Source: Streptomyces coeruleorubidus (lineage in GTDB: Bacteria > Actinomycetota > Actinomycetes > Streptomycetales > Streptomycetaceae). Taken from it: a DNA stretch of 64,000 nt. Below the pieces are notes generated by a model. It saw only the letters and a program-made list of their open reading frames with translations. It did no database searches and had not been told where the DNA came from. The stretch covers positions 7,874,001 to 7,938,000 of the forward strand of contig NZ_CP118527.1 of assembly GCF_028885415.1 (NCBI RefSeq). The letters run 5' to 3'. Shown here piece by piece: positions 1 through 64,000 of this stretch. Position 1 is the stretch's first letter; each line of letters begins with the position of its first letter. The position numbers and the translations under genes were made by a program.

Positions 1-27
1 GACCGCGCGCGGATTACCGCGCTTCGC

Positions 28-534
28 TCACAGGGGTGCGCGCATGCACACGCGTGGCCAGCGGTCCAGGCCGTGCTCGGCCTCCGTCGCGCGGATCTCG
101 CGCAGGCCGGGGGTGAGGTCCGCCTCCGTCAGGCTGCGGAAGCCGAGGCGGGCGTAGTAGGGGGCGTTCCACGGGACCTCCGCGAAGGTGGTCAGCGTCA
201 GGGCGGTCAGGCCCTCCTCGCGGGCGCGGCCGGCGGCGTACGCCAGGAGGGCGCGGCCCACGCCCCGGCGGGCTGCGCGCGGGTGGACCGAGACCTGCTC
301 GATGTGCAGGGCGCCGTCCACGGGTTCGGCGACGAGGTACGCGACCGGGTGGCCCCGCTCGTCCACCGCGACCCAGCAGCGGCCCGCCCCCCGGTAGCGC
401 TCCAGCACGTCGAGCGCGGGCGGTTCGTCGTCGGCGATCTCCGGCATGCCGAGGTCGCGGAAGGGGGCACCGGCGGCACGTTCGATGTCCTGGAGGGCGG
501 GAAGTTCGGCGGCGGTCGCGGGGCGGATACGCAT
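28..534 (-). CDS. GNAT family N-acetyltransferase
   Basis: Predicted cytosolic acetyl-CoA-dependent N-acetyltransferase of about 168 residues; the substrate is unknown. The GNAT core is visible: an N-terminal MRIRPATAAELPAL strand/helix, a central strand with HIEQVSVHP, and the acetyl-CoA loop RRGVGRALL (R-x-x-G-x-G/A type). The C-terminal stretch with YARLGF is the usual final GNAT motif. I chose the ATG that begins MRIRPAT because GNAT proteins normally start one strand before this motif. An upstream in-frame GTG at 561 would add nine residues. Neither start has a convincing ribosome-binding site. It is transcribed away from the broken hydrolase on its right. Confidence 0.88.
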   Translation of the reverse strand: MRIRPATAAELPALQDIERAAGAPFRDLGMPEIADDEPPALDVLERYRGAGRCWVAVDERGHPVAYLVAEPVDGALHIEQVSVHPRAARRGVGRALLAYAAGRAREEGLTALTLTTFAEVPWNAPYYARLGFRSLTEADLTPGLREIRATEAEHGLDRWPRVCMRAPL

Positions 535-541
535 GGGGTGA

Positions 542-1090
542 GTATGCGGCGCGGTCGGCACCGGGATCCGGTGGATACCCTCGTTCCTTCTGCCGGGGCA
601 GGAACCGTCATGCGTCTACGTGCACGGCCTGGGCGCCACGTCGCCCGCCTACTTCACCGAGATCGCGGTCCATCCCCTGCTGGCCGGTCACCGTTCGCTG
701 CTGATCGACCTGCTGGGGCACGGCATCAGCGACCGGCCGACGAGCTTCGACTACACCTGGAATCACACGCCGACGCGCTCGCCGACGCGCTCGCCGCGTT
801 GCTCACCGCCGCGGGCGTCACCGGGGCGGAGCTGATCGCGCAGAGCATGGGCGGCTCGGTGGCCATCGTCCTGGCCGCCCGGCATCCCCACCTGGTCTCC
901 CGCCTCGTCCTGGTCGACGCCAACCGCGACCCGGTACCGCGCGTCCCCGGATCGTCGGGCGGCAGCGGGATCACCGCCTGCACCGAGCAGCAGTTCCTGG
1001 CCGGCGGGTGGGAAGAGGTCCGCGACCGGGTCGGCCCCCACTGGTGGTCCACGATGCGTCTGGCCGGCCGGGAGGCCCGGCCGGGCCACG
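542..1090 (+). pseudogene. Alpha/beta-hydrolase remnant (frameshifted, truncated at both ends)
   Basis: An alpha/beta-hydrolase is readable in two frames. Frame 2 gives SCVYVHGLGATSPAYF and LLIDLLGHGISDRP, the oxyanion HG and following strands. From about 770 the reading continues in frame 1 with ESHADALADALAALL, the nucleophile elbow QSMGGS and the next strand LVSRLVLVDANRDP. One base appears to be missing near TACACCTGGAATCAC, which would read FDYTLESH if a C were restored. No start codon precedes the first frame (a TGA lies at 539-541), and the lid/His region is missing after about 1090. The gene is therefore broken three ways. The frameshift could be a sequencing error, but the missing ends cannot. 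Confidence 0.8.
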
Positions 1091-1102
1091 CACAGCGGGA
1101 CG

Positions 1103-1549
1103 TCAGCCCGGCGTCGGGGGCCGCACGCCCGTCCCATCACGCACGACACCGCTGCTGTCCCCACGCAGCACCTCATGACCGTCCTGGTTGACGATCACGA
1201 TGCCGAGTTCGAGCTCCGTCCCGGACCGCGTCCGCCTCAGCGCCCGTACCGTCACGCGCGCGGTGATGGTCTCGCCCTCCCAGACGGGTTTGAGGAACTC
1301 CCAGTTCATCCGGCGGGCGATGTAGTCCAGTCGCCCTCCGATCCGCGTCGCCAGCGACGCCGTCAGCAGACCGTGCGCCATGACCGGCCCGTCGGCCGAG
1401 ACATGGTGGCGCCCCTCGTCACCCACGAGCGAGGCGAAGGCGGCGATGTCCTCGGCCAGGATGGTGCGTTGTGCCGTGAGCACCTGACCCACCAGGAGTG
1501 CGGATGCCTTGTTCTCTCCGCCGGCTCCGAAGTCCCCCTCTTGCGCCAC
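1103..1549 (-). CDS. MaoC-like dehydratase-domain protein (hot-dog fold)
   Basis: A protein of about 148 residues with a single hot-dog domain of the MaoC/R-hydratase type. It has the segment ILAEDIAAFASLVGD and the helix motif VMAHGLLTASLATR, typical of MaoC N-terminal domains. The expected catalytic D-x-N-x-x-H motif reads GDEGRHHVSADG, so hydratase activity is uncertain. The GTG at 1549 is chosen because AAGGGGAGAAC precedes it at good spacing; upstream in-frame ATGs lie inside the merR gene. It is the second gene of a merR-maoC unit with a gap of about 40 bp, which suggests control by that regulator. Substrate unknown, possibly a CoA thioester. Confidence 0.75.
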   Translation of the reverse strand: MAQEGDFGAGGENKASALLVGQVLTAQRTILAEDIAAFASLVGDEGRHHVSADGPVMAHGLLTASLATRIGGRLDYIARRMNWEFLKPVWEGETITARVTVRALRRTRSGTELELGIVIVNQDGHEVLRGDSSGVVRDGTGVRPPTPG

Positions 1550-1589
1550 GTTCTCCCCTTCCGTTCGTTCCACTCGTTCCACGCGCTCG

Positions 1590-1997
1590 TCAGGCGGGCA
1601 CGCGCTCCGGGTCGGCATCGTCAAAGGGCGGGTAGGCCCGGTTGCCCATGCGCTCGGCCGCGTCGATGTAGTCGGCGAGGGCGTTCCGGGACCGGGCGAG
1701 CGCGGCCATCTGGTCGTCCAGCCGGCGCAGCCGCGACCGCATCGCCGCCAGCAGTTCGGGACACCCGAGCAGCTCCGGGGCCTCTCCGACCGCACAGGGC
1801 AGCAGATACGCGATGTCCTCGGACGATAAGCCGGCGCCGAGCAGGTGGCGGATCTGTCTCACCCGCAGTACCGCGTTCTCGTCGTACTCGCGGTACCCGT
1901 TCGTGCCGCGGTCCGCCTCCAGCAGGCCCTGGGCCTCGTAGTAGCGCAACTGATGGGCGTTGACGCCCGTTCGGCGACTCAGTTCCCCGATACGCAT
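1590..1997 (-). CDS. MerR family transcriptional regulator
   Basis: A 135-residue one-component regulator. The N-terminal winged helix-turn-helix is unmistakable: MRIGELSRRTGVNAHQLRYY, then GYREYDENAVLRVRQIRHLLGAGLSSEDI. It is followed by a long dimerisation helix around RSRLRRLDDQMAAL. Cysteines occur near PCAVGE and LLGCPELL but not in a classical metal-binding pattern, so the effector is unknown. The ATG at 1997 is used; it has GAGG upstream. The gene is divergent from the imine-reductase-like gene, and the 49-bp gap carries a MerR-type operator, so that gene is the likely target. Confidence 0.9.
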   Translation of the reverse strand: MRIGELSRRTGVNAHQLRYYEAQGLLEADRGTNGYREYDENAVLRVRQIRHLLGAGLSSEDIAYLLPCAVGEAPELLGCPELLAAMRSRLRRLDDQMAALARSRNALADYIDAAERMGNRAYPPFDDADPERVPA

Positions 1998-2008
1998 CAA
2001 AACCTCGC

Positions 2009-2040
2009 TTGACCTTCACACCGGTATCAACGTTGACGAT
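2009..2040 (+). promoter_or_regulatory. MerR-type promoter/operator between merR and the imine-reductase-like gene
   Basis: A -35-like TTGACC (2009-2014) and a weak -10-like TGACGAT (2034-2040) are separated by about 19 bp, the long spacer typical of MerR-activated promoters. Between them lies an imperfect dyad, ACCTTCACACC / GGTATCAACGT (2012-2033), with 8 of 11 positions paired. The ATG of the rightward gene is at 2047 with no ribosome-binding site, so its mRNA may be leaderless. Assigned by pattern only. Confidence 0.55.
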
Positions 2041-2046
2041 GCTGCC

Positions 2047-2934
2047 ATGAACAGAACCGACACACCCGTGACAGTCATCGGACTCGGACTGATGGGCCAG
2101 GCGCTCGCCGGCGCGTTCCTGAAAGCCGGACATCCCACGACCGTGTGGAACCGTACGACCGCCAAAGCCGACGGGCTGGTGGCCCGGGGCGCACGGCTCG
2201 CGCCGACAGTCGGCGACGCGGTGCGGGCCGGCTCCCTGACGATCATCTGCGTCACCGATTACCAGGCCGTGCGGGAGCTGTTCGGCACGGGCGACGTCGG
2301 GCTCGACGGCACGACGCTGGTCAATCTGACCTCGGGCGACTCGGCCCAGGCCCGGGAGACCGCCCGATGGGCCGAACAGCGCGGCGCCCGCTACCTGGAC
2401 GGCGCGATCATGGCCGTCCCGCCGGCCATCGGCACGCCCGAGGCGGTGATTCTGCACAGCGGCCCGCAGGCGCACTTCGACGCGCACAAGCCGACCCTCG
2501 ACGCGCTCGGCACCGTCACCCACCTCGGTGCGGACCACGGCCTTGCGTCCCTGTACGACGTGGCCGGACTGGCCATGATGTGGAGCGTCCTGAACGCCTG
2601 GCTCCAGGGCACCGCGCTGCTCAGGACGGCCGGTGTCGACGCCGCGACGTACGCGCCGTTCGCGCAGCGGATCGCCGCCGGTGTGGCCGAATGGCTGCCC
2701 GGATACGCCGAGCAGATCGACAGCGGCTCCTTCCCGGCCGAGGTGTCGGCCCTGGAGACCGACGCGCGGGCCATGGCACACCTGGTCGAGGAGAGCGAGG
2801 CGGTGGGTGTCAACGCCGAACTGCCGAAGCTGTTCAAGGCGATGGCCGACCGCTCGATCGCCGCGGGACACGGTGGCGAGCAGTACCCCGTGCTGATCGA
2901 AGAGTTCAGCAAACCCGGGCCCGGCGACGACTGA
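2047..2934 (+). CDS. NAD(P)-binding imine-reductase-like oxidoreductase
   Basis: A 295-residue enzyme of the beta-hydroxyacid dehydrogenase superfamily. The Rossmann motif GLGLMGQAL (residues 12-20) is followed by VWNRT, an NADPH-type arginine region. The interdomain helix has LYDVAGLAMMW with Asp171 where imine reductases carry their catalytic Asp or Tyr; true hydroxyacid dehydrogenases have Lys here. It would therefore reduce cyclic or exocyclic C=N bonds with NADPH; the natural substrate is unknown. The start ATG lies directly after the MerR-type promoter. It is divergent from merR-maoC and convergent with the zinc-ribbon gene. A generic 6-phosphogluconate-dehydrogenase-like role is the alternative. 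Confidence 0.8.
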   Translation: MNRTDTPVTVIGLGLMGQALAGAFLKAGHPTTVWNRTTAKADGLVARGARLAPTVGDAVRAGSLTIICVTDYQAVRELFGTGDVGLDGTTLVNLTSGDSAQARETARWAEQRGARYLDGAIMAVPPAIGTPEAVILHSGPQAHFDAHKPTLDALGTVTHLGADHGLASLYDVAGLAMMWSVLNAWLQGTALLRTAGVDAATYAPFAQRIAAGVAEWLPGYAEQIDSGSFPAEVSALETDARAMAHLVEESEAVGVNAELPKLFKAMADRSIAAGHGGEQYPVLIEEFSKPGPGDD

Positions 2935-2948
2935 CCTGCTCGCGCGTG

Positions 2949-4442
2949 TCAGGGCGCCCGGTTCTCCGTGCCGGTGGCGTCCAGTGCGCCGGCCGGGGCG
3001 TTCACCGGCCGTGGTCTGCCGGTGAGGTCGAGGACGAACAGCGGGATGCCGAGGGCGTCGGCGCGGGCCCGGGCGTCGTCCGCGTACCCGGCGAGGGAGA
3101 AGTACAGGCAGTCCGCCGACTCCGTCATGGCCGTCAGCCACAGGCACTCCACGTCCCGCAGGGTCGCCGGGCGCACGGCCGGGTCGACCAGCGCGACGAC
3201 GCCGCGGGCGGCGAGCCCGATCCCGGACGGCGGCCGCTGGTCCGCCCGCCGGACGCCCCGGTAACCGAGCCAGCGCAGGTACAGCGCGGCGGCCGTGACG
3301 GCGTCGAGCGCGGTACGGATCGTGACGGAACGGAAGGGGGGCCGGGGGGCAGCGGCAGCATCGTCGGCGTCGGTCCAGGCACGGTCGACGGCGTCGCCAC
3401 GGCTGCGGCTACTGGCGGCGGCCTGGCCGTGGCTTTCGGCTGCGGCATCGCTGCGGCTTCCGGCGTCGTCACCGGGGGCGTCACCGGGGTCGGTCCCGGC
3501 GCGGTCGACGGCGTTGGCACCGCCGCGGCTGCGGCTACTGGCGGCGGTCTCGCCACGGCCACCGGCCTTGGCATGGCCGCGGCCTCCGGCGTCGTCACCG
3601 GGGTTGGCCCCGGCGCGGTCGACGGCGTCGGCACCGCCGCGGCTGCGGCTACCGGCGGCGGTCCGGCCACGGCCACCGGCTGCGGCATCGCTGCGGCCTC
3701 CGGCGTCGTCACCGGGGTTGGCCCCGGCGCGGTCGACGGCGTCGGCACCGCCGCGGCTGCGGCTACCGGCGGCAGCCCTGCCACGGCTTCCGGCCTCGGC
3801 CCCGCCCCGGCCACCGGCCTCGGCGGCGGCGCCAGCACCGACATCGGCGTCGGCCCCTGCACTGTCACCGGACCTGGCAGAGGCAGGGGCCCCCTCGGCG
3901 TAGGCAGAGGCGGCGACCCGCTCGGCGGATGCGGCGTCGTGCGGGCGGGTCGCACGGCCCGGGTCCGTCGCGCCCTCCCGGCCGGCCTCGGCGTCCGCGT
4001 CAACCGTGATGTCCCGGTCACGTCTGAGGCCGCCGTCGGCTGTCGTGTCCTGGCCCGTCGTGCCGCCCGGCCTGAGGCCCTGGTCGGCTGCCGTGTCCTG
4101 CCTCGTCGTGCCGTCAGGACTCAGCACATCGTCGGATGTCCTGTCCCGGCCCGTCGAACCGCCGCCGCCGGGCATCCACCGCCCCTCCGCCAGCGGCACC
4201 CGCAGCACCGTCCCGCACGGGCACCCCACCTCCGGCCGTGGCCACTCCCCGCGTCGGCCGCAGCGCTCGCACCGCACCGCCACCCAGTCGTCCTGCCAGA
4301 CGCGATGGGCGACGGGCGTCACCGTCCCGTCCCGGTCGAGCCGCGGGGCGACGGGCGCTCCGCACACGCACGGGTACGACGGGGCCGTGAAGCGGTGCTC
4401 TCGTCGGCAGGACGGACAGCGCACCGGCACGTTCTCGGCCAT
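2949..4442 (-). CDS. Zinc-ribbon protein with internal 38-residue repeats and C-terminal Mrr-like nuclease-fold domain
   Basis: A 497-residue protein in three parts. The N-terminus has paired CxxC/CxC knuckles (CPSC, CVCG, CERC, CPCG), suggesting two zinc ribbons. Residues of about 95-380 are Gly/Ala/Arg/Asp-rich and probably disordered, containing tandem repeats around SRSRGGADAVDRAG. The C-terminus resembles a restriction-endonuclease-like (Mrr_cat) domain: SVTIRTALDAVTAAALYLRW, then VALVDPAVRPATLRDVECLW and FVLDLTGRP. The classical D-ExK nuclease motif is not clear, so it may bind rather than cut DNA. The ATG at 4442 has GGGAG upstream; a GTG at 4448 is possible. It lies tail-to-tail with the imine-reductase-like gene. 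Role unknown. Confidence 0.75.
   Translation of the reverse strand: MAENVPVRCPSCRREHRFTAPSYPCVCGAPVAPRLDRDGTVTPVAHRVWQDDWVAVRCERCGRRGEWPRPEVGCPCGTVLRVPLAEGRWMPGGGGSTGRDRTSDDVLSPDGTTRQDTAADQGLRPGGTTGQDTTADGGLRRDRDITVDADAEAGREGATDPGRATRPHDAASAERVAASAYAEGAPASARSGDSAGADADVGAGAAAEAGGRGGAEAGSRGRAAAGSRSRGGADAVDRAGANPGDDAGGRSDAAAGGRGRTAAGSRSRGGADAVDRAGANPGDDAGGRGHAKAGGRGETAASSRSRGGANAVDRAGTDPGDAPGDDAGSRSDAAAESHGQAAASSRSRGDAVDRAWTDADDAAAAPRPPFRSVTIRTALDAVTAAALYLRWLGYRGVRRADQRPPSGIGLAARGVVALVDPAVRPATLRDVECLWLTAMTESADCLYFSLAGYADDARARADALGIPLFVLDLTGRPRPVNAPAGALDATGTENRAP
3378..3840. repeat. 114-bp tandem repeat array inside the zinc-ribbon/Mrr-like gene
   Basis: The string GGCGCGGTCGACGGCGT recurs at 3498, 3612 and 3726 with an exact period of 114 bp (38 codons). 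A degenerate copy lies at 3378, offset by an extra 6 bp. The repeats stay in frame and encode the low-complexity middle of the protein, so copy number can vary without breaking the gene. Confidence 0.85.
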
Positions 4443-4570
4443 GACCACTCCCGTACGGCGTCACATCGGGACAGCGCGTCCATCGTGCTCCAGCGAGCCC
4501 CTGCCTGTCCGCCGCTTGTCCCTCTCTTGACGCCCTTCGCCCACCCCACATACATTCATTCCAGATCGTA

Positions 4571-4595
4571 GAAGTTACTTTCCATCATACGGAAG
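4571..4595 (+). promoter_or_regulatory. Operator-like site upstream of gcl, shared with hyi
   Basis: The site contains GAAGTTACTTTCC followed by ATACGGAAG: three GGAA/TTCC half-sites that can form nested dyads. A closely related site lies in front of hyi (11399-11424). In Streptomyces coelicolor the allantoin repressor AllR is reported to control gcl and related genes. That this is its site here is inference. Confidence 0.6.
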
Positions 4596-4652
4596 AGCTC
4601 ACCGCGGGGCGCGACGGGAGTGCGAATCCGACAGCCGAAGCAGGAGTACTCG

Positions 4653-6437
<1,785 letters not shown>

Positions 6438-6453
6438 CGCGTACGCGGGAGAA

Positions 6454-6483
6454 GGGCGGGGCGTCCGGGAGGACGGCCCGCCC
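6454..6483 (+). terminator. Hairpin terminator after gcl
   Basis: Arms GGGCGGGGCGTCC and GGACGGCCCGCCC (12 of 13 paired) enclose a 4-nt loop, 17 bp after the gcl stop. It sits between convergent genes and may act in both directions. Confidence 0.7.
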
Positions 6484-6526
6484 CTACGCGTGCGTGCCCC
6501 GGGGCCCGGGCGCGCCGGGACCGCGG

Positions 6527-7144
6527 TCAGGCCCCGCCGCCCCCACCGCCGCCTCCGCACCCGCCGCAGTAGGAGTGACCCCCGCCACCCCCGCCCGTAC
6601 CGCGCGGTGAGTGCTTGAGGAGGCTCTTGCCGCCCACCTTCGCCCGGCGGATCAGCCCCGCCCGCAGGGCGAAGCGCGGCACCAGCAGCCGCAGGGCCGC
6701 CTCGCCGTGCAGCGCGACGGCGAGCAGCCGCTCGTGGTCGGTCAGGCCGCGCCTGCTCGCGGGCAGCGGATGGCGCTGCCGCAGGTCCCGCACCTGGCGG
6801 CGGGCGCCGCGCGTCGGGCCGAGCAGCGGGTAGCGCAGCAGGCCCGCCTCCGCGAGCGGGATGCGCATGAGAGCCAGCGCGAGCCGTACGCCCGGATCCT
6901 TGACCAACGTCCGCAGACAGGCGGGCTCCTGGAGACAGGCGTGCACCTCCTGGGCCAGGGAGGACGGCGGTCGCTCCGCGCTCACGGCGTCCGCGAGGCC
7001 GGCCCGTATCGTCCCCGGCCGGTCCGGCTCCACCAGGCCCCGCAGATACAGGTCCACCACGGCGACGGTGACGGCGGCCCGCGGGCCGCCCCCCAGTAGT
7101 GCGATCTCGTGCGGCTCCAGCCGGACCGCCGTACCGTCGCCCAT
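6527..7144 (-). CDS. TIGR04222-like protein with Gly/Cys-rich tail
   Basis: A 205-residue protein of unknown function. It begins with EPHEIALLGGGPRAAVTVAV, the start motif of Streptomyces TIGR04222-type proteins, and ends in a Gly/Cys-rich tail (YCGGCGGGGGGGG) typical of that group. Typical members are longer and carry membrane segments between these parts; none is visible here, so this is a short, possibly soluble version. GGGGGTGAG precedes the ATG at 7144. It is convergent with gcl. No function can be given from sequence. Confidence 0.75.
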   Translation of the reverse strand: MGDGTAVRLEPHEIALLGGGPRAAVTVAVVDLYLRGLVEPDRPGTIRAGLADAVSAERPPSSLAQEVHACLQEPACLRTLVKDPGVRLALALMRIPLAEAGLLRYPLLGPTRGARRQVRDLRQRHPLPASRRGLTDHERLLAVALHGEAALRLLVPRFALRAGLIRRAKVGGKSLLKHSPRGTGGGGGGHSYCGGCGGGGGGGGA

Positions 7145-7225
7145 GGCTCACCCCCGTGCCGGGGCCCGCCGCCCCCGTGCCGGCGGGCCCCTTGTGCCGA
7201 GAATGTGCCCGGCCCCGGGGGCGGT

Positions 7226-7255
7226 TGAAGCTCCCCGAGGCTTCAGCCCTGGGAG
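7226..7255 (+). other. Hairpin possibly from an insertion-sequence end
   Basis: TGAAGC (7226-7231) pairs with GCTTCA (7240-7245) around an 8-nt loop. Overlapping it, CTCCC can pair with GGGAG (7251-7255), giving two alternative folds. Such folded sequences are common at IS200/IS605 ends. The link to the tnpB element about 180 bp downstream is a guess. Confidence 0.3.
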
Positions 7256-7439
7256 GAATCGCAACTTTGTGGTCGCGGCGCGGAGTGCCGCGGTATCACT
7301 CGTGCGTGCGGCCGCGAAGAGGTCGGGTGCACTGTCAGCGGAGCAGGTGCTGTTTGCAGGCGGTGATGACGTCACCCGGTCGGGTGACGGGCGGTGAACG
7401 TGCAGTGGGCTGTCGTACGCGTGTGTAGGTTTGCTGATC

Positions 7440-8678
7440 GTGAAGGTGGTGGTTCAAGTCAGGCTGTTGCCGACGCCCGTGCAGGCGGCGGCACTTGAGA
7501 CGACGCTGCGTGCCTGCAACGAAGCAGCGACCTGGGCCAGCGGCGTGGCGTTCGAGAAGGGCGTGAAGCGGAACTTCGCGCTGCGCGAGCACACCTACGG
7601 ACAGATCAAGGCGCGGTGGGGGCTCGGGGCGCAGGCCGCCCAGCACGTGATCAAGAAGGTGTGTGACGCGTACGCCACCCTCAAGGCGAACCTGAAGGCC
7701 GGGAATCTGGGCAGGCCGGGCTCGCAGCGCTACCGCAGGGCTACACAGAAGCCGGTCGCCTTCCGGCCGGAGAGTGCGCAGCCGTACGACGACCGGATGC
7801 TGTCCTGGCAGATCGACCAGCGGCGGATCTCGATCTGGACGACTGCCGGGCGGGTAAAGGACGTGGTGTCCACCGCCGCCCCGGAGCAACTGGCCGCCTT
7901 GGCCCTGTACCGCAAGGGTGAATCGGACCTGTTATGCCGGGACGGCATGTGGTTCCTGCTGGCCACCTGCGAGGTACCGGAGGCCGAGCCGGACACTGAT
8001 CCGGTGGACTTCCTGGTCATCGACCTGGGCATCGTCAACATCGCCACCACCTCGGACGGCGAGATCATGGCCGGACGAGAGCTCAGCCGCATCCGCGTCC
8101 GGGAACGCAAGCTGCGTACCAAGCTGCGGAAGAAGAACACCCCGTCCGCCAAGCGCCGCCTGAAGAAACGGCGGCGCAATGAGGCGCGGCGGGCACGAGA
8201 CATCAACCATAAGATCGTGAAGCATGTGGTGGCCGAGGCGGAACGCACCGGTCGCGGGATCGCCCTGGAGGACCTGACGGGCATCCGCGAGCGGGTACGG
8301 CTGAGGAAGCCCCAACGGGCCACCCATTCCAGCTGGTCGTTTGCCCAGCTGGGGCAATTCATCGCGTACAAGGCCCGCCGGGCGGGGGTGCCGGTGGTGT
8401 ACGTCGATCCGGCGTACACCTCGCGCACCTGCGCCGAGTGCGGTCACATCGACAGGGCGAACCGGGTCTCGCAGGCCTGGTTCGCGTGCCGGTCCTGCGG
8501 ATTCGTTGATCACGCGGACCGGAACGGCTCCCGCAATATCCGCGCCAAAGCGTGGGATTTGTGGCGACGCGGGGCCCAGTCAACGGCCCCTGCTCCACCA
8601 CCGAAACCCAGGAGTGGGGCTGAACGCAAACGCAGCGTCACAGCCAGTGATGCCCGTTGTGCAAGCCCGTCGCTTTAG
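7440..8678 (+). CDS. tnpB: TnpB RNA-guided nuclease (IS605 OrfB)
   Basis: A protein of about 412 residues. All catalytic parts of an active TnpB RuvC nuclease are present (numbering from the GTG at 7440): Asp195 in FLVIDLGIVN, Glu277 in IALEDLTG and Asp360 in DHADRNGSRNI. The zinc finger CAEC...CRSC lies between the last two. The N-terminal wedge (VVVQVRLLPT) and a basic bridge rich in RRLKKRRRN are intact. In such elements TnpB, with an omega RNA from its own 3' end, cuts the donor site to retain the element. I prefer GTG 7440 because relatives begin with VKVVVQVRLLPTP; a TTG at 7431 is possible. A single-gene, apparently intact copy. Confidence 0.93.
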   Translation: MKVVVQVRLLPTPVQAAALETTLRACNEAATWASGVAFEKGVKRNFALREHTYGQIKARWGLGAQAAQHVIKKVCDAYATLKANLKAGNLGRPGSQRYRRATQKPVAFRPESAQPYDDRMLSWQIDQRRISIWTTAGRVKDVVSTAAPEQLAALALYRKGESDLLCRDGMWFLLATCEVPEAEPDTDPVDFLVIDLGIVNIATTSDGEIMAGRELSRIRVRERKLRTKLRKKNTPSAKRRLKKRRRNEARRARDINHKIVKHVVAEAERTGRGIALEDLTGIRERVRLRKPQRATHSSWSFAQLGQFIAYKARRAGVPVVYVDPAYTSRTCAECGHIDRANRVSQAWFACRSCGFVDHADRNGSRNIRAKAWDLWRRGAQSTAPAPPPKPRSGAERKRSVTASDARCASPSL

Positions 8679-8692
8679 CTACGGGTAGTTGA
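8560..8692 (+). ncRNA. Putative omega (guide) RNA at the tnpB 3' end
   Basis: TnpB elements are known to process an RNA from the tnpB 3' region ending at the right end of the element, with the guide just outside. Here the right-end hairpin is 8666-8685, so the scaffold would cover the tnpB tail and the guide would start near 8690. This is placed by family knowledge; the 5' boundary is arbitrary. Confidence 0.35.
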
Positions 8693-8762
8693 CAGGTTCA
8701 TTTGAGGGTTCCGTACAAGGCGTACGACCGTTGCCGTAGGCGTGTTCACACTTCGTGGTGTT

Positions 8763-8999
8763 TCACACCGCGTGGTGTTCCGACAGCCCCGGCCAGTCGT
8801 CCGGGCCGCCGCCCTGCCATTCGACGAGGTCGCTCTCCGCGACGTCGGTGACGTACAGGTCCGCCAGCCGCAGGATCTCGGCGACGTCGTCGGCGTGCGT
8901 GGCGACGCCCAGGGGCTCCTCGCCCAGGGTGACCCGGCGGGATCCGTCCAGGGCGGGGGGATGGACCACGATATGCGGGTGCTCGGTTGGATGTGCCAT
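8763..8999 (-). CDS. Small conserved hypothetical protein
   Basis: A 78-residue acidic protein beginning MAHPTEHPHIVVHPP and containing RRVTLGEEPLGVATHADD and VAEILRLADLYVTDVAES. Regular alternation and codon-position bias suggest a real gene. I do not recognise a domain. The ATG at 8999 begins a His/Pro-rich segment typical of the N-terminus. It lies between the tnpB element and the catalase remnant. Function unknown. Confidence 0.6.
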   Translation of the reverse strand: MAHPTEHPHIVVHPPALDGSRRVTLGEEPLGVATHADDVAEILRLADLYVTDVAESDLVEWQGGGPDDWPGLSEHHAV

Positions 9000-9306
9000 G
9001 CCTTCAGGCTGCTGCGGCCGGACCGGTTCCGCACCCTGGGCGGGCTGGCCGTCCGACGGCGCGAGGCTGGGCGCGACAGGACGTTCGCGCCGCCGGACGG
9101 GGTCTTGAGGGATGGGGCAGATACTGGGACCGCGGCGGGTGCGACGGACGCCAGGGCGGTCTTCCCTCAGGTCGAGAAGCCGGCCCGGGCGTCCTTCACC
9201 ACCGCACTGGCTCGCAGCCGCCGCGGTCCGCGCCCTGCCCGCGCCCGTGCCCGGGGCGACCACCCCTCATCCGGGTCGCCCTGGCGGTCGGACGCGGGCA
9301 GGGAGT

Positions 9307-9479
9307 TCAGTCCTCGCGCGGGGCGCGGACCGCCTGCTCCACGCGCCGCCCGTACTCGGAGCCGGCGGCACGAAGTTGTTCGGGGAGAACGCGGCCTGCT
9401 CCACCTCGGCGAAGACGTTGTCCGGGGTGCGGTCTAGCACCAGCCGGCCCACGCGCCGCGAAGCGTCAACAGCTTGTTG
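9307..9479 (-). pseudogene. Catalase remnant (large internal deletion, frameshift)
   Basis: Reading leftward, [20 protein letters not shown] and AFSPNNFVP are the conserved block of clade-3 haem catalases. In another frame [21 protein letters not shown] matches a catalase C-terminus. The N-terminal part with the haem-pocket His and Asn, and the region between these two blocks, are gone. The remnant begins right after a 15-bp palindrome that also stands in front of the uricase operon, so the catalase promoter was apparently joined to late coding sequence. It lies downstream of hyi-glxR on the same strand. In related gene orders a catalase occupies this spot, presumably to remove uricase peroxide. 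Confidence 0.8.
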
Positions 9480-9481
9480 AA
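9465..9481 (-). promoter_or_regulatory. Palindromic operator-like site in front of the catalase remnant
   Basis: The 15-bp palindrome TCAACA-N3-TGTTGA (9466-9480) reads, in gene orientation, TTCAACAAGCTGTTGACG. The same sequence with one change precedes the uraD-uraH-uricase operon (14643-14659) in the same orientation. Its right half overlaps a TTGACG -35 box, as expected of a repressor site. Confidence 0.65.
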
Positions 9482-9597
9482 GCAATGGCCATGGCTGGGT
9501 CCGGGCGGCGCCGCCGCTTCGGGCGCGACAGGACAGGTGTCAGCGGCGCCGCCGCCCGGGGTACGGGGACCCTCGGGTCTATTCAGATCTACGAGGG

Positions 9598-10515
9598 TCA
9601 GATCCGTGCGCCGGAGAGCCGCTCCACGGCCCGCAGCAGCGCCGAGTGGTCCAGGCCGCCGTCGCCCTGCGCGCGCAGGGACGCGACCAGCTGGGCGACC
9701 ACGGCGCCGACGGGCAGGGCCGCGCCGACGTTGCGGGCGGCGTCCGTGACGATGCCCATGTCCTTGTGGTGCAGATCGATACGGAAGCCCGGCTTGAAGT
9801 CCCGGCCGAGGAAGTTGTCCTTCTTGCGGGTGAGCACGGTCGAGCCCGCGAGGCCGCCATTGAGGACATCCAGGGCCGCCTTCAGGTCCACGCCGGACTT
9901 CTCCAGGAAGACCACGGCCTCGGCGCACGCCTGGATGTTCACGGCGACGATCAGCTGGTTGGCGGCCTTCACGGTCTGGCCGGAGCCGTGCGGGCCGCAC
10001 AGCACGATGGTCTTGCCGAGGGCCTCGAAGATCGGCTTGGCCTGGTCGAAGTCGGCCTGCTCGCCGCCGACCATGATGGACAGCACGGCCTCGATCGCAC
10101 CGGCCTCACCGCCGGACACAGGGGCGTCCAGGACGCGGATGCCCTTGTCCTTCGCCGCCTTCGCCAGGTCGACCGAGGTCTGCGGGGTGATGGAGGACAT
10201 GTCGATCAGCAGCGCGCCGGACCTGGCGTTCTCCAGGATGCCGTCGGGGCCGTAGGCGATGGCCTCGACCTGCGGGGAGGCCGGCACCATCGTGATCACG
10301 ACGTCGGCGTCCCGCACGGCCTCGGCGATCGAACCGGCGGCCGTGCCGCCGGCGGCGGCGAGGCGGTCCAGCTTCTCCCGCTCCAGGGTGAATCCGGTGA
10401 CGTCGTAACCCGCCTTGATCAGGTTCTCGGACATGGGGGAGCCCATGATGCCGAGGCCGATCCAGGCGATCGCCGGGCGGGCTGGGTGGGAAGTGGCTGC
10501 AAGTGTGTCGGTCAT
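9598..10515 (-). CDS. glxR: Tartronate semialdehyde reductase (2-hydroxy-3-oxopropionate reductase)
   Basis: A 305-residue NAD(P)H-dependent enzyme reducing tartronate semialdehyde, the Gcl product, to D-glycerate. It has the Rossmann motif WIGLGIMGSPMSENL, the substrate-binding signature DAPVSGGEAGAIEAVLSIMV and the catalytic Lys in GSGQTVKAANQLIVA, the hallmarks of the beta-hydroxyacid dehydrogenase family. The C-terminal KDMGIVTDAARNVGAALPV matches GarR/GlxR proteins. It follows hyi by 26 bp on the same strand, so the two form an operon behind the shared gcl/hyi operator-like site. Confidence 0.95.
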   Translation of the reverse strand: MTDTLAATSHPARPAIAWIGLGIMGSPMSENLIKAGYDVTGFTLEREKLDRLAAAGGTAAGSIAEAVRDADVVITMVPASPQVEAIAYGPDGILENARSGALLIDMSSITPQTSVDLAKAAKDKGIRVLDAPVSGGEAGAIEAVLSIMVGGEQADFDQAKPIFEALGKTIVLCGPHGSGQTVKAANQLIVAVNIQACAEAVVFLEKSGVDLKAALDVLNGGLAGSTVLTRKKDNFLGRDFKPGFRIDLHHKDMGIVTDAARNVGAALPVGAVVAQLVASLRAQGDGGLDHSALLRAVERLSGARI

Positions 10516-10541
10516 GGTGGGGGTGCCTTTCGGTACGGGGG

Positions 10542-11363
10542 TCAGCGGGGCAGCCAGTCGAAGGCCTCGGCGCTCGGGCGGTCGCCCGGCTTGTACTCGA
10601 GGCCGACCCAGCCGTCGTAACCCGCCTTGTTCAGCTGGTCGAGGAGGTCTTCGAGGGGCAGCGCGCCCGTCCCGGGGGCGCCGCGGCCGGGGTTGTCGGC
10701 GATCTGCACGTGACCGGTCTTCGCGGCGTACCGCTCGATCACCTGCGGCAGGTCCTCGCCGTTCATGGACAGGTGGTAGAGGTCCATGAGGAAGCGGGCG
10801 TTGTCCAGCCCCGTCGTGTCGTTGACCTTGTCGACGACGCCGACGGCGGCCGGTGCCGACACCAGCGGATACGACGGCGACTCGGGCTGGTTGAGCGCCT
10901 CGATCAGCAGGATCGCGCCGATCCGGTCGGCGGCCCGGGCCGCGAGCACCAGGTTCTCCAGCGCGAGCGCGTCCTGCTCGGCAGGGTCCACGCCCTCGAC
11001 GCGGTTGCCGTACAGGGCGTTGAGCGCCGTGCAGCCCAGGGAGGCGGCGAGGTCGGCCGCCACGTCGATGTTGGCGCGGAACCTCTCCGACTCCTCACCC
11101 GGGATCGACAGGGCGCCACGGTCGGGGCCGGGCAGCCGGCCGGCGTAGAAGTTGAGGCCGGTGAGCTGGACGCCCGCGTCCTCGACGGCCTTCTTCAGCG
11201 CGTCGAGCTCCGACTGCTCAGGGGTGGGCGAGTCGACCCAGGGCCACCACAGCTCGACCGCCGTGAAGCCGGCCGCGGCGGCTGCCGCGGGGCGCTCCAG
11301 GAGCGGGAGTTCCGTGAAGAGGATCGACAGGTTGACGTTGAAGCGCTGGTCTGCGAATCCCAT
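10542..11363 (-). CDS. hyi: Hydroxypyruvate isomerase
   Basis: A 273-residue TIM-barrel enzyme interconverting hydroxypyruvate and tartronate semialdehyde, part of the glyoxylate-to-glycerate route. The family pattern is clear: NVNLSILFTELPLLERPAAA at the N-terminus, GFTAVELWWPW, LIEALNQPESPSYPL and FLMDLYHLSMNGEDL, which supply the metal-binding Glu and Asp, and the final GYDGWVGLEYKP with the last Glu. GGGAG precedes the ATG. It is the first gene of hyi-glxR and carries the operator-like site 36 bp upstream. Confidence 0.94.
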   Translation of the reverse strand: MGFADQRFNVNLSILFTELPLLERPAAAAAAGFTAVELWWPWVDSPTPEQSELDALKKAVEDAGVQLTGLNFYAGRLPGPDRGALSIPGEESERFRANIDVAADLAASLGCTALNALYGNRVEGVDPAEQDALALENLVLAARAADRIGAILLIEALNQPESPSYPLVSAPAAVGVVDKVNDTTGLDNARFLMDLYHLSMNGEDLPQVIERYAAKTGHVQIADNPGRGAPGTGALPLEDLLDQLNKAGYDGWVGLEYKPGDRPSAEAFDWLPR

Positions 11364-11398
11364 CGGGCCGCGCTCCCTTTCGCTTGGTTTCGCATCGT

Positions 11399-11424
11399 GG
11401 AAGTTGCTTTCTGCTTACCGGAAG
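11399..11424 (-). promoter_or_regulatory. Operator-like site upstream of hyi, matching the gcl site
   Basis: Contains GGAAGTTGCTTTC and then CCGGAAG, the same half-site order as at 4571-4595, with identical flanks ATCG and (relative to each gene) opposite orientation. It suggests common control of gcl and hyi-glxR; the AllR-like repressor gene is not in this window. Confidence 0.6.
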
Positions 11425-11507
11425 ACTGCCGTCGGGTGTCGTGGCTTGTCAAGGGGGCGGTTTCTCCGTGTTGCCTCGTCCCCGGGTGTGCGTGACGTCC
11501 TCAGGGC

Positions 11508-11715
11508 GTGTGCGGATTCGCCATCGGCCTCGGCGCGGCGGCCATCGACGTGCTGTACGCCGGCCTGGGCCTGGCGGGTGTCGGCAAGCTGCTGGACATC
11601 CCGGTGCTGCGGACCGCTCTCGGGCTCGCGGGCGCGGTGGTCATGGCGTATCCGGGCTTCCGCTCTGTCGCGTCATCTTCTTGGGTGCGCCCTCGCGTAC
11701 CAGGCCATCGGCTGA
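11508..11715 (+). pseudogene. LysE/RhtB-type exporter remnant
   Basis: The reading GFAIGLGAAAIDVLYAGLGL and LRTALGLAGAVVMAYPGF is typical of the first half of LysE family amino-acid exporters. A second frame ends LLGCALAYQAIG-stop, resembling an exporter C-terminus. The rest is missing, and there is no start with a ribosome-binding site. The remnant reflects an internal deletion. The rest of the 11364-11917 gap holds the hyi site, this remnant and the hairpin described next. Confidence 0.65.
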
Positions 11716-11861
11716 CCGAACGGCGAGGCCGGTCGCGGGCACGCCCCGATAGCGCGGGCGAGATCCAGCGCGAGGGTGTCATGCCGGCGCACGCACACCG
11801 GCCCGACCAGCGCACGCCGGTGCGGCGGGAGTGTGACGGAGGCCGGTCTTTCGGCGCTGAG

Positions 11862-11890
11862 CAGGAGGGACGCGACTCGCGTCCCTCCTG
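11862..11890 (+). terminator. Perfect 13-bp hairpin just upstream of the protease gene
   Basis: CAGGAGGGACGCG and CGCGTCCCTCCTG pair perfectly around a 3-nt loop. It ends 27 bp before the TTG start of the protease, with no T-run. It may end transcription from the left, or lie in the protease leader as a stabilising or attenuating element. Confidence 0.55.
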
Positions 11891-11917
11891 TCTCATGTTC
11901 CTCTGGGGGGGACTCCT

Positions 11918-13777
11918 TTGACCACGACACCGTCCGGCGGCCGTCACAGACGCCGGATACGCATCGCCCTGCCCGTCGCCGCCGCCGGCATCGCCGCGGC
12001 CGTCGCCGCCACGCTGATGACCTCCTCCGCCGGTGCGGCCACCGCCGTGCCGAACCCGACGGTCGAGCCGGCCATCGACTCGCCCCCGCTCTCCACCCTG
12101 GAGAAGCGCATCGCGGGCGCCCTCGCCGGCGACGACACCGCGGGCCGGACGACCGAGAAGTCGTCGCTGAGCTCCGGCACGAACACGTCGAGCATCGACC
12201 CGAAGATCATCGGTGGCAGCGAGACCACCATCAGCACGGCCCCGTGGATGGCCCAGCTCTGGTACCACGACGACAGGAACACCCCCGAGACCGATGACGA
12301 CGTGAGCTTCTTCTGCGGCGGCACGGTCGTGGCACCGACGAAGATCCTCACCGCCGCCCACTGCGTCAGGAACGACGGCAGGGACTACAACTGGCAGGCC
12401 CACGGCGCCGTCGTCACGGGTACCGCCCAACTGCCCACCACCGACTCCACCGGCACCACCGACCTGCACGGCGGCCAGGCCACGGCCGTGCTGCGCCAGT
12501 GGTGGCAACCGGGGTACGACCCCGTCGACAAGGAGGTGGGGAGGTACGGGGACGACCTCGGCATGCTCACCCTGGCCGTCCCGGTCAAGGCGACGCCGAT
12601 CCGCATGGTCGGCCACGGCGACACCGGCTCGTACGCCGCCGGCACCCAGGCCAAGGTCTACGGCTGGGGCCGTACCAGCTCCACCAGCCAGGACCTTTCC
12701 CAGACACTGCGGACGGCCACGCTGACACTGCGCTCCGACAGCACCTGCGCCGGCGTCTACGACTACGCCTTCGTCGCGGGGCGCATGGTCTGCGCGGGCA
12801 CGCAGAGCGGGAGCGACACCGGTACCAGCGCGGCGTGCAACGGCGACTCCGGCGGCCCGCTCGTGGTGGGCGGCCGCATCGCCGGAGTGGTCTCCTGGGG
12901 CAGGGGCTGCGTGGAGAAGGGCTATTACAGCGTCTTCACCAGGATGAGTGCCTACGCCGGCTCCGCTTACCGGCAGATCGACGACACGAACCTGAGCACC
13001 TTCAACGGCAGGGCCGACGGCAAGGCCGACATCTTCGTCCGGGAGTCGTCCACGAAGACCGGCTACGAGAAGGACTCCAACGGCAGCTCCTTCGGCGCCC
13101 GCGCCTCCTGGGGCAACTGGAGCGGCGCCAACCTGGTCCTCCAGACGGACCTCAACCGGGACGGCTACCAGGACCTGATCTACCGGGTCGGCTCCACCGG
13201 TGACGTGTACTGGAAGCACTTCGTGCTCAACAGCGCCCGCACGGGCGGCTCCTGGACCGACACGAAGATCGCCACCGGCTGGAAGACCCGCACCCGGATC
13301 ATCGCGCCGGGCGACGTCACCGGCGACTACCTGCCCGACATCCTGTCGGTGGACTCCGGCGGGATACTGTGGATCTACCCGGGCAAGGGCAACGGCACCT
13401 TCGGCTCCCGCTTCTCGGTCCGCACCGGCTGGAACCAGTACAACTCCGTGCGCGGCCACGGCGACTTCACCGGTGACGGCAGAGCCGACCTGCTCGCCCG
13501 CCAGTCCAGCACCGGTGACCTGTACCTGTACAAGGGCACCGGCAAGGCCGGCTCCGAGGCCTTCTCGTCCCGGATCAAGGTGCGCAGCGCCTGGACCGGC
13601 TACAACGCCTTCGACGCGGTCGGCGACGTCAGCGGCGACGGCAACGCCGACTTCCTGGCCCGCACCTCCGGCGGCACGCTCTACCTCTACAAGGGCACCG
13701 GGAAGGCGACCTCCGAGATCTTCGCTCCACGGGTCTCGGTCGGCACCGGTTTCCAGCAGTACGACATCTGGGGCTGA
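11918..13777 (+). CDS. Secreted trypsin-like serine protease with FG-GAP/VCBS repeats
   Basis: A 619-residue exported protein. The twin-basic start RRRIRIALPVAAAGIAAAV with cleavage near SSAGA-A is a signal peptide (possible Tat type). A propeptide runs to the activation site KIIGG (residues 96-100). The chymotrypsin-fold triad is intact: His148 in TAAHC, Asp213 in GDDLGML and Ser311 in CNGDSGGP. From about residue 355 there are Ca-binding FG-GAP/VCBS repeats (DLNRDGYQDL, DVTGDYLPD, DFTGDGRADL, DVSGDGNADF) that probably form a partial propeller for binding. The TTG start at 11918 follows a strong GGGGGGGA site. A strong terminator follows. Substrate unknown. Confidence 0.94.
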   Translation: MTTTPSGGRHRRRIRIALPVAAAGIAAAVAATLMTSSAGAATAVPNPTVEPAIDSPPLSTLEKRIAGALAGDDTAGRTTEKSSLSSGTNTSSIDPKIIGGSETTISTAPWMAQLWYHDDRNTPETDDDVSFFCGGTVVAPTKILTAAHCVRNDGRDYNWQAHGAVVTGTAQLPTTDSTGTTDLHGGQATAVLRQWWQPGYDPVDKEVGRYGDDLGMLTLAVPVKATPIRMVGHGDTGSYAAGTQAKVYGWGRTSSTSQDLSQTLRTATLTLRSDSTCAGVYDYAFVAGRMVCAGTQSGSDTGTSAACNGDSGGPLVVGGRIAGVVSWGRGCVEKGYYSVFTRMSAYAGSAYRQIDDTNLSTFNGRADGKADIFVRESSTKTGYEKDSNGSSFGARASWGNWSGANLVLQTDLNRDGYQDLIYRVGSTGDVYWKHFVLNSARTGGSWTDTKIATGWKTRTRIIAPGDVTGDYLPDILSVDSGGILWIYPGKGNGTFGSRFSVRTGWNQYNSVRGHGDFTGDGRADLLARQSSTGDLYLYKGTGKAGSEAFSSRIKVRSAWTGYNAFDAVGDVSGDGNADFLARTSGGTLYLYKGTGKATSEIFAPRVSVGTGFQQYDIWG

Positions 13778-13826
13778 AACCGCAGGTGAGCGAGGCTCAC
13801 TCCGGATCTTTTCAGGCTTGTCGTGC

Positions 13827-13854
13827 CCGCCCCGGGAACCAGTTCCCGGGGCGG
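13827..13854 (+). terminator. Terminator after the protease gene
   Basis: CCGCCCCGGGAA and TTCCCGGGGCGG form a perfect 12-bp stem with a 4-nt loop, 50 bp after the protease stop. Confidence 0.8.
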
Positions 13855-13957
13855 CGAGTCCCGGCGGTGGAGGACGATGGAGAGCGATGGCGCAGGCGGT
13901 CCGGTCCGCCCCGGTGTCGGCTAGGGTCGCACAGGTCACGACGGTTCTGGGGGCAGC

Positions 13958-14209
13958 ATGCGACTGAGAGTGGAGTTCACGACCGAGCCCTTCGACCTCG
14001 ACGAGGCACCCGCGCACGCGCTGGTCGCCCGCGAGGTCGTGGAGGCCGCCGAACTGGACGCCGTGGACGTCGGCCCGTTCGGCAACACCGCCGAGGGCGG
14101 TGCCGACGCGGTGCTCACCGCCGTGGACGCCCTGCTCCGCAAGACCCTGGAGGCGGGCGCCACCCGGGTCTCGCTCCAGGTCAACGTGATCGAGGAGGGC
14201 GAGGCGTGA
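13958..14209 (+). CDS. Small conserved protein paired with an HTH protein
   Basis: An 83-residue protein of alternating strands and helices: RLRVEFTTEPFDL, then AREVVEAAELDAVDVGPFG, then TRVSLQVNVIEEG. It looks like a small ferredoxin-like alpha/beta fold, but I do not recognise a named family. A good ribosome-binding site (CTGGGGG) precedes the ATG. Its stop overlaps the start of the next gene (GTGA), so the two are translationally coupled and probably work together, perhaps as sensor or partner of the DNA-binding protein. It lies directly upstream of the uric acid operon. Confidence 0.75.
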   Translation: MRLRVEFTTEPFDLDEAPAHALVAREVVEAAELDAVDVGPFGNTAEGGADAVLTAVDALLRKTLEAGATRVSLQVNVIEEGEA

Positions 14210-14574
14210 GCGGCACCGGGGACGAGCCGTTCATCGCGGCCGTGAAGCCCCTGGTCGACGCCATGGGCGGCGAGATGATCCCGCCGGACGAGGCCGGTCC
14301 CGACGACGTCGTCCTGTCCTGGGAGGGTCGCGACGCCGTCGCCGTACGGCTGCCGCAGCTCGCCGACTCCCTCGACCACATCCTCGCCGCCATGGAGCGC
14401 CGCAAGGGCATGCCGCTGGCCGACCTCGACCGCAAGGCCAAGCAGGAGGTCGTACGGATACTCGAGGCGCGCGGCGCCTTCTCCGTACGGCACGGGGTGG
14501 AGACCGTGGCGAGCGCCCTGGGCGTCAGCCGCTTCACCGTCTACAACTACCTCAACCGCGAGAAGGGGGCCTGA
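14206..14574 (+). CDS. Helix-turn-helix regulator (YheO/DauR-type HTH_22 domain)
   Basis: A 122-residue protein. The C-terminal KQEVVRILEARGAFSVRHG and VASALGVSRFTVYNYLNRE match the HTH_22 DNA-binding domain seen in YheO/DauR regulators. The N-terminal part (FIAAVKPLVDAMGGEMIPPD) is too short for their PAS-like sensor domain, so the sensing partner may be the overlapping 83-residue protein. It is immediately upstream of the uraD-uraH-uricase operon and is a candidate regulator of it; this is inference from position. Confidence 0.75.
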   Translation: MSGTGDEPFIAAVKPLVDAMGGEMIPPDEAGPDDVVLSWEGRDAVAVRLPQLADSLDHILAAMERRKGMPLADLDRKAKQEVVRILEARGAFSVRHGVETVASALGVSRFTVYNYLNREKGA

Positions 14575-14642
14575 CCGGGCTCGTGCCCTGACCAGGGTCA
14601 TGCCCGGTTTCGCCGCCTCGCCGGGTTTCGTCACACGGAATT

Positions 14643-14682
14643 TTCAACAAACTGTTGACGTGCTGTCGGGGGAGGGCGTTAG
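14643..14682 (+). promoter_or_regulatory. Promoter and operator of the uric-acid operon
   Basis: The perfect palindrome TCAACA-AAC-TGTTGA (14644-14658) overlaps a -35 box TTGACG; a -10-like TAGCTAT lies about 19 bp further on. The same palindrome in the same orientation precedes the catalase remnant at 9465-9481. A repressor bound here would cover the -35. Confidence 0.65.
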
Positions 14683-14734
14683 CTATCGGCACGCCCGTTC
14701 AGCACGAAGGCCGTACCCGGCCACGGAGGCTCCT

Positions 14735-15244
14735 GTGACTTCCACTTCCACGCCGCCGGGCCTGGCCCGGTTCAACGCCCTCGAGGAGCACGCGGCCTTC
14801 ACCGCGCTCCACGAGGCGTGCGCCTCCACGGCGTGGGCGAAGCGGTTGCTCGCCGCCCGCCCCTACGCCACCCCCGAGGCGCTGTACGCCGCGAGCGACG
14901 CCGCCATGGCGCAGCTGACGGCGCAGGACCTCGCGGAGGCGATGGCCGACCACCCGCCCATCGGCCGCCCGAAACCCGGTGACCCCACCTCGGCCCGGGA
15001 ACAGCGCGGCATGGCCGGCGCCTCCGACGCACTCAAGACGGAGATGCTGGAGCTGAACCTCGCCTACCAGGAGAAGTTCGGCCACGTCTTCCTGATCTGC
15101 GCCACCGGCCGGACCGGCGAGCAGATGCGCGACGCGGTCAGGGAACGGATCGGCAACACGCCGGAGCGGGAGCGGGAGATCGTCCGCACCGAACTGGGGA
15201 AGATCAACCGCATCCGTCTGGCCCGACTCGTCGAAGAGGACTGA
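14735..15244 (+). CDS. uraD: 2-oxo-4-hydroxy-4-carboxy-5-ureidoimidazoline (OHCU) decarboxylase
   Basis: A 169-residue cytosolic enzyme for the third step of urate oxidation, giving S-allantoin. The all-helical UraD family motif is clear: FNALEEHAAFTALHEAC, the catalytic His73 in DHPPIGRP, and KFGHVFLICATGRTGEQM near the C-terminus. The GTG at 14735 is chosen for GGAGG immediately upstream; an earlier ATG would extend into the operator. It is the first gene of uraD-uraH-uricase with gaps of 6-7 bp between genes. UraD, UraH and uricase together convert urate to allantoin. Confidence 0.95.
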   Translation: MTSTSTPPGLARFNALEEHAAFTALHEACASTAWAKRLLAARPYATPEALYAASDAAMAQLTAQDLAEAMADHPPIGRPKPGDPTSAREQRGMAGASDALKTEMLELNLAYQEKFGHVFLICATGRTGEQMRDAVRERIGNTPEREREIVRTELGKINRIRLARLVEED

Positions 15245-15251
15245 CAGCAGC

Positions 15252-15668
15252 ATGAGCACCTCCGCCACCGCGTCCGTGTCCACGCACATCCTGGACACCA
15301 GCGCCGGCCGCCCCGCCGAGGGCGTCGCCGTCCGGCTCTCCGCCCGCAGCGGGCGTGCGGCCGCCTGGCAGGCGCTCGGCGGCTCCGCGACCGACGCGGA
15401 CGGCCGGTGCAAGGACCTCCCGGCCCTGCCGGAGGGGACCACCCACGTACGGCTCGACTTCGCCGTCGAGCCGTACTTCGAGAAGAAGTCCGCGAACGAC
15501 GCGAAAAGCCAAGCCGATGCGCAGCAGGACGCCCCCGCGAATCGGGACAGCGGCGCCGGTGTGTTCTTCCCGGAGGTGGCGATCACGTTCGCCGTCGTAC
15601 CGGGCGAGCACTACCACGTACCGCTGCTGCTCAACCCGTTCGGCTACTCCGTATACCGAGGGAGCTAG
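15252..15668 (+). CDS. uraH: 5-hydroxyisourate hydrolase (transthyretin-like)
   Basis: A 138-residue enzyme hydrolysing 5-hydroxyisourate, the uricase product. It shows the family hallmarks: N-terminal VSTHILDTSAG with a catalytic His, HYHVPLLLNPFGYSVYRGS at the C-terminus with another His, and the terminal YRGS signature. It is about 20 residues longer than usual because of a charged insertion between strands (KKSANDAKSQADAQQ and on to NRDSG), probably a surface loop. Coupled between uraD and uricase. Confidence 0.95.
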   Translation: MSTSATASVSTHILDTSAGRPAEGVAVRLSARSGRAAAWQALGGSATDADGRCKDLPALPEGTTHVRLDFAVEPYFEKKSANDAKSQADAQQDAPANRDSGAGVFFPEVAITFAVVPGEHYHVPLLLNPFGYSVYRGS

Positions 15669-15674
15669 CTACTC

Positions 15675-16607
15675 ATGCCCACCATTCTGGGACAGAACCA
15701 GTACGGCAAGGCCGAGAACCGAGTCGTCAAGATCACGCGGGACGGCGCCACCCACCACATCAAGGACCTGAACGTCTCCGTGTCGCTGAGCGGCGACATG
15801 GACGAGGTCCACTACTCCGGCTCGAACGCCAACGTCCTGCCCACCGACACCACCAAGAACACGGTGTACGCGTTCGCCAAGGAGCACGGCATCGAGTCCG
15901 CCGAGCAGTTCGGCATCCACCTCGCCCGCCACTTCGTCACCAGCCAGGAGCCGATCCACCGGGCCCGGATCCGCATCGAGGAGTACGCCTGGGAGCGGAT
16001 CGAGACCTCCGACGCCGACTCGCAGTCCACCGGCGCCGACGAGGCCAAGCACTCCTTCGTCCGCAAGGGCCAGGAGGTCCGGCTGACCCAGATCACCTAC
16101 GACGGCTCGTCGTGGGAGGTGATCTCGGGCCTGAAGGACCTCGTCGTGATGAACTCGACCGACTCCGAGTTCTGGGGCTACGTCAAGGACAAGTACACGA
16201 CGCTGAAGGAGGCCTACGACCGCATCCTGGCCACCCAGGTCTCCGCTCGCTGGCGGTTCAACTGGACCGACGACGACCAGCGCGTGCCCAACTGGGAGCA
16301 GTCCTACGAGCAGACCAGGAAGCACATGCTCCAGGCCTTCGCCGAGACGTACTCGCTCTCGCTCCAGCAGACGCTGTACCAGATGGGCGCGCGGATCATC
16401 GACAACCGCGGCGAGATCGACGAGGTCCGCTTCTCCCTCCCGAACAAGCACCACTTCCTGGTCGATCTGGAGCCGTTCGGGCTGAAGAACGACACCGCCG
16501 ACGGTGCTGTGTACTTCGCGGCCGACCGCCCCTACGGCCTGATCGAGGCGACGATCCTGCGGGACGGCTGCGAGGCGAAGATCCCCGTGGACCTCACCAA
16601 CCTCTGA
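15675..16607 (+). CDS. uaZ: Uricase (urate oxidase)
   Basis: A 310-residue cofactor-free oxidase that converts urate and O2 to 5-hydroxyisourate and hydrogen peroxide. The tandem T-fold pattern is present: GKAENRVVKITRDG with the catalytic Lys, the uricase signature TDTTKNTVYAFAKEHGI with the catalytic Thr (residues 57-70), and NKHHFLVDLEPFGL with the conserved His late in the protein. It ends a short operon after uraD and uraH. Peroxide would normally be handled by a catalase; the co-regulated catalase nearby is broken. The symbol may also be given as pucL. Confidence 0.96.
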   Translation: MPTILGQNQYGKAENRVVKITRDGATHHIKDLNVSVSLSGDMDEVHYSGSNANVLPTDTTKNTVYAFAKEHGIESAEQFGIHLARHFVTSQEPIHRARIRIEEYAWERIETSDADSQSTGADEAKHSFVRKGQEVRLTQITYDGSSWEVISGLKDLVVMNSTDSEFWGYVKDKYTTLKEAYDRILATQVSARWRFNWTDDDQRVPNWEQSYEQTRKHMLQAFAETYSLSLQQTLYQMGARIIDNRGEIDEVRFSLPNKHHFLVDLEPFGLKNDTADGAVYFAADRPYGLIEATILRDGCEAKIPVDLTNL

Positions 16608-16715
16608 CGTTCCCTCTTTCGGCACCCGTGGCCGGGGAACCCATCTCCTCGGCCACGGCACTCAAACTCCCAGGGTCCTGCCGTGCCCCCTCCACCTCAG
16701 CGCAAAGGACGAACC

Positions 16716-18095
16716 ATGGCAGCAGCCCAGCGCATCGTCATCGAGAACGGTGCGATCGCGACCGTCGACGCCGACGACACCGAGTACGCCTCCGGGCACG
16801 TCGTCCTCGCCGGCAACCGCATCGAGTCGGTCGGCGCGGGCAAGGCCCCCGAGGGCCTGGAGAACGTCGCACACCGTATCGACGCCTCCGGGCACCTCGT
16901 CACTCCCGGACTGATCAACACCCACCACCACTTCTACCAGTGGATCACCCGGGGCCTGGCCACGGACCACAACCTCTTCGACTGGCTGGTCGCGCTGTAC
17001 CCGGTCTGGGCGCGCATCGACGAGCCGATGGTGCGCGCGGCGGCCCAGGGCTCGCTCGCGATGATGGCCCGCGGCGGCGTCACCACCGCCATGGACCACC
17101 ACTACGTCTTCCCGCACGGCTCCGGCGACCTGTCCGACGCGATCATCGGCGCCGCCCGCGACATGGGCGTCCGCTTCACCCTCGCCCGCGGCTCCATGGA
17201 CCGCAGCGAGAAGGACGGCGGCCTGCCCCCGGACTTCGCCGTCGAGACCCTCGACGGCGCGCTGGCCGCCACCGAGGAGACCGTCCGGCAGCACCACGAC
17301 TCCTCCTTCGACGCCATGACCCAGGTCGCCGTCGCGCCCTGCTCGCCCTTCTCCGTCTCCACCGAACTGCTGCGGGACGGCGCGCAGCTCGCCCGCCGCC
17401 TCGGCGTACGGCTCCACACCCACGGTTCGGAGACCGTGGAGGAGGAGAAGTTCTGCCACGAACTGTTCGGCATGGGACCGACCGACTACTTCGAGTCCAC
17501 CGGCTGGCTCGGCGAGGACGTGTGGATGGCGCACTGCGTCCACATGAACGACTCCGACATCGCCGCCTTCGCCCGCACGAGGACCGGCGTCGCGCACTGC
17601 CCGTCGTCCAACGCCCGGCTCGCGGCCGGTATCGCCCGTGTCCCCGACATGCTCGCGGCCGGCGTCCCGGTCGGCCTCGGCGTCGACGGCACCGCGTCCA
17701 ACGAGTCCGGCGAACTCCACACCGAGCTGCGCAACGCCCTCCTCATCAACCGCCTCGGCGCGCACAAGGAGGCCGCCCTGAACGCCCGCCAGGCGCTGCG
17801 CCTCGGCACCTACGGCGGCGCCCAGGTGCTGGGCCGGGCGGCGGAGACCGGCTCGCTGGAGCCGGGCAAGCTCGCCGACCTGGTCCTGTGGAAGCTGGAC
17901 ACGCTCGCCCACGCCTCCATCGCCGACCCGGTGACGGCCCTGGTCTTCGGCGCGGCGGCCCCGGTCACCGCCTCCTTCGTGAACGGCCGGCAGATCGTCG
18001 AGGACGGGCGGCTGCTCACGGTCGACGAGGACGCCATCGCCCGCTCCACGCGGGACGAGGCCCGGCGGCTGGCGAGGATCGCCGCGCAGGGCTGA
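16716..18095 (+). CDS. 8-oxoguanine deaminase-like amidohydrolase
   Basis: A 459-residue zinc amidohydrolase of the guanine/8-oxoguanine deaminase group. It has NTHHHFYQWITRGL (first metal histidines), HTHGSE (third His), WMAHCVHM (fourth His) and GVDGTASNESGEL (metal Asp). The TTGLATDHNLFDWL-like context and length fit 8-oxoguanine deaminase, which makes urate directly from 8-oxoguanine; that fits the urate operon just upstream. The ATG at 16716 follows AAAGGAC. A terminator hairpin follows the gene. Guanine deaminase is the alternative. Confidence 0.85.
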   Translation: MAAAQRIVIENGAIATVDADDTEYASGHVVLAGNRIESVGAGKAPEGLENVAHRIDASGHLVTPGLINTHHHFYQWITRGLATDHNLFDWLVALYPVWARIDEPMVRAAAQGSLAMMARGGVTTAMDHHYVFPHGSGDLSDAIIGAARDMGVRFTLARGSMDRSEKDGGLPPDFAVETLDGALAATEETVRQHHDSSFDAMTQVAVAPCSPFSVSTELLRDGAQLARRLGVRLHTHGSETVEEEKFCHELFGMGPTDYFESTGWLGEDVWMAHCVHMNDSDIAAFARTRTGVAHCPSSNARLAAGIARVPDMLAAGVPVGLGVDGTASNESGELHTELRNALLINRLGAHKEAALNARQALRLGTYGGAQVLGRAAETGSLEPGKLADLVLWKLDTLAHASIADPVTALVFGAAAPVTASFVNGRQIVEDGRLLTVDEDAIARSTRDEARRLARIAAQG

Positions 18096-18109
18096 TCCCC
18101 CCGATGACT

Positions 18110-18137
18110 CCGGCCGGGAGGGACGGCTCCCGGCCGG
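18110..18137 (+). terminator. Hairpin between the deaminase and permease genes
   Basis: CCGGCCGGGAG and CTCCCGGCCGG form a perfect 11-bp stem with a 6-nt loop, 14 bp after the deaminase stop. The 220-bp gap to the permease holds nothing else I recognise. Confidence 0.65.
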
Positions 18138-18315
18138 TGCCGCGGACCCGAGCGGGGTCCACGGCGGCCGTCTCCGGGGCGCGCGTCCACGCGTGCGCCC
18201 CGGAACGGCCACCCCCGTCCCGCACGTCCGGTCCCGCACGACCACCTGCACCACCTCCTTGACACCCACGGCCGTCAGCCGGCGAAGCCGTGTAACCGAC
18301 CGGAGGGAAGCCGCC

Positions 18316-19704
18316 GTGGCCGACCACCCCGTTGACGAAAAACTCCCCGCGCTCAAGATGGCGACGACCGGCCTGCAGCATGTGGCCGCCATGTACGCGG
18401 GAGTCGTCGCCCCACCTCTGATAGTCGGCGCGGCCATCGGCCTGACCGCCACCGACCTGACGTTCCTCACCGGCGCCTGCCTGTTCACCGCGGGCCTCGC
18501 CACGCTCCTGCAGACCCTCGGCATCTGGAAGATCGGCGCCCGGCTGCCGTTCGTCAACGGCGTCACCTTCGCCGGTGTCGCCCCGATGACCGCGATCGTC
18601 GCCTCCACCGAGGACAAGTCCGACGCCCTGCCGATCATCTTCGGCGCGGTCATCGTCGCCGGGCTCATCGGCTTCATAGCCGCTCCCGTCTTCTGCAAGG
18701 CGGTCCGCTTCTTCCCACCGGTGGTGACGGGCACGGTCATCACCCTGATCGGCATCTCCCTGCTCCCGGTCGCCTTCGGCTGGGCGCAGGGGCCCGACCC
18801 GGCGGCGCACGACTACGGTTCGGCGACCAACCTGGGGCTGGCCGCCGGCACCCTCGTCATCGTCCTGCTGCTGCGGCGCTTCACCCGGGGCTTCGTCAAG
18901 CAGATCGCGGTGCTGCTCGGCCTGGTCGCGGGCACGCTGATCGCGATCCCGTTCGGCGCCACGGACTTCGGCCCGGTCGCGGACGCGGCGGTCATCGGCT
19001 TCCCGACCCCCTTCCACTTCGGCGCCCCGCAGTTCCAGCTCGCCGCGATCCTCTCCCTGTGCGTGGTGATGGTGGTGTCGATGACCGAGTCGACCGCCGA
19101 CATGCTGGCACTGGGTGAGATCGTCGACCGCCCGGCGGACGAGAAGACCATCGCGGCCGGCCTGCGCGCCGACACCCTCGGCTCGGCGATCAGCCCGCTC
19201 TTCAACGGCTTCATGTGCAGCGCGTTCGCGCAGAACATCGGCCTGGTGGCGATGACGAAGATCCGCAGCCGCTATGTCGTCGCGGCCGGCGGCGGATTCC
19301 TGGTGCTGATGGGCCTGTGCCCGATGGCCGCCTCGCTGATCGCCGTCGTACCGCGCCCGGTGCTCGGCGGGGCGGGCGTGGTGCTGTTCGGCTCGGTCGC
19401 GGCCAGCGGCATCCAGACCCTGGTCCGGGCCGGCCTGGACAAGGACAACAACGTCCTGATCGTGGCCGTCTCCCTGGCCGTCGGCATCATCCCCATCACG
19501 GCGCCGGAGTTCTACCACGCCTTCCCGGAGACGGCGCGGATCGTCCTGGACTCGGGCATCTCGACGGGCTGCGTGGCGGCGGTCCTGCTGAACCTGGTCT
19601 TCAACCACCTGGGCCGACGCGACCGGGACGCCCACGACGTGACCCACCCGATGGAGGCGGGCGAGGAGATCACGGGCGTCCCCAGGACCCCGGCCGCACC
19701 GTGA
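18316..19704 (+). CDS. NCS2 family purine (uracil-xanthine type) permease
   Basis: A 462-residue integral membrane symporter for nucleobases such as xanthine or urate, with about 12-14 hydrophobic segments. Family motifs include LQHVAAMYAGVVAPPL in the first segment (QH motif), TGTVITLIGISLLPVA, and the signature segment SMTESTADMLALGE followed by LFNGFMCSAFAQNIGLVAMT. The NTTP-like position points to purines rather than ascorbate. The GTG at 18316 follows GGAGGGAAG. Position after uricase and deaminase genes supports purine or urate uptake. Confidence 0.93.
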   Translation: MADHPVDEKLPALKMATTGLQHVAAMYAGVVAPPLIVGAAIGLTATDLTFLTGACLFTAGLATLLQTLGIWKIGARLPFVNGVTFAGVAPMTAIVASTEDKSDALPIIFGAVIVAGLIGFIAAPVFCKAVRFFPPVVTGTVITLIGISLLPVAFGWAQGPDPAAHDYGSATNLGLAAGTLVIVLLLRRFTRGFVKQIAVLLGLVAGTLIAIPFGATDFGPVADAAVIGFPTPFHFGAPQFQLAAILSLCVVMVVSMTESTADMLALGEIVDRPADEKTIAAGLRADTLGSAISPLFNGFMCSAFAQNIGLVAMTKIRSRYVVAAGGGFLVLMGLCPMAASLIAVVPRPVLGGAGVVLFGSVAASGIQTLVRAGLDKDNNVLIVAVSLAVGIIPITAPEFYHAFPETARIVLDSGISTGCVAAVLLNLVFNHLGRRDRDAHDVTHPMEAGEEITGVPRTPAAP

Positions 19705-19895
19705 GACCGGCGAACACAGCTCCGGACGCCGCTCGGGCAGGGAGGCCGGCCGGTGGCCGTCAAGGGTGCCGGCTCCTGCTCGCCCGCGCCGACAGCCACC
19801 GCTGGCCTCGGTACCGGTCGGCGGCCGGATCTGCGTCAATCAAACACCGCTCCGGGGACTTCGCCCTGCTCGTGCCGTACCACAGCGGTAAGTGA

Positions 19896-19925
19896 GGGGC
19901 GGCGGGCACGACGTCCCGCCGCCCC
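19896..19925. terminator. Bidirectional terminator between permease and MFS remnant
   Basis: GGGGCGGCGGG and CCCGCCGCCCC form a perfect 11-bp stem with an 8-nt loop. The 190 bases between the permease stop and this hairpin contain no gene I recognise. Confidence 0.7.
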
Positions 19926-19943
19926 GCCCTTCCGGGCCCGCTC

Positions 19944-20970
19944 TCAGACGCGCCGCTCCCGCAGCACCGCCGCCGCCAGCACCGACAGCACTGCCAGACC
20001 CAGCGAACCGCCCACGACCTGCGTGGTGTTGAAGAGCCCGGACGCCAGCCCGGCGTCCTCCTCGCGGGCCCCGGACATCGCCAGCCCGGTCAGCGCGGGC
20101 ATCGCGGCGGCGAAGCCGGTGGCGAGCAGAAGCAGCGGCGGGAGCACGTCGGTGACGTACTGGCCGTCGACCGGGGCCCGGCTCAGCAGGGCCATGCCCG
20201 CGACGATGAGGACCAGCCCGGCCAGCAGCACCCGGTACGCGCCGAACCGGCCGACGGTACGGGCCGACAGCCCCAGCATCAGCACCCCGATCGCGACCGG
20301 CGCCGGCAGGAACGCCGTGCCGGTGAGCAACTCGCCGTATCCGAGCACCCGCTGGACGTAGAGAGCGCCGATGAACTGGAAGCCGTACATCGTCGCGATC
20401 ATCAGGATCCGCACGGCGTTCGCGCCGCTCAGCAGCCGGGAGCGGAAGAGCCGGAGCCGCAGCAGTGGACGGCCGGCCCGGGCCTGGCGGAGCGTGAACG
20501 CCAGGAACAGCAGGAGGGCGAGGGCACCCAGCAGCAGGGTGGCGGTCGGGGCGCGCTCGCCGGCACCGACGATGACGTACACCGTCAGCATCAGCGCGCC
20601 GGTGACCAGCGCCGCGCCCGGGTAGTCGGCGCCCTTGCCGAGCCCGGCGCCGCGGTCCGGTTCCAGCACGCGGACGGCCGCGAGCCAGGCGACGACCTCG
20701 ATCGGCAGGTTGATCAGGAAGATCCAGTGCCAGTTCAGCGCCTCGGTCAGCGCCCCGCCGAGGAAGGCGCCGAGCGCTCCGCCCGCCGCGCCGACCGCGC
20801 TGAACACCGCGATGGCACGCGCCTGTTCCCGTGGCTCCGGGAACAGCGCGACCAGCATGCCGAGGACCACCGCCGAGGTCATCGCCCCGCCGACGCCCTG
20901 AAGGGCGCGCGCCGCGATCAGCACGCCCTGGCCGGTTGCCACCCCGCACAACACGGAGGCCGCGGTGAAC
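19944..20970 (-). pseudogene. DHA2-type MFS drug exporter lacking its N-terminus
   Basis: The reading covers transmembrane segments from about TM3 on: FTAASVLCGVATGQG, the MFS motif ARALQGVGGAM, HWIFLINLPIEVV and the C-terminal SGLFNTTQVVGGSLGLA, typical of the 14-TM DHA2 drug:H+ antiporter family. The first two segments and the start codon are missing. Immediately upstream, on the other strand, the sequence turns into the middle of an HxlR gene. A single deletion across the divergent promoter explains both. Not functional as a transporter. Confidence 0.85.
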
Positions 20971-21263
20971 ATCCGCGCAGCATCGAGGGCATCAGCCGCC
21001 GGATGCTGACCCTGACGCTGCGCAACCTGGAGCGCGATGGCCTCGTCACGCGCACGGTCCATCCGACGGTGCCGCTGAAGGTGGAGTACGAACTTACGCC
21101 CGTGGCCCGGGAGTTGCACGAGACCCTGCAACGCCTGACCGACTGGGCCGAGCGCAACAGGGTCTGCATCGCCGAGTCGCACGCGTCCTACGACGAGGAG
21201 CACGCGCCCGAGCCGGTCCGACCTAGAGCCCGAACAGGCCCGGGTCCGACGCCAGCTTCCTGA
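20971..21263 (+). pseudogene. HxlR family regulator lacking its N-terminus
   Basis: The reading RSIEGISRRMLTLTLRNLER and DGLVTRTVHPTVPLKVEYEL is the second half of an HxlR winged helix; the tail LHETLQRLTDWAERN is the dimerisation helix. The first about 40 residues (CPV motif and first helices) and the start are missing. The break is at about 20971, where the oppositely oriented MFS gene is also cut. It overlaps the end of the thioesterase gene tail-to-tail. Confidence 0.85.
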
Positions 21264-21645
21264 AGTGCTCCTGGGGCTCCGCGACCAGCTTGCGGGCCTT
21301 CAGGTCCAGCAGGCCGCCGACCGCCGTGATCTCGGCCGCCACCGTGCCGTCCGTCTTGCGGACCGTCTGCTCGATGCGGAAGGTCTTGCCCTCGCCCCAG
21401 GCGAAGGCGCAGGTCACCTCGACCTCGTCGCCCGCGAGCAGCTCCCGCTTGTAGCGGATGGTCGTCTCCAGGGCGACCGGGCCCACGCCGCCGCCGATGA
21501 GGGCGGACTGGCTGATCCCCGCGGCCTGCAGTAACGACCAGCGGGCGTGTTCCGCGTAGTTCAGGTACACGCTCTGGTTGAGGTGACCCTGCACGTCGGT
21601 CTCGTAACCGCGGACGGTCACCGGGACGGAAAACGGCTCGCTCAT
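21223..21645 (-). CDS. Acyl-CoA thioesterase (4HBT-type hot-dog fold)
   Basis: A 140-residue hot-dog thioesterase hydrolysing an unknown acyl-CoA. The N-terminal VRGYETDVQGHLNQSVYLNY contains the 4-hydroxybenzoyl-CoA thioesterase signature with the catalytic Asp and the HLN motif; ALETTIRYKRELLAGDEVEV and GEGKTFRIEQTVRKTDGTV are the next strands. AGAAGGGA precedes the ATG. It stands alone between the HxlR remnant and a hypothetical gene. Confidence 0.88.
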   Translation of the reverse strand: MSEPFSVPVTVRGYETDVQGHLNQSVYLNYAEHARWSLLQAAGISQSALIGGGVGPVALETTIRYKRELLAGDEVEVTCAFAWGEGKTFRIEQTVRKTDGTVAAEITAVGGLLDLKARKLVAEPQEHFRKLASDPGLFGL

Positions 21646-21710
21646 GGGCTTCCCTTCTGGCGCCGGACACTCGTGGCGTACGCAACGATCCCCCGATCTT
21701 GGCATGCTCA

Positions 21711-22340
21711 TCACGCCCGGCGCGGCGAGGCCAGGAGATAGCGGGTCCCGGTGCGCGGCTCGCGGTGCTCGCTCACCTGCCAGCCTGCCCCATCCAGGGT
21801 GGCCGCGCAGGCCCGCAGCGCCTCGCCGTCCGGCTCGTATATGGCGACGGCCTCCGGCTGCGGGGTCTCCCGCACCCGGTAGCCCCCGTCGTCCCGCCCG
21901 GCCGGGCGGTGTCCGGCCGCCTCCAGTGCGAGTGCGGCGGCCTGCACGAGATGCGTGCGCTCCCAGCCGCACGGCCGCTCCACCGCACCGTCCGGGTTGG
22001 TCATCCGGCGCAGCTCCAGCAGCCCCTGCCAGGCGCTGTGCACCTCACGGCGCCGGGCGGGCCCGGTCTCGGGCGCCGCCTCCTCGCCGCCGACGCGCGC
22101 GGCGAACACACCGGCGGTTGCGGGGGCCTCGGCGGCGGGCACGGGCACCTGTGTGACGCCCTGCCGCACCCGGTGGCCCTCCGGCGTCAGAAAGTGATCG
22201 TGCGGCGGCCGGGGGTGCCGGAAGGCGAGCCCCCGCCGCACCAGCGCCGCCAGCTGTGCCTCCGTACCCCGCAGCCGGCCGGTCACCGGGTCGGCGGCGT
22301 CGATGACCCGCCGCTGCGCGGCGGTCGGTGGTCGGGTCAC
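21711..22340 (-). CDS. Hypothetical protein
   Basis: A 209-residue protein with no domain I recognise. The N-terminus (TAAQRRVIDAADPVTGRL, LVRRGLAFRHPRPP and HDHFLTPEGHRVRQG) looks like a winged-helix arrangement, suggesting DNA binding or a regulator-like fold. The C-terminal half has EAVAIYEPDGEALRACAATL and GTRYLLASP. The GTG start at 22340 is the first available. Transcribed with the thioesterase in the same direction, gap about 65 bp. Confidence 0.65.
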   Translation of the reverse strand: MTRPPTAAQRRVIDAADPVTGRLRGTEAQLAALVRRGLAFRHPRPPHDHFLTPEGHRVRQGVTQVPVPAAEAPATAGVFAARVGGEEAAPETGPARRREVHSAWQGLLELRRMTNPDGAVERPCGWERTHLVQAAALALEAAGHRPAGRDDGGYRVRETPQPEAVAIYEPDGEALRACAATLDGAGWQVSEHREPRTGTRYLLASPRRA

Positions 22341-22420
22341 GGCGCGCTCCTCTCCGGCACAGGCCCCGGGGCACTCGCCCCACCTGCTGGAAGGCTACGA
22401 CCCGCCACTGACAATCGCGC

Positions 22421-23629
22421 CTACTGCCGGTACCCGCCGAGGAAGCGTCCGATCCGCCCGATCGCCGCCTCCAGGTCGTCCGCGTGCGGCAGGGTCAGGA
22501 TGCGGAAGTGATCCGGGGTCGGCCAGTTGAAGCCCGTGCCCTGCACCACCTGGATCTTCTCCCGCAGCAGCAGGTCCAGGACGAACTTCTCGTCGTCGTG
22601 GATCTTGTGCACCTTGGGGTCGAGGCGCGGGAACGCGTACAGCGCCCCCTTCGGCTTCACGCACGTCACGCCGGGGATCTCGTTGAGCTTCTCCCAGGCC
22701 ACGTCCCGCTGTTCGAGCAGCCGGCCACCGGGCGCGGTCAGTTCGCGGATGGACTGGCGGCCGCCGAGCGCGGCCTGGATGGCGTACTGGGCGGGCGCGT
22801 TGGCGCACAGCCGCATGGAGGCCAGCATCGTCAGGCCCTCCAGGTAGTCCTTCGCGTGCTGCCTCGGGCCCGTCACCACCAGCCAGCCGGAGCGGAAGCC
22901 CGCCACCCGGTACGTCTTCGACAGGCCGGAGAAGGTCAGGACGACCAGGTCGGGTGCGAGCGCCGCGACCGAGTGGTACACGGCGTCGTCGTAGAGGATC
23001 TGGTCGTAGATCTCGTCGGCGAAGACCATCAGGCCGTGGCGGCGGGCGAGGTCGAGGATGCCCTCGATGATCTCCTTCGGGTAGACCGCGCCGGTGGGGT
23101 TGTTGGGGTTGATGATGACCACGGCCTTGGTGCGGTCCGTGATCTTCGACGCCATGTCGTCCAGGTCGGGGTACCAGTCGGCCTGCTCGTCGCAGAGGTA
23201 GTGGACCGCCTTGCCGCCCCCGAGGGTCGTCACCGCCGTCCAGAGCGGGAAGTCCGGTGCGGGGATGAGGATTTCGTCGCCGTCCTCGACCAGCGCCTGT
23301 ACGGCCATCGAGATCAGCTCGGAGATGCCGTTGCCGAGGAAGACGTCGTCGACGCCGACCTCCAGGCCCAGTGTCTGGTAGCGCTGGGCGACCGCGCGGC
23401 GGGCGGGGAGGATGCCGCGCGAGTCGGTGTAGCCGTGCGCCTGCGGCAGCATCCGGATCATGTCCTGGAGGATCTCCTCCGGCGCCTCGAACCCGAAGAG
23501 CGCGGGGTTGCCGGTGTTCAGGCGCAGCACGCTGTGACCGGCCTCCTCCAGCGCGTTGGCGTGCTCTATCACCGGGCCGCGGATCTCGTAACAGACCTCG
23601 CTCAGTTTGCTCGACTGCCGGAACTCCAT
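22421..23629 (-). CDS. PLP-dependent aminotransferase (alanine-type, AlaA-like)
   Basis: A 402-residue fold-type I aminotransferase. N-terminal LRLNTGNPALFGFEAPEEI, the GYTDSRGILPARRAVAQRY segment, INPNNPTGAVYPKE, the PLP-phosphate Asp in VFADEIYDQILYD, the Schiff-base Lys in TFSGLSKTYRVAGFRSGW and the C-terminal FRILTLPH arginine are all present. The pattern fits AlaA-type alanine:pyruvate/2-oxoglutarate aminotransferases. It is divergent from an HxlR regulator across an operator with two tandem palindromes, so it is probably regulated. Glyoxylate as amino acceptor is possible but not shown. Confidence 0.92.
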   Translation of the reverse strand: MEFRQSSKLSEVCYEIRGPVIEHANALEEAGHSVLRLNTGNPALFGFEAPEEILQDMIRMLPQAHGYTDSRGILPARRAVAQRYQTLGLEVGVDDVFLGNGISELISMAVQALVEDGDEILIPAPDFPLWTAVTTLGGGKAVHYLCDEQADWYPDLDDMASKITDRTKAVVIINPNNPTGAVYPKEIIEGILDLARRHGLMVFADEIYDQILYDDAVYHSVAALAPDLVVLTFSGLSKTYRVAGFRSGWLVVTGPRQHAKDYLEGLTMLASMRLCANAPAQYAIQAALGGRQSIRELTAPGGRLLEQRDVAWEKLNEIPGVTCVKPKGALYAFPRLDPKVHKIHDDEKFVLDLLLREKIQVVQGTGFNWPTPDHFRILTLPHADDLEAAIGRIGRFLGGYRQ

Positions 23630-23658
23630 GCGCCGCTTCCCCTCGCTGACTGGTGTTG

Positions 23659-23708
23659 CTTGGTTTTACCAAGTAGCAGCTTGGAAAGTCCAACAACTTG
23701 TCTAGACT
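23659..23708 (+). promoter_or_regulatory. Divergent promoter with two tandem palindromes
   Basis: CTTGGT-TTT-ACCAAG (23659-23673) and TTGGA-AAG-TCCAA (23681-23693) are two 13-15 bp palindromes of one type with centres 21 bp apart, on one DNA face. The second covers the -35 (TTGGAA) of a promoter with -10 TAGACT (23703-23708) for the HxlR gene, whose ATG follows 7 bp later with no leader. This fits autoregulation. Confidence 0.65.
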
Positions 23709-23715
23709 GCGTCGC

Positions 23716-24342
23716 ATGCCACCTCGCCGAAGCTACGACCAGTACTGTTCCGCCGCTCGCGCCCTCGACGTCGTCGGCGACCGCTGGACCCTGCTGATCG
23801 TCCGGGAGCTCCTCGCCGGTCCCCGCCGCTACACCGACCTGCACGCGGACCTGCCCGGCGTCAGCACGGACGTACTCGCCTCCCGGCTCAGGGACATGGA
23901 ACGCGACGGCCTGGCCACCCGCCGCCGGCTGCCGCCTCCCGGCGCGGCTTACGTGTACGAACTCACCGCCCGGGGCCGTGAGTTGCTGCCCGTGCTCCAG
24001 GCGCTGGGGGAGTGGGGGCAGGCGGAACTCGGCGAGCGGCGGCCGACGGACGCGGTGCGGGCGCACTGGTTCGCCCTGCCGCTGCTGCGCCTGCTGGACG
24101 GGGAGGGACTCGTCGAAGTCCGCCTGGAAGAGGGGCTGTTCCACCTGCACGCCGGTGCCGAGGAGGGGCTCGTGTACGGCGACGGGCCCGCCCCCGGGGA
24201 GCCGGACGCCCGGCTGGTCCTGGACACCGGCACGTGTACGGCGCTCAGCCGGGGGGAGCTGAGCCTGGCCCGGGCCGTGCGGGAGGGCCGGGTCGAGGTG
24301 AGCGGCGAGGGCACGCTGGCCAAGGCGCTCCGCGAGGCATGA
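23716..24342 (+). CDS. HxlR family transcriptional regulator with C-terminal extension
   Basis: A 208-residue regulator. Residues 1-110 are a winged-helix HxlR domain: YDQYCSAARALDVVGDRWTL, LIVRELLAGPRRYTDL and GVSTDVLASRLRDMERDGL. Residues of about 115-205 add a sterol-carrier-like domain (VRLEEGLFHLHAG, ARLVLDTGTCTALSRGE, REGRVEVSGEGTLAKAL) that could bind a hydrophobic ligand. The ATG at 23716 is the first residue of a leaderless message by promoter geometry; an upstream start is less likely. Probable regulator of the divergent aminotransferase gene. Confidence 0.9.
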   Translation: MPPRRSYDQYCSAARALDVVGDRWTLLIVRELLAGPRRYTDLHADLPGVSTDVLASRLRDMERDGLATRRRLPPPGAAYVYELTARGRELLPVLQALGEWGQAELGERRPTDAVRAHWFALPLLRLLDGEGLVEVRLEEGLFHLHAGAEEGLVYGDGPAPGEPDARLVLDTGTCTALSRGELSLARAVREGRVEVSGEGTLAKALREA

Positions 24343-24373
24343 CCTCGCCAGGACTCCGCGAGCGTGAAAGAAG

Positions 24374-24452
24374 GCCCGCACTCAGCGGGCACTGCTGAAA
24401 CAGCGGGCCTGCTGAAACAGCGGACCTTTTGAAAAGCGGGCCTTCGAAGCAC
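24374..24452. repeat. Terminator-like hairpin followed by four imperfect 17-bp direct repeats
   Basis: GCCCGC-ACTCA-GCGGGC (24374-24390) is a short hairpin after the HxlR gene. It runs into units beginning AGCGGGCACTGCTGAAAC, AGCGGGCCTGCTGAAAC, AGCGGACCTTTTGAAA and AGCGGGCCTTCGAAGC, a decaying direct-repeat array. Confidence 0.65.
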
Positions 24453-24498
24453 GGTCAGGCGCTCGGCGGCACCCGTGACGGCCGTCCCGCGCCGCGTG

Positions 24499-24855
24499 TC
24501 AGCGCGTACCCGGCGACCCCGCCAGCGCCGCCGGCACGCCGCCCACCGCCGTCCACACCCACCGGTCCGACCACCAGCCGGACACCCAGCCGTCCTCTGG
24601 CCGCAGGCCGGCCGGCACGGCCGCGTTCTCCTGCTGGTCCTCGGACTTCGTCGCGATGCCCGGCACCAGCGGCTCGGCCGGCGATCCGTCCACCGCCGCC
24701 GAGCCGCCGGTGTCCTCGGAGTCGGCGCGGACCTCGGTGTCGACCGGGAGGCCCAGGTCGGCGGTGGCCACGCCGTTGGCCGTCAGCCGGATGTAATGGG
24801 GGCCGGGCAGCGGGTCGTTCGCCCACGGCTCCGACCAGGCTCGGACCGTGCGCAA
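24499..24855 (-). CDS. Unrecognised short reading frame, possibly a C-terminal remnant
   Basis: A 118-residue reading from a TTG, with protein-like composition: GPHYIRLTANGVATADLGLP, ATKSEDQQENAAVPAG and GWVSGWWSDRWVWTAVGG near the end, the last part hydrophobic. It has no clear ribosome-binding site and starts 29 bp after the siderophore synthetase stop. It reads like the tail of a membrane or secreted protein rather than a complete gene. I do not recognise the family. Confidence 0.35.
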   Translation of the reverse strand: MRTVRAWSEPWANDPLPGPHYIRLTANGVATADLGLPVDTEVRADSEDTGGSAAVDGSPAEPLVPGIATKSEDQQENAAVPAGLRPEDGWVSGWWSDRWVWTAVGGVPAALAGSPGTR

Positions 24856-24883
24856 TCACCGGTGCCGTGCTCCAAAACCGTGT

Positions 24884-26380
24884 TCAGACAAGGGGGTTGG
24901 GCAGTTCCGCCCACTGGTCCCGGGCCGTCTGCGGCGACAGCCGCATCAGCGTCAGCGCCTTGGTGGGCAGCGGGTCCGCGCGCAGCGCCGCGAGGTCCGG
25001 GCCGCGGGGCAGATCCCGTACGGCCGTCTCCAGCGCCTCCGTGAGCGCCGCCCCCGACCCTGCCGTACCGGCCAGCGCTCCCGCCACCAGCGAGCCGAAC
25101 AGCTTGCGCCGCAGTGTGCGTTCGTCGTCCGTGACCATCCGGGCGGGCAGATCGGGCACCGTGATGCCGTGCCGGACGAGCCGGGCGGGACTGACGCGGA
25201 TGTCGGCCAGGTCGCGGTAGACCAGCCGCAGCGGATCGCCCGCCGGCGACAGGATCACCAGGAGGTTCTGGCCGTGCGCCTCCAGGGCCACGCCCAGCTC
25301 CAGCAGCCGCAGACCGACGGTGAGGGCGAGGCGCGCGAAGCCGGCCAGCCAGGCGGGGGAGCGGGGGAGGTCGGTGGTGGCGAGCGCCGCCACCGGCAGG
25401 ACCCGTTCGCCGTCCCTCGCGTACGTCTCCGGCGGCTCCCGCAGGACGGCCGCGAAGTCGGGAGAGCCGGCCGCCGCCGCGCCCAGGGTGCGGGTCATGT
25501 GCAGCAGGCCGTCGGTGTGCGCCGCCGGCGTCCCGGCGAACTCCGACAGCACCGCGGACGCCGCGACCGAGGGCAGCGAGATGTCCCGCACCGACGACGT
25601 CAGCCGGGCACTGAGCGAGGTCTTGACGTGCGGCCCGCCGGGCAGCGCGAGCGTCCGCAGCGCCATGAGGGGATGCCCGGCGCGCCGCTCCTCGCACACC
25701 CGCTTCAGCACGTGCGCCGCCTGCCACGGGTGCACCGGCAGCACCACCCGCTCCCCGTCCCGCAGATCCCGCGGCCACGCGCCCGTCACCAGGCACTCCT
25801 GCGCCCGCACCGGCACCAGCCCCAGCTCCACCAGCGGCCGGTGCTCGGGCCCGTAGGCGAGCTGTTCGGCCACCGAGAAACCGGGCCGGGACCGGCAGGT
25901 GGGATGGAACGGATGCCCGTCGACGATCCGCTGCTCCCACTCCCAGTCGCTCCTGGGCCACGCGTCCGTCGCGCGCCCCTCCTGCCCCGCTCGCGACAGC
26001 GCCAACGAGGCGACACTGTGCCCGAGCTCGGCGGCGAAGGACGCGGAGTGCGGTACGGCGAGGTCGGTCATCAGCCGGGCCGGATCGTCGTACTCCGCCT
26101 CGTCGAGCCGTACGACGGAGACGTACGCGCCGGTCGCGTAGGGATCCGGCTGCGGGCCGTGCAGCCGGCGGCCGTCGGACAGGTACAGGGTCAGCCCGTC
26201 CCGGCCCTGCTCGCCGCGCGTGACCCAGGGCAGCGGATCGTGGGCGAGACCGCGCCACAGACGGGACAGCACGGCCGCCCGGGCGCCGGGCAGTTCGGCC
26301 TCGTACCGCGGCAGGAGACCGGGTCGCACGACGGCCAGTTCGTCGGCGACCTCGGCCTCGGCGGTGGGGGAACGGTGCAC
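24884..26380 (-). CDS. IucA/IucC family NIS siderophore synthetase
   Basis: A 498-residue ATP-dependent synthetase of the NRPS-independent siderophore type, which condenses a carboxylate with an amine or alcohol. Motifs: GHPFHPTCRSRPGF (ATP/substrate loop; relatives usually have Lys where this has Arg), LPVHPWQAAHVLK, KTSLSARLTSSVRDISLPS (nucleotide-binding) and the C-terminal domain EAHGQNLLVILSPAGDPLRL with YRDLADIRV. GTG 26380 is chosen for GAGGAG just upstream; a GTG at 26413 would add 11 residues. It is divergent from a second synthetase, and the two likely make one siderophore. Confidence 0.9.
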   Translation of the reverse strand: MHRSPTAEAEVADELAVVRPGLLPRYEAELPGARAAVLSRLWRGLAHDPLPWVTRGEQGRDGLTLYLSDGRRLHGPQPDPYATGAYVSVVRLDEAEYDDPARLMTDLAVPHSASFAAELGHSVASLALSRAGQEGRATDAWPRSDWEWEQRIVDGHPFHPTCRSRPGFSVAEQLAYGPEHRPLVELGLVPVRAQECLVTGAWPRDLRDGERVVLPVHPWQAAHVLKRVCEERRAGHPLMALRTLALPGGPHVKTSLSARLTSSVRDISLPSVAASAVLSEFAGTPAAHTDGLLHMTRTLGAAAAGSPDFAAVLREPPETYARDGERVLPVAALATTDLPRSPAWLAGFARLALTVGLRLLELGVALEAHGQNLLVILSPAGDPLRLVYRDLADIRVSPARLVRHGITVPDLPARMVTDDERTLRRKLFGSLVAGALAGTAGSGAALTEALETAVRDLPRGPDLAALRADPLPTKALTLMRLSPQTARDQWAELPNPLV

Positions 26381-26489
26381 GGGCGGGCTCCTCGGGTACG
26401 AATAGGGCGTCACGGCGGGATGACGACGACACGCATACTGATCATCTCCGCCCGGAAGTCCGGACATCCGGAAGGACCGCAGGGAACGA

Positions 26490-28058
26490 GTGGAACGCGT
26501 GGACCTCATGCCCCCGCCCGACGGCGACGACTCCGCCCACGGCGCATCCGTCCCCGGCGACCTCGCCCAGGACGACCCGGTCACCAGCGATCTCGCCGAA
26601 CGGGCCGACGCGTACGCCGCCGTGCCGCTGCTGAACTGCCTGCTGCGGGAGGTCGCGCGGCCGGTGAGCGAGCCGGGCGAGCACCGGGTCCACCACCTGC
26701 CCGGCGGGGACCGCCTGCTGCGCGTGCGCGGCACGCGGCGGCCCGCCGAGCCCGAGGTCCGCGTGGGCGACGGCTGGCACCGCGTCGGCCACACCGAGCT
26801 GGTCAAACTCGTCGCGGAGGAACTGCGCCGGCACACCGGGCTGTCCAACCACGAACTGCCCGCCGAGATGATCGACAGCCGGGACGCCGTGGCCGCGCTG
26901 CTGGCCGCCCGCGCCCGGGCGATCCCGCCCGACGACCCCTATCTGCGCTCCGAGCAGTGCCTCCTCACCGGCCACACCCACCACCCGGCCCCCAAGGCGC
27001 GCGGCGGCGGCCCCGCCGCCGGCTGGCTGCCCTACGCGCCCGAGGCCTACGCCCGCTTCCCGCTGACCCTGCTCGGGCTGCGCGAGGACACCGTCGTCGA
27101 GGAGGGCGACACGTCGGCCCTCGACGCCCTCGGCACGGCCCCGCCCGGCTATCGGCTGCTGCCCGCCCACCCCTGGCAGCTCGACCTGGCCGGTCCCGAG
27201 CTCGCCGACGCCTTCGCGGACGGCAGACTCGTCCGGCTCGGCACGACCGCCTTCGACACCTGGCCGACGGCCGCGATCCGCACGCTCTACGCGCCGGGGC
27301 ACGACCTCTTCCTGAAGTTCAGCCTGGACGTGCGCATCACCAACGACATCCGCCGGCTGTGGCGCCACGACCTGCTCGCCCTGCGCCGGACCGACACGGC
27401 GGTGTGCGCCGCCTTCGAGACGTTCGAAGGCCCCCCGGCCTGGCTCAGCGACCGGGGGTACCGCACCGCCGACTTCGCCTTCGAGGCCCTGGCCGTCCTC
27501 GTCCGGGACGGCTTCGGAGATCGTCTCCTGCCCGGTGCGACCCCGCTGCTCGCCGCCGGTCTCGTCGAGGGCTTCGACGGCAGCCCGCTCGACGGGGCCG
27601 CCGACCCCGAGGCGTGGTGGGCGGCGTACCTGGCGCAGGTGGTGCCTCCGGCCCTGAGGGCCTTCGCCCGGCACGGTGTCGTCATCGAGGCGCACCTCCA
27701 GAACACCCTGGTCGCCGTGGACGCCGGCGGCACGCCCGTGCAGGCGCTGTACCGGGATGCCGAGGGCGTGAAACTCCTGCCCGACGTGGATCGGGAAGCC
27801 GGCTGGGAGCGGCTCGTGTACTGCCTGGTCGTCAACCACCTCGGCGAGATCGCCGGCGCCCTCGCGGAACGCCACCCCGGCCTCGACCCCTGGCCCGCCG
27901 CCCGCCGCGAACTCGCCCGCCACGACGTCCCCGAGATCCCCGCCCTGCTCGCCTCGCCCACCCTCCCCGGCAAGACCAACCTGCTGCTCCGCTGGACGGG
28001 CGCGGACGGCGCGGCCGCGCGCTACCTGCCGCTGCCCAACCCGCTGCGCGGCGCCTGA
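26490..28058 (+). CDS. IucA/IucC family NIS siderophore synthetase (second)
   Basis: A 522-residue NIS synthetase, complementary to the one on the left. It has LTGHTHHPAPKARGG (with the usual Lys), LPAHPWQLDLAG, FLKFSLDVRITNDIRRLW (phosphate-binding region) and EAHLQNTLVAVDAGGTPVQ with YRDAEGVKLL in the C-terminal palm. The GTG at 26490 follows AGGGAACGA. I could not see a clear DmdR/IdeR iron box in the 109-bp divergent gap, which is unusual for a siderophore locus. The product is unknown. Confidence 0.92.
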   Translation: MERVDLMPPPDGDDSAHGASVPGDLAQDDPVTSDLAERADAYAAVPLLNCLLREVARPVSEPGEHRVHHLPGGDRLLRVRGTRRPAEPEVRVGDGWHRVGHTELVKLVAEELRRHTGLSNHELPAEMIDSRDAVAALLAARARAIPPDDPYLRSEQCLLTGHTHHPAPKARGGGPAAGWLPYAPEAYARFPLTLLGLREDTVVEEGDTSALDALGTAPPGYRLLPAHPWQLDLAGPELADAFADGRLVRLGTTAFDTWPTAAIRTLYAPGHDLFLKFSLDVRITNDIRRLWRHDLLALRRTDTAVCAAFETFEGPPAWLSDRGYRTADFAFEALAVLVRDGFGDRLLPGATPLLAAGLVEGFDGSPLDGAADPEAWWAAYLAQVVPPALRAFARHGVVIEAHLQNTLVAVDAGGTPVQALYRDAEGVKLLPDVDREAGWERLVYCLVVNHLGEIAGALAERHPGLDPWPAARRELARHDVPEIPALLASPTLPGKTNLLLRWTGADGAAARYLPLPNPLRGA

Positions 28059-28114
28059 GAGCCGGCTGGCCGGTGGAGGCCGGGTACCTGTTGCGCCCCC
28101 TGACGGCATCCGGG

Positions 28115-28894
28115 TCAGGAGTGACCTGACGCCGTAGCCGTCGCCCTCGGGTCCGGCTCGTGCGCGGGCGGGGCCGCGTCGTCCATGTCGCCGCGCAGGG
28201 CGGCGATGAAGAAGGCCGTCATGGAGGCCAGGCCGAGCAGTGCGAGCGGTCCCCAGATCGCCGGGACCGCCCAGAACGGCCAGGCGTTGGCGGCCTGCGC
28301 CCACAGCGTGAACAGGGCCGCGACGGCCAAGCAGACGCCGTGCCACCGCACCACCACCGCCGCCTTCGCGTGCCGCCGGTCGCCCCGCGCGAACAGGGGC
28401 CACGCCCCGCCGGCCAAGGCGGGCAGACCGAACGCGAAACAGGCGAGCGCGCCGTCCAGGCGGTCCTCGGGCCGGCCCACGGGCCCGTGGGACGTCTGCT
28501 GCCGCCGCCCGTCGGCGTCCCGCACCTCGACGACCTGCCCGTGCCAGACCAGGCCGACGACCTTCTCGCCCGGCGCCAGCTCCGACAGCACCGGATCGGT
28601 CTGCCGGAACGTCACGTGCCAGGGCTTGCCGGAGGGCAGCACGAGCTCCGCCCTCGGCGGGCCGTTGCGCTTGCCATGGTTCAAGTCGGCCTCGCGGACG
28701 GTGAACTCCTGCTCCCACCGGCACCCCGACGCCTTCACCGGGACGGAGGCGCAGGCAGGCGCGGCACGGAACTCCCGCTCCCGGTCCAGCGCCCCGCGGA
28801 CCTCCAGGGCCATGGCCACCCCGACGACGAGCGTCACGACCCCCATCAGCAGCCACGCCACGTTCCCCGGCCCCTGCCGTCTCCCCGGCCCCAT
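28115..28894 (-). CDS. Hypothetical membrane protein (about 4 TM segments)
   Basis: A 259-residue protein. TM1 is at WLLMGVVTLVVGVAMAL, followed by a 110-residue probably extracellular domain with a cysteine pair (ACASVPVKASGC) and WHVTFRQTDPVLSELAPGE. Three more hydrophobic segments follow: ALACFAFGLPALAGGAW, WHGVCLAVAALFTLWA and WGPLALLGLASMTAFFIA. The C-terminus is polar. No family is recognised; similar proteins occur in Streptomyces as unknowns. It is convergent with the second siderophore synthetase. Confidence 0.75.
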   Translation of the reverse strand: MGPGRRQGPGNVAWLLMGVVTLVVGVAMALEVRGALDREREFRAAPACASVPVKASGCRWEQEFTVREADLNHGKRNGPPRAELVLPSGKPWHVTFRQTDPVLSELAPGEKVVGLVWHGQVVEVRDADGRRQQTSHGPVGRPEDRLDGALACFAFGLPALAGGAWPLFARGDRRHAKAAVVVRWHGVCLAVAALFTLWAQAANAWPFWAVPAIWGPLALLGLASMTAFFIAALRGDMDDAAPPAHEPDPRATATASGHS

Positions 28895-29027
28895 CGTGCC
28901 TCCCCACCCCCCGCAGGACTCCGCCCGAACCGTATCCGAACCCCTCGGGGCCGGGCCCCGGGCGACCTGACGGCCGCATGGAATGATGATCGTCGGCAAG
29001 GTGAGGCGGAACGACGAGGAAGCCGGT

Positions 29028-29414
29028 GTGACCGACGATCCCCTGGACGAAACGGCGACCGGTCCGGCGCCCTGTCGCATCGTCGTGTGCCGGGACTGCT
29101 GCTGTGGCAGCGGCAAGGTGACCGGAGTCGATCACGCGGCCCAGGCCGAGCGGCTGCGCGCGGCGGGGCCGGTGCGAATCTCCGCGTGTCTCGACGTCTG
29201 CGACCAGGCCAACGTCATCGTCGTCCAGCCGTCCGCCGAAGGCCGGGCCGCCGGGGCCCGGCCCGTGTGGCTCGGGCTGGTCAACGACCCGGCCGCGACC
29301 GAGGACGTCGTCTCCTGGGTACGGGAGGGCGGCCCGGGTGTCGCCCCCCGGCCCGAGATCCTCGACCTGTACGCCTTCAGTCCCCTCGCGAGACGGCGCC
29401 CGAACCCCTCATGA
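29028..29414 (+). CDS. Thioredoxin-like [2Fe-2S] ferredoxin-domain protein
   Basis: A 128-residue protein with CRIVVCRDCCCGSGK and ISACLDVCDQANVIVVQPS, the spaced cysteines of the thioredoxin-fold [2Fe-2S] ferredoxin family. It ends LVNDPAATEDVVSWVREG. Members near siderophore genes may reduce ferric siderophore inside the cell; that role is inferred. GTG 29028 follows GAGGAAG; an ATG at 28983 is less likely. A FecCD permease remnant follows. Confidence 0.8.
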   Translation: MTDDPLDETATGPAPCRIVVCRDCCCGSGKVTGVDHAAQAERLRAAGPVRISACLDVCDQANVIVVQPSAEGRAAGARPVWLGLVNDPAATEDVVSWVREGGPGVAPRPEILDLYAFSPLARRRPNPS

Positions 29415-29705
29415 CCGAGCAGGCCGGCCGTGCGGACCAGCGCGGCGCCGAGGAGGACGGCGACCGGCACCACCCGCACGCGCCGACGGCCCACGAGGGC
29501 ACGCGCCGCGTGGGGCGCCACGAGGCCGACGAAGCCGATGGTGCCGGCCGAGGCGACGGCGGTCGCGGCGAGCAGGACGCTCACGACCAGGAAGCCCAGC
29601 CGCGCCCCGGACAGTCCCAGGCCGAGCAACCGAGGGGTGTCCTCGTCCAGCGAGACGAGGTCCAGCTCGGTACGCCGGGCGACCGTGGAGGGGGTGCCCG
29701 ACCCC
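29413..29705 (-). pseudogene. FecCD-type iron-siderophore ABC permease remnant
   Basis: The leftward reading LDLVSLDEDTPRLLGLGLSG, then LGFLVVSVLLAATAVASAGT and IGFVGLVAPHAARALVGRR is the conserved second half of FecCD permeases. It decays after VRVVPVAVLLGAALVRTAG, so the last helices are gone, and the first half is absent. Only about 95 codons remain. It shows that a siderophore importer once flanked these synthetase and [2Fe-2S] genes. The rest of the gap up to cobL (29706-29899) has no feature I recognise. Confidence 0.8.
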
Positions 29706-29899
29706 GAACGCAGCCCGACCCCCGGCTGCATCCAGCCATTCCCCGCCGCGGCGTTCGCGGGGGTGTCGACCGACAGGCCGGGCGGCCGGCGACCGGGCGG
29801 GACGGTGACGGCCGAGGGCATGCGTACCCGAGCACAGGCGCGCTGGTCAGCGCCCAGTAGAGTGCGCCTCTGTTGTCCCCGACCCCGAGGTACCGCGCA

Positions 29900-31162
29900 G
29901 TGACCCCCGCACCTGACGCACCGACCGCCGCCGTGACCGTCGTCGGGCTCGGGGCCGACGGCTGGGCGGGACTGCCCGGCCCCTCCCGCACCGCGCTGCG
30001 CGAGGCCGAGGTCCTGATCGGCGGCCCCCGCCAGCTCGATCTGCTGCCCCCGGAGTGCACCGGGCAGCGCATCGCCTGGCCCTCGCCTCTGCGCCCCGCC
30101 GTCCCCGGCCTGCTCGCCGCGCACGCCGGCCGCCGGGTCGCCGTACTCGCCAGCGGGGACCCCATGTTCTACGGCATCGGCCGCGCCCTCGCCGAGGAGA
30201 CCGCCGCCCTGCGCGTCCTGCCGCACCCCTCCTCCGTCTCCTACGCCGCCGCCCGGCTCGGCTGGCCGCTGGAGGACGTCGAGGTCGTCACGCTCGTCGG
30301 CCGGCCCGCCGCCCGCCTGGCCGCCGCCCTGCACCACGGCCGGCGGCTCCTCGTCCTCAGCGCGGACGCCACCACCCCCGGCGAGGTCGCCGCCCTGCTG
30401 CGGGACCGGGGCTTCGGGCCCAGCCGGATGCGCGTCCTCGAACAGCTCGGCGGCGACAGGGAACGCACGACCGACGAGTCCACCGCCGACGACTGGCCCG
30501 GGGCGCAGCCGCCCGGCGATCCGCTCAACCTCGTGGCCGTGGAGTGCCGCCGCGCCCCGGAAGCTCTGCGGCTCGGCGCCGTGCCCGGGCTCCCGGACGA
30601 GGCCTATGAGCACGACGGGCAGCTCACCAAGCGGCACATCCGCGCCGCAACGCTCGGCGTGCTCGCCCCCGCGCCCGGCGAACTGCTGTGGGACATCGGC
30701 GGCGGCTCCGGCTCGATCGCCGTCGAGTGGATGCGCACCCACTCCTCCTGCCGCGCGGTCACCGTGGAGCGGGACCCGGCGCGCGCCGAACGCATCACCC
30801 GCAACGCCGACCGGCTCGGCGTGCCCGGACTGCGGGTCGTCACCGGCGCCGCGCCCGCCGTCCTCGCCGAACTCCCGCCCCCCGACGCCGTGTTCGTCGG
30901 CGGCGGTCTCACCGCGCCCGGCCTCCTCGACGCGTGTTGGGAGGCACTGCCCGGCGGCGGGCGGCTGGTCGCCAACACCGTGACGCTGGAGTCCGAGGCG
31001 CTGCTCGCCGACGCCCACCGGCGTCACGGCGGCGAACTGGTGCGGCTCGCCGTGGCGCACGCCGTGCCGGTGGGAGGCTTCACCGGGTGGCGGCAGGCGA
31101 TGCCGGTGACCCAGTGGGCCGTACGGAAAACGCTCGACACCCCTTCAGGAGCAGACAGATGA
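29900..31162 (+). CDS. cobL: Precorrin-6Y C5,15-methyltransferase (decarboxylating), CbiE-CbiT fusion
   Basis: A 420-residue bifunctional enzyme of aerobic cobalamin synthesis that methylates precorrin-6Y at C5 and C15 and decarboxylates the C12 acetate, giving precorrin-8X. The N-terminal tetrapyrrole methylase has VTVVGLGADGWAGLP and VLASGDPMFYGIGR; the C-terminal CbiT domain has LTKRHIRAATLGVLAP and the SAM motif LLWDIGGGSGSIAVEW. The GTG at 29900 follows CGAGG. It overlaps cobM by ATGA, so they are translated together. Confidence 0.95.
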   Translation: MTPAPDAPTAAVTVVGLGADGWAGLPGPSRTALREAEVLIGGPRQLDLLPPECTGQRIAWPSPLRPAVPGLLAAHAGRRVAVLASGDPMFYGIGRALAEETAALRVLPHPSSVSYAAARLGWPLEDVEVVTLVGRPAARLAAALHHGRRLLVLSADATTPGEVAALLRDRGFGPSRMRVLEQLGGDRERTTDESTADDWPGAQPPGDPLNLVAVECRRAPEALRLGAVPGLPDEAYEHDGQLTKRHIRAATLGVLAPAPGELLWDIGGGSGSIAVEWMRTHSSCRAVTVERDPARAERITRNADRLGVPGLRVVTGAAPAVLAELPPPDAVFVGGGLTAPGLLDACWEALPGGGRLVANTVTLESEALLADAHRRHGGELVRLAVAHAVPVGGFTGWRQAMPVTQWAVRKTLDTPSGADR

Positions 31163-31908
31163 CCGTGTACTTCATCGGTGCCGGCCCCGGTGCCGCCGAC
31201 CTGATCACGGTGCGCGGCGCCCGCACGCTCGCCGCCTGCCGGGTCTGTCTGTACGCGGGCAGCCTGGTCCCGCGCGAACTGCTCGCCGAATGCCCGCCGG
31301 ACGCCCGGCTGGTGGACACCGCGCAGCTCGACCTGGACCAGATCACCGCCGAGTTGCTGCGCGCCCACGAGGAGGGGCACGACGTGGCCCGGCTGCACTC
31401 CGGGGACCCCGCCGTGTTCAGCGCGGTCGCCGAGCAGATGCGGCGGCTCGACGCGGCCGGCGTGCCCTACGAGGTCGTCCCGGGCGTCCCCGCCTTCGCC
31501 GCCGCGGCCGCGTCCCTGAAGCGGGAGCTGACCGTACCGACCGTCGGCCAGACCGTGATCCTCACCCGTGTCGCCAACCGGGCCACCGCCATGCCCGAGG
31601 GAGAGGACCTGGCCACCCTCGGCCGCAGCGGTGCGCTGATCGTGCTGCACCTGGCCGCCAAGTACGTGGACCGTGTGGTCGAGGAACTCCTCCCGCACTA
31701 CGGCGCCGACTGCCCCGCCGCGGTCGTCGCCTACGCCTCCCGCCCGGACGAGTTGATCATCCGCGGCACCCTCGACGAGATCGCGGGGAAGACGAAGGAG
31801 GCCGGTGTGCTGCGCACGGCCGTGATCATGGTGGGGCGCACGCTCGGGGCGGAACAGTTCCGGGACAGCCACCTGTACTCGCCGGAGCGGGAACGACACG
31901 TGTGCTGA
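31159..31908 (+). CDS. cobM: Precorrin-4 C11-methyltransferase
   Basis: A 249-residue SAM-dependent tetrapyrrole methylase that adds the C11 methyl of precorrin-4. Signature segments: VYFIGAGPGAADLITVRGAR, RLHSGDPAVFSAVAEQMRRL and YEVVPGVPAFAAAAASL, with LTVPTVGQTVILTR characteristic of CobM/CbiF. Starts in the cobL stop. It is convergent with cbiD, 28 bp away. Confidence 0.96.
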   Translation: MTVYFIGAGPGAADLITVRGARTLAACRVCLYAGSLVPRELLAECPPDARLVDTAQLDLDQITAELLRAHEEGHDVARLHSGDPAVFSAVAEQMRRLDAAGVPYEVVPGVPAFAAAAASLKRELTVPTVGQTVILTRVANRATAMPEGEDLATLGRSGALIVLHLAAKYVDRVVEELLPHYGADCPAAVVAYASRPDELIIRGTLDEIAGKTKEAGVLRTAVIMVGRTLGAEQFRDSHLYSPERERHVC

Positions 31909-31936
31909 AAGCGGTGAACGTGTACGGCCCCCGCCG

Positions 31937-33055
31937 TCAGGCCGGCGCGCTGCGCCCCACCACCGTCCCCGCCCGGTCGATGCAGATCACGTCGACCACG
32001 ACCGGCGCCCCGCGCAGCACGGCCAGGGCCTCGTCGCGGGCGGTCGCGGCGACCAGGTCGCCGAGCGGCACCCCGGCGGCCAGGCACGACTGGAGCGCGG
32101 CGAGCCCGGTGTTGGCGTCCGCCACCTCAGCGGCCAGCGCCTCGTCCGCGCCGCCGCGCCGGGCCAGCTCGGCGAGGAAGCCCTTGTCGACCTGGGAACG
32201 GGCCGAGTGCAGGTCGAGGTGTCCGGCGGCGAGCTTGGAGAGCTTGGCGAAGCCGCCGCAGATCGTCAGGCGGTCGACGGGGTGGCGGCGGATGTACTTC
32301 AGCACGGCGCCCGCGAAGTCGCCCATGTCGAGCAGGGCGTCCTCGGGCAGCCCGTACTCGGCCACGACCGTCTTCTCCGACGTCGACCCGGTGCATCCGG
32401 CGACATGCGTACGTCCCGCCGCCCGCGCGACGTCCACGCCCCGCCGGATGGAGTCGATCCACGCCGAGCAGGAGTACGGGACGACGATGCCGGTCGTGCC
32501 GAGGATGGACAGGCCGCCCAGGATGCCGAGCCGGGGGTTCCAGGTGGAGCGGGCGATCTCCTCGCCGTGGTCGACGGAGACGGTGATCTCGACGTCGCCC
32601 GAACCGCCGTGCCGGGCGGCGACCTCGGCGACGTGCTCGCGCATCATCTGGCGGGGGACCGGGTTGACGGCCGGTTCGCCGACGGGCAGGGGCAGGCCGG
32701 GGCGGGTGATCGTCCCGACACCGGGGCCCGCCTTGAACACCACCCCGGACCCGGCGGGGCGCGGCCGTACCGTGACCCGGACCAGGGCCCCGTGCGTGAC
32801 GTCCGGGTCGTCCCCGGCGTCCTTCACGACCCCCGCCATCGCGTGCCCGTCGCCCAGCTCCTCGACGGCCAGCGCGAACGACGGCGTCTGCCCCTTCGGC
32901 AGGGTGATCGTCACGGGGTCGGGAAACTCGCCGGTCAGCAGGGCGGTGTACGCCGCCGTCGTGGCCGCCGTCGCACAGGCGCCGGTGGTCCAGCCGGGCC
33001 GCAGGCCGGTGCGCTCCAGCTGGGCCCTGCGGCCGCCCTTCACTTCGCTGCTCAT
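31937..33055 (-). CDS. cbiD: Cobalt-precorrin-5B C1-methyltransferase
   Basis: A 372-residue methyltransferase of corrin-ring synthesis. CbiD family marks: LRPGWTTGACATAATTAAY at the N-terminus, KDAGDDPDVTHGALV, GVGTITRPGLPLPVGEPAVN and LGGLSILGTTGIVVPYSCSA. CbiD belongs to the oxygen-independent route in other bacteria, while cobG and cobN here mark the aerobic route; this mixture is usual in Streptomyces. The start ATG lies 18 bp from the divergent cobK start. Confidence 0.95.
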   Translation of the reverse strand: MSSEVKGGRRAQLERTGLRPGWTTGACATAATTAAYTALLTGEFPDPVTITLPKGQTPSFALAVEELGDGHAMAGVVKDAGDDPDVTHGALVRVTVRPRPAGSGVVFKAGPGVGTITRPGLPLPVGEPAVNPVPRQMMREHVAEVAARHGGSGDVEITVSVDHGEEIARSTWNPRLGILGGLSILGTTGIVVPYSCSAWIDSIRRGVDVARAAGRTHVAGCTGSTSEKTVVAEYGLPEDALLDMGDFAGAVLKYIRRHPVDRLTICGGFAKLSKLAAGHLDLHSARSQVDKGFLAELARRGGADEALAAEVADANTGLAALQSCLAAGVPLGDLVAATARDEALAVLRGAPVVVDVICIDRAGTVVGRSAPA

Positions 33056-33073
33056 GAACGGACCTGGACTTCC

Positions 33074-33838
33074 ATGCGCGTACTGATTCTCGGCGGCACC
33101 ACGGAAGCCCGCCGTCTTGCCGAACTGCTCCACGACACGCCCGGCCTGACCCTGACCAGTTCCCTCGCCGGGCGGGTGGCCAGCCCCCGCCTGCCCCCGG
33201 GCGAGGTCCGGATCGGCGGCTTCGGCGGGGCGGAGGGGCTGACCGCGTGGCTGCGCGAGCACCGGGTGGACGTGCTCATCGACGCCACCCACCCTTTCGC
33301 CGGGACGATCAGTTTCCACGCGGCGCGGGCCGCCGCCACCGCCCATGTTCCCCTGCTCGCCCTGCGGCGCCCCGGCTGGGTCCCCGTCGCGGGTGACGAC
33401 TGGCACGACGCCGGCTCCCTGGAGGACGCCGCGAGGCTGCTGCCGTCGCTCGGCCGGCGCGTGTTCCTCACGACCGGGCGCATGGGCCTGGCCGCGTTCG
33501 CCGCGCTGGACGACCTGTGGTTCCTCGTACGGTCCGTGGACGCGCCCGAGGCCCCGCACCCGGCGCGCATGGAGGTGCTGCTCGACCGCGGCCCCTTCAC
33601 GCTCGACGGCGAACGCGAGCTGCTGCGCCGGCACCGTATCGACGTCGTGGTGACCAAGGACAGCGGGGGAGCGGCCACCGCACCGAAACTGACGGCCGCC
33701 CGGGAGGCCGGCCTGCCGGTCCTCGTGGTCCGCCGCCCCCCGGTCCCCGAGGGCGTCCCGGTCGTGGCCGGGCCGGAGGAGGCGGCCCGGTGGGTGGCGG
33801 AGTGGCTCCACGGGCGCGGGTTCCCGGCCGGCGGCTGA
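33074..33838 (+). CDS. cobK: Precorrin-6A reductase
   Basis: A 254-residue NADPH-dependent reductase converting precorrin-6A to dihydro-precorrin-6A. Motifs: VLILGGTTEARRLAELL, DVLIDATHPFAGTISFHAAR, RVFLTTGRMGLAAFAAL and VVTKDSGGAATAPKLTAARE. It lies divergent to cbiD with an 18-bp gap, so the two promoters must lie inside each other's coding starts or upstream. Its last codons (WVAEWLHGRGFPAGG) are echoed in the non-coding DNA that follows. Confidence 0.95.
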   Translation: MRVLILGGTTEARRLAELLHDTPGLTLTSSLAGRVASPRLPPGEVRIGGFGGAEGLTAWLREHRVDVLIDATHPFAGTISFHAARAAATAHVPLLALRRPGWVPVAGDDWHDAGSLEDAARLLPSLGRRVFLTTGRMGLAAFAALDDLWFLVRSVDAPEAPHPARMEVLLDRGPFTLDGERELLRRHRIDVVVTKDSGGAATAPKLTAAREAGLPVLVVRRPPVPEGVPVVAGPEEAARWVAEWLHGRGFPAGG

Positions 33839-34364
33839 GGTCCGGCCTGGCAAGGGAGGGGGCCGGTCCGGTGGGTCGGGGTGTGGTTGCGTGGGTGTGG
33901 GTTCCCGCCCGGCGGCTGAGGTCCGGCCTGGCCCGGACGCGAGCCGACCGGAGACGAGCCGACCGGAGGCGACCCGGCCGGAGGCGAGCCGGCCGGAGGC
34001 GACCCGGCCGGAGGCGACCCGGCCGGAGGCGAGCCGGCCGGAGGCGAGCCGGCCGGAGGCGACCCGGCCCGGCCGTGGTCGCCCGGTGCGCGGTCTCGCC
34101 TCGCACCGGGTCCGTACCCGGGCCTGTTCCCCGAGTCCCCGAGCAGGCGGACGCCGGTCCGGAGGTGGCCCGGTGGGCCGGAGAGTGGTGCCGCGGGCGT
34201 GGGTTCCCGGACACCCGTCGAGGACCGACCGGGGCCGGAGGCGGGCCGGGCCGGGGGCGAGCCGGCCCGGCCGCGGTCGTCCGATCCGAGGGCTCGCCTC
34301 GCATCCGTACCCGGGCCTGTTCCCCGGGTCTCCACACACGCGGCGAGCCCGCCGCCCTGCCCTC
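33839..34364. repeat. Gene-free gap with decayed copies of the cobK 3' end
   Basis: The end of cobK (GGTTCCCGGCCGGCGGCTGAGGTCCGGCCTGGC, about 33822-33854) recurs nearly intact at about 33900-33933. A third, more diverged copy lies near 34150-34215, where EVARWAGEWCRGRGFP can be read. The block CGTACCCGGGCCTGTTCCCC also occurs twice (near 34111 and 34308). The region looks like local duplication and decay, and contains the 15-bp array. Confidence 0.75.
33941..34074. repeat. 15-bp tandem repeat array, about nine units
   Basis: Units of the form GASCCGRCCGGAGGC follow each other without spacing from 33941; the variants are GAGCCGACC, GACCCGGCC and GAGCCGGCC plus GGAGGC. Period is exactly 15 bp. 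The array is between cobK and cobIJ, outside any supported gene. Confidence 0.9.
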
Positions 34365-35855
34365 TCACGCCTCCGGATAACGCCGCGGAGTCCACACGAT
34401 CTCCTCGCCGTCCCGGCGCCGTACGGCCCGGGTCTGGGAGGAGCCGATCAGCAGGATCGTGCGCATGTCGACCTCGGCCGGATCCAGATCGGCCAGTCGT
34501 ACGATCCGGACGCGTTCGCCGGTGCCGCCCACGTCCCGCGCCACCACGACCGGGGTGTCCGGCGCCCGGTGCTCCAGCAGCAGCTCGCGTGCCTTGCCCA
34601 CCTGCCAGGTGCGACTGCGCGAGCCGGGGTTGTACAGGGCCAGCACCAGATCCGCCGCGGCCGCCGCGTGCAGCCGTTCGGCGATGACCTCCCAGGGCTT
34701 GAGCCGGTCGGAGAGCGAGATGGCGGCGTAGTCGTGGCCGAGCGGGGCGCCCGCGCGGGCCGCTGCCGCGTTGGCGGCGGTCACGCCCGGCAGCACCCGC
34801 ACCGGGACGTCCGCGTACTCCTCCTGGGAGGCGACCTCCAGGACGGCCGTCGCCATGGCGAAGACGCCCGGGTCGCCGCCGGAGACGACCGCGACCCGCC
34901 GCCCGCGCCGGGCCAGATCGAGGGCGAACTCGGCGCGCTCCGACTCCACCCGGTTGTCCGAGCCGTGCCGGACCTGCCCGGGCCGCCGCGGCACCCGGTC
35001 GAGGTAGGTCGTGTAGCCGACCAGGTCGTCGGCGGCGGCCAGCGCACCCCGGGTCTCGGGCGTCAGCCACAGCGGACCGGCCGGCCCGGTCCCGACCACG
35101 ACGACCTCGCCCCGCTCCCGGGCCTCCGGCCGCTCGGCGCCGGCCTGACTCGGCAGCACGGCCACCGAGAAGTACGGCACCGACTCCGCGTCCACGTCGG
35201 CCAGTTCGGCGAGCCGCTCCCCGGCCATGGTGGCCCGCTCGACATACCGGGCCTCACCCAGCCGCCCCGAACCCTCCAGCGCGCCGCGCACCTTGGTGAA
35301 GGTCCGTCCCAGCTTCATCACCACGGCCGCGTCGGTCGAGGCCAGCCGCGCGGTCAGCTCCTCCTCGGGCAGGGTGCCCGGCAGGATGGTCAGCACCTCC
35401 TCGCCCTCGGCGAGCGGCGTGCCCAGCCGGGCGGCGGCGGCCGACACGGACGTGACGCCGGGGATCACCTCGGTGTCGTAGCGGTCGGCGAGCCGCTTGT
35501 GCATGTGCATGTAGGAGCCGTAGAAGAGCGGATCGCCCTCGGCGAGGACCGCGACCGTCCGCCCCGCGTCCAGGTGCGCGGCGAGCCGGGCCGACGCCTC
35601 GGCGTAGAACTCCTCGATCGCGCCCTGGTATCCGCCGGGGTGGTCGGTGGTCTCGGTCGTGACCGGGTAGACCAGCCGCTCCTCGATGTGGTCGGCGCGG
35701 ATGTGCTGCGCCGCGATCGAGCGGGCGATGGAACGCCCGTGCCGGGCGCTGTGGTACGCGATCACGTCCGCCTCGGCGATGACCTCCACGGCCCGTACGG
35801 TCATCAGGGACGGGTCACCGGGGCCGAGCCCCACCCCGTACAGCTTGCCGCTCAC
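34365..35855 (-). CDS. cobIJ: Precorrin-2 C20-methyltransferase / precorrin-3B C17-methyltransferase fusion
   Basis: A 496-residue fusion of two SAM tetrapyrrole methylases. Residues of about 1-240 are CobI ([40 protein letters not shown] and [17 protein letters not shown]). Residues of about 248-496 are CobJ ([37 protein letters not shown] and [20 protein letters not shown]). Fusion is usual in actinobacteria and channels precorrin-2 to precorrin-4. The GTG start overlaps the cobH stop (GTGA). Confidence 0.96.
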
Positions 35856-36526
35856 TCTTCCTCACTCGCGATCGCGTTGAGCGCGGCGGCGGCGATGGCG
35901 CTGCCCCCGCGACGACCGCGCACGACCAGGTGCTCGAGACCGGACGGATGCGCGGCCAGGGCGTCCTTGGACTCGGCGGCCCCGACGAAGCCGACCGGCA
36001 CGCCGATCACGGCGGCCGGGCGGGGAGCCCCCTCCTCGATCATCTCCAGCAGCCGGAACAGCGCTGTCGGCGCGTTGCCGACGGCGACCACCGAGCCCTC
36101 CAGCCGGTCCCGCCACAGCTCCAGCGCGGCGGCGCTGCGCGTGGTGCCCAGCTTCGCGGCCAGCTCCGGCACGGACGGGTCGGAGAGCGTGCAGAGGACG
36201 TCGTTGCCGGCGGGCAGCCGCTTGCGCGTCACCCCGCTGGCCACCATCTGCACGTCGGTGAAGATCGGCGCGCCCGCGCGCAGGGCCGCACGGGCACGGG
36301 CCACCACGGCCGGCGTGTAGGCCAGGTCCCGTACGAGGTCGACCATTCCGCAGGCGTGGATCATCCGGACCGCGACCTGGCTGACGTCGGCGGGCAGGGC
36401 CGCGAGGTCCGCCTCCGCGCGGATGGTGGCGAAGGACTGGCGGTAGATGGCCGCGCCGTCCTTCTCGTAGTCGTACGTGGTCACGGTGGTCTTCTCGCTG
36501 CTCTCGGTCGTCGTAGGGGTGGTCAT
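35852..36526 (-). CDS. cobH: Precorrin-8X methylmutase
   Basis: A 224-residue isomerase that moves a methyl from C11 to C12 of precorrin-8X, giving hydrogenobyrinate. The catalytic His lies in [18 protein letters not shown]; other marks are [37 protein letters not shown] and [15 protein letters not shown]. The start ATG overlaps the cobG stop (ATGA) and its stop overlaps cobIJ, so cobG-cobH-cobIJ is a tightly coupled operon. Confidence 0.96.
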
Positions 36527-37797
36527 GAGGTGATCTCCGCCAGAGCGGCGGCGAGTCGGGCGGGGTCGTTCATCGAGGTGGTCCGGGGTTCCTCGCCGTG
36601 TACGGCGGTGGAGAGCCGGTAGCCGCCTCCCGGAGCGGCGACCACGTCGACGCGGTCGCCTCGGGGATGTCCGCAGCGGCGTTCGCAGCCGGACCAGTAC
36701 AGGGGCAGGCCGTGCGCGCCGATCGCGCCGAGGGTTTCGGCCGCGTCGGTCCGTACGTCCGCCTGCGACTTGGCGCATCCGGGCCTGCCGACGCAGGCGC
36801 CGACGCGCAGCCAGGGGGAGCCGGGGTCGGTGACGAGGCCGGTGGCGGCGAGGCGGGCGAGGGACTCGTCCGCGTGGGTCCCCTGTGTGGGAAGAACCAC
36901 ACCGCGCCACGGGGTCAGACGCAGCTCACCGGCGGCGACGTGCGTCAGTTCCCGCCATTGGCGCGCCGAGAGCCGTCCCAGGGGTACGTGCACGGACAGG
37001 CCGTGACCCACAACTCCCGGGGGCGGTCCGTCCGTACGGTCGGTCTCCCGGCCCCGCCGCTCGTGGCGGATGCCCTCGGCCGTCAGTCGCCGGCCGACCG
37101 TGTCGAGCAACTTTCCCTCGGGAAGGGCGAGTTCAGCCATGCGCCAGACCCTTGCCCCGCTCGCCCGGGCCGCCTCCAGGAAGGTCTCCGCGGCCAGCAG
37201 CGCGGCCCGCGCCGCCTCCTCGATGGAGATCTGAAGCGCTTCTCCGGCCGCTCCGAGGCCGACTCGCGCACCGCCGTCCGCCGTAGCCCGTACCGTCACA
37301 TCGGCATCGAGCCCGGCCACGTCCCCGCGCCCGTCGTCGAGCGCGAACAGGAAACGCCCCGACAAGGCCTGCGCCGCCTCGCTCGCGCACAGCGCCGCGT
37401 CGAGGTCCGTCAGCCAGGGCCGTACGTCCAGCACGCCCCGCCCGTCGAGACCGGACAGCGGCGAGGCCACGATGTTGCGCACCCGCTCGTGCCCGCGCGA
37501 GGGCAGCAGCCCGGCAGCGTCCAGCAGCCCGGCCAACTCCCCGCCGCAGCCGCCGTCCAGCCCTCGCAGCTGCACGTTGCCGCGCGAGGTCAGATGCAGC
37601 TCCCCGTCGCCCAGCCGCTCCGCCGCGTCGGCGAGCGCCTCCGCCTGCCGCACGGTCAGGACCCCGCCGGGGATCCGGACTCGGGCCAGCGCGCCGTCGT
37701 CCGCCGCGTGCAGCCGCAGCGTCCCCGGGCAGGCGTCACCGCGGTCCCGGGAGACCGCTGTGGCCTGGGGCGATGAACGGAGGGCAGGCGTGGGCAT
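36523..37797 (-). CDS. cobG: Precorrin-3B synthase (CobG)
   Basis: A sirohaem/Fe-S monooxygenase of about 424 residues that contracts the ring path in aerobic cobalamin synthesis, using O2. Two ferredoxin-like halves carry [17 protein letters not shown] and [16 protein letters not shown]. The [4Fe-4S] cysteines are in [16 protein letters not shown] and [13 protein letters not shown] use the ATG starting MPTPALRS; ATGs at 37809, 37818 and 37821 are possible and none has a strong ribosome-binding site. First gene of cobG-cobH-cobIJ and divergent from the riboswitch-controlled cobN. Confidence 0.9.
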
Positions 37798-37805
37798 GGC
37801 GGCGA

Positions 37806-37834
37806 GCATACCTACCATCACACCGGGTGTATGC
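37806..37834. promoter_or_regulatory. Nested dyads in the cobG-cobN divergent region
   Basis: GCATAC (37806-37811) pairs with GTATGC (37829-37834), and inside them ACACC-G-GGTGT (37820-37830) is a perfect palindrome. It lies over the likely cobG start or promoter. A regulator is not known. Confidence 0.4.
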
Positions 37835-37867
37835 CCCGCCCTTTTCCCCCGCCCCTTACTATGCTCC

Positions 37868-38043
37868 TCGGTGGATCATCCGGTCCGCCGACGCCACGAC
37901 GGCGACAGGGGAGGAAGCCCGGTGCGAGTCCGGCGCGGTCCCGCCACTGTGAGCCCGGCCCCCACGGGCCGGGCGAGCCAGGAACTCCCGCCGTCCCACC
38001 ACCCGCCCGGGGCGCGGACACCCCGAGGAAGGCCAGCCGCCGC
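37868..38043 (+). ncRNA. Cobalamin riboswitch in the cobN leader
   Basis: The sequence shows the conserved B12-riboswitch pieces in order: GGGGAGGAAGCCCGGTGCGA, GTCCGGC, the B12 box CCGCCACTGTGA, a GC-rich hairpin (GCCCGGCC...GGCCGGGC) and AGCCAGGAACTCC. After it, GAGGAAGG, the cobN ribosome-binding site, lies 11 bp from the ATG; sequestering it on adenosylcobalamin binding would stop translation. The switch points only at cobN; the leftward cobG operon has no copy. The 5' boundary is approximate. Confidence 0.9.
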
Positions 38044-41670
<3,627 letters not shown>

Positions 41671-41731
41671 CCCGCCGCCCGCCGTTCCCTGTCGCCGTGC
41701 CGTGCCGTGCCGGGATCGGTGCAGCCGCCGG

Positions 41732-42874
41732 TCAACGCGGTGGACCGACCTCGCGGAAGTCGGACTTGCGGATCCTTCCGTGGACGCCCTTCACGCCGTC
41801 GACGACCTGGGAGACCGCGAAGTCACCGGCCGCGCTGAGGTACGCCATCGCCAGATGGCGGTCGATGCCGTAGTCGGTCACGAGCAGGTCCAGCGCGCAG
41901 CGCACGCAGTCGCGCATCGCCTCGTCCAGATCCTCGTCCAGCCCGATCGGCACGAGGTGCTCGTCCGTCTCGGCGAACGGGGTGACGCGGCCGTGTCCGG
42001 GCCGCAGCGCCGCACCGCCGGGCACCACCTCGAGCTTCACGGTGGCGCGCAACGACGCCTCGAACGCGGTGAGGGCGACCTCGCCGTCGCCCTGCGCGAA
42101 GTGGGGGTCCCCGAAGTAGACCAGCGCGTCGTCGACCTGTACGGGGAGGAACAGCGTGGTGCCCTCGCCGAGCAGGGAGACGTCGATGTTGCCGCCGTGC
42201 CGCCCTGGCGGCACCGAGTGAGGCCGTTCGCTCCCGGGCACCGCCACGCCCATCACGCCGAGGAACGGCCGCAGCGGGAAGCGCAGTGAGCCGCGGGAGG
42301 GGTCCGTCCGGTCCACCGCCATCCGGCCCCACGCGCCGTGGCGCTCCGCGTGCGCGGTCGCGAAGGTCATCACGGGACCGGGCAGCGACGGCATCTCACC
42401 GGGGAGCGCGCCGAATCCGTGCCGTGCGGAGACCAGGCCGTACGGAACCCGCGGTGTGAGGCCGAGGACGCTCACGGCGAGCAGGTCGCCGGGCCGGGCG
42501 CCGGCCACGGCGATCGGACCGGTGACCAGGTGCGGCCCGTCGTCGTCGAAGTCGTGCGGCATGCCGGAGTCCGCGACCTGCTGGGCGTCGTCGAGCACAT
42601 CGGCGCCGCCGACGCCGTAACGGGCGAAGAACTCACGCGGGTCACGGCCCTGATCCTCCAGGACTCCCTCGTGGCTGATCGTGTCGACCGTGACGACGGC
42701 GCCCGGCTGCACGACCGCGCACGGTGAGTCCGCCTCGCACGGAAGGCGACCCCACAGGGTGTTCCCGGGCGTGGCCGGAACGTAGGTCGTGGACGGGATC
42801 GATCCGTGGCCGGGCTGGAGGACCGGGAAGCCGGTCGCGGCGACGTCGAGGAGGGGCGAGTCGATCGCTGGCAT
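41732..42874 (-). CDS. Acetamidase/formamidase family protein
   Basis: A 380-residue beta-rich hydrolase of the FmdA/AmdA family, which cleaves small amides to acid and ammonia. Family features: an N-terminal GHGSIPSTTYVPATPGNTLW, VVTVDTISHEGVLEDQG, HLVTGPIAVAGARPGDLLAV, GGNIDVSLLGEGTTLFLPV and VYFGDPHFAQGDGEV. AAAGG precedes the ATG. Leftmost gene of the accessory catabolic island and last in the leftward adh-P450-acetamidase set; it has its own pair of CTCGYAWTG-type motifs upstream. It may remove an amide or formyl group from an intermediate. Confidence 0.88.
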   Translation of the reverse strand: MPAIDSPLLDVAATGFPVLQPGHGSIPSTTYVPATPGNTLWGRLPCEADSPCAVVQPGAVVTVDTISHEGVLEDQGRDPREFFARYGVGGADVLDDAQQVADSGMPHDFDDDGPHLVTGPIAVAGARPGDLLAVSVLGLTPRVPYGLVSARHGFGALPGEMPSLPGPVMTFATAHAERHGAWGRMAVDRTDPSRGSLRFPLRPFLGVMGVAVPGSERPHSVPPGRHGGNIDVSLLGEGTTLFLPVQVDDALVYFGDPHFAQGDGEVALTAFEASLRATVKLEVVPGGAALRPGHGRVTPFAETDEHLVPIGLDEDLDEAMRDCVRCALDLLVTDYGIDRHLAMAYLSAAGDFAVSQVVDGVKGVHGRIRKSDFREVGPPR

Positions 42875-42960
42875 GGCCAACCTTTCGGGGAAGGGATGGC
42901 CCGACGCTAGGAACGTCTCGTTGCCGTGCTGTTTCGCGAGGAGGTCCGCGCAGTAACACT

Positions 42961-42991
42961 GTCTCGTATTGCAACATGGCATCTCGCAATC
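42961..42991. promoter_or_regulatory. Island operator pair A (upstream of acetamidase)
   Basis: TCTCGTATTG (42962-42971) and TCTCGCAATC (42982-42991) are direct repeats exactly 20 bp apart, between the acetamidase start and the P450 stop. A weaker relative GTCTCGTTGC lies at about 42915. The same motif occurs at four other places in the island. Confidence 0.6.
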
Positions 42992-43012
42992 TAGGCGACC
43001 CTCGGCCTGGGA

Positions 43013-45226
43013 TCAGAGGTCGAGGACGAGCCGGTCGCCCTGGCAGCGGCCGACGCAGATCATCATCGAGCGCCCCGCAAGACGTTCCTCTTCGCTGAGC
43101 ACGGAGTCCCGGTGTTCCGGCGCACCGGCGAGCACACGGGTCTCGCAGGCGCCGCAGTACCCCTTCTCGCAGTCGTAGGACAAGCCGCTCACGGCATCGC
43201 GCAGGACCTCGATGAGGCGGCGGTCGGCCGGCACGGTGAGCGTGACTCCCGTGCGCGCGAGCCGCACCTCGAAGGGCCGGTTCGCCGCGGCGTCGAACGC
43301 CGTCTCCAGGTCGTCGCCTGCGGTGAAGCGCTCCAGGTGCAGCCGGTCGGTGAGGCCCAGGCGGGCGCATTCGTGCTCGACGGCCGCCAGCATCGGCGCC
43401 GGCCCGCATGCGTAGACCGCGGTGTCCGCGTCCAGCCCGCCCAGCAGTCGCGGGAGGTCCGGCAGCCCGGCCTCGTCCTGTGGGAGCAGGGTGAGCGCGT
43501 CGCCGGCGACGGCGGCGAGCTCGTCGGCGAACGCCATCGCCCTGCGCGTGCGTCCGCCGTACACGACGGTGAAGGGCGTGCCGCGTCCGGTGGCCTCGCG
43601 GACCATCGCGAGGATCGGTGTGACGCCGATGCCGCCGGCGAGGAACAGGTAGGACGGCGCCGGCGTGAGCGGAAAATGGTTGCGCGGCCCGCGTATCGCG
43701 AACGTGGCTCCCGGGCGGGCCAGTTCGTGGAGTTCCACCGACCCGCCCCGGCCCTGTGGCTCGCGCAGGACGCCGATGCGCCACGTCGTGGCGTCGGCGG
43801 GGTCACCGCACAGCGAGTACTGACGCAGCCGGCCCGAGGGCAGACGCAGCTCGACGTGCGCGCCGGGCCGCCACGCGGGGAGTTCGGCTCCGTCCGGCAG
43901 GCCGAGGCCGACGGCGACGACGCCCTCCGCCGCGGCGTGCACCGCGGTCACCCGCAGCGGGGTGGGCGTGCTCAGCGCGCGGACCGTTCCTGCCGACGCG
44001 GTCGCCCGGGGGCCGGGCGTGAAGACCGCCGGGACCGCGTCCCAGCCGGACTGGTTGCCGCGCGTCGGGTAGGGCACGAGCCCCTCCTCGATCACCCGGT
44101 AGTCGGGCAGCCGGGTCAGGACCTGCGTCATCATCGCGCGGAACATGGCTCGGGCGAGGTGCGCGCCGGCACACCGGTGCGAGCCGATCCCGAAGCTGAG
44201 GTGGCGACTGGCGTCGCGGTCCAGCCGTACCCGCTCGGGGTCGGGGAACACGGCGGGATCGTGGTTCGCGGCGACCCACGGGATCAGCACCCGGTCGCCC
44301 GTGCGCATCGGGCAGCCACCGACCTCGACGTCCTCGGTGACCGTGCGGGCCATCGACTGCGACGGGGCGAAGGCGCGGAGGAACTCCTCGGTCGCGGTGT
44401 CCAGCAGATCCAGGGAGTCGATCAGTCTCTGCCGCTGCTCGGGGTGGCGGGCGAGGTGGACGAGCGTCGATCCGGTCAGGGAGGTGGTGGTGTCGACGCC
44501 GCCGGCGATGAGCAGGCCGATCACCGACACCAGCTCGTCCTCGCCGAACTCGCTGCCGTCGCCGCGCCGGCCGGCCACCAGGGTGCTGACCGCGTCGGCC
44601 CGTGGAGCGGAGCGGCGCTCGGCGATCAGCTCGCGGATACGCCGGTCCATGTAGGCCAGTCCGGCGGCCCCGCGCACGGCGCGCTCGCTGCCGGCCGGCG
44701 CGGCGAAGATGTCGTGGATCGGCCCGGCCAGCTTCGCCCAGTCCTCCTCGGGGAAACCGAGCCAGTCCAGGGTGACCGCGGCCGGCAGCGGGTTGGTGAG
44801 GTCGCGGACGAAGTCGCAGGAGCCGAGCTCGATGAAGTCGTCGACGACGCGGGCGGCGTGGCGCTCGATCATGGGTACCAGTCGCTCGACCGCCTCCGGG
44901 GTCAGCAGCGGGTTGATCAGTTGCCGGTACTCGGCCGAACGCGGCGGGTCGAGCTCGATCGGGTACTGCTCCAGCCCCGGTCCTTTGGGGATGACGATGC
45001 CGACCCCCTGCCCGCCGTGGTCGCTGCGGGCCGAGGAGAACGTCGCGTCGTCGCGGGCGATACGGGCCACGTCGGCGTACCGCGTCGTGTAGTGGAAGCC
45101 GCCATGGGCGGCGGAGCGGCCTACCGGGCAGGTCTCGCGGAAGCGCGCGTAGTAGGCGACCGGATCGGCGTTGGCCTCGTCGGAATGGTGGTCGAAGTCG
45201 CTGTCGAAGGCGATGTCGGCGGACAT
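43013..45226 (-). CDS. Self-sufficient cytochrome P450-phthalate dioxygenase reductase fusion (CYP116B-like)
   Basis: A 737-residue single-chain monooxygenase. Residues 1-405 are a P450: I-helix AGGVDTTT (241-248), ExxR in EEFLR, and haem ligand Cys352 in FGIGSHRCAGAHLAR. Residues of about 420-737 are a phthalate-family reductase: FMN motif RQYSL (468-472), NAD-binding GGIGVTPI (531-538) and CGP (608-610), and a C-terminal [2Fe-2S] centre with Cys686, Cys691, Cys694 and Cys724. This order is that of class VII P450s such as P450RhF, which take electrons from NAD(P)H without partners. Substrate unknown; hydroxylation or O/N-dealkylation are typical. Lies between adh and acetamidase genes. Confidence 0.93.
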   Translation of the reverse strand: MSADIAFDSDFDHHSDEANADPVAYYARFRETCPVGRSAAHGGFHYTTRYADVARIARDDATFSSARSDHGGQGVGIVIPKGPGLEQYPIELDPPRSAEYRQLINPLLTPEAVERLVPMIERHAARVVDDFIELGSCDFVRDLTNPLPAAVTLDWLGFPEEDWAKLAGPIHDIFAAPAGSERAVRGAAGLAYMDRRIRELIAERRSAPRADAVSTLVAGRRGDGSEFGEDELVSVIGLLIAGGVDTTTSLTGSTLVHLARHPEQRQRLIDSLDLLDTATEEFLRAFAPSQSMARTVTEDVEVGGCPMRTGDRVLIPWVAANHDPAVFPDPERVRLDRDASRHLSFGIGSHRCAGAHLARAMFRAMMTQVLTRLPDYRVIEEGLVPYPTRGNQSGWDAVPAVFTPGPRATASAGTVRALSTPTPLRVTAVHAAAEGVVAVGLGLPDGAELPAWRPGAHVELRLPSGRLRQYSLCGDPADATTWRIGVLREPQGRGGSVELHELARPGATFAIRGPRNHFPLTPAPSYLFLAGGIGVTPILAMVREATGRGTPFTVVYGGRTRRAMAFADELAAVAGDALTLLPQDEAGLPDLPRLLGGLDADTAVYACGPAPMLAAVEHECARLGLTDRLHLERFTAGDDLETAFDAAANRPFEVRLARTGVTLTVPADRRLIEVLRDAVSGLSYDCEKGYCGACETRVLAGAPEHRDSVLSEEERLAGRSMMICVGRCQGDRLVLDL

Positions 45227-45367
45227 GGTGGGCACGCTCCACGTGCTCGGACCTGTGCGCGGTGTTGTCCGGCCGCGCCACCGGAAGTCTGCTGCCTCAT
45301 CGGCGTCGGTCACCCTAAGGTGCCGCCGCCGCGGGTGACAACGTCTCGTGGACGGAGCTGCCGGTGC

Positions 45368-46450
45368 TCAGAAGGTCAGCACGGCTTTGCCGACCGAGCC
45401 GGACCGGACGGCCGCGACGGCCTCGTTGATCTGCTCGAACGGGAAGTAGGTGATCATCTTCTCGACCGGGAACCGGCCCTTGGCGTTGAGTTCGAGCAGC
45501 TTCGGCAGGAACAGCTGCGGCAGGCTGGACCCGGCGATGATGCCGGTGACGGTGCGCCCGTTGAGGATGCTGCGCCACTCGAAGCTCATCGACTCGCTGG
45601 GGCCGATGCCGATGACACCGGCGCGGCCGAGCGGCCCGAGAGCCTCCACCGCGGTGCGCAGGACGTCCTCGCGCCCGGTCGTGTCGATCACGAAGTCGAA
45701 GCCCTCGGGGACGAGGGCCGCCAGCTGCTCGGCGACCGCCCCGGCCGAGGAGTCGACGGTGTGCGTCGCTCCGAAGCCGCGGGCCGCCTCCAGCTTGGCC
45801 GGGTTCACGTCGACGGCGGCCACGACCTCGCAGCCGCTCAGCGAGGCGGCGATGACCGCGGCCACGCCGACTGCCCCTGCCCCGAAGACCGCGATCGACG
45901 AGCCGGGGCGCGGCTGGAGGACGTTGAGCACGCCGCCGGCCCCGGTCTGGAAGCCGCAGCCGAAGGGCCCGGCCCGCAGCAGGTCCAGTGACGGGTCGAT
46001 CTTCACGACCGCCCGCTCGGGCGCGACGACGTGACTGGCGAACGACGACTGCCCGAGGAAGTGGGCGTTGACCTCCCGCCCCTCGTGGGTCACCGCGGTG
46101 GACCCGTCGGGCCGGCGCCCGGAGAAGTTCACCGCGTCGAAGTCGCGGCAGTAGGCGGGCGAACCGGTGCGGCACAGCGTGCACGTGCCGCACGACGTGA
46201 AGGACATGGCGACGTGGTCGCCCGGGCGTACGGAGGTGACGTGGGCGCCGGCCTTCTCGACGACGCCCGCCCCTTCGTGCCCGAGCAGCGCGGGCGTGGG
46301 GAAGAAACCGGCGAACTCGAGGTCGGTACCGCAGATGCCGACGCCCGCGACACGGACGAGCACCTCGTCCGGGCGGGGCTCGTCGAGGTCCACCTCCGTC
46401 AGGACGAACGGTTGTCCGGGGTGCTCCAGCAGAGCGGCGGTGGCACGCAC
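45368..46450 (-). CDS. Zinc-dependent aryl/benzyl-type alcohol dehydrogenase
   Basis: A 360-residue NAD-dependent medium-chain dehydrogenase. Catalytic zinc ligands lie in GVGICGTDLEFAG and LLGHEGAGVVE; four structural-zinc cysteines lie in SCGTCTLCRTGSPAYC; the third catalytic-zinc ligand is in FGCGFQTGAGGVLNV, a pattern of the benzyl/aryl alcohol dehydrogenase subgroup. The Rossmann motif is AVFGAGAVGVAAVIAA. GTG 46450 follows GGAGG. Divergent from an aldehyde dehydrogenase, so the pair could oxidise alcohol to acid through an aldehyde. Confidence 0.92.
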   Translation of the reverse strand: MRATAALLEHPGQPFVLTEVDLDEPRPDEVLVRVAGVGICGTDLEFAGFFPTPALLGHEGAGVVEKAGAHVTSVRPGDHVAMSFTSCGTCTLCRTGSPAYCRDFDAVNFSGRRPDGSTAVTHEGREVNAHFLGQSSFASHVVAPERAVVKIDPSLDLLRAGPFGCGFQTGAGGVLNVLQPRPGSSIAVFGAGAVGVAAVIAASLSGCEVVAAVDVNPAKLEAARGFGATHTVDSSAGAVAEQLAALVPEGFDFVIDTTGREDVLRTAVEALGPLGRAGVIGIGPSESMSFEWRSILNGRTVTGIIAGSSLPQLFLPKLLELNAKGRFPVEKMITYFPFEQINEAVAAVRSGSVGKAVLTF

Positions 46451-46458
46451 AGGGCCTC

Positions 46459-46493
46459 CTCGTTACCTCACATAGCGAGACCGCATATTGACA
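46459..46493. promoter_or_regulatory. Island operator B and divergent adh/aldehyde dehydrogenase promoter
   Basis: CTCACATAGCGAG (46467-46479) is an imperfect 13-bp palindrome of the island motif, with a partial copy CTCGTTAC just before it. A perfect -35 TTGACA is at 46488-46493, 36 bp before the rightward ATG; the -10 is poor (CAAGGT). Confidence 0.55.
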
Positions 46494-46523
46494 TGCGCGA
46501 CAGGGTCGGTCAAGGTTCGCCCT

Positions 46524-47972
46524 ATGGCGGCTGTTGACTTTCCTTCTTCCCAGCACTTCATCGACGGCGAGTGGGTCGCGGCCCGCGACGGCGGCACGCT
46601 GGACGTCCTCGATCCGGCCACCCGGCAGGTGATCACCCAGGTGGCCCGGGCGGGCGGCGCCGATGTCGACAACGCGGTCGCCGCGGCGCGCCGCGCGTTC
46701 CCCGACTGGGCGGCGACCAACCCCAGCGAGCGCGGGGCGCTGATCCGGCGCTGGGCCGACCTGATCATCACCGAGGTCGAGGCGCTCGCGGCCGTCGAGG
46801 CCCAGGACGTGGGCAAGCCACTGTCCGGCGGCCGGACGAACATCTACATCGCCCACGGCATCATCGACTACTTCGCCGGCGCGGCCGACAAGCTCACCGG
46901 AGTCACGCTGCCCACCCGCAGCCCCGACTACCTGGGCTACACGGTTCCCGAGCCGTACGGCGTGTGCGCCGTCGTCATCCCGTGGAACGTTCCCGCCGTG
47001 CTCACCGCCGCGAACGTCGCGCCGGCGCTCGCCGCGGGCAACACGGTCGTCCTCAAGCCGTCCGAGATCGCGCCGCTGGCGCCGTTCGCACTCGCCGAAC
47101 TCGCCCGCCGCGCCGGCTTCCCGCCGGGGGTGGTCAACGTCGTCGCGGGCCTCGGCCCGGAGGCGGGCGTGGCGCTCACCTCGCACCCGGACGTCGACCA
47201 CATCAGCTTCGTCGGCTCCACCGCCACCGGGCGGGCGATCATGGCGGCCGCCGCACAGAACCTCGTCCCGGTGAAGCTGGAACTCGGCGGCAAGTCGCCG
47301 AACGTGCTCTTCGCCGACGCCGATCTCGACACGGCGATCCCGGCGATCGTCGCCTCGATCACCGAGAACGCGGGGCAGAACTGCTACGCCGGTTCCCGGC
47401 TGCTCGTTCAGGCCTCGGTGCACGACGAGGTCGTGGAGCGGGTCGCCGCCGCCATGGCCGCCGTCAAGACCGGGCCCTGGGAAGCCGACCTGGACATGGG
47501 TCCGCTGGTCAGTGCCGCGCAGTTCGCCCGCGTCAGCGGCTTCCTCAAGGACGCACGGCGCGAGGGCGCGCGGCTGGTCACCGGTGGCGCACCCACCGGC
47601 GACGGGTGGTTCGTCCGGCCGACCGTCTACGACCGGGTGGACGCGGACATGCGCGTCGCCCGCGAGGAGATCTTCGGCCCGGTCCTCGCCGTACAGTCCT
47701 TCCGCGACACCGCCGAGGCGACCGAGCAGATGAACGCCACCGACTTCGGCCTGCTGGCCTGCATCTGGACCAACGACGTCTCCCGGGCCCTGCGGCTGGC
47801 GAAGGACGTCCGCTCCGGGCAGGTGGCGGTCAACCAGTTCCACGACGCCGGAGTGATCGGCTTCCCGTTCAACATGCAGAAGGACAGCGGCTTCAGCCGG
47901 GGCGGCGGATACACGGCGCTGCGCGAATACACCCAGGAGAAGGGCGTGGCCATCCGGCTGCTGGCCCGCTGA
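46524..47972 (+). CDS. NAD(P)-dependent aldehyde dehydrogenase
   Basis: A 482-residue enzyme oxidising an aldehyde to the acid. Family motifs: VIPWNVPAVLTAANVAPALA, the cofactor loop SFVGSTATGRAI, the general-base Glu in ELGGKSPNVLFADAD, the catalytic Cys in ENAGQNCYAGSRLLVQ, and EIFGPVLAVQSF. Closest in feel to betaine/phenylacetaldehyde-type enzymes; substrate not determinable. AAGG precedes the ATG. Followed after 11 bp by a PucR-type regulator gene on the same transcript. Confidence 0.94.
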   Translation: MAAVDFPSSQHFIDGEWVAARDGGTLDVLDPATRQVITQVARAGGADVDNAVAAARRAFPDWAATNPSERGALIRRWADLIITEVEALAAVEAQDVGKPLSGGRTNIYIAHGIIDYFAGAADKLTGVTLPTRSPDYLGYTVPEPYGVCAVVIPWNVPAVLTAANVAPALAAGNTVVLKPSEIAPLAPFALAELARRAGFPPGVVNVVAGLGPEAGVALTSHPDVDHISFVGSTATGRAIMAAAAQNLVPVKLELGGKSPNVLFADADLDTAIPAIVASITENAGQNCYAGSRLLVQASVHDEVVERVAAAMAAVKTGPWEADLDMGPLVSAAQFARVSGFLKDARREGARLVTGGAPTGDGWFVRPTVYDRVDADMRVAREEIFGPVLAVQSFRDTAEATEQMNATDFGLLACIWTNDVSRALRLAKDVRSGQVAVNQFHDAGVIGFPFNMQKDSGFSRGGGYTALREYTQEKGVAIRLLAR

Positions 47973-47983
47973 GACAGGACACC

Positions 47984-49183
47984 ATGGGTACCACCGTCGG
48001 AGCGTGGCCGGGGCCGGCCCGGGAAGGACCTGGGCCGGACGCCGAGCCCGCCGTGCTGGAGCGGGAACTGGCCGAGGCCGTGCTCGCCGGCGCCGAGTGC
48101 CCGGACGTGCTCCGCGCGCTCCGGCGGGCGAGCGGCCGGCATGTGCGGCTGCTGTCCGCCGAAGGCGTGCCGCTTGCGGCCACGGACGGCGGTGCGGGAG
48201 TGCCGGTTGCCGTGGCGGACGGCGTGCTCGCCGACCTGGCCGGACCGGTGGTCGACACGCTCGACGGGCTGCGGGCCACGGCGCTGCCCGTACGTGCGGG
48301 GACGACGGTGGCCGGTGTGCTGCTGACCATGGGTCCCGATGACCCGCGCGTGCGGGCGCTGGCCCGTGCCGCCGTCACCGCGCTGCTCATCGACGCCGTG
48401 CGCGCCGGGGACGACTCGGCCGAGGTCCCGGCGCGGCACACACCGGCCGACGTCGTCGCCGCGCTGCGGTCCGGGACGGTGAGCCGCTCGGTGTACGCGG
48501 CGGCCGCAGGACTGGGGATCGATCCGCAGCGACCGCCGGCCGGTGCCGTGCTGCACTACACCGGCTCCCGCCCGCGCGCCTGGTCCACCGCCCTCTCCTG
48601 GCTGGAGCACCCGGTGCAGCAGGAGGGGCGCACGGCGTGGACGGTGGCGCCGGACGAGGCCGTGCTCGTCCGCCTGCAAAGCCGCCTGCGCCTCATGACC
48701 GGCGACGAGTCCACTGACCACGTCGTCGCGGTGAGTGGCTCCCACCCCGACTCGCTCAACGGCCTGGCCCGTTCCTTCGCCGAGGCCGAAAGGCTGCTCG
48801 GCCTGGCCCGGGCCCGGCACGTCACGCTGCTCACCTTCGAGAGCTGTGGGGTCGTCCAGGTACTGTTGCCCCTCCCACGCGCGCGGCTCGAGGCGTACGC
48901 CGAGACGCACCTCGGGCCGATCCGGCAGCGACCGGAGCTGATGGCGACTCTGCGTGCCTGGCTGGCCGAGAGGGGCAGCCGGCAGAGCGTCTCCGAACTA
49001 CTCCATCTGCACCGCAACTCGGTGGGCTACCGGGTGGGTCAGATCAAGAACCTCCTCGGCACGGACCCCCTGCTTCCCGCCGCCTCGGCGGAGCTGCATC
49101 TGGCGCTCACGGCCCTGGACCTGCTCGCCGCCGACGACCGGCAGGTGCGCGGCGACGACGAGCCGGTGTCGGCCGGACGCTGA
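47984..49183 (+). CDS. PucR-type transcriptional regulator
   Basis: A 399-residue regulator. The N-terminal about 150 residues form an alpha/beta sensor (GRHVRLLSAEGVPLAATDGG, LRATALPVRAGTTVAGVLL). The middle is a GGDEF-like CdaR/PucR domain (VAVSGSHPDSLNGLARSFAE with AERLLGLAR). The C-terminal HTH_30 domain LRAWLAERGSRQSVSELLHL plus HRNSVGYRVGQIKNLLG is diagnostic. PucR regulators often sense catabolic substrates. Likely controls part of this island; co-transcribed with the aldehyde dehydrogenase gene. Confidence 0.9.
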   Translation: MGTTVGAWPGPAREGPGPDAEPAVLERELAEAVLAGAECPDVLRALRRASGRHVRLLSAEGVPLAATDGGAGVPVAVADGVLADLAGPVVDTLDGLRATALPVRAGTTVAGVLLTMGPDDPRVRALARAAVTALLIDAVRAGDDSAEVPARHTPADVVAALRSGTVSRSVYAAAAGLGIDPQRPPAGAVLHYTGSRPRAWSTALSWLEHPVQQEGRTAWTVAPDEAVLVRLQSRLRLMTGDESTDHVVAVSGSHPDSLNGLARSFAEAERLLGLARARHVTLLTFESCGVVQVLLPLPRARLEAYAETHLGPIRQRPELMATLRAWLAERGSRQSVSELLHLHRNSVGYRVGQIKNLLGTDPLLPAASAELHLALTALDLLAADDRQVRGDDEPVSAGR

Positions 49184-49323
49184 TCCGGCATTTCGCACTT
49201 CGCCGCGCCGCCGACCGATGCCGCGGCGCCTTCCCGTGCACCCGCTCGACCCTGCCGCGGCCTGGGCTGTCAGCCGCACGAACAGGCGACACGCCCGCGA
49301 AACCAAGATGTAGCACGGGGGCG

Positions 49324-49387
49324 TTGACAGCACCGGTCGGCGGAGGCAGAGTACCTCGCAATACGTTCCACCGCCTCGCAATGCGAG
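49324..49387 (+). promoter_or_regulatory. Promoter with island operator pair C (upstream of quinone reductase-like gene)
   Basis: -35 TTGACA (49324-49329) and -10-like CAGAGT (49347-49352) with a 17-bp spacer are followed by CTCGCAATACG (49355-49365) and the near-perfect palindrome CTCGCAATGCGAG (49375-49387), exactly 20 bp apart. Downstream position suits a repressor. Confidence 0.65.
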
Positions 49388-49412
49388 ACGGAGAGGGTGA
49401 GGAGGCCGCCCG

Positions 49413-50444
49413 GTGCGAGCCATGGTGCAGACCGATTTCGGCGGTCCCGAGGCCGTGTTCCTGCAGGACGTCCCGGAGCCGGTGTGCGGACCGCGCGACG
49501 TCGTCGTAGAGATCGCCTACTGCGGGCTGAACCGCCTGGACCTGATGCAACTCAAAGGTCCTGGCCTGATACCGGGCTTCCGCCTTCCCCACGTGCCGGG
49601 CATGGACTTCGCCGGAACGGTGGTGGCGACCGGATCCGCGGTCGGCTCGGTCGTCCCCGGCGACCGGGTCATCGCCGATCCCACCCAGGGCTGCGGCAGC
49701 TGCCCGCGCTGCGCGGTGGGCGACCGTGCGTACTGCGTCAGACCGCGCATCCTCGGCGGCAACGCCCCCGGCGCGCTGGCCGAATACGTCCTGGCGTCCG
49801 CGGAATCGGTCGTCCAGGTGCCCGAGTCCCTGCCGCTCGCCGCGGCCGTCACCCTGCCCACCGCCTTCGCGACGGCATGGCACGCGGTGCACACCGTCGG
49901 GTCACTCGCCGCCGGTGAGACCCTCGTCGTGCACGCGGGCGCCAGCGCCGTCAGCCTGGCGGCCATCGCACTGGCCAAGCGGGCCGGTGCCTCGGTCGTC
50001 GCCCTGGCCGGCAGCGACGCGAAGCGGGCCGCGGCCCGCGCGGCAGGCGCGGACCTGGTGCTGCCCAACCAGGACCCGGACTCGGTGAAAACGGTGTCGG
50101 TCTTCACCGACGGCGCGGGGGCGGACCTGGTCCTGGACCACGTGGGCACCGACACCTGGCGTACCTCGCTGGACTGCCTCGGCATCCGGGGGCGTCTGCT
50201 GCTGATGGGCAACACCAGCGGCGACCAGGTGTCGTTCTCGCTCCAAGAGGTCTTCCACCGCGGACTGAAACTGCTGGGTACCGGCGGCTACAGCTCGGCC
50301 GACTTCGTCGCCGCCACGTCGGCCTGCTTCGCCGACGGCCTGCACCTGCCCACCGCCGCCCGGTTCCCGCTGGAGGATCTGGCCGATGCCTGGGACGTGC
50401 TCGCCGCCCGCGACACCATCGGCAAGGTCGTGATCGAGCCATGA
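49413..50444 (+). CDS. Zinc-type/quinone oxidoreductase-like medium-chain reductase
   Basis: A 343-residue NADPH-dependent MDR enzyme. It keeps the structural-zinc loop cysteines (GCGSCPRCAVGDRAYC) but has YCGLNRLDLMQLKG where zinc alcohol dehydrogenases carry the catalytic Cys, so it is of the quinone/enoyl reductase type. HVPGMDFAGTVVATGS and the cofactor loop VVHAGASAVSLAAIALA support this. GTG 49413 follows GAGGAGG. The first gene of the long rightward operon; overlaps the amidohydrolase gene by ATGA. Confidence 0.88.
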   Translation: MRAMVQTDFGGPEAVFLQDVPEPVCGPRDVVVEIAYCGLNRLDLMQLKGPGLIPGFRLPHVPGMDFAGTVVATGSAVGSVVPGDRVIADPTQGCGSCPRCAVGDRAYCVRPRILGGNAPGALAEYVLASAESVVQVPESLPLAAAVTLPTAFATAWHAVHTVGSLAAGETLVVHAGASAVSLAAIALAKRAGASVVALAGSDAKRAAARAAGADLVLPNQDPDSVKTVSVFTDGAGADLVLDHVGTDTWRTSLDCLGIRGRLLLMGNTSGDQVSFSLQEVFHRGLKLLGTGGYSSADFVAATSACFADGLHLPTAARFPLEDLADAWDVLAARDTIGKVVIEP

Positions 50445-51820
50445 CCGACCTTCTGATCGTGGGCGGCGACGTCGTCACGATGGACTCCGCCCGGCGGGTC
50501 CTCACCCGGGCGACGGTCGCCGTGTCCGGGAACAGCATCGCCGCGCTCGGCACGGCCGAGGATCTGCGCGCCCGCTTCCCGGGTGCGCGGGAGATCGACG
50601 CGTCGGGCTGTGTCGTGATCCCGGGTCTGGTCGACGCCCACCAGCACACGACCGTCGACCCCCTCGTGCGCAGCATGATCCCGGACCACATCGGCTCGCA
50701 GGAGTCGATATTCGACTGGATCGTCCCGCTGCACGCCCACGCCGACGGTGACGACGACGAACTGGCCGCGACCATCACCGCCGTGGAGTGCCTGTCCCGG
50801 GGCATCACCACGGTGCTGGAGCCGGGCACAGTGGCCTACCCGGAACGAGTGGCGGCGGGACTGGGCGCCGCGGGTGTCCGCGCGCGGGTCGGCGGCTGGG
50901 GCTGGGACGCCAAGGACGTGCCGTTCGGCGCGCCCGCCGACGAGGTGCTCGCCCGGCAGGAGGACATCGTCCGGTCCCTGCCGGCCACCGGTCCCATCAC
51001 CGGGTGGGTGACGCTCGTCGGCCATGACCTCGCGAGCGACGAGCTCTTCACCGGAGCGGTGAGCCTGGCCGAGCGGCTCGATGTCCAACTGACCTGGCAC
51101 GTCTCGCCGGGACCCGCCGACATCGAGGCGTACGCGCTGCGCTGCGGGCGCCGGCCGGTGGTCCACTTCCGCGAGCTGGGAGTACTCGGACCGCGCCTGC
51201 TGCTGGGGCACGCCGTGTGGCTCGACGACGCGGAGGTCGACGCGATCCTCGAGACCGGTACCGCGGTCGCCGCCTGCCCCGGGGCATATCTGCGTCTCGC
51301 CCAGGGGTACACACGCGCCTCCCGCCACGCCGAACTGGTGCGGCGGGGCGGCCGGGTCGCACTGGGCTGCGACGCGCACAACGCCGGCGACGCCCCGGAC
51401 GTCCTCCTGGCGGCCTATCTGTTCGCCGGCCTGGAACGCGACCGCGACCTGCCCGACCCGGTCCGTGCCGAGCAGGCGTTCGCCCTCGCGACGATCGACG
51501 GCGCCCGGGCGATCGGTCTCGGCGAACGGATCGGCTCCCTCGAAGTGGGCAAGGCGGCCGACATCGTCGTGCTCGATACCCGCGACCCCGCCTGGATGCC
51601 CCGGGGAGACCTCGCCCGCCAGCTCGTGTGGGGCCATGTGTCGCGCACCGTCCGTGACGTGCTGGTCGACGGCCGCGTGGTCGTCCGCGACCGGCGCCCG
51701 ACCGGCGTCGATCTCGCGGCCCTCGCCGCGGCTGCCGCCGAGCGATCCGCCGCCCTGCTGCGGCGCGCCGGCATCACGCCCCGCTCCGCCTGGCCGGCGG
51801 AGCCGGCGGCCCGCCAGTAA
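50441..51820 (+). CDS. Zinc amidohydrolase (TrzA/SsnA/ATZ type)
   Basis: A 459-residue deaminase/dechlorinase-type amidohydrolase. Metal ligands: HQH in VIPGLVDAHQHTT, His in LTWHVSPGPADIEAY, His in LLLGHAVWLDD and Asp in VALGCDAHNAG. The C-terminal VGKAADIVVLDTRDPAWMP is typical. It would hydrolyse an amino or other group from a cyclic substrate such as a purine-, pyrimidine- or triazine-like ring; substrate unknown. It sits inside the catabolic operon, right before the transporter genes. Confidence 0.9.
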   Translation: MTDLLIVGGDVVTMDSARRVLTRATVAVSGNSIAALGTAEDLRARFPGAREIDASGCVVIPGLVDAHQHTTVDPLVRSMIPDHIGSQESIFDWIVPLHAHADGDDDELAATITAVECLSRGITTVLEPGTVAYPERVAAGLGAAGVRARVGGWGWDAKDVPFGAPADEVLARQEDIVRSLPATGPITGWVTLVGHDLASDELFTGAVSLAERLDVQLTWHVSPGPADIEAYALRCGRRPVVHFRELGVLGPRLLLGHAVWLDDAEVDAILETGTAVAACPGAYLRLAQGYTRASRHAELVRRGGRVALGCDAHNAGDAPDVLLAAYLFAGLERDRDLPDPVRAEQAFALATIDGARAIGLGERIGSLEVGKAADIVVLDTRDPAWMPRGDLARQLVWGHVSRTVRDVLVDGRVVVRDRRPTGVDLAALAAAAAERSAALLRRAGITPRSAWPAEPAARQ

Positions 51821-51832
51821 GGAGACCCGTCG

Positions 51833-52015
51833 TTGAACGTCCTCGACACATCTGAGTCGCCGCCGGCGAAGAAGCGGCGTCTGCTGCCGCACCCGGCAGT
51901 ACCGCGGCCGATCGCGATGATCACCACGCTCGTCCCGGGCGGTCACGACCGCCGGACGGCTTTCCCGTGTACCTCCTGCGCCGGACTCGACCGGGCCGTC
52001 CGCCCTGCCGACTGA
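51833..52015 (+). pseudogene. N-terminal fragment resembling a flavin reductase-domain protein
   Basis: The 60-residue reading RLLPHPAVPRPIAMITTLVP resembles the start of flavin-reductase-like FMN-binding proteins (VPRPIAWVTT type). It has a proper ribosome-binding site (AAGGAGA) before its TTG, but ends after GGHDRRTAFPCTSC, far short of the usual 150-200 residues. It is probably a truncated gene in the operon; a real short peptide is less likely. Confidence 0.5.
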
Positions 52016-52082
52016 TCGCCACCCCCACGTCACTCCCACCGCCCCGCCGGGGCGGTGCCACCCAGCGAACGGAACCACGCAC

Positions 52083-53171
52083 ATGACTGCAAAAAGCACG
52101 TTCTGGCGTCCTCGGGCCGCGGCCGGCCTCGCCCTCGCGGGAGCCCTCGCGCTCTCCGGCTGTGCCGGCAACGCGGCGACGGCCCCCAAGGCGACCGGCT
52201 CGGCGAGCGCCGGCAACGACTCCAGCCTCAAGGAGCCGGACGTCAACGGCGACGGCAAGGTCGTCATAGGTGTCCTCAGCCCCGGCGACATCAACGACCA
52301 CGGCTACTACCAGAGCTTCGTCGACTCGGCGGACGCCTTCGCCAAGGAGAAGGGCTGGACGATCGTCAAGCGCGGCAGCGTGCCCCCGAGCGACGCACTC
52401 ACCGCGGCACGGGCGCTGTGCCAGCAGCACGTCGACATGGTCGCGCTCGCCGCGAGTGAGCTCAAGACCGCCGTCCCCGCCGCCGAGGACCCGGTCTGCG
52501 GCAAGACCGCCTGGTACATGCCGGGGCAGGCGGGTTCCGCCCCGATCCCGCGGGTTCTGCTGTCCACCGACGACCCCAATCAAAGTATGTTCGCCGCCGG
52601 CTACGCCGCGGGCTTGAAGATGAAGGCAGCCGGCTACACCAAGGCCGGGTTCATCACCGGCACCAAGGCCGACTTCAGTGTCGCCGCCGCCAAGGCCTTC
52701 CTGGCCGGGATCCGTGAGGTCGTCCCGAAGGCCACCCTGACGAGCACCTACACCGGCGACTTCAACGACTCGGCGAAGGCCAAGGAAGCCACCCAGGCGC
52801 AGATCAGCCAGGGCGCCAAGGTCATCTACCCCTACCTCGGCGGCGCGACCGACGCCGCGGCGCAGTTGGCGAACGCGGGCGGCGCGCTGACCCTCACCCC
52901 GGGCACCGACCGGTGCGACTCGGCCGGCCCGAAGTTCGACATCTCCGTGATCTTCGACCCGGGTGACTACTTCCGCGCCGCGCTGGAGGAGTTCGCCAAG
53001 GACAACCTGAAGATGGGCACCGTGCGCGAGTGGCAGCTGGGCGCCGATCCCTACCCGACCGTCAAGATCTGCAAGGGCCAGGGCGACGAGAACCAGAAGC
53101 TCGCGCAGTTCATGAAGAAGATCGGCGACAAGGAGATCGACGCGGCGGCCGAGGTCAAGCGCCTCGGCTGA
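52083..53171 (+). CDS. BMP-family ABC transporter substrate-binding lipoprotein
   Basis: A 362-residue exported lipoprotein. The signal peptide ends in the lipobox ALSGC with lipidated Cys27. The mature part shows Bmp/Med family features: VVIGVLSPGDINDHGYYQSF, SMFAAGYAAGLKMKAAGYTK, KAGFITGTKADFSVAAAKAF and VIYPYLGGATDAAAQLAN. Family members bind nucleosides, purines and similar compounds. First gene of a complete four-gene importer. Confidence 0.93.
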   Translation: MTAKSTFWRPRAAAGLALAGALALSGCAGNAATAPKATGSASAGNDSSLKEPDVNGDGKVVIGVLSPGDINDHGYYQSFVDSADAFAKEKGWTIVKRGSVPPSDALTAARALCQQHVDMVALAASELKTAVPAAEDPVCGKTAWYMPGQAGSAPIPRVLLSTDDPNQSMFAAGYAAGLKMKAAGYTKAGFITGTKADFSVAAAKAFLAGIREVVPKATLTSTYTGDFNDSAKAKEATQAQISQGAKVIYPYLGGATDAAAQLANAGGALTLTPGTDRCDSAGPKFDISVIFDPGDYFRAALEEFAKDNLKMGTVREWQLGADPYPTVKICKGQGDENQKLAQFMKKIGDKEIDAAAEVKRLG

Positions 53172-53200
53172 CGTGCCGATACCGACGAGGAAGATCAGCG

Positions 53201-54757
53201 ATGACATCGACGACCTCAGCGGTTCCGATCCTTGAACTGCGCGGCATCACGAAGTCCTACGGATCAGTCACGGCCTGCAACGGCGTGGACCTCAGGGTCG
53301 ACGCCGGCGAGATCCACGGACTCCTGGGGGAGAACGGGGCGGGCAAGTCCAGCCTCATGAAGGTCCTGCTGGGGCTGGTCCGGCGCGATGCCGGCACCGT
53401 CCTGGTGCGCGGCGAGGAGGTCGCGCTGGACAGCCCGCAGGAAGCGGCCGAGCTGGGCATCGGCATGGTGCACCAGCATTTCAGCCTCATCAACGGGCTG
53501 ACCGTGTGGGAGAACGTGGCGCTCGGCGACACCGGCAAGGTGAACAAGCAGGCCATCTGTGCCGACATCGCCGAGGTCTGCGCACGATACGGGCTGCCGA
53601 TCGACCCTGAGGCGCGCGTCGACGCACTCTCGGCGGGTGAGCGGCAGCGCGTCGAGTTGGTCAAGTGCCTGCGGCGCAACCCTCGGATCCTGGTCCTGGA
53701 CGAGCCCACCTCGGTGCTGACCCAGGCGGAGTCGGAGGAGTTGTTCGCCGTGCTCGGCCGGGTGGTGCAGGAGGAGGGACGCGCTGTCATCCTCATCAGC
53801 CACAAGCTCGCCGAGATCGCCCGGGCCACGGACCGGGTGACGGTCCTGCGCAAAGGCGGTGTCGTCTTCCGGGTGGTCACGGCCGAGACCACGCCGCAGG
53901 TACTCGCTCAGCAGATGGTGGGCCGTGCCGTGTCGCTGGGTGAGGAGGGGGCAGCCCTCGGCATGCTGCCGGTGCAGAAGGCACGCACCGGCGGGGACGG
54001 GGCCCGCGACCAGCGGCAGCCCGTCCTGCGCCTCGCCGGACTCACCGTCGAGCAAGGCGGGGTCAGGATTCTCGAAGACGTCGATCTCACCGTGGGCTCG
54101 GGCGAGATCGTCGCCCTCTACGGCGTCGAGGGCAGCGGCCAGGCGATGCTCGGAAACGTCCTCGCCGGGCTGATCCCGCCGACCGCCGGCACCATCGAGG
54201 TCGCCGGGAGCAGCGTCGACGTGACCCGCCCCGGCGCGCTCGGGAAGGCCGGTCTCGGCATCGTGCCGGAGGACCGGCACCAAAGCGGCGTCGTCCTCGA
54301 CATGAGCGTCGCCGAGAACCTGACGATGAAGTCGCTCGACAAGGTCGGCGGCCGGTTCCTGTTGCGGCGGCGGGCGATGCTCGCCGAGGCCCGCCGCCTC
54401 GCGGACGAGTTCAGCATCGTCACACCGTCGCTGGACGCGCCCGTGCGCAGCCTGTCCGGCGGCAACCAGCAGCGGGTCGTACTCGCCCGGGAACTGTCCG
54501 GTGACACGCGCGTCCTGGTGGCCGCGCAGCCCACCCACGGGCTGGACGTCGGTGCCATCGAGGACATGTATGCCCGACTGCGCAAGGCGGCCGCCGAAGG
54601 CGTCGGAGTGCTGCTCATCTCCACCGAACTCGAGGAAGTCATGGCCCTTGCAACCTGGATCGCGGTGATCTCTTCCGGACGGATCACCGGATCACTCCCT
54701 GTCTCGGAGGCGACCTCTGAGCGGCTCGGCATGCTGGTCGGCGGTGAGGCCGCATGA
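53201..54757 (+). CDS. ABC transporter ATP-binding protein (duplicated, BMP/nucleoside type)
   Basis: A 518-residue protein with two ATPase halves. The first is canonical: Walker A GENGAGKSSLMK, signature LSAGERQRVELVKCL, Walker B RILVLDEPTSVL. The second is degenerate at Walker A (GVEGSGQAMLGNV) and Walker B (VLVAAQPTHGLDVG) but keeps LSGGNQQRVVLARE, as in RbsA/YufO-type proteins. Powers the adjacent permeases; overlaps the first permease gene by ATGA. Confidence 0.95.
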   Translation: MTSTTSAVPILELRGITKSYGSVTACNGVDLRVDAGEIHGLLGENGAGKSSLMKVLLGLVRRDAGTVLVRGEEVALDSPQEAAELGIGMVHQHFSLINGLTVWENVALGDTGKVNKQAICADIAEVCARYGLPIDPEARVDALSAGERQRVELVKCLRRNPRILVLDEPTSVLTQAESEELFAVLGRVVQEEGRAVILISHKLAEIARATDRVTVLRKGGVVFRVVTAETTPQVLAQQMVGRAVSLGEEGAALGMLPVQKARTGGDGARDQRQPVLRLAGLTVEQGGVRILEDVDLTVGSGEIVALYGVEGSGQAMLGNVLAGLIPPTAGTIEVAGSSVDVTRPGALGKAGLGIVPEDRHQSGVVLDMSVAENLTMKSLDKVGGRFLLRRRAMLAEARRLADEFSIVTPSLDAPVRSLSGGNQQRVVLARELSGDTRVLVAAQPTHGLDVGAIEDMYARLRKAAAEGVGVLLISTELEEVMALATWIAVISSGRITGSLPVSEATSERLGMLVGGEAA

Positions 54758-55935
54758 GTGCCGCCCCCCTGACGGATCCGGACGACCTCGGCCGACGCTT
54801 CCTCGCCCGGCTCCGGCCGGGGCGCCGCGGCTGGCTGACAGCGGGCCTCACACTCCTGCTCGTCGCTGTCGCCGGGGCCGCGTCCGCGCTGCTGCTCATG
54901 GCGACCGGTGCCTCGCCGAGCGCTTCGCTGGACGCGATATGGACCGGGTCTCTGGCCGGCACCACGGGATGGACGACGACGCTGCTCAACGCGGCGCCGC
55001 TGCTGCTGGTCGCGCTCGGTGCGTGCATCTGCGCGTCAGCCGGCACGTTCAACATCGGCCAGGAGGGGCAGGTGCTCATCGGCGGCCTGGCCGGAGCCTG
55101 GGTCGGGCTGCGGCTGGCCATGCCGGGCCCGATGCTGGTCGTCGTCGTGCTGATCGCCGCCGCGGTCGGCGGTGGCGCCTGGGCCGCGCTCAGCGCTCTG
55201 ATGCTTCGCTTCCGCGGCGTCAACGTCCCGGTGAGCACCCTGCTGATGACGTTCCTCGCCATCCAGCTCGTCACGTTCGCGGTCAGCACGCCGTGGGGTC
55301 TGCAGGAGAGCGTGCAGAACTCCTCGGGAATCGCCGACGCCCAGTCGAACCCCCTGCCGGCGAACGCCCAGCTCGCGAGCTTCGGGCAGTACCCGTCGCT
55401 CCAGCTGAACACCGGCCTGTTCATCGCGCTCGTCGCCGCGGTCGGCGTCGCCCTCGTCCTGAGTCGCAGCCGGTGGGGCTTTCGGGTGCGCATGGTCGGA
55501 CTGAATCCGCTGACGGCCAGGCACACCGGTATCCGGGTGGCCGCCCTCGGCGGCTTCACCCTGGCGTTGTCAGGCGCTTTCGCAGGGCTGGCGGGAGGAC
55601 TGCTGCTGGCGAGCCCGATCGGCACCAACCGGCTGCAGGCCGGGCTCTCGGACAACGTCGGCTGGGACGGCCTGCTCGTCGCGCTCGTCGCGCGGAACCG
55701 GCCCCTGGTCGCGATCCCGGTGTCGTTCGTGTTCGCCGTGCTGCGTGCGGGCGGAGACTTCCTCGCGGCCACCGGCGTGCCGTACTACCTCGTCGACATC
55801 GTCAAGGCGTTGCTGGTCCTCGCGTTCGTCGCGCCGCCCTTCCTCGTCGACCTCTTCCGCAGGCGCCGCGGTGCCAAGCCGTCGACGGCGCCCCCCGTGT
55901 CCGTCGTCCCGACCAAGGTGAGGGCAGCCGCGTGA
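54754..55935 (+). CDS. ABC transporter permease (BMP/nucleoside type), subunit 1
   Basis: A 393-residue membrane protein with about 8-10 helices. The conserved BPD_transp_2 part includes LVALGACICASAGTFNIGQE, GQVLIGGLAGAWVGLRLA and FRVRMVGLNPLTARHTGIRV. It pairs with the next permease to form the channel. Start and stop overlap both neighbours. Confidence 0.94.
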   Translation: MSAAPLTDPDDLGRRFLARLRPGRRGWLTAGLTLLLVAVAGAASALLLMATGASPSASLDAIWTGSLAGTTGWTTTLLNAAPLLLVALGACICASAGTFNIGQEGQVLIGGLAGAWVGLRLAMPGPMLVVVVLIAAAVGGGAWAALSALMLRFRGVNVPVSTLLMTFLAIQLVTFAVSTPWGLQESVQNSSGIADAQSNPLPANAQLASFGQYPSLQLNTGLFIALVAAVGVALVLSRSRWGFRVRMVGLNPLTARHTGIRVAALGGFTLALSGAFAGLAGGLLLASPIGTNRLQAGLSDNVGWDGLLVALVARNRPLVAIPVSFVFAVLRAGGDFLAATGVPYYLVDIVKALLVLAFVAPPFLVDLFRRRRGAKPSTAPPVSVVPTKVRAAA

Positions 55936-56846
55936 GCGTTCTGGACAGCACCACGACCATCCTCGCGAGCGGTGTCCGGCTGACCGTGCCGCTGGCGTTC
56001 GTCGCCTGCGGTGAGTACCTGGCCGAGCGCGCCGGCACGATGAACATCTCCGTCGAGGCGATGATGCTCGGCGCCGCGTTCACCTCCGTCGCCACCGCCA
56101 GCGCGACCGGCAGCGCCACGACCGGCCTCGCGGTCGGCGTCGTGACCGGACTCGTCATCGGCTTCGTGCACGGCAACCTCTCCCACCGTGCCCAGATCAA
56201 CACCTTCGTCATCGGCCTGGTGCTGAACGCGCTCGTGCTCGGGCTGACGAGCTACCTGATCACGACGGAGCAGTTCGCCTCGCACCAGGTCGGCATGCTG
56301 TCGATCCCGCTGTTGCAGGACATCCCGCTCATCGGCAAGCCGCTGTTCTCCGAACGCTGGCCCGCCTTCCTTCTGATCCTGCTGGTGCCACTCACCTGGT
56401 GGTTGGTGGAGCGCAGCCGCTGGGGCCTGGAACTGCGGGCGGTGGGGGAGAACCCGCAGGCCGCAGACGTCACGGGCATCAAGGTGAACCTGCGGCGCCG
56501 GCAGGCCCTGCTGTGGTGCGGCGCCATGGCCGGTCTCGGCGGCGCCTACCTCGCGGTCGGCGAGGTCGGATCGTTCAACCAGAACATGACCGCCGGGCGC
56601 GGATACATCGTCATCGCCGCGGTGATCTTCGGGGCGTGGCGGCTCGGCCGGACCATGCTCGGCTGCCTGGTCTTCGGCCTCTCCGACGCGATGCGCCTGG
56701 CGCTCCCGGCGCTCGGCGTCACCCTCAACGCCCAACTGCTCGTCGCGGCCCCGTACCTGCTCGCACTGCTCGCGATGCTGCTGTTCACCACCCAGCACCG
56801 GGAACCCGCCGCACTCGGACGGCCCTTCGTGCGCGGGTCGACCTGA
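55932..56846 (+). CDS. ABC transporter permease (BMP/nucleoside type), subunit 2
   Basis: A 304-residue membrane protein with about 8 helices. YLAERAGTMNISVEAMMLG is the hallmark of YufQ-type permeases; ELRAVGENPQAADVTGIKV and GGAYLAVGEVGSFNQNMTAG follow. It is the last gene of the importer; a 98-bp gap follows before the VOC gene. The importer is complete (binding protein, ATPase, two permeases). Confidence 0.95.
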   Translation: MSVLDSTTTILASGVRLTVPLAFVACGEYLAERAGTMNISVEAMMLGAAFTSVATASATGSATTGLAVGVVTGLVIGFVHGNLSHRAQINTFVIGLVLNALVLGLTSYLITTEQFASHQVGMLSIPLLQDIPLIGKPLFSERWPAFLLILLVPLTWWLVERSRWGLELRAVGENPQAADVTGIKVNLRRRQALLWCGAMAGLGGAYLAVGEVGSFNQNMTAGRGYIVIAAVIFGAWRLGRTMLGCLVFGLSDAMRLALPALGVTLNAQLLVAAPYLLALLAMLLFTTQHREPAALGRPFVRGST

Positions 56847-56944
56847 CGGTCTCCGCGCGCACGCGTTGTGTCCGCAGCACATCGACCCGCGGACGCGCCC
56901 AGACCTACGCTCGAAGAAATCACACCACTCACGATGGAGGTACC

Positions 56945-57397
56945 GTGGCCACCGGTCTTACCACGGCCCGCTGGACTCATGTCGCGCTGCCCACCGGCGA
57001 TCTCGACAAGTCGATCGCGTTCTACACCTCGCTGACTCCTCTGGTCGTGGTCGAGCGGTTCAAGGACGCCGACGGCGAGAGCGTCTGGCTCTCCAACGAC
57101 AAGCAGGTAGAGACGCCGTTCGTGCTCGTCCTGGTGTCGTTCAACAAGGACAAGGGCAACCAGCAGGGTCTGCTGCACCCGTTCGCGCACCTCGGCATCG
57201 AGGTGCCGGCACGCGAGGACGTCGACGCGCTCGCGGACCGGGCCCGCGAACTCGGGTGCCTGCACTGGGAGCCCAGGCAGATGCCCGATCCCATCGGCTA
57301 CATCTGCGCTCTGAAGGATCCCGACGGCAACGTCGTCGAGATCTCCCACGACCAGCGGGTCTTCGACACCGTCCGCGAGAAGTGGGGTTCGCACTGA
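56945..57397 (+). CDS. VOC (glyoxalase/dioxygenase) family protein
   Basis: A 150-residue single VOC module. Probable metal ligands are His12 in RWTHVALPTGDLDKSIAFY, His in HPFAHLGIEVPA and Glu in DPDGNVVEISHDQ. This is too small for a two-module extradiol dioxygenase, so it may be a lyase, isomerase or small dioxygenase. GGAGG precedes GTG 56945. The next gene starts inside its end. Confidence 0.88.
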   Translation: MATGLTTARWTHVALPTGDLDKSIAFYTSLTPLVVVERFKDADGESVWLSNDKQVETPFVLVLVSFNKDKGNQQGLLHPFAHLGIEVPAREDVDALADRARELGCLHWEPRQMPDPIGYICALKDPDGNVVEISHDQRVFDTVREKWGSH

Positions 57398-57777
57398 AAG
57401 ACACCCGCGCCGCGGTCGAGGCGTACCTCGCGGCGCTGAACGCGCACGACGCCGACGCCGTGGCCGCCTGCGTGGCCGAGGACTTCGTCAACGAACACAC
57501 GTCGTCGGCGGGAATCAGCCGCAGGGGCCGCGCCGAGTACCGCGCGGCGCTGACCGGGTTCCTCGAGGACTTCGGGGAGCTGCACTACGCACCCGAGCGC
57601 TTCCTCGTCGACGGCGAGTCGGCCGCGGTGCCGTACGTCATGACGTTCCGGATGCGTTCGGCGGGTGACCGTCCCGTGCGCGTCCGCGGGGTCTTCCTGT
57701 TCACCGTCGCCGGTGGTCTCATCACGCGCCGCACGGACTACTGGGACAGCGGCGAGGTGCAGCGGCAGCTCGCCTGA
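57382..57777 (+). CDS. SnoaL-like/NTF2-fold protein
   Basis: A 131-residue NTF2-fold protein: DTRAAVEAYLAALNAHDADA, VAEDFVNEHTSSAGISRRG and the strand GVFLFTVAGGLITRRTDYWD are typical of SnoaL-like polyketide-cyclase/hydrolase relatives. It starts at a GTG inside the end of the VOC gene, a 16-bp overlap implying coupling. The exact reaction is unknown. Confidence 0.82.
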   Translation: MGFALKDTRAAVEAYLAALNAHDADAVAACVAEDFVNEHTSSAGISRRGRAEYRAALTGFLEDFGELHYAPERFLVDGESAAVPYVMTFRMRSAGDRPVRVRGVFLFTVAGGLITRRTDYWDSGEVQRQLA

Positions 57778-57888
57778 CGCCCCCGGCCGGCTGCCCGCGA
57801 CCAGTACCTGAACACCCCGTCCGCCTCTCGTGCGGACGGGGTTCCGGCGTGTCGGCTTCCGGCCTGCGTTTCGCTCTGCATGATGCCG

Positions 57889-57928
57889 TCTCGTATTGCT
57901 TGACAGACTCTGTCTCGCATTGAAAGAT
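57889..57928 (+). promoter_or_regulatory. Promoter with island operator pair D (upstream of FAH-family gene)
   Basis: TCTCGTATTG (57889-57898) abuts a perfect -35 TTGACA (57900-57905); TCTCGCATTG (57913-57922) lies between it and -10-like AAAGAT (57923-57928). The ATG is at 57935, where transcription should begin, so a leaderless message is predicted. Confidence 0.7.
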
Positions 57929-57934
57929 GCCGTC

Positions 57935-58753
57935 ATGCAAGTAGTGACGACACAGGCCGGTCTGGGCCGGATCGAGGACGGGGCTGTCGCCCTGTTGGAC
58001 ACTGCTTTTCCGCACGTCGGCGCGGTCCTCGAACAGGAGGGCTCGTTGCGGTCCCTGGAGTCCTGCGCGGTGCGCCGACGCCTCTCACTGGACGAGGCCA
58101 CGCTCATCGCGCCCCTGGGCCGTCCCCGCGCGGTGTGGGGCGTCGGGCTCAACTACGTGTCGAAGGCGGCCCGGACCGGCCGGGGACTGCCCGAACAGCC
58201 GATCCTGTACCTGGCCGCGTCGTCCGCCGTGCCGGAACCCGGCGCGCGGGTGGTGATCCCGCAGGCCGTGACCGAACCCGACTACGAGGGGGAGATCGCG
58301 GTCGTCGTCGCCCGCCGGCTGCACCAGGCGTCCGAGTCGGAGGTCTGGCCCGCGATCGCCGGCATCACCGCGGCCAACGACATGACGGCGCGTGATGTCA
58401 TGCGCGCCACGGGCACGCCCGCCCTCGCCAAGAGCTACCCGGGTTTCACGCCGCTCGGCCCTTCGCTCCGCACTCCCGACGACCTCGGCGACCGCGACGC
58501 GATCCGCCTACGGACCCGGGTCAACGGTGAACTCCTCCAGGACGACACGAGCGCCGGGATGATCTTCCCGGTCCCCGATCTGCTCAGCAGGCTGTCGTGG
58601 TTCACCGCGCTCGAACCCGGCGACGTCGTCCTCACCGGAACCCCGGCCGGCACCGGCCAGGACCGTGCGTGCTTCCTCGCCGACGGCGACGAGATACGCG
58701 TCGAGGTGGACGGCGTGCTGCCCCTCGTCACCCGCGTGGCGCGTCCCGCGTGA
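57935..58753 (+). CDS. Fumarylacetoacetate hydrolase (FAH) family protein
   Basis: A 272-residue metal-dependent hydrolase/decarboxylase/hydratase of the FAH superfamily. WGVGLNYVSKAARTG is the family signature loop; metal ligands are in YEGEIAVVVARRL (Glu-x-Glu) and ITAANDMTARDVM (Asp), then LGPSLRTPDDLGD and VVLTGTPAGTG. Family members cleave C-C bonds of dioxo acids or act on 2-hydroxy-dienoates, as in ring-cleavage pathways. There is no ribosome-binding site, in line with a leaderless start. First gene of a four-gene set. Confidence 0.9.
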   Translation: MQVVTTQAGLGRIEDGAVALLDTAFPHVGAVLEQEGSLRSLESCAVRRRLSLDEATLIAPLGRPRAVWGVGLNYVSKAARTGRGLPEQPILYLAASSAVPEPGARVVIPQAVTEPDYEGEIAVVVARRLHQASESEVWPAIAGITAANDMTARDVMRATGTPALAKSYPGFTPLGPSLRTPDDLGDRDAIRLRTRVNGELLQDDTSAGMIFPVPDLLSRLSWFTALEPGDVVLTGTPAGTGQDRACFLADGDEIRVEVDGVLPLVTRVARPA

Positions 58754-58827
58754 CGCCTCACCGCGCGACCACCCCGTAGACCAAGCCGGTCAGCCGACCG
58801 TCCCTCACCCCCTGGGAGCCCATAGCG

Positions 58828-59991
58828 ATGTCCAACTCGTCCGAGTCGTCCTACGACCTCGTCCTGGCCGGCGGTACCGTCATCGACCCGGCGTCGGGCA
58901 CCAACGCCCGGCTCGACGTGGCGGTCACCGGTGACCGCATCGCCGCGATAGGGGAGGGGCTGGCGGCCGGCGCGGCCCGCACGATCGACGTCACCGGCTC
59001 CACCGTGCTGCCGGGCCTCGTCGAGGGCCACACCCACATCTTCCAGTACGTCTCCGCCGTCGGCGCCCCGGCCGAGGAGGCCCACCTGCGCCGCGGCGTC
59101 GTCGCGGCGGCCGACGCCGGCACGGCCGGCGCCTCCACCTTCGCGGCCTTCCGCAAGCTGGTGGTCGAGGCGAACCCGCTGCGCATCGTCAACTTCCTCA
59201 ACGTCTCGGTGCTCGGCCTGATCGACTTCCGGTTCGGCGAGCTGCTGAACCCCGACACCCTGGTCCCCGAGGACGCGCTCGCGACCGCCGAGGCCCACCC
59301 CGACATCGTGCGCGGATTCAAGATCCGCCTCTCCGAGGACGTCGTCGGCGAGAACTGGGAGCCGTTGCTGAAGAAGTCCGTGGCGCTGGCCGAACAGGCC
59401 GGTCTCCCGCTGATGCTGCACATCGGCGAGACCGCGGAGCCGCTGCCCGTCGTCCTCGACTACCTGCGCCCCGGCGACATCGTGGCGCACTGCTACACCG
59501 GCAAGCCGCACGGGATCCTAGACGGCGACCGCGTGCAGCCCGCCGTCACCGAGGCCCGGGAGCGCGGCGTGCTGTTCGACTCCGCCCACGGCAAGAGCAA
59601 CCTCAGCTTCGAGGTGGCGCGCCGCGCCATCGCCGACGGATTCCTGCCCGACGTCCTCAGCTCCGACACCAGCGCGCGCAACTGGCGCGGCCCGGTGTTC
59701 GACCTGCTCACCAGCATCTCCAAGCTGGTCGCGCTCGGCGCGCCGCTCGAGGAGTGCATCAGGCGGGCCACCGTCGCGCCGGCCCGGCTGCTCGGGCTCG
59801 ACACCGAGGGCTACGGGCGCCTGGAGGCCGGCGGGCGGGCCGACGTCACGGTCGTCGACTGGACCGACGAGGTCACCCTGCCCGACGCCGCGGGCAACAC
59901 GATCGTCGCGCCGCGCCTGGAACCGACCGTGGTACTGCACGGCGGCACCGAGGTCGACATCGTGCCGTGGCGGGGCCTGCCGTCGGCCTGA
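58828..59991 (+). CDS. Dihydroorotase-like amidohydrolase/deacetylase
   Basis: A 387-residue metallohydrolase of the amidohydrolase superfamily, of the EF0837/amidohydrolase-deacetylase group. Metal ligands: GHTHIFQYVSAVG (HxH), the probable carboxylated Lys in VRGFKIRLSEDV, His in LMLHIGETAEPL, His in DIVAHCYTGKPHG and Asp in VLSSDTSARNW. It would open a cyclic amide or deacylate an intermediate. Follows the FAH gene by 74 bp. Confidence 0.87.
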   Translation: MSNSSESSYDLVLAGGTVIDPASGTNARLDVAVTGDRIAAIGEGLAAGAARTIDVTGSTVLPGLVEGHTHIFQYVSAVGAPAEEAHLRRGVVAAADAGTAGASTFAAFRKLVVEANPLRIVNFLNVSVLGLIDFRFGELLNPDTLVPEDALATAEAHPDIVRGFKIRLSEDVVGENWEPLLKKSVALAEQAGLPLMLHIGETAEPLPVVLDYLRPGDIVAHCYTGKPHGILDGDRVQPAVTEARERGVLFDSAHGKSNLSFEVARRAIADGFLPDVLSSDTSARNWRGPVFDLLTSISKLVALGAPLEECIRRATVAPARLLGLDTEGYGRLEAGGRADVTVVDWTDEVTLPDAAGNTIVAPRLEPTVVLHGGTEVDIVPWRGLPSA

Positions 59992-60022
59992 CACACCCAC
60001 ACATCCCGCCCGGGAGGATCCG

Positions 60023-60796
60023 ATGACCGCTGGTGACGTCCATCTGCTGCGACGCCGGCTGCGTGCGGCCCTGACGGCCGGGGGACCCGCCGTCGGTACG
60101 TTCGTCAAGCTTGCGTCGCCCGACGTGGTGGAACTGGCCGAGGCGGCCGGGTTCGCGTTCGTGGTCGTCGACCTCGAACACTCCACCCTCTCCGAGCGGG
60201 ACGCCGTCGACCTGGTGCGCCACGCGGACGTGTGCGGCCTGCCGGCCCTGGTGCGCGTGCCCGAGGTGGACACCGCCGCCGTCAACCGGCTGCTGGAGGC
60301 CGGGGCGGCGGGAATCCAGCTGTCCATGCTCACTTGCGTTGCCCAGGCCGAGGCACTCGTGGCGGCGACCCGGTTCGCGCCCGCCGGCCGCCGGTCGGTG
60401 AGCCTGGCCAACAGGGCCGCCCGGTTCGGTGCGGTCCCGCCGGCCGGATTCCTGCGAGCCGAGCAGGACGACCCGCCGGTGCTGGTCGGCCAGATCGAGA
60501 CGGCACGGACGGATCCGCTGCCGGATCTCCTCGCCGCTCTCGACGTGTGCTTCGTCGGCAGCACCGACCTCGCGGTCGACCTGGGCCTGCCGGCGGACCC
60601 GGCGGTGCTGCGGGCCGCCGTGGACCGGGTGCGTGACGCCGCCCGTTCCGCCGGGGTGGTGTTCGGCGGCTGGGCGCCGGCCCGGGGCGCCGCGGCCGGC
60701 CTGGGTCTCGGCGACGTCGGCTACCTGGTCGTCGGCTCGGACCTGCAGATGTTGGCGGCCGGCCTGAGAGCGGCCGCCGGAGAGGAAAACCAGTGA
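60023..60796 (+). CDS. HpcH/HpaI family aldolase
   Basis: A 257-residue class II-type aldolase splitting a 2-keto-3-deoxy acid into pyruvate (or oxaloacetate-like) and an aldehyde. AVGTFVKLASPDVVELAEAA is the N-terminal signature with FVVVDLEHSTLSERDAVDL; metal ligands are in GQIETARTDP (Glu) and CFVGSTDLAVDLG (Asp). It overlaps the cupin gene (GTGA). A carbon-chain cleavage step follows ring opening in such pathways. Confidence 0.92.
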   Translation: MTAGDVHLLRRRLRAALTAGGPAVGTFVKLASPDVVELAEAAGFAFVVVDLEHSTLSERDAVDLVRHADVCGLPALVRVPEVDTAAVNRLLEAGAAGIQLSMLTCVAQAEALVAATRFAPAGRRSVSLANRAARFGAVPPAGFLRAEQDDPPVLVGQIETARTDPLPDLLAALDVCFVGSTDLAVDLGLPADPAVLRAAVDRVRDAARSAGVVFGGWAPARGAAAGLGLGDVGYLVVGSDLQMLAAGLRAAAGEENQ

Positions 60797-61149
60797 GCAC
60801 ACGCAACGCAGCGCTGTTCAGCACCGTCGTCAACTGGGACGAGCTGCCGGTGACCCAGGTGCGGCCGGGGGTCCGCCGTCGCGTCTACGCGACGGACGAG
60901 GTGATGATCTGCCACCACGAGCTGGAGGCCGGCATGACGCTCAACCCGCACCGGCACGAGGACTTCGACCAGCTGGTCCATATCGCCGAGGGGCGTGCGA
61001 ACTACTACGTGGACGGTGTCGCGCACGACATGCGCGCCGGATCGTTCCTGCTCGTTCCCCGCGGCAGCGAGCACTACGTGGAGCCGACGGAGACCCCCTG
61101 CGTGAACATCGATTTCTTCGTCCCGCCGCGGGCCGACCTGCTGCCCTGA
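60793..61149 (+). CDS. Cupin-domain protein
   Basis: A 118-residue single-domain cupin. Metal-binding histidines are in GMTLNPHRHEDFDQLVHIAEG (motif 1, HxH) and VPRGSEHYVEP (motif 2). It may be an isomerase, lyase or dioxygenase; no substrate can be inferred. Last gene of the rightward set and closely coupled to the aldolase gene; a strong bidirectional terminator follows. Confidence 0.88.
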   Translation: MSTRNAALFSTVVNWDELPVTQVRPGVRRRVYATDEVMICHHELEAGMTLNPHRHEDFDQLVHIAEGRANYYVDGVAHDMRAGSFLLVPRGSEHYVEPTETPCVNIDFFVPPRADLLP

Positions 61150-61175
61150 CCGACGTACGGGCTTGCCGCGTACGC

Positions 61176-61210
61176 GTCCGGCCCCCACGGGGATCCCGTG
61201 GGGGCCGGAC
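61176..61210. terminator. Strong bidirectional terminator between cupin and IclR genes
   Basis: GTCCGGCCCCCACGG and CCGTGGGGGCCGGAC form a perfect 15-bp stem with a 5-nt loop, between the convergent cupin and iclR genes. Confidence 0.85.
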
Positions 61211-61233
61211 GAACGTGCGGACACCGCGACTGC

Positions 61234-62058
61234 TCAGCCGCCGTTGGGTCCGTCGTCGGAGGTGCCCAGCCGCTGCGACAACGCGCGGGCGGTCTCCAGC
61301 AGTGCCTGGGCCATCGGCGACTTGACGTCGTCGGAGACGGTCGCCGTCGTGCCGACGATCGCCAGCGTTCCGCTGATCGTGTCGCCCTCGAAGATCGGTG
61401 CCGCGACCGTGCGGACCCCGTTGACGGTGGGGGAGTTGACCGACAGACCGTGCTGCCGGATGGCTTCGAGCTCCTCGGCGAGCTCCGACTTGCGGACCGC
61501 GCGCGGCAGCGTCGGTACCTGCTCCGGGGGCAGGAACGCGAGGAAGACGCGTCCCTGCGCCGAGGACGTGAGGTTCAGGCGCGAGCCGACCCGGACGCTG
61601 ATGCGCACCATGTGGTCGGTGTTGTCCACCGAGCGCACCACGGTCGCCGACTCGCCGTCCCAGACCGACAGCACGATCGTCTCGTCGATGCGCCTGACCA
61701 GTTCCTCCATGTACGGCTCGGCGGCGGCGACGATCGGCAGGCCGGCACGGGCGGCCGTGGCGAGCGTGAGCACCTGGGGGCCGAGGGAGTACAGCGACGT
61801 ACGTTCGTCGTACCGCAGCAGGTTCGCCGCCCGCAGTGCCTTCGTGTAGCGGTGCGCGGTCGCCTTGCTCGCCCCGAGACGCGCGGTGATCTCATTGAGG
61901 CTCATGTGCGGCTTGCCGACCGTGAACGAGCCGAGGATCAGCGCCGCACGCTGCACCGTCTGGATGGTCGGCGCTGTCCTGTCCGGGCCGTCCTGCTCGC
62001 CGGTGCCGCGCTGCGCCTTGGTGGGCATGGATTCCTCGCTCCTGTCCTGGTCGGTCAT
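61234..62058 (-). CDS. IclR family transcriptional regulator
   Basis: A 274-residue regulator. The winged HTH is in TIQTVQRAALILGSFTVGKP, then LNEITARLGASKATAHRYTK; the GAF-like IclR effector domain has LTLATAARAGLPIVAAAEPY, MVRISVRVGSRLNLTSSAQG and the C-terminal SGTLAIVGTTATVSDDVKSP. IclR members often repress catabolic genes until a pathway intermediate binds, and use short palindromes. It is the leading candidate for binding the CTCGYAWTG sites in this island. Convergent with the cupin gene. Confidence 0.94.
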   Translation of the reverse strand: MTDQDRSEESMPTKAQRGTGEQDGPDRTAPTIQTVQRAALILGSFTVGKPHMSLNEITARLGASKATAHRYTKALRAANLLRYDERTSLYSLGPQVLTLATAARAGLPIVAAAEPYMEELVRRIDETIVLSVWDGESATVVRSVDNTDHMVRISVRVGSRLNLTSSAQGRVFLAFLPPEQVPTLPRAVRKSELAEELEAIRQHGLSVNSPTVNGVRTVAAPIFEGDTISGTLAIVGTTATVSDDVKSPMAQALLETARALSQRLGTSDDGPNGG

Positions 62059-62153
62059 AAGACATTAAATGAAACGCCGTATCGAATAAAGTAATGGTAA
62101 GGCGGAGTGCAACCGGGCGTGAAGGGTTTCGAGGTTCTCACCCGTGCGCAGCT

Positions 62154-63152
62154 TCACGCATCGGAGGAGTGCCCCGGCGTGATCGAGCGTGCCGGGTCGA
62201 GCAGGGCGGCGATGTGGTTGACGGCCAGGGCCGCTTCGCCGAAGCCGATCGAGATGAGGCTGACCTTGCCGTCGTAGTCGGCGATGTCGCCGGCCGCGAA
62301 GACGCGCTCCCGACTGGTGCGCATCGTGGGGCCGACGAGGATGCGCCGACGGCGCAGCTCCAGCCCCCACTGCTCGATCGGGCCGAGATCGGCGATGAAG
62401 CCGAGCGCGGCCACGACCGACTGGGCGGGCAGGGTGATCCGGTCGCCGTCGGAGCTCGCGACCACGACCTCCGACATCGGCCCGTCACCGGAGATCTTCT
62501 CGACCTCGTAGGGCGTCAGGACCCGCACGGAGGACGCGTGCACCTGCTCGACGGTGCGTTCGTGGGCCCGGAACCGCGTACGCCGGTGCACCAGCGTCAC
62601 CGACGAGGCGATCGGCTCCAGTGACAGCGCCCAGTCGAGCGCGGAGTCCCCGCCGCCGACCACGACGACGTCCTGTCCGGCGAGCTCGTTCAACCGCGGT
62701 ACGAAGTACCGCAGCCCCCGGCCCAGGTACTCGGATCCCACGGGGAGCTCGCGGGGGATGAAGTTGCCGATCCCGCCGCAGACGAGCACCGCGCCCGCGG
62801 TGACCCGTGCACCGGCGTCGGTGGTCGCGACGATGCCCTCGCCCGTGTCGTCCAGCCCGGTCACCCCGTGCCCGAGCAGGTAGGCGGGGTTCCACCGCCC
62901 GGCCTGCTCGGCCAGCCGGTCCACCAGGTCCTGACCGCGGACGGCGGGGAAGCCGGCCACGTCGTAGATGGACTTCTCGGGGTACAGCGCGGCGATCTGG
63001 CCGCCCACTTCGGGCAGCGCGTCGGCGACCGCGACGCTCAGGCCGCGGAAGCCGGCGTAGTACGCGCCGTACAACCCCGTGGGGCCGGCGCCGATGATCA
63101 GCAGGTCGACGCAGACCTCGGGGCCGGTGCCCGTGGCCGGGAGGCCGGTCAC
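62154..63152 (-). CDS. Ferredoxin-NADP+ reductase, thioredoxin-reductase type
   Basis: A 332-residue FAD enzyme of the TrxR-like FNR group. FAD motif: CVDLLIIGAGPTGLYGAYYA; NADPH motif: DVVVVGGGDSALDWALSLEP; C-terminal FAD motif: RVFAAGDIADYDGKVSLISI. There is no CxxC redox pair, which separates it from true thioredoxin reductases. The GTG start overlaps the ferredoxin stop, so the two form an electron-transfer chain, probably for the Rieske oxygenase. Confidence 0.93.
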   Translation of the reverse strand: MTGLPATGTGPEVCVDLLIIGAGPTGLYGAYYAGFRGLSVAVADALPEVGGQIAALYPEKSIYDVAGFPAVRGQDLVDRLAEQAGRWNPAYLLGHGVTGLDDTGEGIVATTDAGARVTAGAVLVCGGIGNFIPRELPVGSEYLGRGLRYFVPRLNELAGQDVVVVGGGDSALDWALSLEPIASSVTLVHRRTRFRAHERTVEQVHASSVRVLTPYEVEKISGDGPMSEVVVASSDGDRITLPAQSVVAALGFIADLGPIEQWGLELRRRRILVGPTMRTSRERVFAAGDIADYDGKVSLISIGFGEAALAVNHIAALLDPARSITPGHSSDA

Positions 63153-63463
63153 GCGCCCACCTCCGGGTGGTCGTGGCCGGCCTTGCCGACCTTGCGTGCC
63201 CCGCCGGGCGAGCCGAGCGGTTCGATGCCGAGGGTGAAGAACTCGGCGTTGATGCGCTCGAACTGCTTGCTCTCCTCCGGCAGGTCCTCGTGGTGGAAGA
63301 TCGAGATCTGCGGGCAGACGGGTTCGCAGCGCCCGCACTCGACACATTCGTCGGGCTGGATGTAGAGCATCCGGTCGCCCTCGTAGATGCAGTCGGCCGG
63401 GCACTCCTCCATGCACGACTTGTCCATGACGTCGATGCAGGCCTGCGTGATGACGTACGGCAC
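63149..63463 (-). CDS. [3Fe-4S][4Fe-4S] ferredoxin (FdxA-like)
   Basis: A 104-residue seven-iron-type ferredoxin: VITQACIDVMDKSCMEECPA with the first cluster cysteines, DCIYEG, and the second motif DECVECGRCEPVCPQISIF. The helical tail (EESKQFERINAEFFTLG) is typical of actinobacterial FdxA. I prefer the GTG at 63463 (VPYVIT) because relatives begin at this residue; an ATG at 63496 would add eleven residues and run into the operator. First gene of a two-gene transcript with the reductase. Confidence 0.9.
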   Translation of the reverse strand: MPYVITQACIDVMDKSCMEECPADCIYEGDRMLYIQPDECVECGRCEPVCPQISIFHHEDLPEESKQFERINAEFFTLGIEPLGSPGGARKVGKAGHDHPEVGA

Positions 63464-63492
63464 GAGCTTGTTGCCCTTCACACGGTCGCACA

Positions 63493-63615
63493 GCATGCGA
63501 GACGGTGTATTTCAATGTGGAACAGGATGATGGCGGTGCCCGGCCGGGGTGTCAACCGCGAGACGAATGCTTGACACCTTGAGAATGCTGGGGGACTCTG
63601 ATGCGACATACGAGA
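63493..63615. promoter_or_regulatory. Divergent promoter with island operators E and F
   Basis: On the minus strand TCTCGCATGC (63493-63502) lies near the ferredoxin start, and TCTCGTATGT (63606-63615) is just downstream of the rightward promoter, whose -35 TTGACA is at 63571-63576 and -10-like GACTCT at 63594-63599. CGAGACGAATGC (63559-63570) is a third, weaker relative. Confidence 0.55.
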
Positions 63616-63668
63616 TGGCGTCTCACAGCACGCCACTCGGGTCGGGACTTGTGAGAGGCAAACTCCCC

Positions 63669-64000
63669 ATGGGAAGCAATCCCCGGACCGTCCCAGCGCC
63701 GATGATCGTCGAGGACTGGGACCAGCTCACCTTCCGGGTCAACCGCGAGGCCTACCGCAGCGCGGAGATCTTCGCCCGGGAACGCGGCTGGGTGTGGATG
63801 CACACCTGGCTCTACCTCGGGCACGAGACCGAGATCCCCAACCCCAACGACTTCAAGGTCCGCACGCTCGGCGGCCGCCCGCTGATCTTCTGCCGGGACA
63901 CTGCCGGCGAGGTGCACGCGTTCCTGAACTCCTGCCCGCACCGCGGCACCGTGCTGTGCCGCGAGAACGAGGGCTCGACCAGGCTCTTCCAGTGCTTCTA
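63669..64000 (+). CDS. Rieske aromatic-ring-hydroxylating oxygenase alpha subunit (partial)
   Basis: The gene runs off the right edge after 110 codons. The N-terminal part is a Rieske oxygenase alpha subunit: VEDWDQLTFRVNREAYRSAE, WVWMHTWLYLGHETEIPNPN, RPLIFCRDTAGEVHAFLNSC and the first Rieske ligands CPHRGTVLC; the second ligand pair begins at RLFQCFY. With the catalytic domain outside the window the type (ring dioxygenase or O/N-demethylase) is not known. Electrons would come from the divergent ferredoxin and its reductase. Confidence 0.9.
   Translation, partial: MGSNPRTVPAPMIVEDWDQLTFRVNREAYRSAEIFARERGWVWMHTWLYLGHETEIPNPNDFKVRTLGGRPLIFCRDTAGEVHAFLNSCPHRGTVLCRENEGSTRLFQCF

Follow-up and report, generated by a model that had tools for sequence, protein, structure and literature searches.

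Regulators of the PcaR/PcaU/PobR type exert local control of aromatic catabolism, PcaU and PobR being IclR-family activators or dual regulators. In the part of Suvorova and Gelfand (2021, PMC8222616) considered here, group 1 sites of IclR proteins follow GKTYCRYW3-4RYGRAMC, group 2 sites are inverted, sites made of three boxes are known, the centres of tandem sites lie 18-22 nt apart, and alternative dimerisation of IclR proteins still needs experimental validation. The 64-kb stretch of DNA analysed here (the window) contains a catabolic island with an IclR-family gene of its own, the product of which carries an N-terminal HTH_IclR and a C-terminal IclR_C domain, together with copies of an operator-like motif, CTCGYAWTG (Table 1). 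Comparison of promoters, orthologous islands and regulators indicates that this motif is probably the operator of the island's IclR protein, which would most likely repress the island operons until a pathway ligand binds.

Table 1. Genes of the island and predicted operator elements, in window positions; scores out of 26 are against the three-box consensus described in the text.
Feature	Position	Strand	Evidence or remark
Acetamidase/formamidase-family enzyme (FmdA)	41732..42874	-	FmdA_AmdA 3e-26
Predicted three-box operator before FmdA-like gene	42960..42986	-	22/26 to CGAGATGNCRTCTCGYAWTRCGAGATG; boxes A and C perfect, B weak
P450-reductase-ferredoxin fusion, behind ADH1/ALDH operator	43013..45313	-	Pfam; PDB 6laa, 6kbh
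Zinc alcohol dehydrogenase (ADH1)	45368..46450	-	
Predicted operator in divergent ADH1/ALDH gap, adjoining ALDH -35	46464..46490	-	19/26
Aldehyde dehydrogenase (ALDH)	46524..47972	+	Aldedh 1.1e-158 for frame 46488-47972
PucR-type regulator	47984..49183	+	HTH_30
Predicted double operator just downstream of ADH2 core promoter	49352..49390	.	19/26 and 18/26; includes palindrome 49375-49387
ADH2 and deaminase-like amidohydrolase	49413..51820	+	
BMP-type ABC importer, four genes	52083..56846	+	Without own operator in search
Two predicted operator elements flanking and overlapping FAH promoter	57879..57929	+	20/26 and 19/26
FAH hydrolase, amidohydrolase, HpcH/HpaI aldolase, cupin	57935..61149	+	
IclR-family regulator	61234..62058	-	Pfam IclR_C 6.7e-26, HTH_IclR 5e-10, both above curated cut-off
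Weak candidate for iclR autoregulation, upstream of the gene	62070..62096	+	17/26, matched by 8/2000 background windows
FAD reductase and FdxA-type ferredoxin, upstream of iclR, same strand	62154..63496	-	Pyr_redox_2; FdxA_Actino
Single strong box, ferredoxin (Fd) start region	63494..63503	-	TCTCGCAT in 10/10 orthologues; three-box score just 16/26
Predicted operator of Rieske operon, core promoter-to-coding gap (A-B pair)	63599..63637	+	19/26; TCTCGTATG in 10/10 orthologues
Rieske oxygenase alpha subunit	63669..64000, running past window	+	Rieske, Ring_hydroxyl_A

An earlier note on this DNA had placed nine copies of the motif in five intergenic regions of a 22-kb island. All nine were found where it had located them, seven as exact plus-strand strings and two on the minus strand (TCTCGCATG at 63494-63502 and TCTCGTATG at 63607-63615); the copy at 63493 is sited in the ferredoxin start region. 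The best copy is a 13-bp palindrome as described, CTCGCAATGCGAG at 49375-49387, and the 20-bp spacing reported for the pairs 42962/42982 and 49355/49375 is correct; the copies of the pair 57889/57913 are 24 bp apart. Perfect TTGACA boxes, which the note had placed beside several copies, were located by eye at 46488-46493, 49324-49329, 57900-57905 and 63571-63576. Within the window, exact CTCGYAWTG is restricted to 42963, 49375 (both strands), 57890 and 57914, every one inside the island, the remaining copies being variants of it. The island itself runs on past the window end. Pattern scans of the whole genome gave a divided answer. The tight form TCTCGYAWTG had 12 matches in 9,411,092 bases (one contig), four of them in the island, versus three for a reversed control pattern. 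A looser 13-mer, CTCGYAWTGCRAG allowing two mismatches, gave 164+152 matches versus 343+342 for its control and was not enriched, so that only the tight form or a longer element is informative. Two of the eight exact TCTCGYAWTG matches outside the island have another palindrome in common, GTGTCTCGTAATGAGACAC, and one off-island match (L073) is a palindrome with identical boxes spaced at 8 bp instead of 10.

Rather than isolated 13-bp palindromes, the predicted unit is better described as an array with a 10-bp step in which successive boxes (A, B and C) point in opposite directions, CGAGATG-N-CRTCTCGYA-W-TRCGAGA. On this view the 20-bp pairs represent the step between same-direction boxes, a single array having been read two turns apart. 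Among 12 operator regions (seven from this genome and five from three distant genomes) CGAGA was followed by TCTCG at 10 bp five times and TCTCG by CGAGA at 10 bp three times, with same-direction boxes 20 bp apart four times; no other distance between 5 and 44 was seen three times or more, and these counts were reached by 0, 2 and 2, respectively, of 2000 mononucleotide shuffles. This spacing test and the 27-mer consensus CGAGATGNCRTCTCGYAWTRCGAGATG were built from the same sites and are partly circular, so that scores describe rather than prove: own promoters ranged from 22/26 at FmdA down to 16/26 at ferredoxin (Table 1), with 17/26 at a TauD-like promoter outside the window, the distant-genome sites gave 22, 21, 21, 20 and 19, and of 2000 background windows none reached 18/26 and eight reached 17/26. 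At least one further candidate operator lies beyond the window, that of the TauD-like gene. A 46-aa frame precedes this gene, and its promoter has TCTCG in 7/7 orthologues and TCTCGYAW in 3/7. All 11 matches to the 27-mer at 18/26 or better in the window fall within five island promoters, and six of the 12 at 17/26 fall outside these promoters. Another 87 kb of DNA from the same genome, chosen for resemblance to the motif, held seven matches of 18-19 in five loci. The A-N-B 17-mer with at most one mismatch occurs four times in the genome, three of them in the island; weaker forms are mostly background, since up to three mismatches gave 397 matches versus 229 for the control. Box C is weak at several promoters, and several promoters have two or fewer strong boxes.

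Orthologous loci were collected with the IclR protein as query of genome contigs, which gave 17 loci, 13 of them from Streptomyces at 89-97% identity. As an IclR match was found in only 3/297 genomes of a family sample (E 1e-40) and 3/394 of a class sample (E 1e-50), own genome included in both, the island is rare. The ALDH and P450 fusion genes were found in 12 of the 13 Streptomyces genomes, the species of which are not independent; in one (G303) IclR is kept at 90-91% and most of the decayed island is lost. In orthologous islands, too, the sites precede formamidase, ADH1/ALDH, ADH2, FAH and ferredoxin/Rieske, and none is found before BMP. In alignments of eight FmdA, 11 ADH2 and 10 Rieske/Fd stretches, some of them cut by contig ends, both TCTCG and TCTCGYAW were present in every ADH2 promoter (11/11) and every Rieske/Fd promoter (10/10), as they were in all FAH promoters (12/12), the first FAH element having a degenerate TCTCG in seven of these 12. 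FmdA promoters retained TCTCG in 8/8 and TCTCGYAW in 6/8, and ALDH promoters TCTCG in 11/12 but TCTCGYA and TCTCGYAW in 4/12 each. The regions upstream of BMP (TCTCG 1/11, TCTCGYA 0/11) and of P450R (TCTCG 6/7 but TCTCGYA 1/7) gave no support for additional regulon heads there. Across 463 kb of collected orthologue DNA from the 13 Streptomyces, overlaps being counted in bases, 67 of 87 TCTCGYAW words were located within six promoter groups that make up 12.4 kb. Among the remaining 20, some resemble additional operators, in stretches that not all islands share.

Held-out tests used a 9-mer matrix built solely from orthologue sites at the other promoters, with window sites kept out; seven of the nine copies were recovered within its top eight window matches. 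FAH copies ranked 1 and 3, FmdA copies 2 and 5 and one ADH2 copy 4, with Rieske at 6 and ferredoxin at 8, these two being held out jointly; the ALDH site and the second ADH2 copy did not appear within the first 16 window matches. Training omitted the second FmdA copy's eight orthologue rows, several of which the ungapped anchor had misplaced, and kept one misplaced ALDH row (L093). Upstream of iclR, a matrix score of 10.1 exceeded all 3000 background windows (maximum 9.9), but 107 of 2000 shuffled versions of this stretch scored at least as high. The surrounding block is alike across orthologues by eye, and the site is a weak candidate for iclR autoregulation.

Gene content was assigned from Pfam, NCBIfam and PDB matches. 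The two best PDB matches of the P450 fusion, 6laa and 6kbh, span almost its full length, the ALDH start was set at the ATG behind the promoter, and the ferredoxin scored 149 bits against FdxA_Actino (cut-off 125). Five of 10 orthologues have ATT in place of the minus-strand ferredoxin ATG at 63496, which makes a GTG further in the likelier start; the Rieske start is presumably the ATG at 63669, because one orthologous locus (L033) shows a one-base length change just upstream. The island has two zinc dehydrogenases and two amidohydrolases in all and, besides the genes of Table 1, VOC and SnoaL proteins; beyond the window (L025) follow Rieske alpha and beta subunits and Dabb-VOC, M20-like and TauD-like proteins. 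With operon limits drawn from gene spacing, the units headed by operators are likely FmdA, ADH1-P450, ALDH-PucR, ADH2-amidohydrolase (perhaps into the importer), FAH-amidohydrolase-aldolase-cupin, ferredoxin-reductase-IclR and Rieske. This gene set points to an aromatic substrate, possibly one containing nitrogen, that would be imported, oxidised by P450 and Rieske enzymes, cleaved at its ring and hydrolysed. Among the best 25 NCBIfam matches for each of 20 island proteins only the ferredoxin passed a curated cut-off, and no clear substrate emerged from NCBIfam and PDB matches. In one orthologous locus (L026) an operator-like site precedes a gene inserted beside FAH, the product of which resembles, by eye, a sugar-binding protein, and the substrate may therefore be a glycoside in some strains. 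No published work on this catabolic island was found in a search of titles and abstract openings, and the orthologous group may already stand in the supplementary tables of PMC8222616.

The distribution of the motif beyond Streptomyces bears on the identity of the binding protein. The element precedes Rieske and AHyd1 in G141 (another genus of the family, IclR 56% identical), Rieske in G504 (another family of the class, 63%) and Rieske and reductase in G399 (likewise another family of the class, with IclRs at 58% and 52%), scoring 19-22/26 in these genomes and 22/26 at the G141 Rieske promoter. The IclR HTH region is 98-100% identical in the 13 Streptomyces orthologues and the recognition helix 100%; the helix is 85-92% identical in the three distant genomes (for G399, in the first copy), with a C-domain at 54-61%. 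A 37% IclR homologue in G085 has a helix only 38% identical, and the 20 kb collected around it hold two TCTCGYA words and no other island genes. The earlier note had offered the PucR-type protein as the alternative binder, and such a protein activating the island is now very improbable. Its gene does lie in the island, behind ALDH, and is 78-84% identical in nine of the 13 Streptomyces genomes, but no match was found at E 1e-30 in G301 or G303, and G302 and G305 have only 43-45% homologues on other contigs. The ALDH and FAH sites are nevertheless kept in G301, G302 and G305, all lacking a PucR orthologue, as are the ADH2 and Rieske/Fd sites in 2/2 of these genomes where those promoters were seen. 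The stretches collected from G141, G399 and G504, all carrying the motif, gave no PucR match of at least 38% at E 1e-20. The sites thus do not always come with a PucR orthologue, and an activator role of PucR fits poorly with sites that lie over the core promoter or beyond it on the downstream side. IclR is the likelier binder because the distant IclR genomes carry the element, the helix is conserved and three Streptomyces keep the sites without a PucR orthologue. Promoter-specific conservation, held-out recovery and helix conservation all support the single local regulon proposed earlier, with IclR as its predicted binder.

Positions relative to promoters assigned by eye bear on the mode of control. 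At FAH and ALDH the boxes adjoin or run into the -35. The sites of ADH2 and Rieske and the second FAH element are located between core promoter and start codon, and the ferredoxin site is in the start region. This placement suggests a repressor. IclR would bind the boxes alternating in direction every 10 bp, which sit at -35 or between core promoter and start codon of the island operons, and would most likely repress until a pathway ligand occupies its C-terminal domain. We infer binding, repression, ligand control and a dimer or tetramer arrangement, with ligand-controlled release following from the behaviour of the IclR family. That IclR binds the motif and instead activates, or does both, is unlikely: the ALDH operator does lie just upstream of and over the -35, and IclR proteins listed with three-box sites in the part of PMC8222616 considered here include PcaU, but the ADH2, second FAH, Rieske and ferredoxin sites stand in repressor position. 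A regulator encoded elsewhere, with IclR a bystander, is scarcely to be expected: the regulators compared here were the island's two, IclR and PucR, but of these IclR accompanies the motif in Streptomyces islands and three distant genomes, its recognition helix tracks the motif, and the architecture resembles IclR sites.

With IclR as the probable repressor, one protein could conceivably read the same 10-bp array in different pairings at each promoter, realising both dimer modes and grading repression promoter by promoter, a tentative reading. In it, the A-B pair (group 2) would seem to serve Rieske and the TauD-like operon, the B-C pair (group 1) ADH2, and A plus C with a weak centre the formamidase. 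The island promoters form a natural set for probing the alternative-dimerisation idea, and their apparent use of different box pairs from a single array gives this set a wider use. A proposed regulator and operator for a rare conserved island also means that induction assays could lead to the substrate.

The best-scoring NCBIfam model for the island IclR is the pcaR_pcaU subfamily, and membership of the PcaR/PcaU/PobR group was rejected at 97 bits against a cut-off of 284.75. PcaU activates, in contrast to the repression proposed for the island IclR. The best PDB sequence match is remote, a KdgR-type regulator (5y6i, residues 39-274, 8.8e-25), and both the KdgR site, as given in the part of PMC8222616 considered here, and the KdgR pathway differ from those of the island. 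From the same part of that paper, PcaU has three-box sites as in the island, the group 1 core YCRY-W3-RYGR is contained in the island's TCGYAWTRCGA, and the group 2 layout is matched by the inverted pair CGAGATG-N-CRTCTCG. The ADH2 sequence CTCGCAATGCGAG shows the full core YCRYW3RYGR in the window as well as in 11 orthologues; most other sites have one good half of the palindrome, and the G141 Rieske site, TCTCGTAGTGCGAGA, has a G at its centre. Alternating boxes and a spacing of about 20 nt are common to island and published sites (PMC8222616, same part), and the island spacings of 10, 10 and 20 bp agree with a three-box site of alternating boxes combining group 1 and group 2 layouts. The outer bases differ, TCTCG in the island versus GTTCG or TGTTC in the published sites, and the four group 1 subgroups named there (TGT, GTT, WTT and NGT) do not include the island's TC before TCG. 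The predicted element is thus an IclR-like site outside these named subgroups. Relative to the published IclR sites in that part of the paper, the island is set apart by box pairs that seem to vary from promoter to promoter and by a box step of 10 bp; it is a probable new local IclR regulon, a system of familiar kind with an unusually clear three-part predicted docking site.

An additional candidate A-B operator was located in the same genome beyond the end of the window, and its TCTCG is kept in all seven of the orthologues of the TauD-like promoter. A 46-aa frame lies ahead of the TauD-like gene. DNA present between FAH and SnoaL in only some islands bears three-box-like sites of its own, which may reflect recruitment of this DNA into the regulon. 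In L026, such sites stand before a gene that by inspection resembles one for a sugar-binding protein.

The leader from the Rieske operator to the start codon contains CACTCGGGTCGGGACTTGTGAGAGGC, which is common to most orthologues, and TCTCACA and TGTGAGA in facing orientation. This conserved leader could represent either an RNA element or a further operator. The ferredoxin ATG at 63496 is replaced by ATT in five of 10 orthologues, and GTG codons are present further in.

The stretch from the Streptomyces relative G303 (L032) is an island remnant, in which IclR is retained (90–91% identity), other genes are truncated and neither ALDH nor P450 was found. Two off-island copies of the palindrome GTGTCTCGTAATGAGACAC are separated by about 5 kb in the genome; this palindrome is distinct from the island motif and is perhaps the site of a different regulator. 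The L073 palindrome, ATACGAGAC-C-GTCTCGTAT, has the same boxes as the island operator at a spacing of 8 bp and is possibly a relative or the site of another regulator.

Positions of features in the window and in collected DNA stretches (L-handles; L073, L081 and L082, off-island matches in the same genome)
Feature	Position	Strand	Remarks
Additional candidate A-B operator	L025:6476-6502 (genome C1 about 7943476-7943502)		5' of conserved 46-aa frame and TauD-like gene
46-aa frame	L025:6284-6424	minus	76-96% conservation, seven Streptomyces
Ferredoxin start region	window:63463-63496	minus	start unsettled
Three-box-like sites, FAH-SnoaL interval	L026:14252-15487 and 16417; L029:17448; L038:16615		score 19-21/26
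Leader, Rieske operator to ATG 63669	window:63615-63668		strikingly conserved
Palindrome GTGTCTCGTAATGAGACAC, two off-island copies	L081 and L082, position 1501 each		
Off-island palindrome ATACGAGAC-C-GTCTCGTAT	L073, position 1501
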